Part shown: positions 1-64,000 of the stretch, piece by piece
Position numbering within the stretch: position 1 is the first letter of the stretch
Layout of the letters: every line of letters starts with the position of its first letter
DNA from: Paracrocinitomix mangrovi
Lineage (GTDB): Bacteria > Bacteroidota > Bacteroidia > Flavobacteriales_D > Crocinitomicaceae
Reading direction: 5' to 3'
Length of the DNA stretch: 64,000 bases
NCBI RefSeq assembly: GCF_019740355.2
Contig: NZ_CP091819.1
Span: forward strand, 1,240,001 to 1,304,000
Made by a program: the position numbers and the translations under genes
Notes under the pieces: generated by a model
What the model was told of the DNA's origin: nothing
Database searches by the model: none
Seen by the model: only the letters and a program-made list of their open reading frames with translations

Positions 1-1140
1 GGATACTCACATTTATATACTTATAACTGCACTACTAAAAAAACTACTCAATTGACTAGTGGAAATTTTGAAATACATGAAGCTAAACTTTCAAAAGATA
101 AAAAGAGTTTTTTCATTTCGTCCAATAAGAATCATCCCGGAAACAGATCGTTTTACAGATTCAACATTAGCAGCAATACCTGGGAAGACATCTTGACTGA
201 AAATGGCAACCATGAAGTAGCTGTATCACCAAATGAAAAACAATTAGCTATAAGATACTCTTACAAAAACAAGCCTTGGGAAATGTATATCTCCAATTTG
301 GAAAAAGATGCCCAAAAACAGTCCTTCACAAAATCAACCACAGCCGAATTTGATAATTACAAATGGAGGGAACCGGAAATAATTACTTTCAAGGCAAAAG
401 ATGGAACCACGGTTTATGCACGACTGTACAAACCCACTGAACAACTTAAAAACCAGGCAGGAATCATCTTTGTGCATGGTGCTGGCTACCTGCAAAATGC
501 CCACAATTGGTGGAGCGGATATCACAGAGAATATATGTTCCACAATTTACTGGCAGATAAAGGATACACCATCTTAGACATAGATTATAGAGCTAGTAAA
601 GGCTATGGTAGAGATTTTAGAACCGGAATCTACCGTCATATGGGAGGCTTGGACTTAAGTGACCAAATTGATGGTGCTGATTACATGATCAAAGAACTGG
701 AAATTGACTCTGAAAGAATTGGTATTTATGGAGGCTCTTATGGCGGTTTCATTACATTGATGGCCATGTTAACCGAACCCAATAAATTCAAATGTGGTGC
801 TGCCTTAAGGTCTGTTACTGATTGGGCACATTATAATCACCAATACACTTCTAACATATTAAATACACCTGAAACAGACCCTGAAGCCTTCAAAAAAAGT
901 TCTCCTATTTATTTTGCAGAAAATCTTAAAAACAAACTCTTAATGCTTCATGGAATGGAAGACGATAATGTTCAATATCAAGATGTTGTAAGATTAAGCC
1001 AAAGATTTATTGAACTGGGTAAAGATAATTGGGATTTAATTGGTTATCCAGTTGAAAAGCACGGATTTCAAGAGGCTACGAGTTGGACAGATGAATATAG
1101 ACGCATTCTAAATTTGTTTGATTCCCAACTAAATCCTTAA
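1..1140 (+). CDS. S9 family (DPP4-like) serine peptidase, 5' end outside window
   Basis: The frame is open from base 1, so this is the C-terminal part of a larger secreted or periplasmic peptidase; the TTG at 52 is not its start. The visible first third has the strand-rich, repeat-like character of the S9 beta-propeller. An alpha/beta-hydrolase domain follows, with the oxyanion region around IIFVHGAGY, the nucleophile serine in GGSYGGF (Ser codon at 736), the acid in HGMEDDNV and the histidine in EKHGF. Spacing and motifs match the dipeptidyl peptidase IV/prolyl oligopeptidase group, which releases N-terminal dipeptides or cleaves after proline. All three catalytic residues are present. The substrate cannot be told. 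No terminator is obvious before the next gene. S9B versus S9C membership cannot be settled without the N-terminal half. Confidence 0.9.
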
Positions 1141-1183
1141 TTAATTTCAACCTTTTGAGTCTTTATTGCGTTTAACTAACAAC

Positions 1184-1201
1184 TATTTTATCGTTAAAAT
1201 A
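1184..1201. repeat. AT-rich inverted repeat upstream of module 1 promoter
   Basis: TATTTTA and TAAAATA flank a TCGT loop, 34 bases upstream of the -7 element. It may be a protein-binding site or a weak hairpin after the peptidase gene. It is AT-rich enough to be chance. Confidence 0.25.
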
Positions 1202-1234
1202 ATTGCATTGATCGATATAATTAATGTATTTACT

Positions 1235-1242
1235 TATTTTTG
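1235..1242 (+). promoter_or_regulatory. Bacteroidota -7 promoter element for adhesin module 1
   Basis: TATTTTTG matches TAnnTTTG exactly. A TTG at 1208-1210 lies 24 bases upstream, slightly longer than usual for the -33 element. Transcription would begin near 1246-1250. This rules out translation from the TTG at 1240, which is the end of this element. Confidence 0.6.
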
Positions 1243-1275
1243 GCGATTATAGCACTTAACTGCTTACTGGGAAGA

Positions 1276-4200
1276 ATGAAATATTCTTTAAAAATGCTTA
1301 CTAAAAGACTGATAAAGACAAAGCTAAGGTCATTTATTGTCACTGCAATTTTGTGTTGTGGAGTTACCTCCTTTGCACAACAGGATACCATTTTTTGGTT
1401 TGCTGCACCTGACATCTCTTCTGGTGCTGGTGACACACCTGTACATTTAAGATTATTGTCTTATGATCAAGCAGCAACAGTTACAATTTCGCAACCTGCA
1501 AATGGAGGTTTCACGCCAATAGTAGTGAATATTCCGGCTAACTCTGTCAGCAATGTTGATTTATCTTCTTTCTTGGCGGATATTGAAAGTCCGGCTGCTG
1601 ATGTAGTTTCCAATACAGGGTTAAAAATTGAATCAACAGAGATCATTAGTGCATATTATGAACTTTCTAATGCAAGCAATAAAGAAATTTTCTCTTTGAA
1701 AGGTAATAAAGGTCTGGGTGACAATTTTTACACCCCTTTTCAAAAAGCCTGGGACAATGCTTCAATTTCGCCTTCTACGTATTCTTCAATTGAAATTGTA
1801 GCAACAGAAAATAATACTACTGTTGTTATTACACCTAAAACTAACATTGTTGGTCATTCGGTTGGTGCAACTTTTAACATTACATTAAATGAGGGAGAAA
1901 CCTACAGTGCCAGAGATGTTAATCTATCTGCTTCAACTTCATTGGCCGGATCAATTGTTTCTTCTGACAAACCAGTTTCTGTGACAGTGTTCTCAGGAGC
2001 ATTGCAATATGACGGTTGTAATTCATCTATGGGAGATCAAATAACTCCTGCTGATTATTTAGGTACAGATTTTATTATCCACAAAGGAACTACAGATGAT
2101 AAAGTATACATACTAGGAACTCAAAATAATACGGCAATTACAATTAGTGATTTGGGAACCACTAATTCACTTGTAAACTGGAGTGAAACGTATGAGTATG
2201 ATCTTAACGATACTTACAACCACATTCATACAACCAAACCTGTCTATGTATGGCACGCTTCAGGATTAGGATGTAATTTAGGTGGGGCCCAAGTTCCAAA
2301 TGTATTTTGTGCCGGTAAATATGATCAATCTTTTACACGTTCAACAGCTGACTCATTAGGTGTATTTCTTTGGATCAGAACTGGATTTGAAGGAGATTTT
2401 CAATTAAATGGAAACAGCACATTAATCCAAGCTAGCGATTTTACAGTAGTTCCAGGAACTAGTGGTGAATTTATGATGGCATTGAAATTTTTCAATACCA
2501 CTCAAGTTCCTGTTGGAAGCTATAATAAAGTAACAAATACAGGAGACATTTTTGGTCTGGGTATTATAAATGGTGAAACAACAGAAGGAGCAGGATATGC
2601 ATATCTTTCTGAATTTAGTTCATACCCTTATGTTGATGCCGGATTAGATGCTACAATTTGCCAAAATGTGCCTTTTAACCTTAATGGAATTGTTGGAGGT
2701 GGAGATGTAACGGGTACATGGTCAGGAACAGGATTTGGATCTTTCTCTAGCCCATTAAACTCTCTTACAAACACTTACAACCCTAGTGTAATTGACACAA
2801 TTATTAGTCCTATAAGTTTGATATTGACTTCTACCGGTCCTTGTCCGGAAATGAAGGATACACTAATTTTAACAGTAACTCCTGCTCCTATAGTAAACGC
2901 AGGAGCTGATCAAGTTGTATGCGCCAATGATCCAAATGTTGACTTAAGCGGAAATGTTACCGGTGGAGCAACAGGTGGAATTTGGTCTTCTATGGGAAGT
3001 GGAACTTTTACACCATCTAATACGGATTTAAATGCAACATACGTTCCTTCTCCGGCTGATACTATTGCTGGTTCAGTTAATATTATTTTGACATCTACGG
3101 GCTCTGGAAGCTGTATAGATGTTACTGACACTATGAACATTACCATCAGCCCTGCACCTGATGCTGATATTGCGCAAGACACTATTTATGCTTGTTCCAA
3201 CAACCCAAATATTACCTTAAGTGGAACTGTTACAGGCGGAACAACTACAGGAAAATGGACGACTAGTGGAAATGGAGTTTTTAGTCCTGATAACTTATCC
3301 TTAAATTGCACTTACACTCCTAGCCCTGCCGATATTGTTAGTGGTCAAATTATGATCTACCTCACATCCACAAATAATGGATTATGCTTCAGTGATAAAG
3401 ACTCAGTAGTAATTGTATTTACGCCTTCACCAGATGTTAGTGCTGGTACTGATTTATTTGCTTGTACAAATGAAAGTGGTGTGGTATTAAATGGTGCCAT
3501 AAGCGGTGCCACTACAACAGGAGTTTGGACGGGAGGAGCAGGAACCTTTATTCCCAACCCTAATACATTAGATGCACAATATATTCCTTCAGCAGCAGAA
3601 GTAACAGCTGGAAGTGTTACACTTACTCTAACATCTACGAACAATGGCAATTGTTTATCGGATAATGATCAGGTAGACATTGATTTTGTTGCACCTCCGT
3701 TTGCCAACTTTAATTTTAACAGTGCATGCCAAAATGATACAGTTTATGTTGAAGATTTTAGCTTAAATGGATTTGGAGTTATTACTTCTTGGATGTATGA
3801 TTTTGGAGATGGAATAACATCTAACAATCCTGATGATTTCCATTTATACAACAGTTCAGGGAATTTTGACATTCAACTTGTAGTACAAAGTGATGCTGGT
3901 TGTATAGACACATTAACTCAATCAGTAACAGTATATGATTTACCGGTAGCAGATTTTACGTATTCTCCAACTTGTGATAATGATCAGGTGATCGTTTATT
4001 TTAATGATGCTTCAACTATTGGTTCAGGTTCAATTACAAATTGGTACTACGATTTTGGAGGTATGGGAAATCAGTCTGTTCAAAACCCAAATCAATTATT
4101 TGTTGGAACCGGAAACTTTACAATTACTCAAATAGTAAGTTCAAATCAGGGATGTTCAGATACAATAACACAAGTATTATCTGTTCCACCAAAACCAAAT

Positions 4201-4731
4201 GCAGGTTTCTTTTATAATACAAGTGGCGGATTAAACGTTGGTGCTGAATTTACTTTTATAGATACTTCTTCTAACGCCGCAACTTACAGTTGGGATTTTG
4301 GAAATGGAGAAACTTCAACGGACCAGAATCCTACAGTAGTTTATTTTGCAAATGGAAATTATGACGTTGTATTAGTTGCAACTGGACCTCTTGGATGTAT
4401 TGATAGTGCATCACAAGTTATCACAATTAATACGGTAACTACTGAAATCACTCAATTAATTCCAAACGCTATTTCACCTAATGGCGATAACATTAATGAT
4501 GTTTGGAAACTAGAATTTATTCAATACACCAATACAGATGCGCAAATTGTAATTGTTAATCGTTGGGGGCAAACAGTATTTGAAAGTGTAGGGTATGCCA
4601 ATCCTTGGGATGGAACTTTCCAAGGTACGGGTGAATTGGTTCCTGAAGGAAACTATTACTATATCATCAAAATAAGTGATGATGAAATTTACGAAGGAGC
4701 ATTACTCGTCTTAATATCAGCAAATAACTAA
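1276..4731 (+). CDS. Giant secreted repeat protein 1, IgGFc-binding-type head, T9SS type B tail
   Basis: A surface protein exported through the outer membrane by the T9SS. Residue numbers count from the ATG at 1276. A signal peptide (basic KRLIKTKLR stretch, then a hydrophobic run ending SFA-QQ) is followed by an IgGFc-binding-protein-type N-terminal domain (about 38-450; FWFAAP, VVITP and SDKPVSVTV stretches). Next come four ~90-residue Ig-like repeats (about 452-808; each with an AGxD..C opening and LTST near the end), three PKD domains (about 809-1060) and a type B gliding-motility C-terminal domain from about 1061 (PNAISPNGDNINDVW, NRWG, WDG). ATG 1294 is an equally good start with an A-rich leader. 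The TTG at 1240 is rejected because it sits inside the promoter. The stop overlaps the next start by one base, implying coupling to the PorP partner. The ligand is unknown; the IgGFc name describes a fold, not proven IgG binding. Confidence 0.9.
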   Translation: MKYSLKMLTKRLIKTKLRSFIVTAILCCGVTSFAQQDTIFWFAAPDISSGAGDTPVHLRLLSYDQAATVTISQPANGGFTPIVVNIPANSVSNVDLSSFLADIESPAADVVSNTGLKIESTEIISAYYELSNASNKEIFSLKGNKGLGDNFYTPFQKAWDNASISPSTYSSIEIVATENNTTVVITPKTNIVGHSVGATFNITLNEGETYSARDVNLSASTSLAGSIVSSDKPVSVTVFSGALQYDGCNSSMGDQITPADYLGTDFIIHKGTTDDKVYILGTQNNTAITISDLGTTNSLVNWSETYEYDLNDTYNHIHTTKPVYVWHASGLGCNLGGAQVPNVFCAGKYDQSFTRSTADSLGVFLWIRTGFEGDFQLNGNSTLIQASDFTVVPGTSGEFMMALKFFNTTQVPVGSYNKVTNTGDIFGLGIINGETTEGAGYAYLSEFSSYPYVDAGLDATICQNVPFNLNGIVGGGDVTGTWSGTGFGSFSSPLNSLTNTYNPSVIDTIISPISLILTSTGPCPEMKDTLILTVTPAPIVNAGADQVVCANDPNVDLSGNVTGGATGGIWSSMGSGTFTPSNTDLNATYVPSPADTIAGSVNIILTSTGSGSCIDVTDTMNITISPAPDADIAQDTIYACSNNPNITLSGTVTGGTTTGKWTTSGNGVFSPDNLSLNCTYTPSPADIVSGQIMIYLTSTNNGLCFSDKDSVVIVFTPSPDVSAGTDLFACTNESGVVLNGAISGATTTGVWTGGAGTFIPNPNTLDAQYIPSAAEVTAGSVTLTLTSTNNGNCLSDNDQVDIDFVAPPFANFNFNSACQNDTVYVEDFSLNGFGVITSWMYDFGDGITSNNPDDFHLYNSSGNFDIQLVVQSDAGCIDTLTQSVTVYDLPVADFTYSPTCDNDQVIVYFNDASTIGSGSITNWYYDFGGMGNQSVQNPNQLFVGTGNFTITQIVSSNQGCSDTITQVLSVPPKPNAGFFYNTSGGLNVGAEFTFIDTSSNAATYSWDFGNGETSTDQNPTVVYFANGNYDVVLVATGPLGCIDSASQVITINTVTTEITQLIPNAISPNGDNINDVWKLEFIQYTNTDAQIVIVNRWGQTVFESVGYANPWDGTFQGTGELVPEGNYYYIIKISDDEIYEGALLVLISANN

Positions 4732-5774
4732 TGAAAAAGTTACTATTCATATTAGCTATCAGTTGTTTTGCTTATATAAGCAAGGCGCAACAACAGTATG
4801 TTTTTACAAATTTCATGATGAACGATTATTACTATAACCCAGCTGTGGCAGGGAGTAAAAAGTTTCATTATGCAAACCTAGGTTTCAGAATGCAATGGGC
4901 TGGATTCAATGAAGCTCCTATGACCATGTACGCCAATTTTTACGGATCAGTTAAAAATGAAATGAAGCATGGATATGGAATTTCAATTGTGAATGACAGA
5001 AGCGGCTTAGTAAATAATACTGCTATCTCATTGAATTACGCCTACCATGTGAAATTAGGTGAAAAATGGAAATTAGGAATGGGGGTAAAACCCGGATTTA
5101 TTCAGTACAACATTAAATTGTATGATGCTTTATTGGCAGATGAAGGTGATAACATATTAGAAGGAAACGTATTATCTACAGGTGCATTTGATCTTTCATC
5201 CGGAATTCATCTTTATTCAGAAAGATTCTTTTTTATGCTTTCAATGAGACACATATTTGGAGATGCCATCACCTTTACCGGATTTAATGATGGATTATCT
5301 AAACACTACACAGGAATAGTTGGATATAACTGGTGGGTAAACAAAAAAAGTAAACAACGACAGTTAGAATTGTTAGATAAGCAAAGAAAAGGTACCCTTG
5401 AAGAAGGAGAAGAAGTAGCCAAAAAGAAGATCAAAGATTTTGAATTAATGCCAATTATCATGGTCAATTATGTAAATCCTATCACACCACAAGGTACAGC
5501 AATGCTTAAAGCTACATTTGATCATAAATATTGGGCGGGATTGTCATACAGAACACAAGATGCATTGGGAATTTCATTAGGTATGGTAATAAAAGAAAGA
5601 TTGAACATTGGATATAGTTTTGATTATTCAATGGGGCAAATTCAAGGTTATAATTATGGATCTCATGAATTGATGCTTTCTTTTCAAACCACAAGTAAAA
5701 AGAAGAGTTTGGAAGAACAAGATGAGGAGCTGAACAACAGCATATTTGACACCCCCGAGTCAGATAAGAAGTAA
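4731..5774 (+). CDS. PorP/SprF family outer-membrane protein, partner of adhesin 1
   Basis: A 347-residue outer-membrane beta-barrel of the PorP/SprF family, members of which are needed for secretion or surface attachment of T9SS type B substrates. It has a signal peptide (MKKLLFILAISCFAYISKAQ) and the family opening QYVFTNFMMNDYYYNPAVAGS with the typical NPAxAG signature. Alternating aromatic/polar strands run to the C-terminus. It differs from the other two family members here: it carries a long charged insertion (about residues 203-240, Lys/Glu rich) and a charged tail ending in SDKK, and lacks their C-terminal CPxL. It starts in the TAATG overlap with adhesin 1. No PorE-like gene follows, unlike the other two modules. 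Confidence 0.88.
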   Translation: MKKLLFILAISCFAYISKAQQQYVFTNFMMNDYYYNPAVAGSKKFHYANLGFRMQWAGFNEAPMTMYANFYGSVKNEMKHGYGISIVNDRSGLVNNTAISLNYAYHVKLGEKWKLGMGVKPGFIQYNIKLYDALLADEGDNILEGNVLSTGAFDLSSGIHLYSERFFFMLSMRHIFGDAITFTGFNDGLSKHYTGIVGYNWWVNKKSKQRQLELLDKQRKGTLEEGEEVAKKKIKDFELMPIIMVNYVNPITPQGTAMLKATFDHKYWAGLSYRTQDALGISLGMVIKERLNIGYSFDYSMGQIQGYNYGSHELMLSFQTTSKKKSLEEQDEELNNSIFDTPESDKK

Positions 5775-5793
5775 ATGATAAAAAATTGAGATT

Positions 5794-8700
5794 ATGAAAT
5801 GGTTTAAAATATTCATATTGACCATAGGGTTGTGGACAACAATTGGCTCTCAAGAAGCTAAAGCGCAAATTGACACAACATTCTGGTTTGCTGCCCCATG
5901 GGTAACACCAGATCATGACCAAAACACGCCAATGGCGTTTCATTTTTCCACATTTGCTAATGCAACTACAATTAGATTGTATCAGCCTGCATTCACATAT
6001 GACACAACATTTACGGTTCCTCCAAATACATTGTTTTCTAAATATGTTTCACATTTAGTTAACACACTGGAAAGTAAGCCAGCAGATATGGTTCTAAATT
6101 GGGGATTTAAAATAGAAAGTGATTATCCAATTATTGCTGTATATGACTTCATTTCCAGTCCAAATAATGGTAGTTCAAATAATCCTGAAACTTATTCCTT
6201 GAAAGGGCAAAATGGGATGGGATATGAATTCGTAACACCTTTTCAAACGTTATGGAATAACAAAATATTGACAAATGATAATAATTCTGATGGTGTAGTT
6301 ACGCAACCTAAACAATTCTTTTCAGTTGTTGCTACGGAGGATAATACTGTCATTTATATTACACCTAAATGCGACGTTGTAGGTCATCCGGCCGACATTA
6401 CTTATTCGGTAACTCTCCCATTGGCCGGACAAGTTTATACTTGCGAAAATGTAGTTTCAAACACAAGTGCTCCAGGAAATTCATTAGCAGGTTCAATTGT
6501 TGTTTCTAACAAACCAGTTTCTGTTACAGTGAATGATGACTCTGTTAACCCTTCGGGAGGTGGTGGATGTTATGATTTAATGGGAGACCAAATTGTTCCC
6601 ACTGATGTTATTGGAAAGGAATATATAGTAAATAAAGGTTTTTTGAATGTTGGGTCTAATGAGTCAATATTTGTTGTTGCTACAGAAAATTTTACCACGG
6701 TAAATATTGATAATGGAATAACCACTACATCTGTAATTTTAAATCAGGGAGACACTTACCAATACAGTATTACGGAACAATTGACTTCTGTCCATGCTGA
6801 CAAGAATGTATACCTGTTACACATGTCTGGATATGGATGTGAGTTAGGTAAAGCATTATTACCTCCATTAAATTGTGCTGGATCAGATCAGGTTAGTTTT
6901 ACTAGAACAAATGGTCAAAGTTTTTTATTAGATATAGTTTGTCCGGCAGGATCAGAAGGCAACTTTACATTAAACGGATCAACAACTTTGGTTCAAGCAT
7001 CTGATTTTAACCCTGTACCAGGAACAGGTGGTGCATGGATGGGGGCTCAAATCTCTTTTAATACTACAGATATTCCTATTAACACTGCTAATTTATTGAC
7101 CAATTCATCTGATTATTTTTCATTAGGAATTATCAATGGAGGTGCAACCACTGGATGTTTATATCACTACATATCACCATTCTTGAGGAGAGTTTATGTA
7201 GACGCAGGAAATGATACTACTCTTTGTAGTGCAGAAACAATTATTGATTTAAATGGATCTGTAACAGGTGGTGTAAGCACAGGTATTTGGAGTGTTTTAG
7301 ATGGATCAGGAACCCTAAATTCTCCAACAAATTTATCTACTACGTATGATCCGGTTCAATCAGATTATGATCAAGGTTCTTTAACTTTTGTTCTACAATC
7401 AACTGGTAACTGTGATCCGAGATACGATACTTTAGTTGTTGACTTTATTGAATCACCAGATGTTTCTGCCGGATTGGACGATACATATTGTAAAAATAAT
7501 GTGGGAGCGGTATCTGTTAGTGGTTCATTGCAGTTTGCTTTAGCATCAACATGGTCTGGCGGTAATGGTGGATCTTTTGGAAACGTAGCTAATTTAAATA
7601 CTACCTATACTCCTTCACCAACCGATTTGGCAAATGATTCAGTAGTACTTTACTTAACTTCTAGCGGAAGTTTCTTCGCTTGCCCGGATGATGAGGATAC
7701 TTTAGTTATTTATTTTTCAGAGCCACCTAGTGTATTTGCTGGTGCAGATCAGGTAATTTGTTCATCTACACCACAAGTGGCCTTGAATGGAACTGTTAGT
7801 GGACCTACCACAACAGGAGAATGGACAACATCAGGTTCAGGAGCTTTTAGTCCTTCAGAATTTGATTTGAGCAACGATTATTTGATTTCTGCAGCAGATA
7901 CTGCCACCGGAACTGTAACACTTGTGCTGACCTCAACAAATAATGGAAATTGCCTGGCAGTTGCAGATAGCTTGACACTGACCATTCTTGACAAACCTAC
8001 AGTTACAATTACTTCTGAAGATTCTTTGTGTGCCAATGTGCCTAACATTGATTTAACCGGAACGGTTACTTCTGGATTTACTACAACCTGGATTGTAAAT
8101 GGTACTGGATCAATTGCAGATCCTAATTCATTGAATACTACCTATGGATTAACTCCTACAGATACCAGTATGGGATCTATTTGGATCTATTTAGAAACAA
8201 CCGGAGGAATTTGTCCAATTGAAACAGATTCTTTAGAAGTTCAATTCGTTGCTCCACCAGTAGTTTTTGCTGGATTAGATCAAAATCACTGTTCAAATGA
8301 AGTAGTAGCGTTGAATGGAACTTTATCCGGAACTGCTTCAGGTGCTAGTTGGTCATCTTTAGGAACAGGAACTTTTAATCCTGGTCCAAACTTGTTAAAC
8401 ACCTTCTATGAGCCTTCGCCCCTTGATATTTCTAATGGAAGTGTAAACCTTATTCTTACATCAACTGCTGAATTTGGTTGTTTACCTGATGATGACACCT
8501 TAACTATCACATATTTAGAAGTACCAGTAGCTGATTTTTCTTCAACTTCTGCATGTACAGGTGAAAACACTTTCTTTACTGACTTATCTACAATTGGTTC
8601 AGGGTCAATTACAACATGGCAATACGACTTTGGAAATAGCAATACATCTATCGCTCAAAATCCAATTCATAATTATTCAGGATCTGGAAACTTTGTAGTT

Positions 8701-9534
8701 ACATTGATAGCAGGTGCTTCTAACGGATGCTTCGACACAATTCAACAAAATATTTGGATTAACCCTGTACCAGTAGCTAATTTCACCAATAACTACGCCT
8801 GCGAAAATGATGCTACTGCTTTTATTGATGCCACTTTCTTATCTTCAGGTAGTATCCAAAGTTGGTCTTGGGACTTCGCAAACGGTGCAGGTACAAGTAA
8901 CATTCAAAATCCTTCCTATACCTTCGGAAATGAAGGAACTTATTCAGTCTCATTAACAGTGGTTTCAGATTCTGGATGTGTTGGAACTGTTACTAATAGT
9001 GTGGATGTATTAGGAGGACCTACGGCAGCATTTTCAGTTACACCTGTACCAGCATTAGCTTTAGAACAAGTTTTCTTTACTGATGAATCAAATGACCCTT
9101 CAATTGTTGCTTGGTATTGGGATTACGGAGATGGAATTGGAGGCTTTAATCAAAATGAAATTCACACTTACCAAAATGGTGGATATTATGATGTAGTGCT
9201 TACAGTAACTGATACAGCTGGTTGTCAAGATACTGCTGTACAAAATATTCAAGTCATTTTAGAGCCAGCACTTCCAACTGCGTTTACACCAAACAATGAT
9301 GGCGAAAATGACTTCTTTTTAATCAGAGGAGGACCTTTCCAAGCTGTTGATTTCAAAATATTCTCTAATTGGGGTGCTTTGGTATATTCAACCACTGACG
9401 TAAACCACCAAGGTTGGGACGGGCAATATAATGGAACTGATGCTCCTGTAGGTGTTTATTCTTGGACATACACTGTAATTATGCCAGGAGGTAAAGAATT
9501 TATTAAAGAAGGTGATGTCACCTTAATGAGGTAG
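5794..9534 (+). CDS. Giant secreted repeat protein 2, IgGFc-binding-type head, T9SS type B tail
   Basis: A 1246-residue secreted surface protein. The signal peptide ends near residue 25 (EAKA-QIDTTFWFAAP). The IgGFc-binding-type domain (about 28-465) clearly resembles that of adhesin 1. Five Ig-like repeats follow (starting near 468, 555, 646, 736 and 823), then three PKD domains (near 912, 994 and 1077; DFGNS, WDFANG and WDYGDG), then a type B C-terminal domain from about 1159 (PTAFTPNNDGENDFFLI, NWG, GWDG, GDVTLMR). The tail resembles adhesin 3, not adhesin 1. It begins 19 bases after PorP 1 and ends 2 bases before PorP 2, so it is probably cotranscribed with both. Binding partner unknown. 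Confidence 0.9.
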   Translation: MKWFKIFILTIGLWTTIGSQEAKAQIDTTFWFAAPWVTPDHDQNTPMAFHFSTFANATTIRLYQPAFTYDTTFTVPPNTLFSKYVSHLVNTLESKPADMVLNWGFKIESDYPIIAVYDFISSPNNGSSNNPETYSLKGQNGMGYEFVTPFQTLWNNKILTNDNNSDGVVTQPKQFFSVVATEDNTVIYITPKCDVVGHPADITYSVTLPLAGQVYTCENVVSNTSAPGNSLAGSIVVSNKPVSVTVNDDSVNPSGGGGCYDLMGDQIVPTDVIGKEYIVNKGFLNVGSNESIFVVATENFTTVNIDNGITTTSVILNQGDTYQYSITEQLTSVHADKNVYLLHMSGYGCELGKALLPPLNCAGSDQVSFTRTNGQSFLLDIVCPAGSEGNFTLNGSTTLVQASDFNPVPGTGGAWMGAQISFNTTDIPINTANLLTNSSDYFSLGIINGGATTGCLYHYISPFLRRVYVDAGNDTTLCSAETIIDLNGSVTGGVSTGIWSVLDGSGTLNSPTNLSTTYDPVQSDYDQGSLTFVLQSTGNCDPRYDTLVVDFIESPDVSAGLDDTYCKNNVGAVSVSGSLQFALASTWSGGNGGSFGNVANLNTTYTPSPTDLANDSVVLYLTSSGSFFACPDDEDTLVIYFSEPPSVFAGADQVICSSTPQVALNGTVSGPTTTGEWTTSGSGAFSPSEFDLSNDYLISAADTATGTVTLVLTSTNNGNCLAVADSLTLTILDKPTVTITSEDSLCANVPNIDLTGTVTSGFTTTWIVNGTGSIADPNSLNTTYGLTPTDTSMGSIWIYLETTGGICPIETDSLEVQFVAPPVVFAGLDQNHCSNEVVALNGTLSGTASGASWSSLGTGTFNPGPNLLNTFYEPSPLDISNGSVNLILTSTAEFGCLPDDDTLTITYLEVPVADFSSTSACTGENTFFTDLSTIGSGSITTWQYDFGNSNTSIAQNPIHNYSGSGNFVVTLIAGASNGCFDTIQQNIWINPVPVANFTNNYACENDATAFIDATFLSSGSIQSWSWDFANGAGTSNIQNPSYTFGNEGTYSVSLTVVSDSGCVGTVTNSVDVLGGPTAAFSVTPVPALALEQVFFTDESNDPSIVAWYWDYGDGIGGFNQNEIHTYQNGGYYDVVLTVTDTAGCQDTAVQNIQVILEPALPTAFTPNNDGENDFFLIRGGPFQAVDFKIFSNWGALVYSTTDVNHQGWDGQYNGTDAPVGVYSWTYTVIMPGGKEFIKEGDVTLMR

Positions 9535-9536
9535 GC

Positions 9537-10532
9537 ATGAAAATGAAGAAAATTCTCATATTGATTTGCAGCGTTTTTGCGTTGAATGCAGGACGAGCCC
9601 AAGACTGGCACTTGTCTATGTATGATGCTGCTCCTATGTATCTAAATCCGGCAATGACCGGAGTAGTTGAAGGAGAATGGCGAATTCATGCTCATTATAG
9701 AAATCAGTGGAACTCTGTAAACTTTAAACCTTTCAATACAGGTTTAATAAGCTTTGATGCACCGGTTGGTAATTGGGGATTTGGAGGTCAAATAATTAAC
9801 TACAGGGCCGGAATTGGAAATTATAATGCTTTACAAGGTTTAGCATCTGTTGCGTATACAATCCCTTTGAATAAAAAGAGATCTCACGTAATTACAATGG
9901 GAGTTCAAGGAGGAGTTACTCAAAAGAAAGTTGAATATCAATTATTGACATTTAACAATCAATACACTACACAAAACGGAGGAGGATTTGATTCAAATAT
10001 GCCTTCAAATGAATCTTTTGGAGGACAATCATTCATAACGCCTGATTTAAATGCCGGAATTTTATATTACTATGCAAGACAACAGAGTAGATTAAATCCA
10101 TTTGTCGGATTCTCTGCTTTTAATTTACTTGAACCTCAAGAATCCTGGTTTGGATCAAGTAATAAACTACCAATGAGATTTTACATTCACGCGGGTACCA
10201 GAATTAATATTACTGAAACTATTTATTTGATTCCAAAAGCTCTTTGGATGCAACAATCTACCTTCAACGAATTAACCCTGGCATGTGACGCAGGATTTTA
10301 TTTAAAAGGAAGTGAAGTGTATGTTTTAGGAGGTTTAACTTACAGAAATAAAGATGCTTTTATCGCCACTATAGGAGCTAAAAAGGCAAATTACATTGCA
10401 AAGTTTAGTTATGATACTAATTTATCTCAGCTAACTCCAGCATCTAATGGTAGAGGTGGTATTGAAATCTCTTTCACTTATATGCATCAAAAGAAAGACA
10501 AAAAGAAAGTTAAAGTTTGCCCACAATTATAA
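9537..10532 (+). CDS. PorP/SprF family outer-membrane protein, partner of adhesin 2
   Basis: A 331-residue PorP/SprF-family barrel with a signal peptide (ending GRA-QDWHLS) and the family signature LNPAMTGV. The predicted role is to help export or hold the type B adhesin encoded just upstream. It is close in sequence to the third family member at 20845 (shared QDxHLSxxDAA opening, RNQW/RTQW, TGLxSFDA, FSYDxN, ASNGRGG). It ends VKVCPQL, a C-terminal Cys-Pro motif also found there. It starts 2 bases after the adhesin stop and 8 bases separate it from the PorE-like gene. MKMKK gives two possible starts (9537 or 9543). Confidence 0.9.
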   Translation: MKMKKILILICSVFALNAGRAQDWHLSMYDAAPMYLNPAMTGVVEGEWRIHAHYRNQWNSVNFKPFNTGLISFDAPVGNWGFGGQIINYRAGIGNYNALQGLASVAYTIPLNKKRSHVITMGVQGGVTQKKVEYQLLTFNNQYTTQNGGGFDSNMPSNESFGGQSFITPDLNAGILYYYARQQSRLNPFVGFSAFNLLEPQESWFGSSNKLPMRFYIHAGTRINITETIYLIPKALWMQQSTFNELTLACDAGFYLKGSEVYVLGGLTYRNKDAFIATIGAKKANYIAKFSYDTNLSQLTPASNGRGGIEISFTYMHQKKDKKKVKVCPQL

Positions 10533-10540
10533 ATAGTTTG

Positions 10541-12637
10541 ATGAAGAAGTTTATTTTGACATATCTCTTATTTGTGATTACTTCTATCACATTTGGACAG
10601 TCTAAGAAAGTATGGCTTTATCAAGCAGATTATTACTACGAAAAGCAAAATTATCCTACTGCACTTAGATTATATCAAATGGTATTGGATGATTCATTAG
10701 GCCTTTCAACAATTGTAATCCCTTACGAAGCTACTTTAACAAATCAAAAGCTCAACGAACCTAAACCAAGTAAAAAGGATAGCGTTGTAGCAACTGTTCC
10801 GGTGACTGACTATGTTTATCATCAAATAGCTCTGTGTTACAGACACGCACATGATTATGAAAGGGCTTTAGAAAACTTTAAAATATCAGCTGAAAGAGGA
10901 AAAATACCTGACGACTATTATTATGTGGCCAATTCATTGATGATGCTCGGTAAATATGAAGAGGCCATGAAAGCATATGATGAATTTATTATGCAGGAAG
11001 GCACTTCAGATGAATTGTTGGAAAGAGCATTGACAGATATGTCAGGATGTGATTTTGCTACCAAAGTAGAAGCTGATGATGACATTTTCGTGAACATTGC
11101 AGATACAGCTATTTTCAATAAAGGAATGGCATCTTTTGGAGTTTCCTATTGGCATAGTGAAAACAAAGTTGTTTTTTCATCTGCAAGAGAAGGAAATGTA
11201 ATTCTAGATCCTGAATCTCAAGACCCTGAGTATATCCTTGATCTTTATTATGCTGAAAGAGATGATGAATCCTCAGATTGGAATGAAGCAATCAACTTTG
11301 GAAGACCATTAAATACATCTCAACATGAAGCTTCGGGATGGTTTAATAATCAAAATGCTATATTCTTTACACGTTGGAGTGATGACGATAAACGCTACAA
11401 ACACATATTTGTTTCCAGAGAAATAAGCATGAGGTTTTTTGAATCTCAAAAATTAGATTCACTTGTTAATCTTGATAGTTGTAACAGTATTAATCCATTC
11501 GTCACAGAAGATGGAAGATGGCTATACTTTGCTTCTGATAGACCTGGAGGTTATGGAGGATTAGACATCTGGAAAGTTAGAATCACAGATGGTGGATTAC
11601 CCAAAGGAGAACCAAAGAATCTTGGTAAACCAATCAACTCTGAATTTGATGAAAAAACCCCTTTCTTTCATGAGGAAACACAAACTCTCTTCTTTAGTTC
11701 AGATGGACATAAAACATTAGGAGGATTAGATGTTTTTAAAAGTAAGTATGATGAAAGTGCCGGTAATTTCAGAATACCTGAAAACATGGGTATTCCAATT
11801 AATTCTACTGCAGATGACGCCTATTTTGTTGTAGACAAGAAATTAAGATTTGGATACTTATCTTCTAAAAGGGGTGAATGCACAACTTGTGATTCAACAT
11901 TTCAAGGATTGTGTTCAAGTTGCTACAAAATTTTCCATACAACGCTACCAGAGCTGGAATTTAAAATTAAAGGATATGTTTATGATATGGTGACAGGTGA
12001 TGCTATTCCAAATGCAACAATAGACTTTAAAGATATCAGCTACAAATGGGATCATTTTAAAATTCAAGCAGATGAAAATGGGTACTATGAGCATGATTTA
12101 ATACCTGAACTTGAATTGTTTTTAAGAGCTAGTAGTAAAGGATATTTTGCGGATCAGGCGGTTGTATTTACTAAAGGAGCGAATGAATCAAAAAATATTA
12201 CACAAGATTTTTATCTAGAGAAGATTCCTGATGATGAGATTACTATTGAAGGTATTGAATATGATTTCAATAAAGCCACTTTACGTCCAAAATCTAAAGA
12301 GATTCTTGACAAACTAATTGAATTTCTTGAGCTAAATAACAACCTTAAAATAGAAATTCGTTCACATACAGACTTCAGAGGTAGTGATACATATAACCAG
12401 GATCTCTCACAAAGAAGAGCTCAATCAGTTGTAGATTATTTAATTGAACATGGCATTCCAATGAATAGATTAGTTCCTAAAGGATATGGTGAAAGTATGC
12501 CATCTGAAATTAAAGATGGAAATGGCCAAATAGTAACTTTGACAGAAGCCTATATTAAGTCTCTAACTGATGAAGAGCTTATAGAGGAATATCATCAAAG
12601 AAATAGACGTACTGCTTTCTTTGTACTTGGAGAATAG
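10541..12637 (+). CDS. PorE-like protein: TPR, propeller, regulatory-like and OmpA domains
   Basis: A 698-residue periplasmic protein. The ATG at 10541 gives a signal peptide ending TFG-Q; an upstream TTG at 10517 lies inside PorP 2 and is rejected. TPR-like helices (about 20-165) precede a PD40-type propeller (VVFSSAREGN, WLYFASDRPGGYGGLDIW, TLFFSSDGHKTLGGLDVF). Next are a Cys-rich link (CTTCDS and CSSC), a carboxypeptidase-regulatory-like domain (KGYVYDMVTGDAIPNA) and an OmpA C-terminal peptidoglycan-binding domain (EYDFNKATLRP, IRSHTDFRGSDTYN, LSQRRAQSV). This domain order is that of P. gingivalis PorE, which ties T9SS parts to peptidoglycan. Downstream of adhesin 2 and PorP 2, it likely completes an anchoring complex. 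The last RNRRTAFFVL stretch is shared with its paralog at 21828. Confidence 0.88.
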   Translation: MKKFILTYLLFVITSITFGQSKKVWLYQADYYYEKQNYPTALRLYQMVLDDSLGLSTIVIPYEATLTNQKLNEPKPSKKDSVVATVPVTDYVYHQIALCYRHAHDYERALENFKISAERGKIPDDYYYVANSLMMLGKYEEAMKAYDEFIMQEGTSDELLERALTDMSGCDFATKVEADDDIFVNIADTAIFNKGMASFGVSYWHSENKVVFSSAREGNVILDPESQDPEYILDLYYAERDDESSDWNEAINFGRPLNTSQHEASGWFNNQNAIFFTRWSDDDKRYKHIFVSREISMRFFESQKLDSLVNLDSCNSINPFVTEDGRWLYFASDRPGGYGGLDIWKVRITDGGLPKGEPKNLGKPINSEFDEKTPFFHEETQTLFFSSDGHKTLGGLDVFKSKYDESAGNFRIPENMGIPINSTADDAYFVVDKKLRFGYLSSKRGECTTCDSTFQGLCSSCYKIFHTTLPELEFKIKGYVYDMVTGDAIPNATIDFKDISYKWDHFKIQADENGYYEHDLIPELELFLRASSKGYFADQAVVFTKGANESKNITQDFYLEKIPDDEITIEGIEYDFNKATLRPKSKEILDKLIEFLELNNNLKIEIRSHTDFRGSDTYNQDLSQRRAQSVVDYLIEHGIPMNRLVPKGYGESMPSEIKDGNGQIVTLTEAYIKSLTDEELIEEYHQRNRRTAFFVLGE

Positions 12638-12648
12638 TCAAACCTACT

Positions 12649-13047
12649 CTACTCTTCCTGAGATTTATAAATCACGACAGAATTTACGGCGAAATCGTGT
12701 ATTGCTTTACCATTTGAATCGGAGGCAATAGTCAATAACGAAATTGTTCCCAAAGATGCTTTTATTGCAAATCTAATTGTGGCAGTCAGTATGTTTATAT
12801 TCTTGGTTGGATCTTTTTCTTTCTTTACCCTTAGTCCCATTGCTCTGTGTCCAAGAGTGCCTCCAAATGAAGTAAAAAGAGGATCATAAACAACAAACAA
12901 GAATATGAATGCATACATTCTAGCTGAATCAGGAACATCTCTAAATTGAGAAAATAAATAGGAAATTAGGAACATTGCAGCCACTATTAGCACCGCATCT
13001 AAAATGAGTGCTTGAGCCCTCTCAAGAAGACTAGGAGTTTTCAACAT
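12649..13047 (-). CDS. RDD family membrane protein
   Basis: A 132-residue inner-membrane protein with the RDD layout: an Arg and Asp in the first helix (ERAQALILDAVLIVAAMFLISYLF), a second helix (MYAFIFLFVVYDPLF), then the G-G-TLGHRAMGLRV motif and a final hydrophobic stretch. Some RDD proteins are reported as ion antiporters; most have unknown roles. It starts 13 bases after the type A secreted protein on the same strand, so the two are probably cotranscribed. It converges with the PorE-like gene with 11 bases between stops and no visible terminator. Confidence 0.8.
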   Translation of the reverse strand: MLKTPSLLERAQALILDAVLIVAAMFLISYLFSQFRDVPDSARMYAFIFLFVVYDPLFTSFGGTLGHRAMGLRVKKEKDPTKNINILTATIRFAIKASLGTISLLTIASDSNGKAIHDFAVNSVVIYKSQEE

Positions 13048-13060
13048 TGTTAAAAGAAGC

Positions 13061-16000
13061 TTATTGCTTTACAATTCTTCTATTTAACACGCGGTCATCC
13101 TTAACAATTTGAATCATGTAAACTCCAGTAGGAAGTTCTGACAAATCAATTTGTTTGATACCTGATAAGATATTTTGCTCTAACATTAAAACTTTACCGT
13201 TTAATGTAGTAACGAATAACATATCAATGTCTTCTCCAAGTTCAATGTTAAGTAATCCATTTGTTGGATTAGGATACATCTTAACTTCAATAGCATTGTT
13301 CTCTTCAAATCCTATATCATCAATAATGATAATGTTGTTTGAAGGAGAAAAACTTTGACATCCGTTAGCATCAGTATAAAGCAAAGTATATGATCCATTT
13401 TGTGCTTGATCTACCCAGTTTAAGGAATCATTTGTAGCTCCTGCTACCGGACTTCCATTCAAATACCATTGATTTCCTGAATTATAAGATGAAATTAACC
13501 ACTGCCCTACTTCTAAAATTGCAGGGGCAGATGGTAAAGGATTCACTATAACATGAATTGAATCTTCACCAAAACAACCGTTAGCATCATATCCATCTAA
13601 ATAATAAGTAACATCTGTAGTAGTAAATGACCATGGATCAGCAATAATATTGCTTGATAATGTAGAAGCATTGCTCCATATATAAGTAACTCCTCCAGTT
13701 GCCATCAATTGCAAAGAATCTCCTATACACATTGATGTATCTAAACCTGCATCAATATTAGGCAGTGCATTTAAACTTACAGTGATATCCGTAGTATTTT
13801 CACATCCCGTAGTAGTGTTAGTTCCAGTAAATACATAAGTAGTTTGTACAATTGGTTTTACCCACGGGTTTGATACGTTTGTAGGAGATAAAAATGTTGG
13901 ATGAGAATCCCAAACATAAGTATCGGCACCTGTAGCATTCAACTGAACTGAATCACCTGTACATATTGAAATATCAGGACCGGCAGTTACATTCGGTAAT
14001 GGATCTACAGTAATTTCAACTGAATCTATATTTGTACATCCATTTACATCAGTTCCATAAACATAAAACCATTTATCAATGGTATTAGAAGCCCAAGGGT
14101 TAGACGTATTTAAATTTGATAAATCGTTATCATTCACCCATTGCCAAGTTAGTGCTCCACTCGCAAAAATATGTGTTGAATCTCCCAAACAGTGTGAATC
14201 TGTTGTACCTGCATTTACATTAGGCAAAGACAAAGTTGAAATTGTCACGTTATCCTGATCCGTACATCCATTTCCATCTGTTCCTGTCACAGTATAAGTT
14301 GTAATAGAAGTAGGGAAAGCGTATGGATTAGCAACAGTTGTACTCGACAAACTAGTAGATGCATTCCAAACATAAGTTAATGCTCCAGTAGCTCCTAATT
14401 GAACCGAATCACCAACACAAACTTGATCATCTAATCCTGCATTTACTACTGGTAATGTAAACCAACTTACTTGAACCGAATCATTATTTTGACAACCATT
14501 TCCATCAGTTCCTGTAACATAATACCAGGTTGGATCAGCAGTTGGAGTAGCAACCGGATTTGAAATATTCAATTGAGATAAAGTAATATCTGTATCCCAC
14601 ACATATGTGGTTGCTCCACTCGCACTTAAAGTAGTTGAGCTACCTGGACAAACTGAAACGGCCGTTCCGGCGTCAACTGAAGGCAATCCATAAGTAGTAA
14701 CTACTGCATTTGTAGAGTTTTGACATCCATTCACATCAGTAATTGTAACAGTGTATGTTCCTGCAGTGTTGGCAACTATAAAACTATCAGTTGCACTAGT
14801 ATTCCAAGAATATCCAGCATAAGAATCAGTATATAAAATCACTGAACCTCCAACACAAAAATCCAAAGGAGTATCATTATATATGGTCGGAGAAGGAATA
14901 GCATTAACTGTTACTGTTACGGTATCATAATCAATACATCCTGAAGCGCTCTCACTACTAACTGTATAAACAGAAGTTGTATTAGGAGAAGCAGTTGTAG
15001 AAGAACAGTTTGTACAAGATAAACTTCCCATATCTCCACTTAATACTGCCCAAGTTATATTAATTCCACCTGTAGCTGACAAAGCCACTGATTGTCCATT
15101 ACATATGGCTGCATCTGCAGAAGCAACAGTTGTCAATTGACAATATTTGATTGTACTATAGTCCAAATTGGTAACTCCACCATGACTTTTACCTGTAACG
15201 AAAATATTCTCCGCTGGATCTAATCTTAACTTAGCTGCTTGATCTGACAATCCTGAAGGTCCATTAAACTTAGTATCCCACTCTAAAGTTCCAGTACTAG
15301 AATATTTTACCGTTGTATAATCATTATTTGATCCTGAATTAAACGTATAACCAGTAATATAAACGAATCCTGAAGCTGCAATTTGAATATCCGTTGCCTC
15401 ATCAAAATTTAATCCGGCACTGGTATATCTATCATCCCACAACACCACTCCAGCAGTGTTATAAGCAATTGTATAGAAATCTTCTGATGATTCGTTGGAT
15501 TTACTTCTACCAGTAACAAAAATATTTCCTGAAGTTTGGTCAACAGCTAAGGCATTTATTCTATCCAATCCTGTATAGTTACCTGCATAAGTTCTTGTCC
15601 ATTGGTGCGCCAAAGAGTTATTAAACTTCATTAAAACATAGTCTTCTTCATCTAAAGCATTAAAACCTTGTCCTCCAACAAAAATATTTCCTGATGCATC
15701 TAAGTCTATTGCATGAGGTGTATCCAGTCCATTAAAACCTGCATCTTGCGTAACACTCCCTAACTGAGTTCCGGCAGAATTGTATTTCATTAACAAAAAG
15801 TCAAAATAGGTAGATCCTGAAGAGAATTCGGAGTGTCCTGCTACATAATAGTTATTTGAAGCATCAGCAATAATTACTTTTCCTTCATCATTATCAGGAG
15901 TACCATTTGTGTCATCCCATTGAAATACTCCGGCTGAATTATATTTAATTACAATCCAGTCAATGTCTGTTGAGCTAAAAGAATAAGTTCCAGTAAGAAT

Positions 16001-16459
16001 TACATCATTATTAGAATCTGTAGTAATATCTTTTCCTCCATCAAAATTTGATGAACCGGTATAAACCTGAGCCCATAACTGAGCACCAGTCGTACCGTCA
16101 TACTTAACAACTGCTATGTCCCAATCATTTCCTCCAATGAATCTAGATCCGGTAACCACAATATCACCATTACTATCCATGGCCATGGCTTCAGCTTCAT
16201 CCAATCCACTTCCTCCATAAGACATCACCCATTGTTCAACTCCGTTTGCATCATATTTTACAGTGACCCAATCGTAATTAGAACCATTAAAAGAAGTACC
16301 TGTTACATAGGTATTACCTGCTGCATCCAACTCCAGATCCACTGCTTGATCTATAAAATTTGCGGGGTTCTCATAACGTGCTTCCCATTGCACGTTAATC
16401 TGAGCGAAAGATAGGTTCAAGAAAAATGTACACAGTGTAAGTAGTGTTATTCTTGACAT
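13061..16459 (-). CDS. Secreted SBBP-propeller / Ig-like repeat protein, T9SS type A tail
   Basis: An 1132-residue T9SS cargo. The signal peptide ends SFA-QIN. The first ~430 residues are SBBP-type propeller repeats of about 50 residues (NTYVTGTS, VTVKYDANG, DIVVTGSR, DIAVVKYD and so on), each ending in an aromatic Lys-Tyr strand. About six Ig-like repeats follow (about 450-1000; CxGDSVQLxATGxxTYVW pattern). The last ~70 residues are a type A Por secretion tail (MYPNPTNGLLNIEL, VTTLNGKVL, GVYMIQIV, RRIVKQ). It lies between two type B modules but on the opposite strand and has no PorP neighbour, as expected since type A cargo does not need one. Substrate or ligand unknown. Confidence 0.9.
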   Translation of the reverse strand: MSRITLLTLCTFFLNLSFAQINVQWEARYENPANFIDQAVDLELDAAGNTYVTGTSFNGSNYDWVTVKYDANGVEQWVMSYGGSGLDEAEAMAMDSNGDIVVTGSRFIGGNDWDIAVVKYDGTTGAQLWAQVYTGSSNFDGGKDITTDSNNDVILTGTYSFSSTDIDWIVIKYNSAGVFQWDDTNGTPDNDEGKVIIADASNNYYVAGHSEFSSGSTYFDFLLMKYNSAGTQLGSVTQDAGFNGLDTPHAIDLDASGNIFVGGQGFNALDEEDYVLMKFNNSLAHQWTRTYAGNYTGLDRINALAVDQTSGNIFVTGRSKSNESSEDFYTIAYNTAGVVLWDDRYTSAGLNFDEATDIQIAASGFVYITGYTFNSGSNNDYTTVKYSSTGTLEWDTKFNGPSGLSDQAAKLRLDPAENIFVTGKSHGGVTNLDYSTIKYCQLTTVASADAAICNGQSVALSATGGINITWAVLSGDMGSLSCTNCSSTTASPNTTSVYTVSSESASGCIDYDTVTVTVNAIPSPTIYNDTPLDFCVGGSVILYTDSYAGYSWNTSATDSFIVANTAGTYTVTITDVNGCQNSTNAVVTTYGLPSVDAGTAVSVCPGSSTTLSASGATTYVWDTDITLSQLNISNPVATPTADPTWYYVTGTDGNGCQNNDSVQVSWFTLPVVNAGLDDQVCVGDSVQLGATGALTYVWNASTSLSSTTVANPYAFPTSITTYTVTGTDGNGCTDQDNVTISTLSLPNVNAGTTDSHCLGDSTHIFASGALTWQWVNDNDLSNLNTSNPWASNTIDKWFYVYGTDVNGCTNIDSVEITVDPLPNVTAGPDISICTGDSVQLNATGADTYVWDSHPTFLSPTNVSNPWVKPIVQTTYVFTGTNTTTGCENTTDITVSLNALPNIDAGLDTSMCIGDSLQLMATGGVTYIWSNASTLSSNIIADPWSFTTTDVTYYLDGYDANGCFGEDSIHVIVNPLPSAPAILEVGQWLISSYNSGNQWYLNGSPVAGATNDSLNWVDQAQNGSYTLLYTDANGCQSFSPSNNIIIIDDIGFEENNAIEVKMYPNPTNGLLNIELGEDIDMLFVTTLNGKVLMLEQNILSGIKQIDLSELPTGVYMIQIVKDDRVLNRRIVKQ

Positions 16460-16550
16460 AAGTAGTTACTTTTTAGCATTTCAAACCGCTAAAGTAAAGA
16501 AAAACTACATTGCTTCAAAGATTTCTTCTAAAAGTGGACACATTTATTCT

Positions 16551-16589
16551 ATAGATGAACTTGTTTCACACATAGATGAACTCGTTTCA
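16551..16589. repeat. 21-bp direct repeat, operator candidate upstream of module 3
   Basis: ATAGATGAACTTGTTTCA (16551) recurs as ATAGATGAACTCGTTTCA (16572), one mismatch in 18 and exactly 21 bases apart. A degenerate third half (TAGATTAA from 16594) follows in the same phase. The copies lie just upstream of the -33-like TTTG at 16613. Two-helical-turn spacing places them on one face of the DNA, as in response-regulator or LytTR-type activator sites. Confidence 0.5.
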
Positions 16590-16612
16590 ACCGTAGATTA
16601 AATTTTGAAAAG

Positions 16613-16644
16613 TTTGCTTTAGTACTTTAATATTAATAATTTCG
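16613..16644 (+). promoter_or_regulatory. Promoter candidate for adhesin module 3
   Basis: TTTG at 16613-16616, a 20-base spacer, then TAATTTCG at 16637-16644, one mismatch from TAnnTTTG. It lies about 30 bases before the ATG at 16674. The imperfect -7 and the adjacent direct repeats suggest activator dependence. Confidence 0.5.
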
Positions 16645-16673
16645 CTGTTTATACCTACTTTATAAAGAGGTTA

Positions 16674-19600
16674 ATGATGAGAAAATTACTACTTCTACTT
16701 ATTCTATTCGTGTCGACTTATTCATTTGCAACTCACGTAGTTGGTGGTGAAATCATATACCAACATGTTGGTGGGTCGTCATATATTTTAACGCTAAAAC
16801 TTTACAGAGATTGTGATCCTGCTTCGGTAGATTTCCCAAATTCAACTACAGTTATTGTTGATGAAGGAGACGGAACATCTTATGGAAGCTTCAACTTACC
16901 TATGTTGATTAGGGATACATTAAATCCTGCTTTGGATACGTGTGCCTTTGATCCTGGTATTTGTGTTGAGGAGGCTATTTATCAGTCTGTAGTTTCACTT
17001 CCTCCTGGTTCAGGTGGATATCACTTACACTACACCTTGTGCTGTAGAAACGGAAGTATTGACAACATCAATAACCCCTTAAATGCGAGGGAAACTTTTT
17101 ACGCATATGTACCGGACAACAATATTTACTTGACTAACTCAAGTCCTGTAATTACTAATTTCCCTCCTGTTTACGTATGCAATCAACAAGATTTAAGTTT
17201 GGATTTTGGTGCTACAGATGCTGATGGAGATTCATTAGTGTACTCATTTTATACTCCTTATGATGGTGTAAACGGTGGTGGGATTTCATATAATGCAGCA
17301 ACGCCTCCCAACAATTTTCAAGCAAGTCCTGTAACTTGGTTGCCTAGCTTTAGTGCTACAAGTCCTTTAGATCCTGCCGGTTCCCCTGGATTAACTATAG
17401 ATCCTCAAACTGGTTTTATTACAGGATCTCCGGTGATGCAAGGGCAGTTTGTCGTTGGAGTTCGAGTTGATGAATATAGAGATGGAACCTTAATTGGTAG
17501 AATAACCAGGGATTTCCAATTTAATGTTGTGAATTGTCCTCCACCTCAAGATGCAGGTATAGGTCCAGTTGACGCCTGTAGTGGTTTAAGTATCACTTTT
17601 GACAATCAATCTGGAGCCGGAGCAAATGGATTTTGGTGGGATTTTGGAACAGGAAACCCTGCAGATACATCTATAGTGTATGAACCTACATTTGCATATC
17701 CAAGTATCGGAACATATCCAATTACTCTAATTGCTCAAAAAGGGACACTTTGCGCAGATACGGCATATTATAATATGATTGTTTCAGGATTGGTTCCTGA
17801 TTTTAATGCTCCTGACACTGTATGTATTGGAGAAGCGGCTCAATTTACTGACTTGTCAGTACCTGCTGCCAACGGAAATGTAAATGCATGGGAATGGGAT
17901 TTTGGCGACGGTTCAACCTCGAATTTACAAAACCCTACACATGCATACGGAGCATCCGGAGATTACACAGTACAACTAATAGCATATACTGATGTAGGAT
18001 GTGTAGACACCTTTACACAAGATATTCATGTAAAAATTCCTCCTCAGGCAGGAATCACTCCAATGCCTGGTTGTAACGGACTTTCGGTGACATTTGGAAA
18101 CAATTCTGACCCTGGAGCTACAGGTTTGTGGTGGGAATTTGGGACAAGTTTCCCAGCGGATACATCAATTCTATCTAATCCAACATTTAATTATACTGGG
18201 TACGGAGTATACACTGTTACCTTAGTAGCACAAAAAGGAACGGCATGTGCGGATACTGCAACATATGACATTACCTTATCTGATGTGACTTCTGATTTTA
18301 CAGCTCCTGACACAACTTGTTCCAACGTTTTAGTATCATTTACGGATGCATCTTTCACATCAGGTGGAGGAGCAATTGATACATGGCAATGGGATTTTGA
18401 TGGTGCAGGATCTTCAACTCAGCAAAATCCAAATATCGGATTTGCCACAGCTGGAACTTATAATGTGCAACTTATTTCTTCTTCAGACCTTGGATGTATA
18501 GATTCTATTACCATTCCAATTGTAGTTATAGATGCACCAATTGCTGATATAGGGCCTACAGATTTTTGTGCTGGTTTGACTATTGATTTTGCTAATAATT
18601 CAGGACCGGGATCTAATGGATTCCACTGGGACTTTGGAACAGGTAACCCAGCCGATACAAGTGACTTGCAAAACCCAACTTTTACATATCCAGGATTCGG
18701 AAGTTATACAGTTACATTAACCGCTCAATCTGGAACGGTTTGTCAGACAATAGCTACCTTACCTATTATTGTATCAGAAATTAATGCAGATTTTGTTGCT
18801 GCTGATACAGCTTGTCAAGGTTCAATTATTGCATTTAATGATGCTTCAACAACACAAGCAGGTACTACAATTACAGATTGGGATTGGAATTTTGGAGATT
18901 TGAATGTTTCATCTCAACAAAACCCTCAACACTCTTATAACACAAGTGGAACTATTCCGGTTCAATTAATTGTTGAATCAAATATTGGATGTATTGACAC
19001 TATTACTTATGATGTAGAGATAATGGCGCCTCCAGTAGCTAATGCAGGTTTAGATACTGCTGTTTGTGTTTCAAATCCTTCATACCAATTGAATGGAGCT
19101 GTTGTTAATGTGACAGGAGGAGTTTGGTCAGGAAATGGAGGTGTTTTCACGCCATCTGCAGCAAACCTAACCGCTACTTATTTCCCATCATTAGGTGAAT
19201 TAAATGCAGGTTCAACAGACTTAGTATTAACAACTGCCGCCACTCCTTATTGTGCTGCTGATACTGATACAATTACAATATTCTACCTAAGTACTCCAAC
19301 AATTGATGCTGGTTTAACCATTGAAGTTTGTGACGACACAACGTACATTCAGATGGACGGAACTGTTCAATTTGCTACCAATATTGTATGGACTACAACA
19401 GGAGCAGGAAGTTTTAATGACGATAGCCAATTAGATGCGATATATACTTTCTCACCTGGAGAAATTGTTGCTGGAGATTCAATTCTATTTATGGTAGAGA
19501 CATTTAATTTCTCTGGATGTCCTGATGATCAAGATTCAGTATGGCTATTCTTCAATTCACCTCCTACAATGAATGTAGTATTTGATGATACTGTATGTGC

Positions 19601-20837
19601 TGGATTCCCTATTCCTTTGAATTCAAATTCAACAACAGGAAATGGTTTATGGACTACTTCTGGAGACGGTATATTTAATCCTGATAGTTCAGACGCGACA
19701 TTATACGATCACGGAGCAAATGATGAAGCAAACGGAAACGTAACAATTTATTTCGAATCACTAGATAATGGAGGTTGTCCAACCTTGTATGATACACTAT
19801 TAATTACAATTGTGCCTTCTCCAGATCCTGGATTCTCATTTGTAGAAACTTGTTTTGGAACACAAACCGTGTTTACAGATTCATCTTCTTCAATTGACCC
19901 TATTACAAATTGGGACTGGACATTTGAACCTGGACAAACTTCTACTTCACAGAATCCTACTTACAACTTCTTAAGTCCAGGAGTACATCCGGTACAGTTG
20001 ATCGTTACTTCAGCTAATGGATGCCAGGACACATTAATAGTTGACGTTACATCTCATTACATTCCAAATCCGAATTTCGTGGTTCCTTTCCCTTGTATAG
20101 AGCCGTTTACTCAATTTATTGACTCTTCAACTGTCGTTGGTGATTCAATTGTTTCATGGTCTTGGGATTTTGGAGATGGTTCAGGAAATAGCAACCAACA
20201 AAATCCAACTTATGTATATGGTGGAACTTCAGTTTATTCAATAAACTTGTCTGTAACATCTGGATTTGGTTGTACAAATGACACAACTATTGCTACTCAA
20301 ATATTCCAAGGACCAAATGGAGGATTTAATTTTAACCCAACAAGTGGAAATGTTGGTCAAGACATATATTTCTCTGATGCTTCTACTGCAGATGTAAATC
20401 CTATAGTAAACTGGTTGTATAATTTTGGAGATAGTACAGGAATTTTTGGTGGACCTGATGCTGTACACGTTTATGATCCAGAAGGAGAATACACTGTAAC
20501 TTACATTGTGATTGATGCCGTTGGATGTACAGATACTGTAACAGCTATTATACCGGTTTATCACGGACCACTAGTTCCTTCTGCTTTTACACCTAATGGA
20601 GACGGGAACAATGATTTCTTAATGATTTTAGGAGGAAACTTCTCATCAGTTGATTTTAAAATCTACAATAACTGGGGTGAAGTAATTTATGAAACTATTG
20701 ATCCTAATGATCAAGGTTGGGACGGAACTTACAAAGGCGTAGATCAGCCGCTTGGAGTTTATGTCTATACAGCAGTGGTGACGACCTTTGATGGTGAAGA
20801 ACACGTATTAAAAGGAGATGTCTCACTCATAAGATAA
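16674..20837 (+). CDS. Giant secreted PKD-repeat protein 3, T9SS type B tail
   Basis: A 1387-residue surface protein. The signal peptide ends YSFA-THVVGG. The N-terminal ~270 residues (THVVGGEIIYQHVGG, LYRDCD, CCRNGSIDN, DADGDSLVYSF) are a head common in Bacteroidota PKD proteins and unrelated to the heads of adhesins 1 and 2. From about 291, three copies of a 166-residue unit (starting near 291, 457 and 623) each contain two alternating PKD forms. Three Ig-like repeats follow (near 788, 875 and 965), then three PKD domains (near 1053, 1132 and 1216; WSWDFGDGSG), then a type B tail from about 1300 (PSAFTPNGDGNNDFLMI, NNWG, GWDG, GDVSLIR). PorP 3 begins 7 bases later. ATG 16674 and 16677 are both possible starts. 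Confidence 0.9.
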   Translation: MMRKLLLLLILFVSTYSFATHVVGGEIIYQHVGGSSYILTLKLYRDCDPASVDFPNSTTVIVDEGDGTSYGSFNLPMLIRDTLNPALDTCAFDPGICVEEAIYQSVVSLPPGSGGYHLHYTLCCRNGSIDNINNPLNARETFYAYVPDNNIYLTNSSPVITNFPPVYVCNQQDLSLDFGATDADGDSLVYSFYTPYDGVNGGGISYNAATPPNNFQASPVTWLPSFSATSPLDPAGSPGLTIDPQTGFITGSPVMQGQFVVGVRVDEYRDGTLIGRITRDFQFNVVNCPPPQDAGIGPVDACSGLSITFDNQSGAGANGFWWDFGTGNPADTSIVYEPTFAYPSIGTYPITLIAQKGTLCADTAYYNMIVSGLVPDFNAPDTVCIGEAAQFTDLSVPAANGNVNAWEWDFGDGSTSNLQNPTHAYGASGDYTVQLIAYTDVGCVDTFTQDIHVKIPPQAGITPMPGCNGLSVTFGNNSDPGATGLWWEFGTSFPADTSILSNPTFNYTGYGVYTVTLVAQKGTACADTATYDITLSDVTSDFTAPDTTCSNVLVSFTDASFTSGGGAIDTWQWDFDGAGSSTQQNPNIGFATAGTYNVQLISSSDLGCIDSITIPIVVIDAPIADIGPTDFCAGLTIDFANNSGPGSNGFHWDFGTGNPADTSDLQNPTFTYPGFGSYTVTLTAQSGTVCQTIATLPIIVSEINADFVAADTACQGSIIAFNDASTTQAGTTITDWDWNFGDLNVSSQQNPQHSYNTSGTIPVQLIVESNIGCIDTITYDVEIMAPPVANAGLDTAVCVSNPSYQLNGAVVNVTGGVWSGNGGVFTPSAANLTATYFPSLGELNAGSTDLVLTTAATPYCAADTDTITIFYLSTPTIDAGLTIEVCDDTTYIQMDGTVQFATNIVWTTTGAGSFNDDSQLDAIYTFSPGEIVAGDSILFMVETFNFSGCPDDQDSVWLFFNSPPTMNVVFDDTVCAGFPIPLNSNSTTGNGLWTTSGDGIFNPDSSDATLYDHGANDEANGNVTIYFESLDNGGCPTLYDTLLITIVPSPDPGFSFVETCFGTQTVFTDSSSSIDPITNWDWTFEPGQTSTSQNPTYNFLSPGVHPVQLIVTSANGCQDTLIVDVTSHYIPNPNFVVPFPCIEPFTQFIDSSTVVGDSIVSWSWDFGDGSGNSNQQNPTYVYGGTSVYSINLSVTSGFGCTNDTTIATQIFQGPNGGFNFNPTSGNVGQDIYFSDASTADVNPIVNWLYNFGDSTGIFGGPDAVHVYDPEGEYTVTYIVIDAVGCTDTVTAIIPVYHGPLVPSAFTPNGDGNNDFLMILGGNFSSVDFKIYNNWGEVIYETIDPNDQGWDGTYKGVDQPLGVYVYTAVVTTFDGEEHVLKGDVSLIR

Positions 20838-20844
20838 AGCTACA

Positions 20845-21831
20845 ATGAAAAAATTCTTAGTATTACTTTGTTTTAGCGTTTCCGGTGCTATTGCCAATGC
20901 TCAGGACTTCCATTTATCACAGTGGGATGCTGCAGCTATTAATGCAAACCCGGGAATGACTGGAGTGTTCAAGGGAGATTACAGAATCCATGGACATTTT
21001 AGAACGCAATGGTCAGCAGTGGCAACAAGACCATTCACAACAGGATTGGTTTCTTTTGATGCCAATAAAGGAAAATATGGTTGGGGTGTTCAAGCAGCTA
21101 ATTTTAATGCAGGAGCCGGTTCATATAATGTGATTAGCGTATTACCGTCTTTTGCATGGAAGTTTGGATTAGATAAGAAAAGACAACATTTTATTACACT
21201 TGGTGCATCAGTGGGAATCTTTCAAAAATCAATTAAAATTTCTCAATTGACATTTGCTGATGAATATTCACCTTACAACGGTGGTCAATTTTCTAATTCA
21301 ACAAATGAGTCGTTTGGAGATGCAAACAAATTGAACTTAGATGCCAATGTTGGTTTTATGTATTACTATGCAAATCCAAGTGCAAGAGTTAATCCATTTG
21401 GTGGTTTTTCAGTATTTCATGTAAACAGACCATCTGAATCATTTATTCAGGATAACGCCAATAAATTACCATTTAGATATCAAGGTATTTTAGCTGCACG
21501 TGTAGTAATTACAGATAAAGTTTCAATAATCCCTAAAGTTCTTTGGCAATATCAAGAACAAGCAATGGAATTAAATTATTCTGGATTAGCACAGTTTTAT
21601 CTTGAAGCCTATGACTTATTTTTATTAGCAGGTGGAACTTACAGAAGTAAAGATGCCGCAATTGCAGAAGTAGGTCTAAAATATGGTAATTGGATCGGAA
21701 GATTTAGTTATGACATTAACACTTCTACCTTGAACAATGCTTCAAACGGAAGAGGTGGTAGTGAACTTTCAGTAACATACACATTCAGCAAACCTGATCC
21801 AAATCCGGTTCCAACTTGTCCTAAATTATGA
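20845..21831 (+). CDS. PorP/SprF family outer-membrane protein, partner of adhesin 3
   Basis: A 328-residue PorP/SprF barrel with a signal peptide (ending ANA-QDFHLS) and the signature ANPGMTGV. It is the close paralog of the 9537 protein along its whole length and shares the C-terminal Cys-Pro ending (VPTCPKL). Predicted to work with the type B tail of adhesin 3 and, at its periplasmic side, with the PorE-like protein whose gene overlaps its stop by four bases (ATGA). Confidence 0.9.
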   Translation: MKKFLVLLCFSVSGAIANAQDFHLSQWDAAAINANPGMTGVFKGDYRIHGHFRTQWSAVATRPFTTGLVSFDANKGKYGWGVQAANFNAGAGSYNVISVLPSFAWKFGLDKKRQHFITLGASVGIFQKSIKISQLTFADEYSPYNGGQFSNSTNESFGDANKLNLDANVGFMYYYANPSARVNPFGGFSVFHVNRPSESFIQDNANKLPFRYQGILAARVVITDKVSIIPKVLWQYQEQAMELNYSGLAQFYLEAYDLFLLAGGTYRSKDAAIAEVGLKYGNWIGRFSYDINTSTLNNASNGRGGSELSVTYTFSKPDPNPVPTCPKL

Positions 21832-23951
21832 TGAAAAGAATTTTTGCATATTGCTTTCTATATTTCGTTGTACAGGGCGTTGCTTTTGGACAAACGAACA
21901 AAGAACTTTTAAAATTAGGAGATGCTGCCATGGTTAATGGTCAGTATACTAATGCAGTTCATTATTACTCATATATACTTTTTAAAATTCAATCAGGTGA
22001 AGATGCCATGTACTATCCTTTTGGAGTAGAAACAGCATATAAAGAACCTGTAAAAGATGAAAACGGAGCCATTGCACCACCATCTGATCCTAATGAGAAA
22101 GAAATTAGAGTAATACACAAATTGGCTGATGCTTATAGATTAGCTGATGACTACGCTAATGCTGAAAAATGGTATGTATCTGCTTTGGAACATCCAAATG
22201 AGGAGTTTCCTTATGCCAAGTACTTTTATGGAATTTCATTGATGTACAATGAGAAATTTGAAGAAGCTAAAAAAGCATTTGAAGAATTTCAAACTGAAAA
22301 CGGTGATCCTGATAACAAATACTACAAATTAGCTACTGATAAAATGGCTAGCTGTCAATTTGCATTGAATCCTATCAATACAAAAGATAAAGTATCAGTA
22401 TCTAAGATGGATGATAATATTAATAAAGGTTCAACTAGTTTTGGTCTTCAATTTGTTTCAGATGATTTCTTGATTTTCTCATCAGCTAGAACAGATGAAA
22501 CACCTGATTCACTTTTAACTGAAGAAAGGCATCCGCTTGAAATGTATATGTTGGATATCTATACTGTAAAGAAAAATGAGGACGGAACTTATCAAAAAGC
22601 TGAAAAATTCCCTTATGAATTAAACTCTGCCGAATATCATGAAGGTAGTGTAGTTATTTCAAATGACGGGAATGTTTTATTCTTTACGAGAATGGATCCT
22701 AACAATATCAATGAAACTAAAATATATGTTTCTAGAAAGTATAACAATCAATGGATGCCACCTCGTCCTATGGATAACAACGTAAACATGAGTGGATTTA
22801 GATCAAAGAATCCACATTTATCAGGTGACGGTACTACCTTATTCTTTTCTTCAAATAGACCTGGAGGTGAAGGAGGAATGGATATTTGGCAAACTACTAT
22901 TGATGCTAATGGTAATACTACAGAGCCTCAAAACCTTGGTACATCAATTAATACCGGAGAAAATGAGATCACTCCTTTCTATCATGACAACACAAAAACA
23001 CTTTACTTCTCATCTGGAGGTAGAATTGGATTTGGAGGAATGGATATTTTCATGAGTACATGGAATGACGAAATTGAATGGTATAATCAAGCTGTAAATG
23101 CAGGAGCTCCGATCAATTCTTCAAGAGATGACAGCTATTTCGTAATTGATGAAAAATTACAAAACGGTTTTGTGACGTCTGATAGAGAAGCTTGTCAAGA
23201 ATGTGATTCTATTTACAACTTGCAAGTTCATTGTAACAGAATTTATGAAATCTCTAGACCTGAAATGAAGTTCTACATCTCAGGTTATGTTTATGACATG
23301 GCAACTAATGAGGTGATTCCGGGAGCAAAAGTTGAATTTAAGGATGTAAGCTATAAGTGGGATCACTTTGAGTTAATTGCTGATGAAAATGGTTATTACG
23401 AAAAAGAGTTGATTCCTAATCTTGAATTGTTCATGAGAGCTTCACAAAAAGATTATTTTGCCGATAAAGCCATTGTTATTACTAAAGGAAAAACAGAATC
23501 AAAGAACTTTACACAAGATTTTTACTTAGAAAAGATTCCTAAGGGAGAGATTACAATTGAAGGTATTGAGTACGACTTTGACTCTGCTAATTTAAGACCT
23601 GAATCAAAAAAGATTTTGGATAACCTTATTGAATTCCTTGAATTGAATAGCAACCTTAAAATTGAGATTAGATCACATACAGATGAAAGAGGTAATGATA
23701 ATTACAACTTAAATTTATCTGAAAGAAGAGCACAGTCTGTTGTTGACTACTTGGTAGATAATGGAATTCCAAGAGAAAGATTGGTACCAAAAGGATACGG
23801 TGAAACAATGCCTGCTGAAATTCCATCAGAAAGTGGAGAAATAGTAACATTGACACCAGATTATATCCGTGCTATTCCTAACGAAGAAAAAAGAGAAGAA
23901 TATCACCAAAGAAACAGAAGAACTGCATTCTTTGTATTGGAGCAGAACTAA
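21828..23951 (+). CDS. PorE-like protein: TPR, propeller, regulatory-like and OmpA domains
   Basis: A 707-residue paralog of the 10541 protein, with a signal peptide (ending AFG-Q). TPR-like helices and a PD40-type propeller (LIFSSARTDE, LFFSSNRPGGEGGMDIW, LYFSSGGRIGFGGMDIF) precede a Cys link (CQEC) and a regulatory-like domain (SGYVYDMATNEVIPGA). It closes with an OmpA peptidoglycan-binding domain (EYDFDSANLRPESKK, SHTDERGNDNYN, LSERRAQSV). The C-terminal halves of the two paralogs are mostly identical, while their TPR and propeller parts have diverged. It is likely the periplasmic anchor of module 3 and is followed by a terminator hairpin that ends the unit. Confidence 0.88.
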   Translation: MMKRIFAYCFLYFVVQGVAFGQTNKELLKLGDAAMVNGQYTNAVHYYSYILFKIQSGEDAMYYPFGVETAYKEPVKDENGAIAPPSDPNEKEIRVIHKLADAYRLADDYANAEKWYVSALEHPNEEFPYAKYFYGISLMYNEKFEEAKKAFEEFQTENGDPDNKYYKLATDKMASCQFALNPINTKDKVSVSKMDDNINKGSTSFGLQFVSDDFLIFSSARTDETPDSLLTEERHPLEMYMLDIYTVKKNEDGTYQKAEKFPYELNSAEYHEGSVVISNDGNVLFFTRMDPNNINETKIYVSRKYNNQWMPPRPMDNNVNMSGFRSKNPHLSGDGTTLFFSSNRPGGEGGMDIWQTTIDANGNTTEPQNLGTSINTGENEITPFYHDNTKTLYFSSGGRIGFGGMDIFMSTWNDEIEWYNQAVNAGAPINSSRDDSYFVIDEKLQNGFVTSDREACQECDSIYNLQVHCNRIYEISRPEMKFYISGYVYDMATNEVIPGAKVEFKDVSYKWDHFELIADENGYYEKELIPNLELFMRASQKDYFADKAIVITKGKTESKNFTQDFYLEKIPKGEITIEGIEYDFDSANLRPESKKILDNLIEFLELNSNLKIEIRSHTDERGNDNYNLNLSERRAQSVVDYLVDNGIPRERLVPKGYGETMPAEIPSESGEIVTLTPDYIRAIPNEEKREEYHQRNRRTAFFVLEQN

Positions 23952-23978
23952 ATTTCTATTAAAAAATATTAATGAATT

Positions 23979-24010
23979 GCAGTCGATCAATATGATCGAC
24001 TGCTTTCGTT
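23979..24010 (+). terminator. Rho-independent terminator closing adhesin module 3
   Basis: A perfect 11-base stem (GCAGTCGATCA, 23979-23989, with TGATCGACTGC, 23993-24003) around a 3-base loop, followed by a T-rich tail. It lies 27 bases after the PorE-like stop. Confidence 0.8.
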
Positions 24011-24021
24011 TTATAGTTTAG

Positions 24022-24029
24022 TATCTTTG
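24022..24029 (+). promoter_or_regulatory. -7 promoter element of the FKBP lipoprotein gene
   Basis: TATCTTTG matches TAnnTTTG exactly. The ATG follows only seven bases after it, so the transcript should be nearly leaderless. No clear -33 TTG is present. Confidence 0.6.
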
Positions 24030-24036
24030 CATTTGT

Positions 24037-24987
24037 ATGAACAGATTTTTGACATTTCTAACAACTACTTTAGTTGCCTCTTCTATCCTTTCATGTGGAG
24101 GAGATACAGACCAAAAAGATCCCAATGAAAACCAACAACATTCGGAGAATATTCTTTTTGAATTCGATACTTACAACCAAAAGATAAGCTACTGTATCGG
24201 CTTAGATCATGCTCGTGGAAGCTTTAACGCTTACACAGACAAAAGAGTACAAGATTTGTTTGACTTAGGCCAAATAAGAAATGGAATGATTGACTATTTA
24301 GCCGGAAATGAATTGCAAATTGATTTCATGATAAAAGACAGCCTTCTTGACCTTTATCTTATGGAAAATGGTGACGTAAATACAGAAGCTGTATCCATGA
24401 GGGATGCCAGTTATTGCATAGGGATGGATGAAGCATTTATGCTTGTAAGTTCATTGGTTGGACGTAAAATAGACCAGGATGTTGACGTAGAATACTTGAT
24501 TAAAGGAGTTGATGAAGGATTTTCAGGAACCAACACTCCTTCAATCCCATACATGGATGCCAAGAAAGAAATTGAGAAATACTACGGTGACATTAATATA
24601 AAGAATGGCGAATCCTTTATGGCAGAAAACAGAACTATTCAAGGCATTTACGAAACTGAAAGTGGACTACAATACGAAATTATTCAAGAAGGTAAAGGAA
24701 TCTCCCCTAACCTTACAGATTCAGTAATGGTTCATTATACAGGAAGATTTATTGATGGAAGAGTATTTGAATCTACTATCCCTTCTAATATTCCTTATCA
24801 AGGATCAATGATGAATGTAATTGACGGTTGGCAAGAAGGGTTAATGATGATGAAAGAAGGTGGCCAAAGAAGACTTTATATTCCTCCAAGCCTGGCTTAT
24901 GGCGAAAAAGGAAAAGGAAGTATTGAACCAAATGCTACGTTAATTTTTGATATTGAATTATTATCAGTTAAGCCTTTTCAGCAATAG
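24037..24987 (+). CDS. FKBP-type peptidyl-prolyl isomerase lipoprotein
   Basis: A 316-residue lipoprotein (lipobox SILS-C, then an acidic and Gln-rich linker), probably on the periplasmic face of a membrane, that speeds proline isomerisation during folding of envelope proteins. Two copies of a helical N-terminal motif occur: ISYCIGLDHA near residue 48 and ASYCIGMDEA near residue 125, so the dimerisation-type N-domain looks duplicated. The FKBP domain fills the last ~110 residues (SGLQYEIIQEGKG, VMVHYTGRFIDGRVFEST, VIDGWQEGLMMMKEGG, YIPPSLAYGEKG, LIFDIELLSV), with the usual active-site aromatics kept. Own promoter; its 3' end overlaps the convergent membrane gene by 20 bases. Confidence 0.9.
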   Translation: MNRFLTFLTTTLVASSILSCGGDTDQKDPNENQQHSENILFEFDTYNQKISYCIGLDHARGSFNAYTDKRVQDLFDLGQIRNGMIDYLAGNELQIDFMIKDSLLDLYLMENGDVNTEAVSMRDASYCIGMDEAFMLVSSLVGRKIDQDVDVEYLIKGVDEGFSGTNTPSIPYMDAKKEIEKYYGDINIKNGESFMAENRTIQGIYETESGLQYEIIQEGKGISPNLTDSVMVHYTGRFIDGRVFESTIPSNIPYQGSMMNVIDGWQEGLMMMKEGGQRRLYIPPSLAYGEKGKGSIEPNATLIFDIELLSVKPFQQ

Positions 24988-25876
24988 CACGCTTTCTTAA
25001 TCTCAATTTTGACTTTAGCCAATTGACCTGTTTGTCATCCAGAAAAAGGATGTACATAACAATCATTACTATTCCAAAATTGAATATCCCCATACCAATT
25101 GCTATGATTAAGTGAAATATCACTCCGAATATTAGGAATGGTATCTTGATTTTTTTGATCCACACCAATACCGCAAAAGAAGCCTGATAAAACAGGGAAG
25201 CATAAGTTCCAATCACCGCCAGTATCTCAACATTGGCAAAAGATTGTGTCATCCAAGAGCCATAAGCATCTATTCTTGAAACATACATTAATGCCTTACC
25301 TGAAGCCCATTCAGGATCAAGGATTTTATACCATGCACTAAAAATGTATAAAACACAAACCTGAATCAAGAGCATCCAGTAAAAAGTATTATTTAAAATA
25401 TTCTGTAAATCTCCTATCCAATTGTCCTCCCTTTTTGGATGTATAAACATCATATAAAACAACATCACATTAACCAAAGCTTCTCCTCCTGTAAAGGCGA
25501 TATAACCCTTAATAAATAAATTTACCGTAAAGAAGAATACCATTACTGATGATATTCTTGGTAATATTTTTAGAATTCCTGTAAACAGAAAAAGCATCTG
25601 ACCAATTACAAACACCCACATAATCCAAGGTCTTGAACCATTTGCCGGATGACTCAGCAATTGCACCAATCCTGAACTTCCATGATCAAAAAATGAAATA
25701 TTCGTATTCCATCCTAAGGTACCTACCATTCCATAATAACCGTAAACCTCATAAGCAATAGGTAACAAAGTAATTGCATTGAACAACAGCACCACATATA
25801 GAACTTTTCTAAAAAATTCTATTTTCTCCATGAAAGGAAAATCCCTTGTAAATATGTGAGGTATTGCTTTAATCAT
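24968..25876 (-). CDS. HTTM-like polytopic membrane protein (SdpB-like)
   Basis: A 302-residue protein with about seven hydrophobic segments, resembling the HTTM group related to vitamin K-dependent gamma-carboxylase and to Bacillus SdpB. Supporting stretches are GTLGWNTNISFFDH, LVNVMLFYMMFIHPKR, FSAWYKILDPEWASGKALMYV and a C-terminal basic tail. The ATG at 25876 is chosen over a TTG nine bases earlier. It overlaps the upstream DUF5819-like gene by 8 bases, so the two are translationally coupled and probably act together. The reaction is unknown and the HTTM assignment is by eye. No secreted peptide-toxin gene of the Sdp kind is visible next to it. Confidence 0.65.
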   Translation of the reverse strand: MIKAIPHIFTRDFPFMEKIEFFRKVLYVVLLFNAITLLPIAYEVYGYYGMVGTLGWNTNISFFDHGSSGLVQLLSHPANGSRPWIMWVFVIGQMLFLFTGILKILPRISSVMVFFFTVNLFIKGYIAFTGGEALVNVMLFYMMFIHPKREDNWIGDLQNILNNTFYWMLLIQVCVLYIFSAWYKILDPEWASGKALMYVSRIDAYGSWMTQSFANVEILAVIGTYASLFYQASFAVLVWIKKIKIPFLIFGVIFHLIIAIGMGIFNFGIVMIVMYILFLDDKQVNWLKSKLRLRKRAIAEKA

Positions 25877-26441
25877 TGAATTCAAATACCGGGTATTCTA
25901 TTATACCTGATTCACCACTCTTAACATCTTCTAACTCTATAATACTGTATACTCTACTCGATTTTTCACCTAATTTAATTTCAGCAATTCTTCTACTAAA
26001 CTTTTTCAACATCCAATAACCATTTCCCTTTTTTACAAACTCAACATAATCATCAGGAATCGGCTCGTTTAGTTTTAAACCTATATCGCGTTTATCGTAA
26101 TTGATCCAGTGAATAATATTAGCCTCCATTAACATAATGTCTCCATGGTGAGTAAAACGCAAATAATCATATCCACTTTCATAATTTTCTGTAGCATAAA
26201 ACCAACCTGTAGAGTCATTTTCAGTTACTATATTTAGTTTGACACGACCTTTTACAACAGGGCAAGGAGCAAACATAGACCAAGACTGCATGAAAAAAGG
26301 TGTCACATAAGGTTTGGTAAAATTTTTAACTTTTGCCGGGACAAATTGAGAGGGAGCCGCAAACAAAGCCACAAACACAAAGTGGAACACTATGTACAGA
26401 AAGGCTAACCAACCTATGATGACTTTAATTTTAGGACTCAC
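25869..26441 (-). CDS. DUF5819-like single-span membrane protein (SdpA-like)
   Basis: A 190-residue protein read from GTG (no in-frame ATG is available near the N-terminus). It has one N-terminal membrane segment (IIGWLAFLYIVFHFVFVALFAA). The following motif, YVTPFFMQSWSMFAPCPV, is typical of DUF5819 and recalls the QxWxFF motif of SdpA. The remainder is a soluble beta-rich domain (about 70-190), probably outside the cytoplasm. Coupled to the HTTM-like gene downstream. In Bacillus, SdpA and SdpB together mature a secreted peptide; whether this pair modifies anything is unknown. Confidence 0.6.
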   Translation of the reverse strand: MSPKIKVIIGWLAFLYIVFHFVFVALFAAPSQFVPAKVKNFTKPYVTPFFMQSWSMFAPCPVVKGRVKLNIVTENDSTGWFYATENYESGYDYLRFTHHGDIMLMEANIIHWINYDKRDIGLKLNEPIPDDYVEFVKKGNGYWMLKKFSRRIAEIKLGEKSSRVYSIIELEDVKSGESGIIEYPVFEFND

Positions 26442-26464
26442 AATTTATTATTCTGATAAACTTT

Positions 26465-26472
26465 TAAATTTG
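26465..26472 (+). promoter_or_regulatory. -7 promoter element for the fumarylacetoacetase unit
   Basis: TAAATTTG matches TAnnTTTG exactly and lies 28 bases before the ATG at 26501, in the 59-base gap between divergent genes. Confidence 0.6.
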
Positions 26473-26500
26473 TTACAAATTAAGAATTAAAACAATCTCA

Positions 26501-27775
26501 ATGTCTCGTAAAATTAGTAATTCAGACAAATCTTGGGTTCAAGTATCAAATGACTCAGACTTTCCAATTCAAAATTTACCTTTTGGAGTATTCAAAAAAG
26601 GTGTAAATGATTTACCACATGTAGGTGTTGCAATAGGCGACAAAGTGTTGGATTTACATGCGCTTTATTCATTTGGCTACTTAAATGATTTGCCTTTTGG
26701 TAAAAGCGATTTTCAAAATGCCTATTTAAATGACATGATGAGTCATGGTAAAAAGGCATGTAGTGAATTGAGATTAAGAATATATGACTTATTACATGAG
26801 GCTAATACTGAATTGAGTTCATCTTCAGAACATGCCAACCATGCTTTGTACAATCAATCAGATGTAATCATGATGTTGCCTATTAAAGTAGGTGACTACA
26901 CCGATTTTTATTCATCAAGAGATCACGCTACAAATGTTGGTACAATGTTCAGAGATCCTGATAATGCTTTATTACCAAACTGGTTGCACATTCCGGTTGG
27001 ATATCATGGTAGAGCGTCATCTATTGTTATCTCTGGTGAACCGGTAATAAGACCAAAAGGACAACAGAAACCCAATAAGGATGAACCACCGGTTTTTGGA
27101 CCTTGTAAATTATTAGACTTTGAATTAGAGATGGCTTTTGTCACTTTTGAAGGAAAACCATTAGGAGAATCAATCACCACAAAAGAAGCTGATGACTATA
27201 TTTTTGGTATGTGCTTGTTCAATGATTGGTCAGCAAGAGATATTCAAACATGGGAATATGTTCCACTTGGACCATTCTTAGCTAAGAATTTTGCATCTTC
27301 AATATCACCGTGGATTGTGACACTTGATGCTTTAGAACAATTCAGACTTGAAGGACCTAAGCAAGAACCAAAAGTATTTCCTTATTTAGAGTATGAAGGA
27401 AATAAACACATTGATATTAAGCTTGAAGTTTCACTTACCCCTGATGGAGGTTCAGAAAATACAATCTGTAAATCAAATTACAAACACATGTATTGGAACA
27501 TGAATCAACAACTTGCGCACCACACCATTAATGGATGCAACATTAAATGTGGTGATATGATGGCTTCCGGTACAATATCAGGTCCTACTCCAGAAAGTTA
27601 TGGTTCAATGCTTGAATTATCATGGAGAGGAACAAAACCGTTGCAGTTAAATGATGGAACTGAGCGTAAGTTTATTCAAGATGGAGACACTATAACTATG
27701 AAAGGTTATTGCCAAAATGATGAAATTAGAATTGGATTTGGAGAAGTAAGTTCAAAAATCCTTCCAGCAAATTAA
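26501..27775 (+). CDS. fahA: Fumarylacetoacetase
   Basis: A 424-residue cytoplasmic enzyme splitting fumarylacetoacetate into fumarate and acetoacetate, the last step of tyrosine breakdown via homogentisate. Full family length. The SH3-like N-domain (PFGVFKKG, VGVAIGDKVLDL) is followed by the catalytic signature DFYSSRDHATNVGTMFRD, PNWLHIPVGYHGRASS with the catalytic His, the metal-binding acidic run LDFELEMAFV, and FNDWSARDIQTWEYVPLGPF. No other tyrosine-catabolism gene is nearby. It is followed after four bases by the MORN protein and then by the Rel gene, so it likely heads a three-gene unit. Confidence 0.96.
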   Translation: MSRKISNSDKSWVQVSNDSDFPIQNLPFGVFKKGVNDLPHVGVAIGDKVLDLHALYSFGYLNDLPFGKSDFQNAYLNDMMSHGKKACSELRLRIYDLLHEANTELSSSSEHANHALYNQSDVIMMLPIKVGDYTDFYSSRDHATNVGTMFRDPDNALLPNWLHIPVGYHGRASSIVISGEPVIRPKGQQKPNKDEPPVFGPCKLLDFELEMAFVTFEGKPLGESITTKEADDYIFGMCLFNDWSARDIQTWEYVPLGPFLAKNFASSISPWIVTLDALEQFRLEGPKQEPKVFPYLEYEGNKHIDIKLEVSLTPDGGSENTICKSNYKHMYWNMNQQLAHHTINGCNIKCGDMMASGTISGPTPESYGSMLELSWRGTKPLQLNDGTERKFIQDGDTITMKGYCQNDEIRIGFGEVSSKILPAN

Positions 27776-27779
27776 GACA

Positions 27780-29267
27780 ATGAGACACTACTTTACACTA
27801 TTAATAATTCTTGTTTGTTTAAATGCCTCTGCCCAAAAGCATGAAGCATTCTATGAAAATGGAAATCTAAAAGAACAGGGGAAATTCAAGAATGACCAAC
27901 CAAATGGTAAATGGACATATTACTATGAAAATGGTGACCTTCAATCTGAAGGGAAATATAAAAATGGGGATAAAGTAGGTAAATGGTTTATTTACTGGGA
28001 AGGTGAACTCCTGCGATTTGAAGGAGAGTGGAAAAGTGGAAAAGAGTCTGGTGAATGGGTAGGTTATTATGAAAATGGTAACAAAAGTTTTGAAGGACAA
28101 TATGAAGATGGTTTAGAAGAAGGCATCTGGTACTATTACTATGACAATGGACAGTTATCAGAAGTTGGGGAATTTAAAAATGGAGAAGAAATAGGTGAAT
28201 GGAAATATTTTCATGATAATGGACAGAAAAGCATAGTTGGAAGTTGGGTAGACGGAAAGAGAGATGGAGAATGGAACTATTTTTATGCAAATGGTAATCA
28301 GTTCAAAAAAGGAACTTTCAAAGTAGGAATTCAAGAAGGTGAATGGTCATATTTTGACGAATTTGGGAATATTGAAGAAAAAGGAAACTGGCTAAACAAT
28401 TTGCAAGATGGCAAATGGGAGTATTACTATCCTTCCGGTAAATTAAAGGAAACCGGTGTCTGGAACCAAGGTGTTCAAGATGGTGAATGGGTATATTACT
28501 ATGCCAATGGAAATGTAATGGAAAGAGGTGTTTGGAAAGGTGCAAAACAAGAAGGTGAATGGGTATATTTCTACGAAAATGGAGGTAAAAAACACAAAGG
28601 AGCCTGGAAAGATGGACATGCTACGGGAAAATGGATTTATTACCATGAAAACGGTAATATTTTAAAACAAGGAAATTGGTCAAATGGTAAGCAAAATGGA
28701 TTGTGGCAGTACTTTTATGACAATGGCACAATGGAAGAAGAAGGGAATTTTGAAAAAGGTGTACAATCCGGAGAATGGCTGTATTACTATGAATCGGGAG
28801 CACTTAAGAAAAAAGGTAATTGGAAAAATGACGAAAACCATGGTGAGTGGATCTATTATTTTGAAAATGGCCAAACCCAAAAAATAGGAAATTGGGATAT
28901 GGGAGATCAAACGGGAATTTGGACTTACTACAATTCTTCTGGTATGATCGTAGATAAAGGAGAATGGGTAAAAGGCAAACAAAATGGTAAGTGGACATAC
29001 TATTTCCCAAATGGAAGAATTGAAAAAGTAGGTCATTGGCAAATGGGAGTTCAAGATGGAGAATGGAGTTATTACAGACAAAGTGGAGTAATCATGGAAA
29101 AAGGTACCTGGGTTGATGGACAGCAAACCGGACTTTGGACATATTATCATGAAAATGGTAAAATGGAATGGCAAGGTCAATGGGTGAAGGGAAATAAAAT
29201 TGGAACCTGGAACAAATATGACGAAAAAGGAAGGTTTGTCACTTCACAAAATTATACTGGACAATAA
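27780..29267 (+). CDS. Secreted MORN/YwqK-type repeat protein, about 20 repeats
   Basis: A 495-residue protein with a cleavable signal peptide (ending NASA-QKHEAFY) and no lipobox. The rest is about 20 tandem copies of a 23-residue MORN_2/YwqK unit (YYENGNxxxxGxWKNGxxxGEW). They form a regular strand-loop ladder with no other domain. Such proteins are often labelled YwqK-family antitoxin, but no toxin gene is seen here and the signal peptide argues for an envelope role, perhaps as a scaffold. It lies between fumarylacetoacetase (4 bases before) and rel (start directly after its stop). Function unknown. Confidence 0.85.
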   Translation: MRHYFTLLIILVCLNASAQKHEAFYENGNLKEQGKFKNDQPNGKWTYYYENGDLQSEGKYKNGDKVGKWFIYWEGELLRFEGEWKSGKESGEWVGYYENGNKSFEGQYEDGLEEGIWYYYYDNGQLSEVGEFKNGEEIGEWKYFHDNGQKSIVGSWVDGKRDGEWNYFYANGNQFKKGTFKVGIQEGEWSYFDEFGNIEEKGNWLNNLQDGKWEYYYPSGKLKETGVWNQGVQDGEWVYYYANGNVMERGVWKGAKQEGEWVYFYENGGKKHKGAWKDGHATGKWIYYHENGNILKQGNWSNGKQNGLWQYFYDNGTMEEEGNFEKGVQSGEWLYYYESGALKKKGNWKNDENHGEWIYYFENGQTQKIGNWDMGDQTGIWTYYNSSGMIVDKGEWVKGKQNGKWTYYFPNGRIEKVGHWQMGVQDGEWSYYRQSGVIMEKGTWVDGQQTGLWTYYHENGKMEWQGQWVKGNKIGTWNKYDEKGRFVTSQNYTGQ

Positions 29268-31478
29268 ATGGCTACAGTACACGAAGAGATTGACTTAGAG
29301 CAAGAGAGGAGAGAGATCTTAAATGCTTATCGCGGATTACTTCGCGCGAGTAAAAAATATAGAGATAAAGAGGATACTAAAATCATTAGAAAAGCCTTTG
29401 ACATTGCCATGGAAGCGCATAAAGATATGCGCAGAAAATCAGGAGAACCTTATATCTATCACCCAATTGCGGTTGCCCGAATTTGTACTGAGGAAATGGG
29501 CTTGGGAACTACAGCCATTATCGCAGCCTTATTACATGATACTGTAGAAGATACGCACATTACTTTAACAGATATTGAAGAACAATTTGGTGTTAAAGTT
29601 AGAGACATCATTGATGGATTAACTAAAATTCCGGAGGTATTTGATGATAACATCTCATTACAAGCTGAGAACTTTAGAAAGTTAATCCTAACCATATCTG
29701 ATGATTTAAGGGTGACTTTTATTAAAATGGCAGATAGGTTACACAACATGCGTACCCTTGACTCTATGCGACCGGACAAGCGATTGAAAATCTGTTCAGA
29801 AACGGAGTTTCTTTATGCTCCATTAGCACACAGATTAGGATTTAATGCCATTAAAACTGAATTTGAAGACATCATCTTTAAATACAAAGAACCTGTTATA
29901 TACAAGCAAATTGAAACAAAGCTTGAAAAAACAAAGGAAGTAAGAAACAGGTTTATTAGACATTTCACCAATCCGATAAAAGAAAGATTGGAAAAAGAGA
30001 ATTTCAATTTTAGCATTAAAGCCAGAACAAAAAGTATTCCTTCAATCTTTAAAAAGATTCAAAACAAACATGTAACCTTTGATGAAATCTATGACATATT
30101 TGCCATTAGAGTCATAGTTGATGTGCCTTATGAGGATGAAAAACCTTCTTGTTGGAAAATATATTCTATTGTAACTGATTTTTACCAGCCGAATCCCGAT
30201 AGATTGCGAGACTGGATTTCTACTCCTAAAGCCAATGGATATGAATCATTGCACACTACAGTAATGAGTCCAACCGGGAAATGGGTAGAGGTTCAAATCA
30301 GAACCAAGCGAATGGATGAAATAGCGGAGAAAGGATATGCGGCTCATTGGAAATATAAAGAACAATCTGCTCAAGACAATACTTTTGATCGTTGGGTAGG
30401 TGAAGTAAGAGATCTGTTAGAGAATCCCGACACAAATGCAGAAGATTTCATCAATGAATTCAAGTTGAATTTGTTCAGTGATGAGATTTATATTTTCACA
30501 CCAAAAGGAGACTTAAGAGTTTTACCAAAAGATAGTACCACGCTTGATTTTGCATTTGATATCCACACGGATATTGGATTGTCGTGCATTGGTGCAAAAG
30601 TGAATGGTAAATTAATGCCACTGAGTCACATCTTAAAAAGTGGAGACCAGGTTGAAATAATTCGATCAAATCAGCAAAAACCTAAAGAAGATTGGTTAAA
30701 GTTTGTAGCATCTGCCAGAGCAAAGGCTAAAATAAAATCTGCTCTAAAAGAAGAATTAAAAGCAATTGCGTCTGACGGTAAAGAAATTTTACAACGAAAA
30801 CTACGTCAGTTAAAAATTAATTGGAGTAGTGAAAATATTCAGATCCTGGAAAAATTTTACGATCTACCAGGTTCAACTGAATTCTATTTTCAAATTGCAA
30901 AAGGAAAGATTGATCTTTCAAAAATCCGACAATTAGAAATAGAAAACCACAACTTTGTTCAGCCTAAAAAAGGAGCTGAAAGTGCTCAAAAAGTATTGAT
31001 GCAGGATATAATGCCAAGCATTGATAATAAAAAGGACACGATTATTATTGGTGAGGATTTTAAGGAATTTGAGTACAAATTAGCCAATTGCTGTAGCCCT
31101 ATTCCGGGAGATGAAGTATTTGGATTTGTTACTGCAACTGACGGTATTAAAATTCACAGAACCAATTGTCCAAATGCAACTCAGTTAATGTCCAACTATG
31201 CCTACAGAATTTTGAAAGCTACTTGGCAAAGTACAAGACTTAAAGAGAGGTTAACTTCTTTAAAAGTGGAAGGAATTGATGATGTCGGTATCGTAAATGG
31301 TATAACTAAAATCATTTCTGAAGTGCATGGTGTCAATATGAAATCTATTTCTTTTGAATCTGAAGACGGATTCTTTGAAGGAAAGATCGAGCTCTATATG
31401 TATGACACTCAACAGCTTGATGAATTAATTTTGAAATTTGAGCAAATAGAAGGGGTCAAGCAAGTTACTAGAGGATAA
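29268..31478 (+). CDS. Bifunctional (p)ppGpp synthetase/hydrolase, Rel/SpoT type
   Basis: A 736-residue stringent-response enzyme. The HD hydrolase domain is intact (HPIAVARI; ALLHDTVEDT near residue 90). The synthetase domain (about 240-370) has ARTKSIPSIFKKI, YDIFAIRVIVD, and the substrate-binding segment KANGYESLHTTV with VQIRTKRMDEIAEKGYAAHW. TGS (about 405-465, YIFTPKGDLRVLP), a Cys-rich region near 608 (ANCCSPIPGD) and a C-terminal ACT domain follow. Both activities should be present, as usual when there is one long Rel per genome. The start codon directly follows the MORN stop, so its expression may depend on that upstream unit. Confidence 0.95.
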   Translation: MATVHEEIDLEQERREILNAYRGLLRASKKYRDKEDTKIIRKAFDIAMEAHKDMRRKSGEPYIYHPIAVARICTEEMGLGTTAIIAALLHDTVEDTHITLTDIEEQFGVKVRDIIDGLTKIPEVFDDNISLQAENFRKLILTISDDLRVTFIKMADRLHNMRTLDSMRPDKRLKICSETEFLYAPLAHRLGFNAIKTEFEDIIFKYKEPVIYKQIETKLEKTKEVRNRFIRHFTNPIKERLEKENFNFSIKARTKSIPSIFKKIQNKHVTFDEIYDIFAIRVIVDVPYEDEKPSCWKIYSIVTDFYQPNPDRLRDWISTPKANGYESLHTTVMSPTGKWVEVQIRTKRMDEIAEKGYAAHWKYKEQSAQDNTFDRWVGEVRDLLENPDTNAEDFINEFKLNLFSDEIYIFTPKGDLRVLPKDSTTLDFAFDIHTDIGLSCIGAKVNGKLMPLSHILKSGDQVEIIRSNQQKPKEDWLKFVASARAKAKIKSALKEELKAIASDGKEILQRKLRQLKINWSSENIQILEKFYDLPGSTEFYFQIAKGKIDLSKIRQLEIENHNFVQPKKGAESAQKVLMQDIMPSIDNKKDTIIIGEDFKEFEYKLANCCSPIPGDEVFGFVTATDGIKIHRTNCPNATQLMSNYAYRILKATWQSTRLKERLTSLKVEGIDDVGIVNGITKIISEVHGVNMKSISFESEDGFFEGKIELYMYDTQQLDELILKFEQIEGVKQVTRG

Positions 31479-31513
31479 TTATTTGAATTCTCTGTATTCA
31501 TCACTTTTCTTCG

Positions 31514-31521
31514 TATCTTTG
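31514..31521 (+). promoter_or_regulatory. -7 promoter element for the Fur-STAS-purA unit
   Basis: TATCTTTG matches TAnnTTTG exactly, 43 bases before the Fur-family ATG. Confidence 0.6.
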
Positions 31522-31564
31522 TTAATGTGCTGATAACATTAAACAGCCAATTGAATCCAGTTAT

Positions 31565-32020
31565 ATGGAAAAAGAGGAATTACAACAAACGGTAAAAGAT
31601 ATATTCTCCAACTTCTTAGAGAAAAACGGTCACCGTAAAACTCCTGAAAGATTTGCAATTCTTGCTGAGATTTATGCTCACAAAGGTCACTTTGATATTG
31701 AGTCGCTTTACGTGAGTATGAAAAACAAAAACTATCGTGTTAGTAGAGCTACACTTTACAATACCATGGAATTATTGTTAGCATCAAATCTTGTGCGCAA
31801 ACATCAATTTGACAATATATCTCAGTTTGAAAAAGCTTATGGTTTTCGTCAGCATGATCATGTTATTTGTACCAATTCAGGAGATGTGATTGAATTTTGT
31901 GATCCTCGAATTGAAAAAATCAAAGCCACCGTTGAAGAACTTTTCAACGTTAAAATTCACAATCATTCTCTTTATTTCTACGGTGAAAAAATACAAGAAC
32001 CTAGCAATTCAGATAAATGA
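31565..32020 (+). CDS. Fur-family metal-dependent repressor lacking structural zinc cysteines
   Basis: A 151-residue DNA-binding regulator. The winged helix ([36 protein letters not shown]) is followed by the dimer/metal domain, with His97 and His99 (RQHDHVIC) and His134 (HNHSLYFYG) in regulatory-metal positions. The usual structural zinc CxxC is Cys102-x-x-Ser105 and the second Cys pair near the C-terminus is absent, so it resembles Fur without the Cys4 site. Targets cannot be read. It overlaps the STAS gene by four bases (ATGA). Fur, Zur or PerR specificity is undecided. Confidence 0.85.
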
Positions 32021-32376
32021 GAATATCCGTAAAAACAATTCACCACATCAATTGTAACGAACTTAAGTTAGTTGGAAAGGGACTCACCGAAGCTGATTTT
32101 GAAGATGTTGAAAAACAAGTTGAAGAATTGGTAGAAAACAATGAGGTAAACGTAATCCTTAACCTGGAAGAAGTAAATGTTATCAACAGTTTAGGATTAA
32201 AGTCATTGATCAAAGTCTTTACTACGTGCAGGAACCACGGAGGTGATATGTACATTGTTAATATCTCAGATAAAATTAGTCAGGTTCTTCTGCTTACTAA
32301 ACTAAATACAGTTCTTAATATTGCAACTTCGCTAAATGATGCTATAAACCAATTCGCGATTGAGAATGAAAGTTGA
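32017..32376 (+). CDS. STAS-domain protein, anti-sigma-factor-antagonist type
   Basis: A 119-residue single STAS domain ([45 protein letters not shown]). Ser in INSLGL sits at the phosphorylation position of SpoIIAA/RsbV. In partner switching such a protein is phosphorylated by an RsbW-type kinase and dephosphorylated by a PP2C/SpoIIE phosphatase. Two SpoIIE-type phosphatases occur within 9 kb (35184 and 39955). No kinase gene is visible here. It overlaps Fur by four bases and purA by 11, so all three are translationally linked. Confidence 0.85.
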
Positions 32377-33634
32377 CGTATTACTCGGATTGCAGTGGGG
32401 AGATGAAGGGAAAGGAAAAATTGTAGATGTAGTTACTCCGGACTACAACATTATTGCTAGATTTCAAGGTGGTCCAAATGCCGGACACACATTAATCTTT
32501 GAAGGACAAAAACAAGTTTTACACACTATTCCATCTGGGATCTTCAGAAAAAACACAGTAAATGTTATTGGAAACGGTGTAGTTATTGATCCAATTACAC
32601 TAAAAGCAGAGATAGAAGCTATTGAAGCCAAAGGTGTTGATGTAGCTTCAAACTTGATGATTTCAAGAAAAGCTCATCTTATTCTACCAACCCATAAAAT
32701 CCTTGACAAGTATTCAGAAGAATCAAAAGGAAAAAAGAAAATTGGTTCAACCTTGAAAGGAATTGGCCCAACTTACATGGACAAAACCGGTAGAAATGGC
32801 TTGAGAATGGGTGATACAGAATCACCAAATTTCAAGGCAAAATACAATGCACTTGTTGAAAAACACCAAAATATCCTAGGTGATTACGATTATCAAAACA
32901 TTTTAAATGAATTTGAATCCGTTTGGTTTGAAGCATTAGAATTTTTGAAAAAAATCCCTTTGATTGATAGTGAACACTACATCAATCAAGCAATTAAAGA
33001 CGGTAAAAAAGTCTTAGCTGAAGGTGCTCAAGGAACTATGTTAGATATTGATTTTGGAACTTATCCGTTTGTAACTTCTTCAAACACTATTACCGCAGGT
33101 ACTTGTACAGGTTTAGGAGTTGCTCCTAATAGAATTGGAGATGTAATTGGGATTTTTAAAGCTTATTGTACACGAGTTGGAAGTGGCCCCTTCCCTACTG
33201 AGTTAGATAATGAAATAGGTGAAGAAATTAGAAAAATCGGTCACGAATATGGTGCTACAACTGGTAGAGACAGAAGATGTGGATGGATTGACCTGCCTGC
33301 ATTGAAATACGCTTGCATGGTGAATGGCGCTACAAAATTAGCCATGATGAAAGCTGACGTTTTGGATAAATTTGAGACAATTCAGGTTTGTACACATTAC
33401 GAAATCAATGGTGAAAAAGTAGACTATTTCCCATATGATATTACAGATTTAGAAATCACACCGGTTTATAAAGAAGTAAAAGGTTGGAACAAAGACCTTA
33501 CGCAATTACAAGATTTAAAGGATGCTCCTCAAGAATTTTTAGATTATATCGCATACTTAGAGTCTGAATTGCACGTTCCTATCAGTATTGTTTCGGTAGG
33601 ACCGGACAGAGCGCAAACTATTATTAGAAGTTAA
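32366..33634 (+). CDS. purA: Adenylosuccinate synthetase
   Basis: A 422-residue enzyme joining IMP and aspartate with GTP, the first committed step to AMP. The signature GLQWGDEGKGKIVD, GGPNAGHT, the catalytic His in GPTYMDKTGRNGLR context, TTGRDRRCGW, and the GTP-binding end SVGPDR are all present at normal length. The ATG at 32366 gives the expected [17 protein letters not shown] start; a TTG six bases earlier is not needed. It overlaps the STAS gene. A terminator-like hairpin follows 30 bases after the stop, inside the next gene. Confidence 0.97.
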   Translation: MKVDVLLGLQWGDEGKGKIVDVVTPDYNIIARFQGGPNAGHTLIFEGQKQVLHTIPSGIFRKNTVNVIGNGVVIDPITLKAEIEAIEAKGVDVASNLMISRKAHLILPTHKILDKYSEESKGKKKIGSTLKGIGPTYMDKTGRNGLRMGDTESPNFKAKYNALVEKHQNILGDYDYQNILNEFESVWFEALEFLKKIPLIDSEHYINQAIKDGKKVLAEGAQGTMLDIDFGTYPFVTSSNTITAGTCTGLGVAPNRIGDVIGIFKAYCTRVGSGPFPTELDNEIGEEIRKIGHEYGATTGRDRRCGWIDLPALKYACMVNGATKLAMMKADVLDKFETIQVCTHYEINGEKVDYFPYDITDLEITPVYKEVKGWNKDLTQLQDLKDAPQEFLDYIAYLESELHVPISIVSVGPDRAQTIIRS

Positions 33635-35167
33635 TTGAACAAACTTTTTAGCATATTGATAACGGCGCTTGTAATGAGCGCCATTTTTTTTCCAGATAAC
33701 AGCTTCTCGCAAAGAGATGTTATTAAGCTGGTGTATGCTCAAACAGTTAAGGATGCTGAAGGATTAAAAAATACTACAAAAGCCATTGGTAATGTGCAGT
33801 TTGAACATAAAAACTCCAAGCTATTTTGCGATTCTGCTTTGTTTTTTAGAGATGAGGAAATAGTATACGCTTATAGCCATGTACAAATTAATCAAGGTGA
33901 CACTATTAACCTTTTCTGTGATTCTCTTAAATACTTTGGTAAAACAAGAATTTCTAAATTACAAGGGAATGTAAGGATGCGTGATCAGGAATATAAATTA
34001 GTTACTGATTCATTAGAATATGATGGAAATTTGTCTCAAGGATATTATGAGAAAAATGCGGTAATCACTAGCATCAACAAAGAATTAAAACTTACTTCAG
34101 TAAAGGGATATTATCATGCAAACCAAAAAACTTTCTTTTTTAAAGATTCGGTAAGGGTAAATGGAGAAAATTACCGAATGGAATGTGATACACTAGAATT
34201 CAATACAAACACCAGCTCTGCTCATTTTCATGGACCAACTGACATTTATATGGACTCCTCTCAAGTAAAATGTGTTGCCGGAAATTATTTTACAGATGAA
34301 GGTCAAGTTGAACTATGGAATGGAGCCTACCTTATTGAAAAAGGCAGAACATTATATGCTGATAGTCTTCTTTACAATGAAAAGACTGAAATAGGTGAAG
34401 GTTTCTGCAATGTGGATATGTATGACTCTACAGAAACTGTTCAATTCATGGCTGATTATTTATGGAAATCATCCAAAAATGACACACTGATTTTGCAACA
34501 AAATGCCAAAATAATTGACTATAGTGAAATAGATACGCTTCAACTTTTAGCAGATACAATTTTTCATTATCAGGATTCAGTAGACAAGAAAAACTTATCC
34601 ATTGCTCAGTCAAATGTTGGGATAATTAGTGGTGATATGACTGTTAGATGTGACTCAGCATATTTCTCTGAAAAAGATTCAATCATTAAATTTCATAAAC
34701 TTCCTGTAATGTGGAGCCAGGAAACACAAATGACAGCAGACTCCATATTTGCAACCTATTATGACAGTGAATTTAGGGAGATGAAAATGTACAACAATGC
34801 CATGATAATTACAGAACATGATTCGCTCCATTATGATCAAATCAAAGGAAAAATGATGACTGCCTGGTTGGATTCGAGCAAAATCCAAAAAGTACATATT
34901 GAATCAAATGCGGAGACTTTATATTATTTAACTGAAAAAGAAAAAGACAGCTTAAATATGGAGCATGATAAAGTATCCGGAATGAATAAAATTGACTGTA
35001 ACCAAATCTATATTTACTTCAAAGAATCTGAGATAAATAAAATCTCTTTTATCGAGCAACCTACAGCAGTTTATTATCCTGCAGACCAGATTCCATCTAA
35101 CAGCCTATTTTTGAAGGGTTTTTTATGGAAAATTGAACTCAAGCCTGAGTCAATTTTTGGAGAATAA
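33635..35167 (+). CDS. OstA/LptA-like periplasmic protein (lipopolysaccharide transport family)
   Basis: A 510-residue protein with strand-rich OstA-type repeats (FEHKNSKLFCDSALFF, LFCDSLKYFGKT, YKLVTDSLEYDG, YRMECDTLEFN, LYADSLLYNEKT), matching the OstA/LptA beta-jellyroll group that moves LPS across the periplasm. It is much longer than classical LptA. The start is a TTG directly after the purA stop: only this gives a complete signal peptide (basic MNK, hydrophobic run, ending NSFS-Q). The internal ATG at 33674 would lose the basic end. A terminator-like hairpin covers codons 10-19. Downstream is the propeller/SpoIIE gene. Confidence 0.82.
   Translation: MNKLFSILITALVMSAIFFPDNSFSQRDVIKLVYAQTVKDAEGLKNTTKAIGNVQFEHKNSKLFCDSALFFRDEEIVYAYSHVQINQGDTINLFCDSLKYFGKTRISKLQGNVRMRDQEYKLVTDSLEYDGNLSQGYYEKNAVITSINKELKLTSVKGYYHANQKTFFFKDSVRVNGENYRMECDTLEFNTNTSSAHFHGPTDIYMDSSQVKCVAGNYFTDEGQVELWNGAYLIEKGRTLYADSLLYNEKTEIGEGFCNVDMYDSTETVQFMADYLWKSSKNDTLILQQNAKIIDYSEIDTLQLLADTIFHYQDSVDKKNLSIAQSNVGIISGDMTVRCDSAYFSEKDSIIKFHKLPVMWSQETQMTADSIFATYYDSEFREMKMYNNAMIITEHDSLHYDQIKGKMMTAWLDSSKIQKVHIESNAETLYYLTEKEKDSLNMEHDKVSGMNKIDCNQIYIYFKESEINKISFIEQPTAVYYPADQIPSNSLFLKGFLWKIELKPESIFGE
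33664..33691 (+). terminator. Intragenic terminator/attenuator-like hairpin after purA
   Basis: The stem GGCGCT (33664-33669) pairs with AGCGCC (33677-33682) around a 7-base loop, followed by A and eight Ts. It lies 30 bases past purA and inside the signal-peptide codons of the OstA-like gene. It has the form of a rho-independent terminator. Ribosomes moving on from purA would be able to melt it. Confidence 0.65.
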
Positions 35168-35183
35168 TTCTATCTTTACCAAC

Positions 35184-38100
35184 ATGAAGTTTCTACTCCC
35201 TTTTGTAGCAATTTTTTTGAGCTTGTTTTCGTATGGACAAAACAATTATCCATACGGACAATTCAATATTAGAAACTTCGACAGAACCGAGTTCAACGGT
35301 GGGGTTCAAAGCTGGGACATCATTCAAAATAGCGATCATTTTATTTATGTAGCCAATAATGCCGGTGTGCTAGAATTTAATGGGGAACAATGGACAAAAT
35401 TTGAACTAGAAAATACTGAACATCCAAGATCTTTTGCAAAAGATGAACACGGAACCATTTATATCGGTGGTCAAAATGAGTTTGGAAAAATACAATACGA
35501 TAAAACCGGTAAGCCGTTCTCTAAAAAGCTTAGTGAATCTGTAGATACAATTGATTTTAAAGACATTTGGAAAGTTCATTGTATTGAAGAAAAGACATAT
35601 TTCGTAGCCAGAAAATATGTCTTCATTTTGGATAGCAACAAAATTGAAGTCATCAACTCACCCAACAATACCAACATTAAAAAAAGTTTAAAAGTTGATA
35701 ATCAGGTTATCTGTACTCAAGAATTTGATCAAAAGATAATCAGTTATGTTTTGAGAGGGAATAAGTTTATTGAAGTAAGCAATTCATCAGGTGTTTTACC
35801 TTCTGGGTTTACAGTTTTTGAAGGAAAAACCTATCTGATTGATGAACAAGGATTGTTTTATGAATTTATGGTAAATGGCAACAATTACAAATTCAATCTT
35901 ACCGAAAAGAAATTAAATTATAATGCTGAAGGCGGCAAATTCAAAGGCATTAGTAGTAATGACAAATTGATTATTTCTGCCGTTCAAGGTCAAGGAATTC
36001 AAATTTTTTCTACCGGAGGTGAATTGATTAGAACGGTTGGAGAGGAAGATGGATTAAACAATTCAATTGTCAGAAAAGCACTTTTTGATCAATACAATAA
36101 CTTGTGGTTATGTACTGATAATGGAATCAGTTTTGTAGAAATGTCATCTGCCATCACATCTTTCGGTAAAAAAGAAGGGGTCACAGCCGGAATCACTGAA
36201 GACTTGTTATTTAAAGACGATAAAATTCTTTTGGCAACTCACTCAGATCTATTTACCAGTGTTGTTGAAAACAATAAAATGAGATTTGAGAATACTAAAA
36301 TCTTTGGCATTGATACCTGGCAGATTAAGCAATTTACTTTTTCAGATAGCACTACTCACACTATTGTTATTGCCAATGACGGAATCTATGAGTTAGGTTC
36401 AAATCTAGAAAAGTCTATCATTGCAAGATTTGTTTATGCCTGGGATTTGTCGCAGTCTACTTCTGACAGAAATAGAATCTTTATAGGGCTAGATGGAGGT
36501 GGAGTTGGCTCAATGTATTACAAAGGCGGAAAGTTTGAATTTGAAGGAAATTACGGTAATACAGGAGGAGATGTAAGATCTGTAATTGAGCATGAAGGCG
36601 AAGTATATTATTCGGTAAAATATGATGGTATTCATATGTTGGATACTACAAGAGAACAAAAAGAAAACGTACTTCAAGGATTGATTGATTATGCTGATGA
36701 CGATCAAGGATATGAGCAATTTACCCTTTCTCTTTTTAATGGAACAATATACGTTGGAACAGTTCATGGATTATATGAAATCCAAGATGGAAAATTGATT
36801 CCTTCACCTGTTGAATCCAATAGATTTAACGAACAAGGCTTGCTTATTCACAGAATTATAAACGACGGACATGGAAAATTGTGGATTGAAATGTTTCACA
36901 ATTCAGGGAAAGATAATGAATCAGCAGAATTAGGCTATTTAACTGAAGTTGATGGAGAATTAAAATGGTTTTCTGCTCAATTCAATCAAATTAAAGATGA
37001 TGTAATCTTTTCTGTTAAAAAAGCAGAAGATGGTATTTACTGGTTAGGAGGTGTAAAGGGAGTTTATGCATACAACTCAAATGCGCCAACTAATTATGAT
37101 GATCCATTCAATGTATTTATTAGTGGGGTTTATTTAAATGATGAAAATGAATACCTGTACCATACCAATTACAGCACAAAAGAAGAACACATTCTCGGCT
37201 ATCAGGATAATTCAATTCGTTTTGAATTTGCTTCCAATTCTTATTTAGGGGGATTGAATAATGAATACAGCTATTATTTGGAAGGTGAAGAAGAAATTTG
37301 GAGTAAATGGAAAACTACTCCTTTTGCTGATTACCAGCGTTTACGTGAAGGAAAATATACACTTCATTTAAAAGCAAGAAACTTTTACGGATTTGAAAGT
37401 GAAGTAACTACTTTCACCTTTACCATTACTCCTCCTTGGTACAGAACATGGTGGGCCTTCCTTATTTACATTGCTCTTTTTGCTCTATTGATTTACGTAG
37501 TAATCAGATTGAGTATTAGAAGAGTTAAAGCCCAGAATGAACGTCTGGAGCAAATTGTAGAAGAAAGAACTGCTGAAATTGCTGAACAAAACACCAAGCT
37601 GGAACATCAAAAAGCTGAAATTGAAGAAAAGACAAATGACATCTTGGACAGTATCAAATATGCAGAGAGGATTCAAACTGCAATCCTACCAACAGAAGAT
37701 ACACTAAATGAAATTTTTGATGGAGAGCATTTTGTATTGTACAAACCAAAAGACATTGTTTCTGGTGACTTTTATTGGGCAGATAGATTTGGAGACGAAG
37801 CTATTTTCTCTGCTGTAGATTGTACAGGACATGGTGTACCTGGAGCTTTCGTAAGTATTGTTGGATTTAATGGATTGAATAGAACAGTTCACGAATTTGA
37901 TTTAAGAAAACCTGCTCAAATCTTAGACAAATTAACAGAGTTGGTAGTTGAGACATTTGCCAAAAGTGAATCACAAATCAAAGATGGAATGGACATTGCG
38001 CTTTGTAATATCAACTACAAAACAAAGAAGCTACAATTTGCAGGTGCCAATAATCCATTGTGTATTGTCAGAAATGGAGAAATTATTGAAGTAAAGGCCA

Positions 38101-38384
38101 ACAAACAACCAATTGGAGAATTCCATGACAGAGTACCTTTTACAAATCATGAAATTGATTTAATGGACGGTGATTGTGTTTATGTTTTCTCTGACGGTTT
38201 TGCTGATCAATTTGGTGGAGATAAAGGAAAGAAATTTAAAGGAAAAGCATTGAAACAGCTATTGCTTGAACTCAGCGATTTAGATATGAAAACGCAACAT
38301 AAAAAATTGAACGAAGCATTTGAAACCTGGAAAGGTGACTTTGAACAATTGGATGATGTTTGCCTATTTGGAGTAAAAATTTGA
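35184..38384 (+). CDS. Two-component-style propeller sensor with SpoIIE/PP2C phosphatase output
   Basis: A 1066-residue membrane sensor. The ATG at 35184 gives a signal peptide (ending SYG-QNN). The periplasmic part is a Reg_prop-like beta-propeller (about 20-650; NNLWLCTDNGISF, GKLWIEMF, IYWLGGVKGVY), then a Y_Y_Y domain (about 660-750; YYLEGEEEIWSKWKTT, YTLHLKARNFYG). A single membrane helix (about 755-777) and a coiled coil (to about 820) lead to a cytoplasmic SpoIIE phosphatase: SGDFYWAD, DCTGHGVPGAF, FAGANNPL, VFSDGFADQ and DDVCLFGV carry the metal ligands. Output is likely dephosphorylation of a STAS protein such as 32017. It overlaps the next gene by one base. Confidence 0.9.
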   Translation: MKFLLPFVAIFLSLFSYGQNNYPYGQFNIRNFDRTEFNGGVQSWDIIQNSDHFIYVANNAGVLEFNGEQWTKFELENTEHPRSFAKDEHGTIYIGGQNEFGKIQYDKTGKPFSKKLSESVDTIDFKDIWKVHCIEEKTYFVARKYVFILDSNKIEVINSPNNTNIKKSLKVDNQVICTQEFDQKIISYVLRGNKFIEVSNSSGVLPSGFTVFEGKTYLIDEQGLFYEFMVNGNNYKFNLTEKKLNYNAEGGKFKGISSNDKLIISAVQGQGIQIFSTGGELIRTVGEEDGLNNSIVRKALFDQYNNLWLCTDNGISFVEMSSAITSFGKKEGVTAGITEDLLFKDDKILLATHSDLFTSVVENNKMRFENTKIFGIDTWQIKQFTFSDSTTHTIVIANDGIYELGSNLEKSIIARFVYAWDLSQSTSDRNRIFIGLDGGGVGSMYYKGGKFEFEGNYGNTGGDVRSVIEHEGEVYYSVKYDGIHMLDTTREQKENVLQGLIDYADDDQGYEQFTLSLFNGTIYVGTVHGLYEIQDGKLIPSPVESNRFNEQGLLIHRIINDGHGKLWIEMFHNSGKDNESAELGYLTEVDGELKWFSAQFNQIKDDVIFSVKKAEDGIYWLGGVKGVYAYNSNAPTNYDDPFNVFISGVYLNDENEYLYHTNYSTKEEHILGYQDNSIRFEFASNSYLGGLNNEYSYYLEGEEEIWSKWKTTPFADYQRLREGKYTLHLKARNFYGFESEVTTFTFTITPPWYRTWWAFLIYIALFALLIYVVIRLSIRRVKAQNERLEQIVEERTAEIAEQNTKLEHQKAEIEEKTNDILDSIKYAERIQTAILPTEDTLNEIFDGEHFVLYKPKDIVSGDFYWADRFGDEAIFSAVDCTGHGVPGAFVSIVGFNGLNRTVHEFDLRKPAQILDKLTELVVETFAKSESQIKDGMDIALCNINYKTKKLQFAGANNPLCIVRNGEIIEVKANKQPIGEFHDRVPFTNHEIDLMDGDCVYVFSDGFADQFGGDKGKKFKGKALKQLLLELSDLDMKTQHKKLNEAFETWKGDFEQLDDVCLFGVKI

Positions 38385-38932
38385 TGAATATTAAAAAGAT
38401 CATAGGAATTTTAACAATTGTAGCTACGCTTACAATGTTGACCTTAGTTGTGCTTTTATTATTGCAAGGCACTATTGAATTTAAAGCATCAATGGTACAA
38501 TTAGCCATGTGCAACTTCTCTGTTTTAATTGGTTTAAGCGGACTTTATCTAGTTGAATCTCACTGCACACCTAACAGAATTTCCAGAATGTCAGTTTGGG
38601 GTCTTGGCGTTTTTGTGATGATTTTAGGAACCTTGGTAAGCTTCAATTTAATAGACTACAAATCAAGCTGGAATTTTTTGATTGCAGCAGGTGTTGGCTA
38701 TATCACTCTTGTTCAATTGCAGCTAATTAATTGGGATGAAAGCAAATCATTAGTAAAAGTGTTAGGCTTATTGTTGATACTTTCTAACATGTTTATTGTA
38801 GTGTATTTCCTTGCAAAACTATCTATCCCAGACTTAGGTATAGTTCTAGATATTACCGTCATCACATCTGTATTTTCTTTTTTAATTGGGATGATCATCT
38901 CGAATCCAAAAAAGGAAAAAGCGCATCAATAG
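38384..38932 (+). CDS. Small polytopic membrane protein, unknown function
   Basis: A 182-residue protein with about five to six hydrophobic helices (IIGILTIVATLTMLTLVVLLLL; LAMCNFSVLIGLSGLYLV; VWGLGVFVMILGTLVSF; FLIAAGVGYITLVQLQLI; a C-terminal pair) and a short basic end. The ATG overlaps the phosphatase stop (TGATG). Not recognised. Being coupled to a membrane sensor, it may be part of the same signalling unit, but that is only context. Confidence 0.7.
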   Translation: MNIKKIIGILTIVATLTMLTLVVLLLLQGTIEFKASMVQLAMCNFSVLIGLSGLYLVESHCTPNRISRMSVWGLGVFVMILGTLVSFNLIDYKSSWNFLIAAGVGYITLVQLQLINWDESKSLVKVLGLLLILSNMFIVVYFLAKLSIPDLGIVLDITVITSVFSFLIGMIISNPKKEKAHQ

Positions 38933-39031
38933 TAAGCTGTACTAACAATCTGTTATTAATAATTTCAACTACATCAAAGTGTAGCCCCTATCCTATTGAC
39001 GTAACTTCACATTGGAATATTCTGTTTTAAA

Positions 39032-39958
39032 ATGAAGTTTAAAAAGCCGCTTACAGTAAAGGAGATGGCCAACTTTTTAGGTTGTCCGTTTCATGGTGAT
39101 GCTAATCTTAAAATCACTGGAATTAACGAAATTCACAAAGTTGAAAGCGGTGATATTGTATTTGTGGATCATCCAAAATACTACAATAAAGCGCTCAAGT
39201 CAGCCGCAGATATCATTTTAATAGACCAGCAAGTTGATGTGCCTAAAGGCAAAGCAATTATAGTTTCGGCTCATCCTTTTGACGACTTTAATAAAATCAC
39301 AAAACACTATTCCCCTTTTAAAAGCTGGGAAAACCAGCATGGTGACAATTTTGAAATAGGAGAAGATTCAATTTTACATCCAAACGTAGTTATTGGTCAT
39401 AATGTTAAAATTGGAAACCGTTGTGTATTGCATGCAGGAGTAGTGATTGGAGATGGGACAGAAATTGGAGATGACGTTGTAATTGGTGCTAATTCAGTTA
39501 TTGGCCATGATGCTTTTTATTATAAGAAAAAGGCTGATGGATATGACAGAATGCATAGTTGCGGAAGAGTAGTTTTAAAAGACAAAGTTGAAATTGGTGC
39601 ATTATCTACAATTGATAGAGGTGTTACAGGAGATACGGTTATTGGTGTTGGAACCAAAATAGATAATCAAGTTCACATTGGTCATGATACCGTGATTGGT
39701 GATCATTGTTTACTTGCTGCTAACGTTGGAGTAGCAGGATGTGTAGTTTTAGAAGATCATGTGATATTATGGGGACAAGTTGGAATAGCATCTGATGTAG
39801 TGATTGGAAGTGGAGCCGTAATTCAAGCTCAATCTGGTGTAGGAAGAAGTTTAGTAGGTGGCAAAACCTATTTTGGATCGCCTGCATCTGATGCAAGAAC
39901 CGCCCTTAAAGAATTAGCTGCATTGCGCAGATTACCTTCGATTATAGAAAATATATGA
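39032..39958 (+). CDS. lpxD: LpxD-type UDP-3-O-acylglucosamine N-acyltransferase
   Basis: A 308-residue left-handed beta-helix acyltransferase. In lipid A synthesis LpxD adds the N-linked hydroxyacyl chain to UDP-3-O-acyl-glucosamine using acyl-ACP. An N-terminal uridine-binding domain ([31 protein letters not shown]) precedes hexapeptide repeats ([67 protein letters not shown]). It is about 30 residues shorter than E. coli LpxD, with a short C-terminal helix. No lpxA, lpxB or lpxC is nearby, so it may be a second LpxD-like copy. It overlaps the next gene by four bases. Confidence 0.85.
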
Positions 39959-41199
39959 GTTATATATCAGAGAAGGAATTAGAAGAATTAGAAAACAGAA
40001 TAAGATCAAAAGATTTTAAGCTGAATTCTTTGTTGGAGATTACCAAAGCGATAAACTCCAATGCTCCTGTATCTGATATATTAAACATCTATAATTACGT
40101 ATTAACAGAGCAGTTAGGCATTCGCAAATTCATTTTGTTTAATCACCAGGGTGAATGGAAGGTGCTTGATAAAATGGGCATCAAAGGTAAAGTCAAAGAC
40201 ATTGACGTTGAACAGGACTTTTTAAGATTTACAGATATAACTGTAATTGAATCATCTTACAAGCAATCATTAGACAAGTTTGATGTTGTAATTCCTGTCC
40301 ATCATAAAGATAAACCTCTTGCCTTTTTGGTTATGGGAGGAGTCAAAGATCAATTGATGAGTAATGACAGAAGATCTTTTGCCAATCTTAACTTTATCCA
40401 AACTTTGACAAATATTATTGTTGTAGCCATTGAGAACAAAAGGTTGGCAAAACAAAGTATACTTCAAGAAGCTGTTAAAAAAGAGCTTGAAATTGCTTCA
40501 GAAATGCAACGTTTGTTGTTTCCTGATCATCTTCCGAGTAATGACAAAATAGACATCTCTGCTAAATATCTTTCACATTCACAAGTTTCCGGAGATTACT
40601 ACGATTATATTCAGATCAATAAGGATGAGTTCATCATTTGCATTGCAGATGTTTCAGGTAAAGGGATTGCCGCAGCCATGTTGATGGCAAATTTCCAGGC
40701 TACTGTAAGAACATTATATACCTATAAACGTTTTTCTCTTGAAGATTTGGTGCATGAATTAAACACCAAGTTCTTTGACAGTGCAAAAGGAGAAAAGTTT
40801 GTCACCTTTTTTATTGCCGAATACAATTCTAAAAATCGCAAATTAAAATACGTTAATGCCGGGCACAACTGGCCAATTTTGATAAAAGGTAAAACCGCTC
40901 GTTTTTTAAATAAGGGATGTATAGGACTTGGAATGCTTAAAGAAATTCCATTTTTAGAAAGTGAAACTGTTGAAATTGAGCAAAATACAACCTTGATTTT
41001 ATATACTGACGGAATTGTAGAGTTAGAAAACAATGAAAATGAGCAATTTCAAACAGATAGATTGACTAAAATTGTCCAAAATTTCTATCCTTTGTCTATG
41101 GAAGATTTGAATGAAATCATTTTTTCTAAATTAGACGATTGGAGAGGAAAAAGAAAATATGTGGATGATACGGCGATTTTAAGCTGCAGAATCTTTTAA
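39955..41199 (+). CDS. GAF-domain SpoIIE/RsbU-type PP2C phosphatase
   Basis: A 414-residue cytoplasmic protein with no membrane span. A short coiled coil (1-25) and a GAF-like domain (about 30-175) precede a linker ([17 protein letters not shown], typical before SpoIIE domains) and a PP2C domain (about 190-414). Metal and active-site motifs SGDYYDY (near 212), [13 protein letters not shown] (near 231), VNAGHNWP (near 301), LYTDGIVE (near 350) and DDTAIL (near 404) are intact. Predicted to dephosphorylate an anti-sigma-antagonist. Its start overlaps lpxD by four bases, so signalling output is coupled to a lipid A gene. Confidence 0.9.
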
Positions 41200-41214
41200 T
41201 AAAACTCAAAACTT

Positions 41215-41757
41215 ATGAATAATTCAAAGGCTCCTCAATGGGGACGCGTTATCGGAATAATAATGATCGTATTTGGTAGTTTAGGCGTGTTTTACCAAAT
41301 GTACAAAATACTTATTCCTTCAATTTTTAGCATGCAAAGAAACATGATGAATGACTTTGATCGTATGGGTAGAAACAATCCTGGAAATAGAGTATTTGAA
41401 AACATGCAAGAAGTGTGGTTTATGAGCGACACCCAAATGACAGTAATGACAATTGGAGGAATACTGGGAATATTGCTTTGTGTATTTTACATTGTTGGAG
41501 CTGCCAAACTTTTGAAAAAAGGAGAACAAAACTTGAAAATTGGTAAGATGGTTCTTTTCATCTTTATCGGTTACAACGTGATTTTCTGTTCATTTTTATT
41601 TGCAGGTGGGTCAATATTCGCCAGAATGATTGCTATATACGCTATCATTGGATTAGTTGCGGATATCGTTTTCACTATTATTATTGTCAGTAACAATAAA
41701 GAGGAATACAATCTCAACTACGCCGCCGACAGTGATGATTTGTTAGATGATATTTAA
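41215..41757 (+). CDS. Four-helix membrane protein, unknown function
   Basis: A 180-residue protein with four hydrophobic helices (WGRVIGIIMIVFGSLGVFYQMY; MTIGGILGILLCVFYIVGAAKLL; MVLFIFIGYNVIFCSFLFAGG; IYAIIGLVADIVFTIIIV), a Met/Asn-rich loop after helix 1 and an acidic C-terminus (DSDDLLDDI). Not recognised as a named family. It starts 15 bases after the GAF phosphatase and is probably in its unit. Its stop lies one base from the convergent gene's stop, with no terminator visible. Confidence 0.7.
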   Translation: MNNSKAPQWGRVIGIIMIVFGSLGVFYQMYKILIPSIFSMQRNMMNDFDRMGRNNPGNRVFENMQEVWFMSDTQMTVMTIGGILGILLCVFYIVGAAKLLKKGEQNLKIGKMVLFIFIGYNVIFCSFLFAGGSIFARMIAIYAIIGLVADIVFTIIIVSNNKEEYNLNYAADSDDLLDDI

Positions 41758-41758
41758 T

Positions 41759-43291
41759 TTACTTTAAGTCTCTAGCTTTATCTTGAATAACGGCTAAAAT
41801 AGGTCGTACTTCAATTTTACTTTCCAACCAGGATATTATATCCAAATAAAGAAATGATCTCTTTTCATAAGGGTGATCTTCAAGTGCTTTTAGCTTGCCA
41901 TGAAGCATTTTAAATTTGCTGTGGAGTTCAGTTGGATAAAAATCCCCTCTGATAAATGATATAATCTCTCTTTGTACTTCATGCAGGTCATTCATCTGTA
42001 TAAGAAAACGATAAGTACTTCTAGTAAAAGAATACACCTCATCTGCACCTATTTCATACAATGAGATTAACTTTAATACACGCGCATAACACAACAAATC
42101 CTCTCTCAATCCAAGCTCTTTGTGGTCAATTATCTTTTCCATGTAATAGATACATCTTTCGTAATTATCCACCCCAAAATGCATACAAGCAAACTTATAA
42201 TAGAAAACCATGAAATGATGCTCATCTATTCGTCCTCTATATGCTTCAAATTCTTTTTCAATTTCCGGGATCAGTTCAATACCTCCAATAAAATTTCCAT
42301 TTAAAAATTTGAGATTAATTCGTGCATATCTTGAATAAATAAAGAATAAACCTCTAGTATTATCATTGGATAGTATATCGTCATTTCCTTCAAAAGTGCA
42401 GAGGTAATTATAATACTCCTCATACTTTGAATAATAACGCAGGTAATAAAGAGATTCTAACAAATAGTTAAGTCCTTTTAAGAAATAAACAGGATTTGTC
42501 TCCATCATTTTGGGATGCTCTTTGAACAATTCAACCCATTTGGTGGCATACTTATAACTTCCGGTAAAATCTTGAACAATAAAAGAATGCCAAAGCTGAG
42601 ACATATAGAGATAAAGCTTTTCTCTAAACCCTAAATCTTCTTGCTCAAAAGTAGGTAAATGGTAATAAAAATAATTTCTGGCTAAGAGATAATCATCTTC
42701 ATTTTTTGCATAACCATTTCTCAACCAAAAGCTATACAACTGCAGTGATAGATTGGAAAGTTTACTTGCTAATACATTTTGAATACTGATGTCCTTTGCC
42801 TCAACTGCCAGATCATCTGCTCTAGAATTTAAACTTCTTGTGATGTACTGAGATTCAATTATTTTTTCAAACTCAATAATCTCATAAGTCATATAATTTT
42901 CCTCTAATTCCAGCGCCATAGACTTTGCCTTTTCCAAAATCTTTAAACTCTGCTGATACAAGCCTTTGTTGTAAAGAATAGTAGCATAATCAAGCTGTTC
43001 TCTTATTTGTACAGGATAAGTTTGATGTTGTGGATTTAATCTTAAACTAGTCAATATCTGCTTGTACAAATTGGCTTTAAGATTAGATAACTGGTTTTTG
43101 GCAATTGATGATTTTGACAAAATAATAGACTCATCATAAACAGTCATCTTGTCCATTAGATTGAAAAGGGTAATAAATTTGGCATTCGTATTTCCGCCTA
43201 ATCTATTCACATACAGTTTAAATTGCCTTTTTTCTGACTTTGTAAGCGACTTAATTAAATTAAATAATATGTTTTTTTGTGTTGTAGACAT
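41759..43291 (-). CDS. Large helical (TPR-like) cytoplasmic protein, unknown function
   Basis: A 510-residue protein without signal peptide or membrane segment, made almost entirely of amphipathic helices in TPR-like pairs (YNKGLYQQSLKILEKAKSMA; CMHFGVDNYERCIYYMEKII). The opening (NLIKSLTKSEKRQFKLYV) recurs in Bacteroidota hypothetical proteins. The ATG at 43291 is preferred to a TTG 24 bases earlier. No catalytic motif is visible. Possibly a protein-protein scaffold; no neighbour points to a role. It stands alone on the minus strand. Confidence 0.7.
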   Translation of the reverse strand: MSTTQKNILFNLIKSLTKSEKRQFKLYVNRLGGNTNAKFITLFNLMDKMTVYDESIILSKSSIAKNQLSNLKANLYKQILTSLRLNPQHQTYPVQIREQLDYATILYNKGLYQQSLKILEKAKSMALELEENYMTYEIIEFEKIIESQYITRSLNSRADDLAVEAKDISIQNVLASKLSNLSLQLYSFWLRNGYAKNEDDYLLARNYFYYHLPTFEQEDLGFREKLYLYMSQLWHSFIVQDFTGSYKYATKWVELFKEHPKMMETNPVYFLKGLNYLLESLYYLRYYSKYEEYYNYLCTFEGNDDILSNDNTRGLFFIYSRYARINLKFLNGNFIGGIELIPEIEKEFEAYRGRIDEHHFMVFYYKFACMHFGVDNYERCIYYMEKIIDHKELGLREDLLCYARVLKLISLYEIGADEVYSFTRSTYRFLIQMNDLHEVQREIISFIRGDFYPTELHSKFKMLHGKLKALEDHPYEKRSFLYLDIISWLESKIEVRPILAVIQDKARDLK

Positions 43292-43437
43292 TGTATTTTT
43301 TTGCTTTATTAACAATTGATTTTCAACTACTTAACAAGCTATTAGAGGTGTTTGAATATTGTATCAGCACACATTATTCACTTTAAAATTCGCATTTGAG
43401 TATCTAATTTAGGCATAAATTATAAAGTTGATTTGAC

Positions 43438-43668
43438 ATGAAATACAAAATCAAAATAGCATTGGATGAAGGAATCAAACAAGAGATCATTACGGAATCA
43501 TTGAAAGTGTTGGCTGCTATCGAGAAAAAGTATAATTGCAAGTTTGAATTTCAAAATGAACTAGGTTCAAGTTCACTTAAATTGAAAATCCCTAAAATCC
43601 GCAAAAAGTCTAATGACTCTGAAAAAGGTACAGGGCTTTACAGTTTTGGTGGAGAAATGGACATTTAA
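43438..43668 (+). CDS. Small protein resembling the N-terminus of isopropylmalate/isocitrate dehydrogenase
   Basis: A 76-residue protein. Residues 3-45 (IKIALDEGIKQEIITESLKVL, AIEKKYNCKFEFQ) follow the first strand, helix and second strand of the LeuB/Icd fold by eye, but the usual GDGIGPE loop reads DEGIKQE and the rest of the enzyme is absent. The C-terminal 30 residues are basic, then GTGLYSFGGEMDI. It cannot be catalytic. It may be a domesticated fragment, a decayed remnant under selection, or a chance likeness. Good coding character, ATG start. Its stop overlaps the convergent gene's stop by four bases. Confidence 0.6.
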   Translation: MKYKIKIALDEGIKQEIITESLKVLAAIEKKYNCKFEFQNELGSSSLKLKIPKIRKKSNDSEKGTGLYSFGGEMDI

Positions 43669-44207
43669 ACCACTTCTGTCCCTCCATCATATTGTTTCAT
43701 TTGGTAAGCAAACTTTTCTATCTCCTTTAGTTTGTCAGCACCAACTTCTTTTTCAGTAATTACAATTAAGTGCTGAGACCTGGGGTAAACCTGAATAATT
43801 AAAAGACCTTTATACCTGCTGATAGACACGTGTTTCGACCAACTGTATTCGACAGTTGCATAGTAATCCTTTGAACCAAATTTTTTATCGTTTAACCAAA
43901 CTTCATATTGCGGTTCAACTGAATACCCCGGCTCAAGTTCAGCTAATCTATTTTTATAAACTTTAAGTGCCTTGAAGTAAATATAAAAAAGTATTAACCC
44001 ATAAAAAATCCCAAAAAAGACAAATGTCATTTCCATTGATCTATAGGTAAAATTACCTTTTGAAAGTGAAAGAAGGATCAACAATAAAGAACCACCAAAG
44101 ACAATTAATCCTGACCTAATTAATCTTTTATTAAAATACTCGAACAGCAAGCCATTTTGCCATCTATAGTGTTCCAGCTTATGGGTAAGTTCAAAACGAT
44201 ATTCCAT
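43665..44207 (-). CDS. Two-helix membrane protein (YcxB-like layout), unknown function
   Basis: A 180-residue protein: an N-terminal helical stretch, two membrane helices (SGLIVFGGSLLLILLSL and FVFFGIFYGLILFYIYF) and a soluble C-terminal half rich in strands (YEVWLNDKKF, YYATVEYSWSKHVSISRYKGLLII). That order recalls YcxB-like proteins, but the match is loose. Its ATG overlaps the lipoprotein stop (TAATG), so it is the last gene of the folE-membrane-lipoprotein run. Confidence 0.65.
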   Translation of the reverse strand: MEYRFELTHKLEHYRWQNGLLFEYFNKRLIRSGLIVFGGSLLLILLSLSKGNFTYRSMEMTFVFFGIFYGLILFYIYFKALKVYKNRLAELEPGYSVEPQYEVWLNDKKFGSKDYYATVEYSWSKHVSISRYKGLLIIQVYPRSQHLIVITEKEVGADKLKEIEKFAYQMKQYDGGTEVV

Positions 44208-44914
44208 TATAGGTCAAAATCGTATTCTTTGAGATTATCATTCCACATTTTGGTAGCGTGATCCAGAAAACCATTTGGAGCTTTATTAAACTCTTCTCCT
44301 GCTTCAAATTCTCCACCAAAATCCATTACTCTGGTAGTTCCTCTTAAAGGATACTTTTCTCCATCTTCAAGCATGATTAATTTTTGAGTTGATGGACTGA
44401 CATCAGAAGTACAAGTTAGTCTGTAAATAAATGAAATTTCACCAATTTGATCCTCATCAATATCTGTTAACGAAATGGCCCCTAATTCATGACCCATTAT
44501 TAAATCAAACTCACAGTCTTCTACAAAATCGGTCACTTCTCTTACAAGTGTAGTATTGCCATTTTTTTGAACATAGTGATAAGCGTAGAGATTTTGAGAA
44601 GTATAAACAAAGTCTGCATCATTTTCTTCCTTTACCGTACCAATGGTTCGGATAAAATAGTTGATACCTTTCTTGTCTGTCCAGGTATAGGCATCATTCA
44701 TTTGTCCTTTATACTCACATTCAACTGGAACATTTTCTACCTTCTCCAACAAAATCTCAATATCTAAAAGTTCTTCTTCAGAGTTTTCCTCATCTGTTAT
44801 TTCTTCATTTTGAGAATTGTCAGCAGTTGAATTATTGTCACTTTCAGTGCCTTCCTCTGCACCGCAAGCCAATAATAAAGTAGAAACTAACAGGGTTAGG
44901 GTTGTTTTTTTCAT
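44207..44914 (-). CDS. Acidic lipoprotein, unknown function
   Basis: A 235-residue lipoprotein: the ATG at 44914 gives MKKTTLTLLVSTLLLAC with lipobox LLLA-C. A 45-residue Asp/Glu/Asn/Ser-rich linker precedes a compact domain (about 60-235; YTWTDKKGINYFIRT, GAISLTDIDEDQIGEISFIY, GTTRVMDFGGEFEAGE). The middle resembles a calcium-loop-like DIDEDQIGE stretch of the kind seen in proteins that report an object's scalar properties, but no family is recognised. A TTG-like extension to 44941 is unnecessary. It is 42 bases downstream of the polytopic protein and overlaps the next gene by one base. Confidence 0.7.
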   Translation of the reverse strand: MKKTTLTLLVSTLLLACGAEEGTESDNNSTADNSQNEEITDEENSEEELLDIEILLEKVENVPVECEYKGQMNDAYTWTDKKGINYFIRTIGTVKEENDADFVYTSQNLYAYHYVQKNGNTTLVREVTDFVEDCEFDLIMGHELGAISLTDIDEDQIGEISFIYRLTCTSDVSPSTQKLIMLEDGEKYPLRGTTRVMDFGGEFEAGEEFNKAPNGFLDHATKMWNDNLKEYDFDL

Positions 44915-44956
44915 TTGGCACTGTTTTTTTAAGGTGACCAAATTTATAACAAATAC

Positions 44957-45979
44957 TTAAGCTGTGCCAGCTTTTAAACCGAAGATCTTTTTACCTACTT
45001 CTTTTATAGAAACCCAATTCAATGGGAATTCCATTAATACATGCAGATAACTTAAGAATAATAATAAAATAAATCCTGCTATGTAATTGATCATGTAAAC
45101 AACAATGGAAATCACCCAAATCCCCAACAAAAGAATAAGTTTCTTTTTAGTAATAACCTTATGCCAACCAATAACTGTCGTTTTTGAAAACCAATTTAAA
45201 TAATGATAAGTGTATGCAAATGCAACAAAAATCTGCAGCTTAACTCCTACATCAGAAATCAACTTGAATGGTTGACCGTTTTCAAACAAACCTAAAGTAT
45301 ATCCCAAAGCAAAATTGATATTTTGTAAGCCAGACTCTTCAAATGCCTTGTAGGCAGTTTTGTTTACCTCAAAACCATGCGCATCATAAGGAACAAGACT
45401 AATAAGGACCGGTACTATTAAAAGCAGAATGACAGATAAATAAGCTGTTCTGCTATTGTCTTTTATTGCACCATAAAGCATAAAGAAGAATGTAAAGACA
45501 AACACATGTAATATAGTTGGCAACAATCCACTCACCAGGTACACATAAAACAGATATTGTTGTAACAACATCCCAAGTAAAAATGTACCTATAAAAGTTC
45601 CGAGCACCACCATCCAATTCCTAGTAAATGTCATCACGATTGCTGTGGTTAAACCAGTAAAAATAAAATTAGGTGTATAGTATCTTATATACTGAAAAAC
45701 TATATTATCCTTAAAGAATGAATTGGTAGACTCTACAGAAGCCAGCATAAATGGAACGGCAATCATAGCAGTCAATAATACCAGAATCCAAACTTGTTTT
45801 CTGTCCTGAATAAAATAGCCTTTCTTGTCTAACCAGTTGATCTCTGTTACATAGTGTAAAGGTCCTAAGATGGCATAGGCCAAAATAAACAACTCAAAAG
45901 GAAAAGCATAAGCTAACCCTAGAGAAAGGATGATTAAAAAAATGTTGAGTGTATTGACTTCAAATCTTTTGACCGCCAT
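44957..45979 (-). CDS. Polytopic membrane protein with histidine motifs, unknown function
   Basis: A 340-residue protein with about nine to ten membrane helices. Histidine-bearing motifs lie at helix ends: GPLHYVTEINWL (near 40), TYHYLNWFSKT (near 260) and SYLHVLMEFPLNW (near 310). They suggest a metal or haem site inside the membrane, loosely like carotenoid-cleaving Brp/Blh proteins, but the match is not firm. It starts 32 bases after folE on the same strand and is probably cotranscribed with it. Confidence 0.65.
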   Translation of the reverse strand: MAVKRFEVNTLNIFLIILSLGLAYAFPFELFILAYAILGPLHYVTEINWLDKKGYFIQDRKQVWILVLLTAMIAVPFMLASVESTNSFFKDNIVFQYIRYYTPNFIFTGLTTAIVMTFTRNWMVVLGTFIGTFLLGMLLQQYLFYVYLVSGLLPTILHVFVFTFFFMLYGAIKDNSRTAYLSVILLLIVPVLISLVPYDAHGFEVNKTAYKAFEESGLQNINFALGYTLGLFENGQPFKLISDVGVKLQIFVAFAYTYHYLNWFSKTTVIGWHKVITKKKLILLLGIWVISIVVYMINYIAGFILLLFLSYLHVLMEFPLNWVSIKEVGKKIFGLKAGTA

Positions 45980-46011
45980 GATCTAAAGATAAGAATCCAT
46001 TTGAATTACTA

Positions 46012-46695
46012 CTACTCCGGTTTTAGTGATAAATAATTTAAAAACTCTTGCTTTACAGCAGCATCTTTAAATTTACCTCCAAACTCTCCTGTTACAGTAC
46101 TGCTTTGGATATCTCTAATTCCTCTTGAGTTTACACAAAGGTGTTTTGCATCTATTACACAAGCTACATCTTCAGTTCCTAAGAATTTTTGCAAGTGTCT
46201 TACTACTTGAATTGTCATTCTTTCTTGAACTTGTGGACGTTTTGCGTAATAATCTACAATTCGATTCATCTTTGATAAACCAATTACATTTCCATTTGAA
46301 AAGTAGGCTACGTGAGCTTTACCAACAATCGGTAAAAAATGATGTTCGCAAGTAGAGTAAACAGTGATGTCTTTTTCTACCAACATCTCTGTATAATTGT
46401 ACTTATTCTCGAAATTAGAATTCTTAGGAGCTCTTTCAGGATTTAATCCACCAAAAACTTCTTTCACATACATCTTAGCAACTCTTTTTGGTGTTCCTTT
46501 CAAACTATCGTCTGTTAGGTCCAACCCTAAAGTGTGCATGATTTCCGCAAATTTTTCTTCAATAAGATGCATTTTATCTTCATCACTCATTTCAAATGCA
46601 TCTTTGCGCATTGGTGTTTCAATTGAAGAAAATAAATGGTGATCTCCTAACTGCTCGGGATCCATCTCGCTAAGGTCTTTTACTGTTTTACTCAT
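46012..46695 (-). CDS. folE: GTP cyclohydrolase I
   Basis: A 227-residue enzyme making dihydroneopterin triphosphate from GTP, the entry to folate or pterin synthesis. Zinc ligands and active-site segments are present: STCEHHFLPIVGKAHVAYF, GLSKMNRIVDYYAKRPQVQERMT and DAKHLCVNSRGI. The ATG at 46695 is chosen; an upstream TTG at 46725 is in the leader. The leader carries a hairpin and a perfect -7 element. Three envelope genes of unknown function follow on the same strand. Confidence 0.96.
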   Translation of the reverse strand: MSKTVKDLSEMDPEQLGDHHLFSSIETPMRKDAFEMSDEDKMHLIEEKFAEIMHTLGLDLTDDSLKGTPKRVAKMYVKEVFGGLNPERAPKNSNFENKYNYTEMLVEKDITVYSTCEHHFLPIVGKAHVAYFSNGNVIGLSKMNRIVDYYAKRPQVQERMTIQVVRHLQKFLGTEDVACVIDAKHLCVNSRGIRDIQSSTVTGEFGGKFKDAAVKQEFLNYLSLKPE

Positions 46696-46720
46696 TATAT
46701 ATCGTCTTTCATCACTGTCT

Positions 46721-46748
46721 TCCAACAGGTTTACAGCTACTGTTTGGA
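46721..46748 (-). promoter_or_regulatory. Hairpin in the folE 5' leader
   Basis: TCCAACAG (46721-46728) and CTGTTTGGA (46740-46748) form an 8-base-pair stem with one bulged base and an 11-base loop. It lies between the predicted transcription start and folE and is a possible regulatory RNA element. No known folate riboswitch was recognised. Confidence 0.35.
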
Positions 46749-46762
46749 ATCAAAGTGGACTG

Positions 46763-46770
46763 CAAAGGTA
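46763..46770 (-). promoter_or_regulatory. -7 promoter element for the folE unit
   Basis: On the minus strand TACCTTTG matches TAnnTTTG exactly, about 68 bases before the folE ATG. Confidence 0.6.
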
Positions 46771-46880
46771 CTAATTCTGCTATTTAAAACCATTCTAAAC
46801 GCAAAATGTTCATTTTTCTTTCTTCATCAGTCGTACCTTAACACTAATAATTACATTTTCAATTATTAATTTTAACCACG

Positions 46881-47330
46881 GTGAATATTAAATCTGACCT
46901 ATATCAACTTTGTCATGAATTTGTGGATGACAGGATAGCTACTATAAAAGCGGCAATTGATGATGCCCAAGCTTCTGCCAACAATGAGACAAAAAGTACA
47001 GCAGGTGATAAACATGATACTTCAAGAGCTATGATGCAGTTGGAAGTAGAACAGAAATCTAAACAACTATCTGAAACTTTAAAACTGAAAGAAACGCTTG
47101 GTAAATTCTCTGATCAAAACACTTCAGCTATTGTTGGATTGGGAAGTGTTGTAGAAACATCTGCTGCAAATTACTATATCTCTATTAGTGCAGGAAAATT
47201 GAATGCTGGTGGATCTGATTATTTTGCTGTTTCTGGCGCAAGTCCAATAGGACAATTGCTGTTGGGTAAAAAAGCGGGGGACATTGCTCAATTTAACGGA
47301 AAGAAAATTGAGATTTCTGCCGTTTATTAA
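46881..47330 (+). CDS. GreA/GreB-like transcription factor (Bacteroidota short form)
   Basis: A 149-residue protein starting at GTG (no ATG nearby in frame). The N-terminal ~75 residues form a helical hairpin with the tip motif NNETKSTAGDKHDTSRAMM, seen in a Bacteroidota family often mislabelled 3-oxoacyl-ACP synthase. The C-terminal part (ISAGKLNAGGSDYFAVSGASPIGQLLLGKKAGDIAQFNGKKIEISAVY) follows the GreA/GreB FKBP-like domain with its SP-GxxLLGKxxGD motif. Likely acts in the RNA polymerase secondary channel; cleavage activity is not proven. Its stop overlaps bioD's by four bases. Confidence 0.75.
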   Translation: MNIKSDLYQLCHEFVDDRIATIKAAIDDAQASANNETKSTAGDKHDTSRAMMQLEVEQKSKQLSETLKLKETLGKFSDQNTSAIVGLGSVVETSAANYYISISAGKLNAGGSDYFAVSGASPIGQLLLGKKAGDIAQFNGKKIEISAVY

Positions 47331-47950
47331 ATCAAATTAGGGCGAAGAATAGCCGCCTGCTCCTTTACAAATTCTTTGATATCAGAATCGGCCATTGGAA
47401 TTTTAGCTAAGCATTGTAGTCCGGTATACTGTAAGATAACATCTTCAGTATCTTGATTTGAGTCTCCATTAAAGATGATGCCTTTAATAGGGATTTTTCT
47501 TTGACGTAAAATGTCAACACTCATTAATGTATGATTAATGCTCCCCAAGTAATTCATGCTCACCAAAATCACTTCATCTGCAACTAAAGGGATAAGATCA
47601 ATAATCATATCTCCTTTATCATTTAATGGAACCATTAAACCTCCAGCTCCTTCGATAATTAGGTCATTTGAAGTTTCAGGAACTTTAAAATCAGATAATT
47701 CAATTTCAATATCGTCTAGCTTAGCCGCAGCATGTGGAGACATAGGTTCTGACAATAAAAATCGCTCAGTATGAAATTTTGATTCTGCATTGGAAATAAA
47801 ATCGCGCACCCACAATGAATCTAAATCATCTAACTCTCCAGCCTGTAAAGGCTTCCAATAATCTGCATGCAAAGCCTCACATACTATTGCAGAGCAAAAT
47901 GTTTTACCTATTTCAGTTCCAATACCGGTGACAAATATTTTATTCCCCAT
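47327..47950 (-). CDS. bioD: Dethiobiotin synthetase
   Basis: A 207-residue ATP-dependent enzyme closing the ureido ring of dethiobiotin. The P-loop is present (GIGTEIGKTF, residues 9-18), with the substrate lysine in DYWKPLQAG, EGAGGLMVPL and NYLGSINHT. Its start overlaps bioF by 11 bases. It is the last gene of the biotin run. Confidence 0.95.
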   Translation of the reverse strand: MGNKIFVTGIGTEIGKTFCSAIVCEALHADYWKPLQAGELDDLDSLWVRDFISNAESKFHTERFLLSEPMSPHAAAKLDDIEIELSDFKVPETSNDLIIEGAGGLMVPLNDKGDMIIDLIPLVADEVILVSMNYLGSINHTLMSVDILRQRKIPIKGIIFNGDSNQDTEDVILQYTGLQCLAKIPMADSDIKEFVKEQAAILRPNLI

Positions 47951-49031
47951 TTAAAATGCTAATCAACTGATCAATTTCTCCTTTGGTGTTATACGAATGT
48001 AAGCAAATTCTCAATCGTTCGGTTCCCGCAGATACAGTTGGAGACAAAATTGCTTTAACTGCAACATCTTGATTAACAATCTTATTCGCCATTATTTTAC
48101 AAGATTCATTTCCCGGGATTATAATACTCTGGATAGGAGATTCACTCTTCAATAATTCAAATGAAATATCTTTTGCTGCTTCCTTAAAATAGTTTATCAA
48201 TTCATTAAGTTCTTCCCTTGTATCACTCATTACTGAAGCCTGATGCACAACCTGATAAATTCTTTCAATAGTTTCAGGTGGCAAAGCTGTAGTGTAAATT
48301 AAAGATCTTGCAAAATTGATGAGATAATCTCTAACATCAGAAGAGCTAAGTACCAAAGCACCGTGGCTTCCATAAGCTTTTCCAAAGGTGATTAACTTTA
48401 TAAAAACCTCATCATTGAGATTTAACATGGATATCAATCCCTCTCCTTTTTCACCAATAATTCCTCCAGAATGAGCTTCATCAACAATTAAAAAAGCATT
48501 ATACTCATTGCATATTTTAACTATTTCAATTAAAGGTGCCTGATCTCCGTCCATTGAATATATAGATTCTACGGCTACATATTTAGCTCCTTTTGCCCTT
48601 TGCAATTTCAATGATAAATCGTCCAAATCATTGTGCTTGAATGAAAATCCATTGGCATTTGACATACGAATTCCATCACGGATAGAAGCATGTACCAGTT
48701 CATCATAAACAACAGTATCTCCTTTTTGTGGTATCGAAGAAAAAATACCCAAGTTGGCGTCATAACCTGAATTGAAAAATAAAGCGGAGGACATTCCGAA
48801 AAAAACAGCAAGGTCCTTCTCTATCTCAGTTGCGTAAAGTGAATTACCGGATATTAATCTTGAACCAGTTGATCCTTTTGCCAAATTAGATTGAGTACCC
48901 CATCTGGCTAAACCTAAATAGTCATTAGAGAAGAAATCTATCATTCCTTCACCCTCCATCAAGGTTCTGAAAGCTTGATTTTTCTTCCTTTCAGCTAGTT
49001 TTTGTAGAATAGAATCAGGAAGATTTCTCAT
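47940..49031 (-). CDS. bioF: 8-amino-7-oxononanoate synthase
   Basis: A 363-residue PLP enzyme condensing pimeloyl thioester with alanine. Cofactor residues are in LIVDEAHSGGIIGEKG and the PLP lysine in ITFGKAYGSHGA. The substrate loop GSTGSRLISGN is complete. It starts 3 bases after bioB and overlaps bioD. bioA and bioC/bioH are not in the window. Confidence 0.94.
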   Translation of the reverse strand: MRNLPDSILQKLAERKKNQAFRTLMEGEGMIDFFSNDYLGLARWGTQSNLAKGSTGSRLISGNSLYATEIEKDLAVFFGMSSALFFNSGYDANLGIFSSIPQKGDTVVYDELVHASIRDGIRMSNANGFSFKHNDLDDLSLKLQRAKGAKYVAVESIYSMDGDQAPLIEIVKICNEYNAFLIVDEAHSGGIIGEKGEGLISMLNLNDEVFIKLITFGKAYGSHGALVLSSSDVRDYLINFARSLIYTTALPPETIERIYQVVHQASVMSDTREELNELINYFKEAAKDISFELLKSESPIQSIIIPGNESCKIMANKIVNQDVAVKAILSPTVSAGTERLRICLHSYNTKGEIDQLISILNGE

Positions 49032-49034
49032 AAT

Positions 49035-50132
49035 TTATTCTACAGTAACCTTTCTTGGCTGGAAATCAGGATTTTTAGTTGCAGCTTTCTCTTTTAGTCT
49101 TTCTTCTTTTTCCTTTCTCACTTTCTTTGCTGCCTCTACTTTTTCATCCACTTTTGTTTCCGGTTGCTCACCATCCTGAAAAGGTTTTTTAGGAGTGATA
49201 CCTAAGATATCAAACAAGTTTTTGTCCTCATTAAATTCAGGATTAGGCGTAGTTAACAACTTATCACCTGCAAATATTGATGAAGCACCTGCCAGAAAAC
49301 ACAATGCTTGAGATTCATTTGACATTTGAGTTCTACCCGCAGAAAGTCTAATAATAGACTTAGGGAATAAAATTCTTGAAGTAGCAATCATTCTGATCAT
49401 TTCCCAGATTTCAACCGGTTTTTGATCTTCTAATGGTGTACCTTCAACTGCAACCAATGCATTAATTGGAATAGATTCTGGTGGCTGTTCCATGTGCACA
49501 TACGTCATGAGCATCCCTACTCTATCTTCTGCTGTCTCTCCCATCCCAATAATTCCACCTGAACAAACTGAAATACCCGCTTTTTGAGCATTGGCAATTG
49601 TATCGATTCTATTTTGGTATTCTCTTGTTGAGATAATGTCTTTATAAAATTCTTCTGAAGAATCAAGATTGTGATTGTATGCGTACAAACCGGCATTTTT
49701 TAAACGCTCTGCTTGTTGTTCATTTAACATACCTAAAGTGGCGCAAACTTCCATTCCCATGCCATTGATCTCCTGTACCATTTCAACAACTTTGTCAAAA
49801 TCACGGTTATCTCTAACTTCTCTCCAGGCTGCTCCCATACAAACTCTTGAAGATCCATTTGCTTTAGCATTTTTAGCTAATCCAACCACTTCATCAACCC
49901 CCATCATGGCATGAACATCCAATTCAGTATTATACTTGGCAGATTGAGGACAATATCCACAATCTTCAGGACATCCACCTGTTTTGATTGAAATCAATGA
50001 GCTCATTTGAACTTCATTTGGATTGTGGAATTCTCTATGTACAGTAGCTGCTTGATAAATCAAATCCATCAAAGGAGAATTGTACAATTCAAGTGCTTTT
50101 TCTTTTGTTGCGTATGCTTGGTTTATCTTCAT
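49035..50132 (-). CDS. bioB: Biotin synthase with charged C-terminal extension
   Basis: A 365-residue radical-SAM enzyme inserting sulfur into dethiobiotin. The radical cluster ligands are Cys54, Cys58 and Cys61 (CPEDCGYCPQS). The second-cluster region includes SSRVCMGAAWR, VCATLGM, GLYAYNHNLDS and the Arg-containing RLSAGR. After the family end (DILGITPKKPF) there is an extra tail of about 45 Lys/Glu-rich residues. It lies 10 bases after the MORN lipoprotein and 3 before bioF. Confidence 0.95.
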   Translation of the reverse strand: MKINQAYATKEKALELYNSPLMDLIYQAATVHREFHNPNEVQMSSLISIKTGGCPEDCGYCPQSAKYNTELDVHAMMGVDEVVGLAKNAKANGSSRVCMGAAWREVRDNRDFDKVVEMVQEINGMGMEVCATLGMLNEQQAERLKNAGLYAYNHNLDSSEEFYKDIISTREYQNRIDTIANAQKAGISVCSGGIIGMGETAEDRVGMLMTYVHMEQPPESIPINALVAVEGTPLEDQKPVEIWEMIRMIATSRILFPKSIIRLSAGRTQMSNESQALCFLAGASSIFAGDKLLTTPNPEFNEDKNLFDILGITPKKPFQDGEQPETKVDEKVEAAKKVRKEKEERLKEKAATKNPDFQPRKVTVE

Positions 50133-50142
50133 CTTAATTTCT

Positions 50143-50994
50143 TTATCTGGTTACCGGTTTATCCATGTCATATTCAAACTCTGCGTCTACTTCTCCGGTT
50201 TGAGTATAATAGGTAAACACTCCATCTTTCAAATCTTTCACAAAATATTCTACTGATCGCAGAACACCATTTTGATACCAGGTAGAAAATTTACCATTTC
50301 TCAAACCGCTAAGATAAGTCCCTTCTTGTTTTTTATAACCATTTTCCCAAAAAGTTGTTGACAGACTATCAGCAATTCCTCTTTTCCATTTAGAAACTTC
50401 TGCCAGATTTCCGTTGCTATAATAGTGCTTCCAAACTCCCTCTTGTGCGCCATATTTGTAGCTTCCCTCGGTTTTTACTTGTCCATTTTCATACCATTCA
50501 AATATGGCTCCGTGCGGAAGTGAATCTCGAAAATTGTTAAGGGCTTTTTTATTTCCTGAGTCTTCGTAATAATACGTCCACTCTCCGTCTTTAAAGTTGT
50601 TTTCGTAAGTTCCTTCAGCAGTTTTTATTCCGGATCTTGAATAAAAAGTCCAAAATCCATATTTTCTATCTTCCAAATACTCACCAACATACTCCAGGCC
50701 TCCTGTAGGGTAGAATTTTTGAATCTTTCCATTTATCAATCCATTTTCCCATTCAGAAATCTCTTCAATAGAATCGTTATTGTAGTAGAAGGTCCATTCA
50801 CCAGATGCCAAATCATTTGTAAAGTATCCTTCAGATTCTTTGGTTTCATTCTCCCTGAAAAACTCCCACTTACCGATTCGTTGATCACCCTTCATTTCAC
50901 CAATTCCATAACCACCTCCGAACACAGGTTGTCTGTTATGCTCTTTACAGGCAATTAAAACTATTGCTAGCAATATGTACAATGAATGTTTCAA
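50143..50994 (-). CDS. MORN/YwqK-type repeat lipoprotein
   Basis: A 283-residue lipoprotein read from TTG, the only start giving a lipoprotein signal (MKHSLYILLAIVLIA-C). About ten 23-residue MORN_2 repeats follow (GKWEFFREN, GEWTFYYNND, GFWTFYSRSG, GVWKHYYSNG). It is related in repeat type to the 27780 protein but shorter and lipid-anchored. It sits between obg (28 bases) and bioB (10 bases) in a same-strand run. Function unknown; the YwqK antitoxin label is not supported by a toxin neighbour. Confidence 0.82.
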   Translation of the reverse strand: MKHSLYILLAIVLIACKEHNRQPVFGGGYGIGEMKGDQRIGKWEFFRENETKESEGYFTNDLASGEWTFYYNNDSIEEISEWENGLINGKIQKFYPTGGLEYVGEYLEDRKYGFWTFYSRSGIKTAEGTYENNFKDGEWTYYYEDSGNKKALNNFRDSLPHGAIFEWYENGQVKTEGSYKYGAQEGVWKHYYSNGNLAEVSKWKRGIADSLSTTFWENGYKKQEGTYLSGLRNGKFSTWYQNGVLRSVEYFVKDLKDGVFTYYTQTGEVDAEFEYDMDKPVTR

Positions 50995-51022
50995 AAGATC
51001 AGAATAAAAATAAGCATTCTAC

Positions 51023-52003
51023 TTAATTCAATTCTTTCCAAATCATATCTTTTAACTCAGTTAGGCCTGTTTGTGCAACTGATGAAATGAAAACATAAGG
51101 AATTTCAGGTAAATCGGCACGAATTTCTTTTTTCAATTCATCATCCAACATATCTGATTTTGAAATTGCCAATAACCTAGGCTTATCAACCAATTCGGGA
51201 TTAAATTGCTGTAACTCGTTTACCAAAATATTATATTCTTGTCGAATATCGTCAGCATCTGCCGGCACCATAAATAACAGTACTGAATTTCGCTCAATGT
51301 GACGCAAAAATCTTAGTCCAAGCCCTTTTCCTTCATGTGCACCTTCAATAATCCCAGGAATATCTGCCATCACAAAAGATCTATAATCTCTATAAGCTAC
51401 TATTCCCAAATTGGGCACTAAGGTAGTAAATGGATAATCCGCAATTTCAGGTGTAGCGGCCGACAATACAGAAAGTAAAGTAGATTTACCTGCATTAGGA
51501 AATCCAACCAACCCAACATCAGCCAATACCTTTAACTCTAAAATAACCCAGCCTTCTTTATATGGAATACCCGGTTGAGCATATCTAGGCGTTTGTCTGG
51601 TAGCCGATTTAAAATGTACGTTTCCTTTTCCACCTTTTCCACCTTCCATTACAATCAATTCCTGACCATGTTCAGAAATTTCACCTATCACCTCAAAGGT
51701 TTCTGCATCTTTTACAACTGTACCCAATGGAACTTCCAAAATCTCATCTTTTCCATCTGCTCCATGTCTTTGATTTCTTCCACCCGGTTCACCATGATCT
51801 GCTTTAATATGCTTTCGATACTTCAATGGCAACAAGGTCCATAACTGTTCATTTCCTTTAAGGATTACGTGGCCACCACGGCCACCATCTCCTCCCGCAG
51901 GTCCACCCTTAGGAATAAACTTTTCACGGCGCATGTATGTTGATCCCGCGCCTCCTTTGCCAGAGCGACAATGTATCTTCACATAATCTATAAAATTACT
52001 CAT
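51023..52003 (-). CDS. obg: Obg family ribosome-associated GTPase
   Basis: A 326-residue essential-type GTPase of large-subunit ribosome assembly and stress control. The Gly-rich Obg fold ([20 protein letters not shown], then GGRGGHV) is followed by a G domain: GFPNAGKST (near 165), the switch [22 protein letters not shown], and SKSD. It lacks the C-terminal OCT domain of some family members. It is 27 bases after adk. Confidence 0.96.
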
Positions 52004-52030
52004 GGCAACTTTTTTTAATAAAGTTTAGGC

Positions 52031-52609
52031 TTATGCTAAAATTGAATCAATTGATTCAAAAAGACGAGCTGTAATATCATCAATTGAACCGTGTCCATTG
52101 ATTTTAACAAACTTATCCTGATTTGCATAGTATGCTTTTAAAGGAGAAGTTTCTTCCAAATAAACTTTAATTCTATTTTGGATTACTTCAGGATTAGCAT
52201 CATCAGCTCTACCACTATCCAATGCTCTTTTTCTTAATCTTTCCTTAAGTTCTTCTTCTTCAACATCCAGTGCAAGGCACATATTAATTGAAGTTCCTCT
52301 TTCGGCTAATATCTTATCAAGCGCTTCTGCTTGTGGAGTTGTTCTTGGGAATCCATCAAAAATGTATCCCTCAACATTTGTATTACTTTCAATTTCTGAA
52401 ATCAACATTTTAATCGTTACTTCATCAGGGACCAATTCTCCTTTATTGATGTAACTCTGAGCCAATACTCCCAGCTCAGTTTGTTCTTTCATATTTTTTC
52501 TAAATACATCTCCGGTTGAGATGTGAAACAAATTGTACTTATCTACCAATTTAATGGCTTGTGTTCCTTTTCCGGCACCCGGAGGTCCAAATATTACAAT
52601 GTTTATCAT
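52031..52609 (-). CDS. adk: Adenylate kinase
   Basis: A 192-residue short-type kinase interconverting AMP, ADP and ATP. P-loop GPPGAGKGTQA, HISTGDVFR, GYIFDGFPRTTPQAEALD and the arginines in GRADDANPE are present. It has no zinc-type LID insertion. First gene of the adk-obg-MORN-bioBFD run. Confidence 0.96.
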   Translation of the reverse strand: MINIVIFGPPGAGKGTQAIKLVDKYNLFHISTGDVFRKNMKEQTELGVLAQSYINKGELVPDEVTIKMLISEIESNTNVEGYIFDGFPRTTPQAEALDKILAERGTSINMCLALDVEEEELKERLRKRALDSGRADDANPEVIQNRIKVYLEETSPLKAYYANQDKFVKINGHGSIDDITARLFESIDSILA

Positions 52610-52670
52610 TTCTATACCTTTCTCCGCATTCTTCTGCGAAATTCAATCGTCGTACAAATTGGTTTTTCCA

Positions 52671-52719
52671 AATTGCGAATTCAACGAAAAGGCAAATTTA
52701 TTGCTAATAATTCGCAATT
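52671..52719. repeat. Inverted repeat around the adk promoter
   Basis: AATTGCGAATT (52671-52681) and AATTCGCAATT (52709-52719) are perfect inverted copies. They are 27 bases apart and bracket the minus-strand -7 element at 52693-52700. A two-site operator or a long-range hairpin are both possible. Confidence 0.5.
52693..52700 (-). promoter_or_regulatory. -7 promoter element for the adk-obg-bio unit
   Basis: On the minus strand TAAATTTG matches TAnnTTTG exactly, about 84 bases before the adk ATG. The rest of the 282-base adk-clpB gap (52610-52891) must also hold the clpB promoter, but no clear TAnnTTTG was found on the plus strand. Confidence 0.55.
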
Positions 52720-52891
52720 CAGGAGGATTTTATAAAAAATTATCCACCACTGCTAAATCGGCAGAATAATGTAAGTTTTTCAGCAATAATGTCATTTAAA
52801 CTCTTCAGATTCAGACAATTTTTCAGTATTATTTGGTTATTAATGGATTGGACCCTTATTTGATCCCTAAAAAGAAAACGAATTAATTAAA

Positions 52892-55507
52892 ATGAACATA
52901 GATAAATTAACTACAAAGTCACAGCAAATTTTGGCGCAAGCTCAAACCATTGCTCAGAGTTTGGGACATCAGGCAATTGAACCTGGACATATCCTTAAAG
53001 GAATGTTTGAGACGGATACCTCAGTGTTACCTTTCTTATTTAAAGAGTTTGGTTTGGATGAGAATGCCATAATGCGAACTACAGACAGCATTGTTGAAAG
53101 TTACCCTAAAGTTTCCGGTGGACAACTATACATGGGTAACAATGCTAACATAATGTTCACCGAGGCCTTTAAACTTGCCAAAGAATTAGGAGATGAATAT
53201 GTATCAACTGAGGTTTTATTCATGTCTTTATTAAGATTAAATGACTCAATAGGCAAGATGTTAAAAGACGCCGGATTAAATGACAAAAAACTCAAAGAAG
53301 CGATTATGAAATTAAGAAATGGAGATAACGTTAACTCGCAAGGTCAAGAGGACACTTATCAAGCTTTAGCTAAGTACGCCAAGGATTTAAATGAAATGGC
53401 GGAAACAGGTAAGTTAGATCCTGTAATTGGGAGAGACGAAGAAATAAGACGTGTTCTTCAAATATTAACAAGAAGAACTAAAAACAACCCTATTTTGATT
53501 GGAGAACCTGGGGTTGGTAAAACGGCGATAGCAGAAGGTATTGCGCATAGAATTGTAAGTGGAGATGTTCCTGATAATTTAAAATCCAGAAAAGTATTTT
53601 CATTGGATATGGGAGCATTAGTTGCAGGTGCAAAATATAAAGGTGAATTTGAAGAGAGATTAAAATCTGTTGTAAAAGAGGTTATTAAATCTGATGGAGA
53701 AATCATCTTATTTATTGATGAGATTCATACGCTGGTAGGAGCCGGTGGCGGAGGTGAAGGAGCTATGGATGCTGCAAATATTCTTAAACCTGCATTGGCT
53801 AGAGGAGAATTAAGAGCAGTAGGTGCAACTACATTGAATGAGTATCAAAAGTATTTTGAGAAAGACAAAGCTTTGGTAAGAAGGTTTCAAACTGTAATGA
53901 TTGATGAACCAAGCAGAGATGATGCAATTTCAATTTTACGTGGTATCAAAGAAAAATATGAGAACTATCACAAAGTATTAATCAAGGATGAAGCTATAAT
54001 TGCTGCGGTAGAATTATCTCAACGTTATATTACAGATAGACAATTACCTGATAAAGCAATTGACTTGATTGATGAAGCTGCTTCTAAGTTGCGTATGGAA
54101 ATGAATTCTAAACCTGAAGAGTTAGATGAAATTGATAGAAGAATAATGCAACTTGAAATTGAAAGAGAGGCCATCAAAAGAGAAAAAGATCAAAAGAAAC
54201 TTGATAGTATTGAAAAAGAATTGGCTGAACTCAACGAAAGAAGAGCCGAATACCAAGCTAAATGGCAAGCAGAAAAAGATGTAATTGAAGGAATTCAAAA
54301 TGCAAATGAAGCCATTGAAGCATTAAAAATGGAAGCGGAAAAAGCCGAAAGAGAAGGTGATTATGAGAAAGTAGCTGAGATCAGATATCACAAATTAAAA
54401 ACAACAGAAGAGCAAATTGCCAACTTCAAAAAAGAGTTGATAGAAATTCAAAAAAATTCTAAAACAATCAAAGAAGAAGTTGATGCAGAAGAAGTAGCAG
54501 AAGTTGTTTCTAAATGGACCGGAATTCCGGTTTCTAAAATGGTTGAATCTGAGAGAGCCAAATTATTGAGATTGGAAGATGAGCTTGGTAAAAGAGTTGT
54601 TGGACAGAAAGATGCTATTACAGCAGTATCTGATGCAGTAAGAAGAAGCAGAGCGGGATTACAAGATGAGAAAAAACCAATTGGATCATTCATCTTTTTG
54701 GGAACAACAGGTGTTGGTAAAACTGAATTAGCTAAAGCGCTGGCAGAATATCTATTCAATGACGAAAATGCTATGACTAGAATTGATATGAGTGAATACC
54801 AGGAAAAACACTCTGTGAGTAGACTAGTTGGAGCACCTCCGGGATACGTTGGATATGATGAAGGTGGACAATTAACAGAGGCTGTAAGAAGAAGACCATA
54901 CTCAATTGTATTAATGGATGAAATTGAAAAAGCACATCCTGATGTATTTAACATCTTATTGCAAGTATTGGATGATGGAAGGTTAACGGACAATAAAGGT
55001 AGAATAGTAAACTTCAAGAATACAATTATCATCATGACCTCAAACATGGGATCTGATATTATCAGAGAGAAGTTTGAAAACATGACAGATAAAAACAAAG
55101 AAGCTATTATTGAAGATGCTAAACAAAGTGTATTTGAATTGTTGAAGAGAAGTATTCGTCCGGAGTTTTTGAATAGAATTGATGAGACAATTATGTTCCA
55201 GCCTTTAACAAGAGAGGATGTATTACAGATTGTTAAAATCCAATTTGTAAGATTACAAAAACGATTAGCTGAACAGGATATCAATATCTCTGCGACAGAT
55301 GAAGCTTTGGAGTGGTTGGCATTAGAGGGTTACGACCCACAATTTGGGGCCAGACCGGTTAAACGTGTCATCCAAAGAGACTTATTGAATCAATTGTCCA
55401 AGGAATTATTAGCTGGTAAAATTGGAGCAGATAGCGACATCACTATAGACATGATTGAAGGAAAGTTGGTCTTTTTAAATAATAAAAAAGTAGCCAGTTT
55501 AAACTAA
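52892..55507 (+). CDS. clpB: ATP-dependent disaggregase ClpB
   Basis: An 871-residue Hsp100 ring chaperone that pulls proteins out of aggregates with DnaK. N-domain (1-150), NBD1 with Walker A GEPGVGKT (near 205) and Walker B FIDEIHTL, the long coiled-coil middle domain (about 410-530) that marks ClpB over ClpA/ClpC, NBD2 with Walker A GTTGVGKT (near 605), and the C-terminal domain ([11 protein letters not shown]) are all complete. ATG follows an A-rich leader. A strong terminator follows directly. Confidence 0.97.
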
Positions 55508-55510
55508 ATA

Positions 55511-55545
55511 AAAAAGCCCGTTCAAATTGAACGGGCTTTTTTTTT
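55511..55545. terminator. Bidirectional terminator between clpB and small lipoprotein 1
   Basis: GCCCGTTC (55516-55523) pairs with GAACGGGC (55529-55536). It is preceded by six As and followed by nine Ts, so it can stop transcripts from both sides. Confidence 0.92.
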
Positions 55546-55561
55546 AATGACTTATATCAAA

Positions 55562-55732
55562 TTACTTCTTTCTTGTTTTAGTTAAGTCTTCAAGTAATTG
55601 AATTTTTTGGTTTTGCTCTTTCTTGTACTTTGTATAGTCAGTAGTTCTATATGCATCACAAGATGAGTGTCCACAGCTGAACATCCCTAATGCAAATACT
55701 CCCAATACTGATACTAATAATGCTTTCTTCAT
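55562..55732 (-). CDS. Small tandem lipoprotein 1 (56 residues)
   Basis: The ATG at 55732 gives a lipoprotein signal with lipobox GMFS-C at Cys20. A second Cys (25) precedes the core CDAYRTTDYTKYKKEQNQKI, then a charged helical end (LEDLTKTRKK). First of three paralogs in a row on the minus strand, all with a Cys-x-AY...DYTKYKKxQNxK core. An extension to 55792 is unnecessary. Function unknown; probably anchored in a membrane with a ~36-residue exposed part. Confidence 0.75.
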   Translation of the reverse strand: MKKALLVSVLGVFALGMFSCGHSSCDAYRTTDYTKYKKEQNQKIQLLEDLTKTRKK

Positions 55733-55900
55733 GTTAAGTTTTTTAAAAGGTTTTATAGTTGTTTTGGCTGAAACACTTTTGTTTGAGATCAAAAGCGAGA
55801 CGTTTGCTAAAATATGAATTAAAACCTATTGTGTCAACAAGAAGATCAATAAAAATGCATCTTATTGATATTTAATCGATAAGCTACAGGATTTATCCGA

Positions 55901-56077
55901 TTACTGAACCTTAGTTTGAAGAAGCTGCTCGGCCAATTTAATTTTTTGATTTTGGTTCTTCTTATACTTTGTATAATCAGCTTGCCCTCCATATGCAGCA
56001 CAAGGCGTATGTCTGCCACAACTGTACATTGACATTGAAAACAATCCAACAACTCCTACAATCAATAATTTTTTCAT
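55901..56077 (-). CDS. Small tandem lipoprotein 2 (58 residues)
   Basis: Found by reading the gap by eye. It begins MKKLLIVGVVGLFSMSMYSC (lipobox SMYS-C, Cys20), has Cys26, and the core is ADYTKYKKNQNQKI followed by KLAEQLLQTKVQ and a stop. It matches its neighbours over nearly the whole length. An imperfect hairpin with a short T-run lies after the stop (55847-55883 on the minus strand), perhaps a weak terminator. Confidence 0.72.
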   Translation of the reverse strand: MKKLLIVGVVGLFSMSMYSCGRHTPCAAYGGQADYTKYKKNQNQKIKLAEQLLQTKVQ

Positions 56078-56170
56078 AACGATAGTTTTTAATGTATACT
56101 CAATTTGTAACGCATCATAACAAATTGGTTACCATAAGAATAAATAAAATATTGTTTGACTTATATACAA

Positions 56171-56200
56171 ACAAAAACCCTGCCTAAAAAGACAGGGTTT
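56171..56200 (-). terminator. Terminator after small lipoprotein 3
   Basis: On the minus strand AAACCCTG and CAGGGTTT pair around a 10-base loop and run into a T-rich tail, 25 bases past the stop of lipoprotein 3. The third gene is therefore its own transcription unit. Confidence 0.75.
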
Positions 56201-56224
56201 CAAATATTTAGATAGTTGTTAGAC

Positions 56225-56395
56225 TTATTTCTTGGTGTTTACCAATTCTTGAGCCATTTCAACTTTTTCGTTTTGCGCTTTTTTGTATTTAGTGTAATCT
56301 ACAGTTCTGTAAGCATCACAAGTGTGACCTGATCCACAGCTAGAAACTGCTAAAACAAATAATCCTAATACTCCTGCTAAAAATACTTTTTTCAT
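56225..56395 (-). CDS. Small tandem lipoprotein 3 (56 residues)
   Basis: Found by reading the gap by eye. It begins MKKVFLAGVLGLFVLAVSSC (lipobox AVSS-C, Cys20), has Cys26, and the core is DAYRTVDYTKYKKAQNEKV followed by EMAQELVNTKK and a stop. It is closest to copy 1 in the core (DAYRT). It has its own terminator downstream and a 17-base palindrome in its leader, suggesting separate control. Confidence 0.75.
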   Translation of the reverse strand: MKKVFLAGVLGLFVLAVSSCGSGHTCDAYRTVDYTKYKKAQNEKVEMAQELVNTKK

Positions 56396-56413
56396 TTTGG
56401 TTTTTTTTGGTGT

Positions 56414-56430
56414 TGTCCAAAATTTGGACA
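56414..56430. repeat. Perfect palindrome in the leader of small lipoprotein 3
   Basis: TGTCCAAA and TTTGGACA around a single central A, 19 bases upstream of the ATG at 56395. Operator or leader hairpin. The rest of the 262-base gap (56396-56657) shows only a shorter palindrome (TCAACAGTTGA, 56548-56558). Confidence 0.45.
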
Positions 56431-56657
56431 GTTGGTTTTCTTAATCTTTGGTGCTGACAAAGACTAAACAAAACCCTGTCAACTTTTTTATAACTGTGCT
56501 AAAATAGCCAAAAAAAACAGACCCGTCAAATTCAAATGCCTTAGTAATCAACAGTTGACGTTAAAAAACTCTTTTGGAAATTGCGTATATCTCCCTAAAA
56601 ACAAGAGCTAGACGTATCTTTAAAAATTGTTGAAAAATCTACTTATTTAATAGAATT

Positions 56658-57611
56658 TTAATGTAGTTCATCCTTATAATGAGCCAAAATTTTAGCTAAA
56701 AGCACTTCGCTTAACTTCTGATATGACTCAACAGTCCATCCTCCAACATGTGGACTCAGAAGTACTTTCTCTGAATTCAATAACGCCTTAAAACTATCGC
56801 TCATATTTTCATTTTCGAACATATTTTCAAAAGATGACTTTTCATATTCTAATACATCCAAACAAGCTCCGAGAACTTTACCATCATTAATCCCCAAGAG
56901 TAAATCTGCAGTTTTGACAATCTTTCCCCTTGATAAATTAATCAGGTAAAAAGGCTTTTTCATTTTCTTGATAAAGGTAGCATCTATCAATGCTAAAGTC
57001 TCTTCATTTTGAGGAATGTGCAAACTAACAACATCTGACATATACATCAACTCATCCATGCTCACTTCTTTTACATGATCATTTTCAAATCCGGTCTTGT
57101 ACTTGTCGTATGCTAAAACTTCTACATCAAATCCTTTTAACTTTTTTGCAAAGGCCGCTCCATTATTACCATATCCAATAATCCCTACTTTCTTTCCATC
57201 CAACTCTACTCCCCTATTGCCCTCACGGTCCCATATTCCTGAACGAACCTCTCTATCAGCAGTATGAATTTTATTAAACATGCACAATAACATGCCCAAA
57301 GCGTGTTCTGCTACAGCATTTCTATTTCCCTCAGGAGCATTAAAAAGTTGAATACTTCTACGCTCACAATACTCCAGGTCAATGTTCTCCATTCCTGCTC
57401 CGGATCTAGCTATAAATTTCAATTCACCAAAATGGTCCAGAAATTCAGCATTCATTGGAAATCTAGAACGAACAACTATTCCTTCAAAATCAAATGCTTT
57501 GGAAATAATCTCATCAATTGAAGTCTGTGTGCAATCATAACAGTCAAAACCGTTATCCGTTAATCCATTCCACAAAGCTTCATGTACAGTGTCTACAAAT
57601 GCTACTTTCAT
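56658..57611 (-). CDS. D-isomer-specific 2-hydroxyacid dehydrogenase
   Basis: A 317-residue NAD-dependent oxidoreductase of the SerA/hydroxyacid group. The NAD fold is seen in VGIIGYGNNGAAFAKKL. The substrate Arg is in IARSGAGMENID and the general-acid His in LLSPHVGGWT, with LINLSRGKIV between. It lacks the C-terminal ACT domain of long SerA. The true substrate is not determined; the PNEE-type motif of known specific subgroups is not evident. It starts 28 bases after the kelch-like secreted protein on the same strand. Confidence 0.88.
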   Translation of the reverse strand: MKVAFVDTVHEALWNGLTDNGFDCYDCTQTSIDEIISKAFDFEGIVVRSRFPMNAEFLDHFGELKFIARSGAGMENIDLEYCERRSIQLFNAPEGNRNAVAEHALGMLLCMFNKIHTADREVRSGIWDREGNRGVELDGKKVGIIGYGNNGAAFAKKLKGFDVEVLAYDKYKTGFENDHVKEVSMDELMYMSDVVSLHIPQNEETLALIDATFIKKMKKPFYLINLSRGKIVKTADLLLGINDGKVLGACLDVLEYEKSSFENMFENENMSDSFKALLNSEKVLLSPHVGGWTVESYQKLSEVLLAKILAHYKDELH

Positions 57612-57639
57612 ATAAATCTAAGTAGCACTAATGTAAATA

Positions 57640-59247
57640 CTATTTCTTGATTAATTTATAGTATACGTAAGAAGAGCCATTGTATAATCTTACAATGTAA
57701 TTTCCTTTAGACAATTCAGAAACATCAATCATTGTAGAATAATTTCCTGCTTCCAAATTTTCATCCCCCAAATTCAATACAACTTTACCAGAAGTATCCA
57801 TGATTGAAATATTTGAAGTTCCATTTTTAGGAATCACGTATTCAATTGTTACCTCTTTTTTAGCAGGATTTGGATAGATATTATTACTGTACACATCTAA
57901 ATTTTGTGTCACAAATTCTTCATTACCTGCAATTGCTTTGTTTACATATACTTTGAAAATTGTAGTACTGGCACTACTTTGAGATCCATCATTAATAAAA
58001 AAGATGTTTTCTGCAGTACTTTCAATTCCTCCATATACATATCCAATAAGTGTCTTCGCTTGAGGGATTGCATTGATATCTATAATATCATTGTCAATCA
58101 AATAATCTCCTGTTGGAATAAATTCTGCTCCAGAACCCAACAATGCAGGCATCTGAACATAACCTAAAGCATATTCACTCATGCTTCCATCAGATAATCT
58201 GGTAACCTTACTAATTGTTTTAACAAATGGAACTTCAGTATCCTCTACCAATGTTCCTGTTGTATCATAATGGAATTGACTCATTCCTCCAAAAAAGATA
58301 GTATGCATAGCCTGAGCAGAACTGTCATAAAATGGAACCTTTGCTGAGTGGTACTGACTCAAGTACTGGCTAAATGTGTTGTTAACAGTGTAAGTAGTTC
58401 CTTCTACGTCTACCGTGTTCAAATAAGGCATATCATTGTAATCAAAAACTCCTGAAAATGCCGTATAGCCAATTGATCCATTAGGGAAAATTTGTTTTAC
58501 CATGTTATAATCTCTTCTGTGAAGATTAATGGTGTCCACGACTTCATCATAGTTAATAATGGACATATTCACACCATCATCATCAATATCAAACTCTTTA
58601 ATCGCACTTGTATATTCCTGTACAAAACCAGGTCCATGATCAGGTCCCATTGGATTATAGGCACCATCAAACAATTGACCTCCCACTAGATAAAACTTTG
58701 AATTGGCATATCCTAAATATCCACCTGTTACTTTTACTCTTGAATCAGTAATTTGTCTAAAGAAAGTGGTAATATCTCCTCCTTGCATCACAGAATCTGC
58801 CAAACCATTTAAGTCTACAGCAGTTAAATTAGAATAGGTGATGTGATCTGCATTTGTCGTACTATAACCGTATCCACCTGTAATGTACAAGGTTGTATCT
58901 ATCTGATAAAAATTTTGATTTGTACTTTGAAGTTGTTCAAATATTCCAGCGCTTAAACCAGATAAGTCCGCTTCCCAACTTTGCTCACCCACAGGATCAA
59001 TCACATAAACTTTCTTGTTGTTGTCTTGTTCTAAAAAAGCAGCAAACGGTTGTCTTTGGTGAAGTCCATCCACTCTTCCTCCTAAAATCACCCAGTAATT
59101 ATCTGAAGTTTTACCCCAGCTAAACGAATGAACACCAGGGGCGTTTGTAATCGTAAATGGTTCAATTTCTATGGCAAAAGCTTCTGGCGATTGTGCACTA
59201 GCAGTAATTCCGGCCAAAAGCGTAAAAGTTAGAGCGAGCTTTTTCAT
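57640..59247 (-). CDS. Secreted kelch-like propeller protein, T9SS type A tail
   Basis: About 535 residues. The signal peptide ends TASA-QSPEAF; ATG 59247 gives the basic MKKLAL start and ATG 59253 is an alternative. The body has kelch-like blades (YWVILGGRVDG, TLYITGGYGY, KFYLVGGQLFDG, TIFFGGMSQF, IGYVYGGIES). The last ~75 residues are a type A secretion tail (IYPNPAKKEVTIEY, IMDTSGKVVLN, KGNYIVRLYNGSSYVYYKLIKK). The upstream gap carries a CRP-like palindrome and a near-consensus -7. Function unknown. Confidence 0.87.
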   Translation of the reverse strand: MKKLALTFTLLAGITASAQSPEAFAIEIEPFTITNAPGVHSFSWGKTSDNYWVILGGRVDGLHQRQPFAAFLEQDNNKKVYVIDPVGEQSWEADLSGLSAGIFEQLQSTNQNFYQIDTTLYITGGYGYSTTNADHITYSNLTAVDLNGLADSVMQGGDITTFFRQITDSRVKVTGGYLGYANSKFYLVGGQLFDGAYNPMGPDHGPGFVQEYTSAIKEFDIDDDGVNMSIINYDEVVDTINLHRRDYNMVKQIFPNGSIGYTAFSGVFDYNDMPYLNTVDVEGTTYTVNNTFSQYLSQYHSAKVPFYDSSAQAMHTIFFGGMSQFHYDTTGTLVEDTEVPFVKTISKVTRLSDGSMSEYALGYVQMPALLGSGAEFIPTGDYLIDNDIIDINAIPQAKTLIGYVYGGIESTAENIFFINDGSQSSASTTIFKVYVNKAIAGNEEFVTQNLDVYSNNIYPNPAKKEVTIEYVIPKNGTSNISIMDTSGKVVLNLGDENLEAGNYSTMIDVSELSKGNYIVRLYNGSSYVYYKLIKK

Positions 59248-59269
59248 GATCATTAATTTTAATTCTTCT

Positions 59270-59277
59270 TAAAGATA
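59270..59277 (-). promoter_or_regulatory. Near-consensus -7 element for the kelch-like gene
   Basis: On the minus strand TATCTTTA, one mismatch from TAnnTTTG, 23 bases before ATG 59247. No -33 TTG is present, which fits an activator-dependent promoter. Confidence 0.45.
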
Positions 59278-59298
59278 TCACTTGCTCAGTGAGTAGAA

Positions 59299-59314
59299 TG
59301 TGATAAATATCACA
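59299..59314. promoter_or_regulatory. CRP/FNR-family binding-site candidate
   Basis: TGTGATAAATATCACA is a perfect palindrome fitting TGTGA-N6-TCACA. Its centre lies about 40-44 bases upstream of the start predicted from the -7 at 59270-59277, the position used by class II activators. It overlaps the last five bases of mgtE. Confidence 0.55.
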
Positions 59315-60662
59315 TATACACAAAATAAGCAACCATGAAATAGATTGATAAACCAATAATGTCATTGGCCGTTGTTATAAAGGGACCTGTAGCAAGTGCA
59401 GGATCAATCTTTATTCGATCCAATAGAAGTGGAACCAATGCACCAAGAACAGCAGCAATCACAACAACAACAAAAAGTGAAATAGAAATTGTAGTTCCCA
59501 ATAAAATGTCCCCATTAAAAGTGTAATTGACTCCAAAAATGATAACAGAACAAATAAATCCTACCATCATTCCTACCAAGGTTTCTTTTCCAACTTGCTT
59601 AAACAAACTTTGAAATTGAAAATCTTTTGAAGCCAATCCTTGTACGATAATAGCTGAAGATTGTACACCTACATTACCTGCTGTTGCTACAATTAGCGGA
59701 ATAAAAAATGCCAATGCCGGATTTAAGTCAATTTGAGATTCATACCCTCTAATTATTTGAGATGCTGCAACCCCTCCTGCTAATCCTATCAATATCCATG
59801 GTAACCTTGATCGAGTATTTTTAAAAACCGTAGAAGAAGCTTCCAAGTTTTCAGAGATACCTGAAGCCATTTGGAAATCTTTTTCTGCTTCTTCCATGAT
59901 AACGTCAACAACATCATCAATGGTAATTCTACCCACTAGCTTATGCTGTCTATCAACTACAGGAAGAGAAACAAGGTCATACTTCTCCATGATTTCAGCT
60001 ACAACTTCAGCTTTCTCATGAACTTTTACATAATGAACTTTATCACGGATATAAATGTCTTCAATTTGTGTTTTAGGTTCAGCAAAAAGTAAACTTTTCA
60101 GAGACAAAATCCCCAATAGAATTCCGTCGTCATCAACTACATAAATACTGTAAACTTTCTCTATATTTTCAGCTTGCTTTCGCAATTCAATGACACAACG
60201 CTCTATTTTCCAATTAGCTTTGGTCTGAAAATATTCTTTATTCATCAATCCCCCGGCTGTATCTCCCTCATAGTTTAAAAGGTCGATAATCTCAGAAGCG
60301 TGCTCTTTATCTTCAAGTTGAGATATAATCTCATCTTTTTCGTCATCTTCTAATTCACCAAGGATATCGGCAGCATCATCAGTTTCCAGATTGTCAATTT
60401 GATCAACAATCTCTTCTGTAGACATCAATTTCATGAATTTGATTCGGTAATCCTCATCAAATTCAATTAATACTTCTGCGGTGATTTCATCATTGAGGTT
60501 CTCAAAAATATATTTGGCCTCTGCAATGGACAATGACTCCATTAAATCAGCAATATCTGCAGGGTGAAGCAAATTGAGTTCTTTCTCAATCCCAACAGCA
60601 TCCTGGTTTTCAACCATTAGTTGAACGCGATCTAGAAATTCTTTTGTCAATTCTACTTTCAC
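59310..60662 (-). CDS. mgtE: MgtE-family magnesium channel
   Basis: A 450-residue Mg2+ channel. The N-domain (about 1-120; LHPADIADLMESL, DDAADILGELEDD), tandem CBS domains (about 130-260; VYSIYVVDDDG, SLPVVDRQHKLVGRITIDDVV) and five membrane helices (PWILIGLAGGVAAS onward) are present, with the pore signature ATAGNVGVQSSAIIVQG and the final FITTANDIIGLSIYF. The start is taken as GTG 60662 (MKVELTKEF), because the upstream TTG at 60698 is the end of the -7 element. Confidence 0.93.
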   Translation of the reverse strand: MKVELTKEFLDRVQLMVENQDAVGIEKELNLLHPADIADLMESLSIAEAKYIFENLNDEITAEVLIEFDEDYRIKFMKLMSTEEIVDQIDNLETDDAADILGELEDDEKDEIISQLEDKEHASEIIDLLNYEGDTAGGLMNKEYFQTKANWKIERCVIELRKQAENIEKVYSIYVVDDDGILLGILSLKSLLFAEPKTQIEDIYIRDKVHYVKVHEKAEVVAEIMEKYDLVSLPVVDRQHKLVGRITIDDVVDVIMEEAEKDFQMASGISENLEASSTVFKNTRSRLPWILIGLAGGVAASQIIRGYESQIDLNPALAFFIPLIVATAGNVGVQSSAIIVQGLASKDFQFQSLFKQVGKETLVGMMVGFICSVIIFGVNYTFNGDILLGTTISISLFVVVVIAAVLGALVPLLLDRIKIDPALATGPFITTANDIIGLSIYFMVAYFVYM

Positions 60663-60695
60663 AGATATTCTGTTTAATGAAATATTACTTGCCCG

Positions 60696-60703
60696 CAAAG
60701 ATA
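60696..60703 (-). promoter_or_regulatory. -7 promoter element for mgtE
   Basis: On the minus strand TATCTTTG matches TAnnTTTG exactly, 33 bases before GTG 60662. Its last three bases are the TTG that would otherwise look like a start codon. Confidence 0.65.
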
Positions 60704-60758
60704 AGGGCTTTATTGTAATCCTAAGTTTATACGGATATTATCAAAAAATGTTGGGATG

Positions 60759-63700
60759 CTAATTATTCGGTGAGATGAGCTCAAAAAGCTGAACTTTCTG
60801 ATTATTATTACCAACTAAGAAAGCTGTTCTACCTTCTTTACCAATTTTAATAACAGAAATGCTTTTGGCATTATGAGGGGCATAAAACCCACTCTCTTTA
60901 GCTGGAACATAATCAAATTCACCCTCCTTATTTTGTAATAAAACAACACCACAACCAGCATCATACCTAGTAGTTTCAACTTCAGAGTTAAACCTGTTCC
61001 CTACCCCAATGATATCTAACAGCCCATCATTATTAATATCAATTACTTCAAAATCATTTAAAAATGAAAATTGAGCCTCAGTTACAAAAGGTTTAAACTC
61101 CATTCCTTTTTCACCATTGTTCAACAAAACACCGCTTCTAAATTCTGTAACCTTATAATGGAGAGACTTTTCTAGCTTTTCCTTGCCGTAAATATCTTCC
61201 AAATGTGAATTGGCAAATGACAGATAAGTTGGGAATTTCTCAACAATAAAAGGCATTTGGGTACTTGAACACTCTCTCCCTCTAACGGGTAACTGATAAT
61301 TATCTCTATTATATGCAAGTACAATATCCAAACTCCCATTTGCATCAAAATCATTTGCATAAACTTCTAAAGGATGATTTGCAGATGCTTTAAATTTATT
61401 ATTGATTCCTGCATTTCCAAGAACATAATCATCATCTCCATCATTGTCAATGTCAACTGCCTTAATTGTTGTCCACCATCCAGGAAGATTAACCCAGTTT
61501 TTATGATGAATGTAAACTCCTTTGACATTTTCCATCAATTCAATATTCATCCATTCACCCACCAACAAAATATCTTCATCTCCGTCATTATCTATATCAG
61601 AAAAAACGGCGTCATTTACCATTCCTAGATATTCCATTTGAGGAGCAAAGTCCTTGGTTCTATCTCTAAAAAAGCCTTTTTCACTTCGGTATAATTTTGT
61701 TTTCCCGGCATAAGGATACTTTTTCGGGTAGGCCGGACCACAAACTATAAAATCAGTATCGCCGTCTTTGTCAAAATCATTTGAAACAATTTTACCAGAG
61801 TTGATTAGTTCTTTAGAAGGCATTGCATTTTTAACCCAGCCAAATCTTCCTATACCATCTCCTATGTAAATTCTATTTTCTAATGCAGTATCTCCTTCTG
61901 CAAATTGATATCCCCCAGAAGTGATAAATAAATCGATCTTTTTATCTCCATTTACATCAAAAAGTACAACATCTCCATCTTCAGAAGATTGATGATTATA
62001 AAAGGACCTGCTAAGCATTGATTTAAAAGTACCATTAGGATTTTGAAGATAAACTCCTGGAATTTTGCCAACTGAAGAAGAAATAACAAAATCTTCCAAT
62101 CCATTGTTGTCAATATCCGCCACATCAATTGCAGGACCTTTAGTAGACATCATATGCGGCAACAAAACTTCTTCCTCAAAATCATTATACTTATTGTCAA
62201 CATATATTGCATCTAACTTCATGTCTGCAGATATTTCCTTGAATAGTTGCTTTTTAATTGGCTCTTCTTCCAATATTTCAGGATAAGACAAATCTTCTTT
62301 TAACCTTATAATATTAAAGTTTGAATTACTAAGAGATATCTTGTATTTAGATCCATCTCTTTTGTGCATAACAATGTACTCGATAGGGTCTTCTTTATCA
62401 GAATAAAAAATGATTTCCTTTTCAACTGTAGAGGCATAACCTCTCACAAAATAAGCTTCTTTATACTGGCTTTTTTTAGCCGATTTAGCTTCAAAAATCA
62501 ATCCTGCCAATTCGGCTTGAGGAATTCTATAAGTTTGGAGAACTACAGTACAACCGGCTCTTGGCAATGTATTTTCATAAACGGATGCTAGTGTATCAAC
62601 ATTGTTTAGCACTAAATCTAAATCACCGTCATTATCTAAATCCGCATATGCAGCTCCGTTAGTATTAATACGCTCATCTACACCCCAGTCCACCCTTTTA
62701 TCTTCAAATTTCAATTTACCTGTATTCCTAAAGAAGAAATTTTCAATTTTAACTGCAGGAATTAATTCCAAAAACTCTTGTATCGTTATTTCACCTTTCT
62801 TGGCTTTAGCTTGATCCAAAAAATAACCTATGTCATTGTTTTTAGTATCTCTTTTGTACCCATTCGATATAAATAAATCTTGATAGCCATCCATATCAAT
62901 ATCCATAAACAATGGAGCCCAACTCCAATCAGTTTTGGCAACTCCTGCATACTGAGCAATCTCTTGAAAACTTCCCATACCTGTATTGAGATGCAACATA
63001 TTGTGCATGTACTGATATCCCCAGCCTAATTGAACCCTTGCAAAAAATTTCATGGGATCCATGGATGCCATGTTGGTTTTAGATCTTTCGTGCTGTTCAA
63101 AAGCCATATCAACACTTATGTAGTCAAATAAACCATCATTATTGAAATCTCCTACGTCATTTCCCATTGAATAATTACTGGTATGCTTCAGGTAACTTAA
63201 ATTCTCATCAACAAAAGTGTTATTCTGTTGATTGATAAAAAGATGATCTGGTTCATCAAAGTCATTGCAAACAAGGATATCAGGATATCCATCTTTGTTA
63301 ACATCACTAACTGCCAGACCTAATCCGTATCCAAATTCTTTTATCCCTGATTGCTGAGTTATATCTACAAACTGACCATCAATATTTTCTAGTAATACAT
63401 CACTTTCAATTTGACCTGATTCTATTTTTTGAATCAACTGCTGAAAATCAACATTGTGCTTAAAATCTCCTGGATGTCCCATTACATAAAGATCAAGGTC
63501 TCCATCAAGATCAATATCTAAAGGTGCCGCTTGAGTATAATGACCATTTAAATTTAAACCATATTGTTCCGCTTCCTCTTTAAAAGTCCCATCTCCCTGA
63601 TTGATGTACAATACATTAAAAAGTTGATCTACATACTTATCTGGACCACTTCTACATACATATATATCATCCCAACCGTCAGCATTTACGTCAAAAATAC

Positions 63701-64000
63701 AAACACCCGTACTCCATCCATTCTTTTTAATTCCTGAAGATTCAGTAACATCTTTAAATTTTAAATTCCCTAAATTTTGATACAATCTGTCATCAACCAT
63801 ATTACCTGCCAGAAATATATCCGGTAACTGGTCATTATTAAAGTCTATTATTCCAACTCCAGCGCCATTGTACAAATAATCATATTTCATGATATTTGTT
63901 TTTTCATCTTCAGATATTTGATTGTTAAAATTGATTCCTGAAAGATTAGCATTCACTGATTTATACGCACTTTGCTGCCCGAGTGTAAAATATGTGATAG
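60759..64000 (-). CDS. FG-GAP/VCBS repeat protein (UnbV/CRTAC1-like), 5' end outside window
   Basis: The frame stays open from 63956 (a GTG) to the window edge, so at least 1079 residues are present and the N-terminus, with any signal peptide, is missing. The first half has FG-GAP blades with calcium-loop motifs (IIDFNNDQLPDIF, IFDVNADGWDDIY, DIDLDGDLDLYV, DVNKDGYPDILV, DFNNDGLFDYI, DLDNDGDLDLVL). A UnbV-like stretch follows (about residues 460-560 of the visible part; YFVRGYASTVEKEIIFY). A second blade set comes next (DIDNNGLEDFVI, DVNGDKKIDLFI, DFDKDGDTDFIV, DIDNDGDEDILL). Family members are large secreted or surface proteins of unclear role. No T9SS tail is seen at the C-terminus (VQLFELISPNN). 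Confidence 0.87.
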   Translation of the reverse strand, partial: ITYFTLGQQSAYKSVNANLSGINFNNQISEDEKTNIMKYDYLYNGAGVGIIDFNNDQLPDIFLAGNMVDDRLYQNLGNLKFKDVTESSGIKKNGWSTGVCIFDVNADGWDDIYVCRSGPDKYVDQLFNVLYINQGDGTFKEEAEQYGLNLNGHYTQAAPLDIDLDGDLDLYVMGHPGDFKHNVDFQQLIQKIESGQIESDVLLENIDGQFVDITQQSGIKEFGYGLGLAVSDVNKDGYPDILVCNDFDEPDHLFINQQNNTFVDENLSYLKHTSNYSMGNDVGDFNNDGLFDYISVDMAFEQHERSKTNMASMDPMKFFARVQLGWGYQYMHNMLHLNTGMGSFQEIAQYAGVAKTDWSWAPLFMDIDMDGYQDLFISNGYKRDTKNNDIGYFLDQAKAKKGEITIQEFLELIPAVKIENFFFRNTGKLKFEDKRVDWGVDERINTNGAAYADLDNDGDLDLVLNNVDTLASVYENTLPRAGCTVVLQTYRIPQAELAGLIFEAKSAKKSQYKEAYFVRGYASTVEKEIIFYSDKEDPIEYIVMHKRDGSKYKISLSNSNFNIIRLKEDLSYPEILEEEPIKKQLFKEISADMKLDAIYVDNKYNDFEEEVLLPHMMSTKGPAIDVADIDNNGLEDFVISSSVGKIPGVYLQNPNGTFKSMLSRSFYNHQSSEDGDVVLFDVNGDKKIDLFITSGGYQFAEGDTALENRIYIGDGIGRFGWVKNAMPSKELINSGKIVSNDFDKDGDTDFIVCGPAYPKKYPYAGKTKLYRSEKGFFRDRTKDFAPQMEYLGMVNDAVFSDIDNDGDEDILLVGEWMNIELMENVKGVYIHHKNWVNLPGWWTTIKAVDIDNDGDDDYVLGNAGINNKFKASANHPLEVYANDFDANGSLDIVLAYNRDNYQLPVRGRECSSTQMPFIVEKFPTYLSFANSHLEDIYGKEKLEKSLHYKVTEFRSGVLLNNGEKGMEFKPFVTEAQFSFLNDFEVIDINNDGLLDIIGVGNRFNSEVETTRYDAGCGVVLLQNKEGEFDYVPAKESGFYAPHNAKSISVIKIGKEGRTAFLVGNNNQKVQLFELISPNN

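Follow-up and report, generated by a model that had tools for sequence, protein, structure and literature searches.

Co-inherited type B tails and PorP shuttles in two classes, with probable deep-time head exchange, in an adhesin locus of Paracrocinitomix mangrovi

The locus analyzed here, positions 1276–23951 of a 64,000-nt stretch of contig NZ_CP091819.1 of Paracrocinitomix mangrovi (the window, to which all coordinates refer), encodes three adhesins with C-terminal export tails, each followed by a PorP/SprF protein, and raises the question of whether heads, tails and PorP partners share a common history. The original prediction had proposed that heads are swapped as modules among the adhesins and that each PorP protein goes with, and recognizes, its cognate type B tail.

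Based on Pfam and NCBIfam profile matches, two blocks of forward-strand genes were identified. Block A comprises adhesin 1 (1276–4731; its reading frame opens at TTG 1240, with ATG 1276 as the likely start), consisting of an IgGFc-type head (approximately 1360–2619), an Ig/PKD stalk and a class I type B tail (4453–4731), followed by PorP1 (4731–5774; PF11751 4e-60), adhesin 2 (5794–9534) with an IgGFc-type head (approximately 5854–7173), a stalk and a class II type B tail (9265–9534), PorP2 (9537–10532; PF11751 7e-40) and PorE2 (10517–12637; PF00691 6e-22). Block B contains adhesin 3 (16674–20837), with a THVVGGEI head (approximately 16719–17543), PKD-type repeats and a class II type B tail (20568–20837), PorP3 (20845–21831) and PorE3 (21828–23951), the sister of PorE2. 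By the PorP tree, PorP1 is a class I shuttle and PorP2 and PorP3 are class II shuttles. Missing from the original prediction were the PorE-like genes, which are present only after PorP2 and PorP3, the PKD/Ig stalk common to all three adhesins, inside which a switch from adhesin-1-like to adhesin-3-like sequence sits, and a divergent reverse-strand gene for a type A T9SS substrate (13061–16459), identified through SBBP and Ig_7 repeats, a Por_Secre_tail (Pfam) and orthologues. The latter gene adjoins adhesin 3 in 12 of 12 block B loci.

The IgGFc_binding domain (PF17517) was found above the cut-off in adhesin 1 (97.5 bits, E 1e-27) and adhesin 2 (109 bits, E 3e-31), whereas Pfam searches yielded no PF17517 in adhesin 3, whose THVVGGEI head matched no Pfam family. 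IgGFc_binding serves here purely as the annotation label of family members, and immunoglobulin binding is not claimed for adhesins 1 and 2. A CHU_C/TIGR04131 type B tail is present in adhesins 1, 2 and 3 (TIGR04131 55.3, 43.0 and 46.2 bits, respectively; cut-off 35), and all three PorP proteins, whose genes each immediately follow that of a type B substrate, score over the PorP/SprF cut-offs (PF11751, TIGR03519). PorE2 and PorE3 share a set of TPR, PD40, CarboxypepD-reg and OmpA-type peptidoglycan-binding domains; since their scores against the NCBIfam PorE model NF052230 (365.7 and 349.7 bits) are under the cut-off of 600, they are named PorE-like only. The genome holds 30 PorP and approximately 74 tail matches. 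Sequence searches for solved structures of PorP2 or head 1 yielded none.

Heads 1 and 2 are 40% identical and belong to one IgGFc family, while head 3 is unrelated. The tails group differently, with 55.1% identity between tails 2 and 3 versus 25.0% (1–2) and 28.6% (1–3), the latter two values being at the level of the genome background (median 33, 95th percentile 47.5). The same applies to the PorP proteins, for which 46.5% identity was found between PorP2 and PorP3, and background values (median 22, 95th percentile 30.8) for PorP1 against PorP2 (22.0%) and PorP3 (21.8%). Among the 22 tail–PorP pairs of the genome, units 2 and 3 are each other's closest neighbors for both tail and PorP; PorE2 and PorE3 are 48% identical. 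A second alignment method placed tails 1 and 2 at 31% and PorP1 and PorP2 at 25.5%, equal to the class I by class II backgrounds of 32.6 ± 4.1 and 26.8 ± 2.5. The resemblances originally reported by eye, including the divergence of PorP1, are therefore confirmed.

Each export tail is inherited together with its own outer-membrane PorP partner, as had been predicted. Tail and PorP distances are correlated in P. mangrovi (Mantel r = 0.66–0.72, p ≤ 0.001) and in four other genomes (r = 0.56–0.69, p ≤ 0.001 each). Type B tails and PorP shuttles of the order form two deep classes, and tail class equals PorP class in 48 of 48 pairs from the four other genomes. The PorP tree recovers both classes (support 99/96), with PorP2 and PorP3 as sisters (99/97) and PorP1 inside class I, and a grouping of PorP1 with PorP2 is rejected by the AU test (p = 1.9e-57). 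For the tails, a grouping of 1 with 2 is likewise rejected (p = 0.00038), and an exclusive clade of tails 2 and 3 is neither supported nor rejected (p = 0.24) in a tree of 89 columns whose class root is weakly supported (75/51).

Adhesin 2 is a mosaic of adhesin-1-like and adhesin-3-like parts. Scores computed by window in 25 genomes with block A and in 7 genomes encoding the full set of three adhesins consistently placed the breakpoint approximately 190–300 aa from the C-terminus (zone 8629–8962), with adhesin-1-like sequence upstream and adhesin-3-like sequence, comprising the end PKD domains and the CTD, downstream. This distance agrees with a type B export signal of more than 200 residues, as published fusions require >200 aa of the type B C-terminus for export (PMC10202324). 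Along the adhesin, agreement with PorP amounts to r = 0.83 at the CTD and declines to approximately 0.3 beyond 200 aa.

These relationships might also have arisen by duplication of whole units with no head swapping, followed by faster divergence of tail 1 and PorP1 and by divergence of the adhesin 3 head past recognition. The stalk repeats common to all three adhesins would fit such a history, and so would the head tree, in which the AU test permits head 1 with head 2 (p = 0.53), head 2 with the group long (p = 0.56) and head 1 with the group distI (p = 0.32), so that a head split congruent with tail class is allowed and several deep branching orders of the head clades are compatible with the tree. 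However, fast tails are not seen: among orthologues, tail 1 (62.8% identity) is better conserved than head 1 (57.6%). With tails slower than heads, the 40% identity of heads 1 and 2 predicts tails well over 40% identical under whole-gene descent, whereas 31–37% is seen for tails 1 and 2, near the class I by class II background. Moreover, PorP1 and tail 1 group in the trees with other class I pairs whose heads are unrelated, similarity changes from adhesin 1 to adhesin 3 within the single protein adhesin 2, and assigning the IgGFc head to the common ancestor of the two classes would demand yet more head replacements elsewhere. Duplication without swapping is thus considered unlikely, and its simple form, whole-gene descent with a fast tail, is ruled out by the orthologue rates and the adhesin 2 breakpoint.

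Decoupling of heads from tails is also seen outside the three adhesins. IgGFc-type heads occur on at least four kinds of tail, and THVVGGEI heads on several. The tandem IgGFc pairs of f9 (L103–L105, another family) are a second independent case, with sister heads (96/88) on unrelated stalks and with tails that fall into separate clades (AU p = 0.0023). A literature search yielded nothing relevant on IgGFc heads carried by type B proteins.

Head n, tail n and PorP n stay together in 64 of 64 proteins of the order, and the same operon is present, wherever the contig permits, in 75 named loci ranging from Crocinitomicaceae to Sphingobacteriaceae MAGs, with no real exception. Within the genus of P. 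mangrovi, the order of blocks A and B is exchanged between conserved flanks. This block swap, together with the conceivable recombination in repeated PKD stalks, could be read as a sign that heads are still traded among the three adhesins within the genus or family, creating surface variation; given the 64 of 64 associations and the single operon arrangement across the 75 loci, such trading appears extremely improbable. Since blocks A and B are fixed in dozens of species, reassortment is not ongoing, and live head exchange at this locus is ruled out by the fixed associations in dozens of genomes. What holds of the predicted modular swapping is hence the deep-time part, supported by AU tests, the adhesin 2 breakpoint and heads on several tail kinds, but not an exchange among the three present-day adhesins. 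In the separate phylogenies proposed along with it, tails and PorP proteins are congruent (Mantel correlations; AU rejections of both 1 + 2 groupings), but the head tree does not fix its deep clades.

Recognition of the cognate tail by PorP/SprF, the remaining part of the original prediction, is not new, having been demonstrated for other members, F. johnsoniae included (PMC12618676, PMC9143113), but it is not demonstrated by the congruence observed here. Among orthologues, PorP2 correlates with tail 2 at r = 0.74, with head 2 at r = 0.76 and with PorE2 at r = 0.90, and the tail of unit 1 correlates with the PorP of unit 2 at r = 0.78. Because head and PorE, block-linked to PorP, track it no less closely than the tail, and in part more closely, congruence alone cannot prove recognition, and linkage plus common descent suffice; tree congruence as proof was dropped after these controls. 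The agreement of tail and PorP trees may thus reflect nothing but adjacency and inheritance as one block, as the smooth decay of PorP agreement with distance along the adhesin would also suggest. On the other hand, sfGFP-CTD assays revealed that secretion depends on the cognate shuttle and that distant pairs are non-functional (PMC12618676), and 48 of 48 class matches over paralogues with many heads easily fit a compatibility requirement, though linkage could produce them as well. Taken together, linkage as the sole cause is a serious possibility, if somewhat less probable than a contribution of recognition.

The PorP proteins also differ in their C-tails. PorP1, which has no PorE of its own, ends in a long, acidic and Lys-rich tail without Cys, whereas PorP2 ends in VCPQL (KICPRL in most orthologues) and PorP3 in TCPKL. 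The Cys-Xaa-Cys of the gliding-type SprF periplasmic C-tail is absent from all three, PorP2 and PorP3 having a single Cys-Pro. In four other genomes, a C-tail motif and PorE are strongly associated in raw counts (15/22 vs. 5/45); the pattern was taken from P. mangrovi after inspection and tightened once following the first count, and an underpowered control with independent pairs gave about 2.5 for and 0.1 against. This association is a lead.

All these observations, from gene content, identities and trees to breakpoint, class matching and fixity, are best explained, with a probability of roughly 0.8, by two conserved T9SS display blocks built from tail–PorP(–PorE) units of two ancient classes, whose heads were swapped in deep time and are now fixed. 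By analogy to published experiments in other species on export, shuttle specificity and the PorP–PorE complex, the same biochemistry would operate here: each adhesin would be exported by the T9SS via its type B C-terminal signal, the shuttle encoded just downstream would collect it from the translocon and keep it bound on the surface, and PorE2 and PorE3 would probably act as static anchors that fasten shuttles 2 and 3 to peptidoglycan. What is inherited as a unit would comprise the last approximately 200–300 adhesin residues (end PKD domains and CTD), PorP and, where present, PorE, the two classes of this unit being ancient, while heads and upper stalks could be exchanged over deep time, probably through recombination within the PKD/Ig repeats of the stalk. 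In this way IgGFc heads may have come to be carried by units of both classes (class I in adhesin 1, class II in adhesin 2), with the sister class II unit (adhesin 3) bearing an unrelated head, and both blocks would have become fixed after those changes. One kind of head could then reach the surface and be held there by more than one export and anchoring route, possibly side by side for the two IgGFc heads.

More tentatively, and with slightly less than even odds, the order as a whole may possess two never-mixing ancient type B classes, each of tail, last stalk domains and shuttle, with heads moved repeatedly among tails of class I, of class II and without a shuttle. The target would then depend on the head, and where and how it is held on the tail–PorP–PorE unit, perhaps read via a short C-peptide of the shuttle (for PorE partners PR[YF][LF] or CPRL, and for the gliding track CxC).

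Published work established that a type B tail requires its own shuttle and sets the fate of the cargo, and that five conserved motifs do not explain this specificity. The natural record marks the co-moving unit as approximately the last 200–300 residues plus PorP and reveals two shuttle classes that are not mixed in any of the 48 pairs tested. Adhesins 1 and 2, a conserved natural pair whose related heads would be displayed on shuttles of different class, offer existing chimaeras with which specificity could be mapped and the question addressed of whether anchoring depends on the shuttle alone.

For Fjoh_3952-3951-3950 and the five operons of F. johnsoniae that encode a type B substrate, an SprF-like shuttle and a PorE homologue, secretion needs the cognate shuttle and static surface anchoring via PorE was proposed (PMC12618676). 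The locus described here resembles them in gene order (substrate–shuttle–PorE), but in block A a single PorE is preceded by two substrate–shuttle units that have a head family in common, one of these units belonging to another tail/shuttle class. In P. gingivalis, the type B substrate PG1035 is bound to PorP and PorP to PorE (PMC9143113); the same three components occur together here, where binding would follow by analogy, yet the P. gingivalis genome encodes a single substrate and a single PorP, compared with the 30 PorP and approximately 74 tail matches of P. mangrovi. In SprB–SprF of F. johnsoniae, too, a type B adhesin has a PorP/SprF shuttle of its own, but the Cys-Xaa-Cys by which the SprF C-tail is bonded to GldK (PMC12635249) is found in none of the three PorP proteins. 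Finally, among bacterial fibrillar adhesins with repeat stalks, binding modules are similarly recombined by domain shuffling (PMC10952558); the locus of P. mangrovi differs in that the C-terminal export module is co-inherited with a separate gene for an outer-membrane protein.

The window spans positions 1240001-1304000 of a single contig of 4.37 Mb; its closest named relatives are Crocinitomicaceae MAGs, Fluviicola, Taishania and Brumimicrobium. The adhesin/PorP locus (1240-23951) encodes three large adhesins and three PorP/SprF proteins, together with two PorE-like proteins absent from the original prediction and one type A T9SS substrate (13061-16459, minus strand; SBBP and Ig_7 repeats). 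They form block A (adhesin1-PorP1-adhesin2-PorP2-PorE2) and block B (adhesin3-PorP3-PorE3 with the type A gene), the latter gene being oriented divergently from adhesin 3 in 12/12 block B loci and occurring in a long (~1130-1155 aa) and a short form (~830-840 aa). In each adhesin, an N-terminus that by eye resembles a signal peptide is followed by a head, an Ig/PKD-repeat stalk and a type B tail (CTD). Adhesins 1 and 2 carry an IgGFc_binding head, and no Pfam family scored above cut-off for the head of adhesin 3 (THVVGGEI). Unlike units 2 and 3, unit 1 lacks a PorE gene; the C-tail of PorP1 is long, conserved and acidic/Lys-rich.

All similarity groupings originally proposed were borne out. 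Units 2 and 3 share 55% identity in their tails, 46% in PorP and 48% in PorE, with every comparison between unit 1 and either of them at background level. For the 22 adjacent tail-PorP pairs of the host genome (30 PorP and 74 CHU_C matches), tail distances correlated with PorP distances (Mantel r=0.66, p=1e-4); for tail and PorP alike, the nearest neighbour of unit 2 was unit 3 and vice versa. The correlation was reproduced in each of four further genomes of the order, of which three belong to other families (r=0.56-0.69, p<=0.001). The PorP tree contained two deep classes (99/96), with PorP1 in class I and PorP2 and PorP3 as sisters (99/97) within class II; joining PorP1 with PorP2 was 146 log units worse (AU p=1.9e-57), and joining tails 1 and 2 was likewise rejected (p=0.00038). 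When class models trained on the host genome were applied to the four other genomes, tail class equalled PorP class in 48/48 pairs, one tail being nearly tied (Fisher p=9e-13, computed without correction for relatedness). The Mantel correlations in five genomes, the class match and the rejected constraints together support the proposal that the PorP partner follows the tail.

It had further been proposed that PorP recognizes its cognate tail. Among orthologues of the locus, agreement with PorP2 was 0.90 for PorE2, 0.76 for head 2 and 0.74 for tail 2. Since head and PorE agree with PorP2 as well as or better than the tail does, congruence alone is not proof of recognition; the congruent trees can be explained by adjacency and shared ancestry alone. 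Recognition itself is correct on the basis of published experiments and therefore not new: in F. johnsoniae, type B tails are exported only with their cognate shuttle or that of a closely similar tail, cross-use working at 68% tail identity and failing at 43% and 26% (PMC12618676), and in P. gingivalis PorP binds a type B substrate (PMC9143113). Tails 2 and 3, at 55%, fall between the working and failing cases of this scale.

Heads have been swapped between tails over deep time. In nearly all genomes, adhesin 2 is closer to adhesin 3 in windows within its last ~190 residues, and in most genomes closer to adhesin 1 in windows upstream of the last ~300 residues. Because the zone between is ambiguous, the breakpoint, which lies within the PKD repeats, is given as a range (~8629-8962). 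Heads 1 and 2 share 40% identity, but the corresponding tails and PorPs lie close to the class I x II background, even though tails are more conserved among orthologues than heads. IgGFc heads are joined to tails of class I (adhesin 1; loci L107, L109-L111, L115 and L137 from relatives), to tails of class II (adhesin 2; L121-L128) and to tails without adjacent PorP (host genome at 16123, 2998821 and 3456209; L103-L106); the adhesin 3 head is also found on four such tails of the host genome. In another family of the order (f9), the heads of IgGFc adhesins in tandem are sisters (96/88), a single tail clade is rejected (p=0.0023) and the stalks are unrelated. The head tree gave no settled order among head clades, and hence none for the number or direction of swaps.

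Agreement with PorP along the adhesin fell from r=0.83 at the CTD to 0.44-0.50 between 90 and 225 residues before the C-terminus, and to ~0.3 farther away. Given this decay and the adhesin 2 breakpoint, the inherited unit is roughly the CTD, two stalk domains and PorP (with PorE where present). This extent suggestively matches the >200 C-terminal residues that type B fusions need for export, according to a review (PMC10202324), although recombination between the PKD repeats could have placed the breakpoint without any functional reason.

At the locus today, by contrast, ongoing head swapping is contradicted by the regions compared. From a search of 199 genomes of the order with PorP2, 40 regions were taken for comparison; in these, both blocks were unchanged and head n was joined to tail n in 64/64 proteins. 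Likewise, among 75 named loci, extending to MAGs labelled Sphingobacteriaceae, all but a few block B or unassigned units had an unaltered block A if the contig was long enough; many come from the genomes behind the 64/64, so that the counts are not additive. In four of these loci, tail 2 scored slightly higher against tail 3, PorP2 following wherever the shuttle was on the contig; as the tails are sisters, these were not scored as exceptions.

Between an S9 peptidase upstream and an FKBP-type isomerase downstream (52-24987; L065-L068, L070-L071), A precedes B in the own genus (genomes G000, G167, G165) and B precedes A in G115; B also comes first in G183, G010 and G028. One genome (G157) has a second block A copy (L085), in which PorP2 has lost its C-tail cysteine (KIIPRL) and the PorE is a short, diverged protein (547 aa, 37%). 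Adhesin 1, 2 or 3 is broken into two reading frames at L073-L075, L176 and L179 (G028, G002 and others), through frameshifts, misassembly or decay. Some adhesin 2 orthologues reach 2030-2566 aa (L193, L195, L196) with tail and PorP2 unchanged, so that the stalk differs in length and the tail unit is kept. Records titled Glaciecola amylolytica (L194, CP034120.1) and Chitinophaga pinensis (L163, CAMDNE010000005.1) contain a Crocinitomicaceae-typical block A, and these titles look wrong.

A C-terminal PR[YF][LF] or C-P-[RK]-L was present in 15/22 shuttles with an adjacent PorE-like gene versus 5/45 without (four other genomes, L216-L283); the control for relatedness being of low power, this association is a lead only. 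The motif at the PorP ends (10510-10532, 21810-21831) is possibly a periplasmic docking peptide. In 5/5 genomes examined, PorP genes that do not neighbour a type B tail had a conserved two-cysteine end (...C(R/K)xK...ISCPSF) (G000:C1:1486235-1487227 and 3927623-3928606 in the host; L224, L227, L245, L259, L273) and are candidates for a general shuttle of tails lacking a PorP neighbour. About 50 CHU_C matches of the host genome have no adjacent PorP, many such tails ending in GHVTVLK or similar, family-like sequences.

The finding is real and firmer than the sequence-only reading, with its central mechanism already published. An open-literature search returned no description of tail and PorP classes that co-segregate, of the breakpoint in the mosaic adhesin 2, of the second, independent case in f9 or of the long conservation of the operon with two adhesins; as far as found, these are new. 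Each adhesin would be exported by the T9SS and collected by the shuttle of its class, which would stay as its anchor. By analogy with the proposal for Fjoh_3952-3951-3950, PorE2 and PorE3 probably tether PorP2 and PorP3 to peptidoglycan. PorP1 may use PorE2 as well, remain free or have some other role. SprF is linked to GldK through a CxC tail (PMC12635249), whereas none of PorP1, PorP2 and PorP3 has such a tail. The shuttle-less tails of the host resemble the situation in F. johnsoniae, where one orphan shuttle serves three orphan tails.
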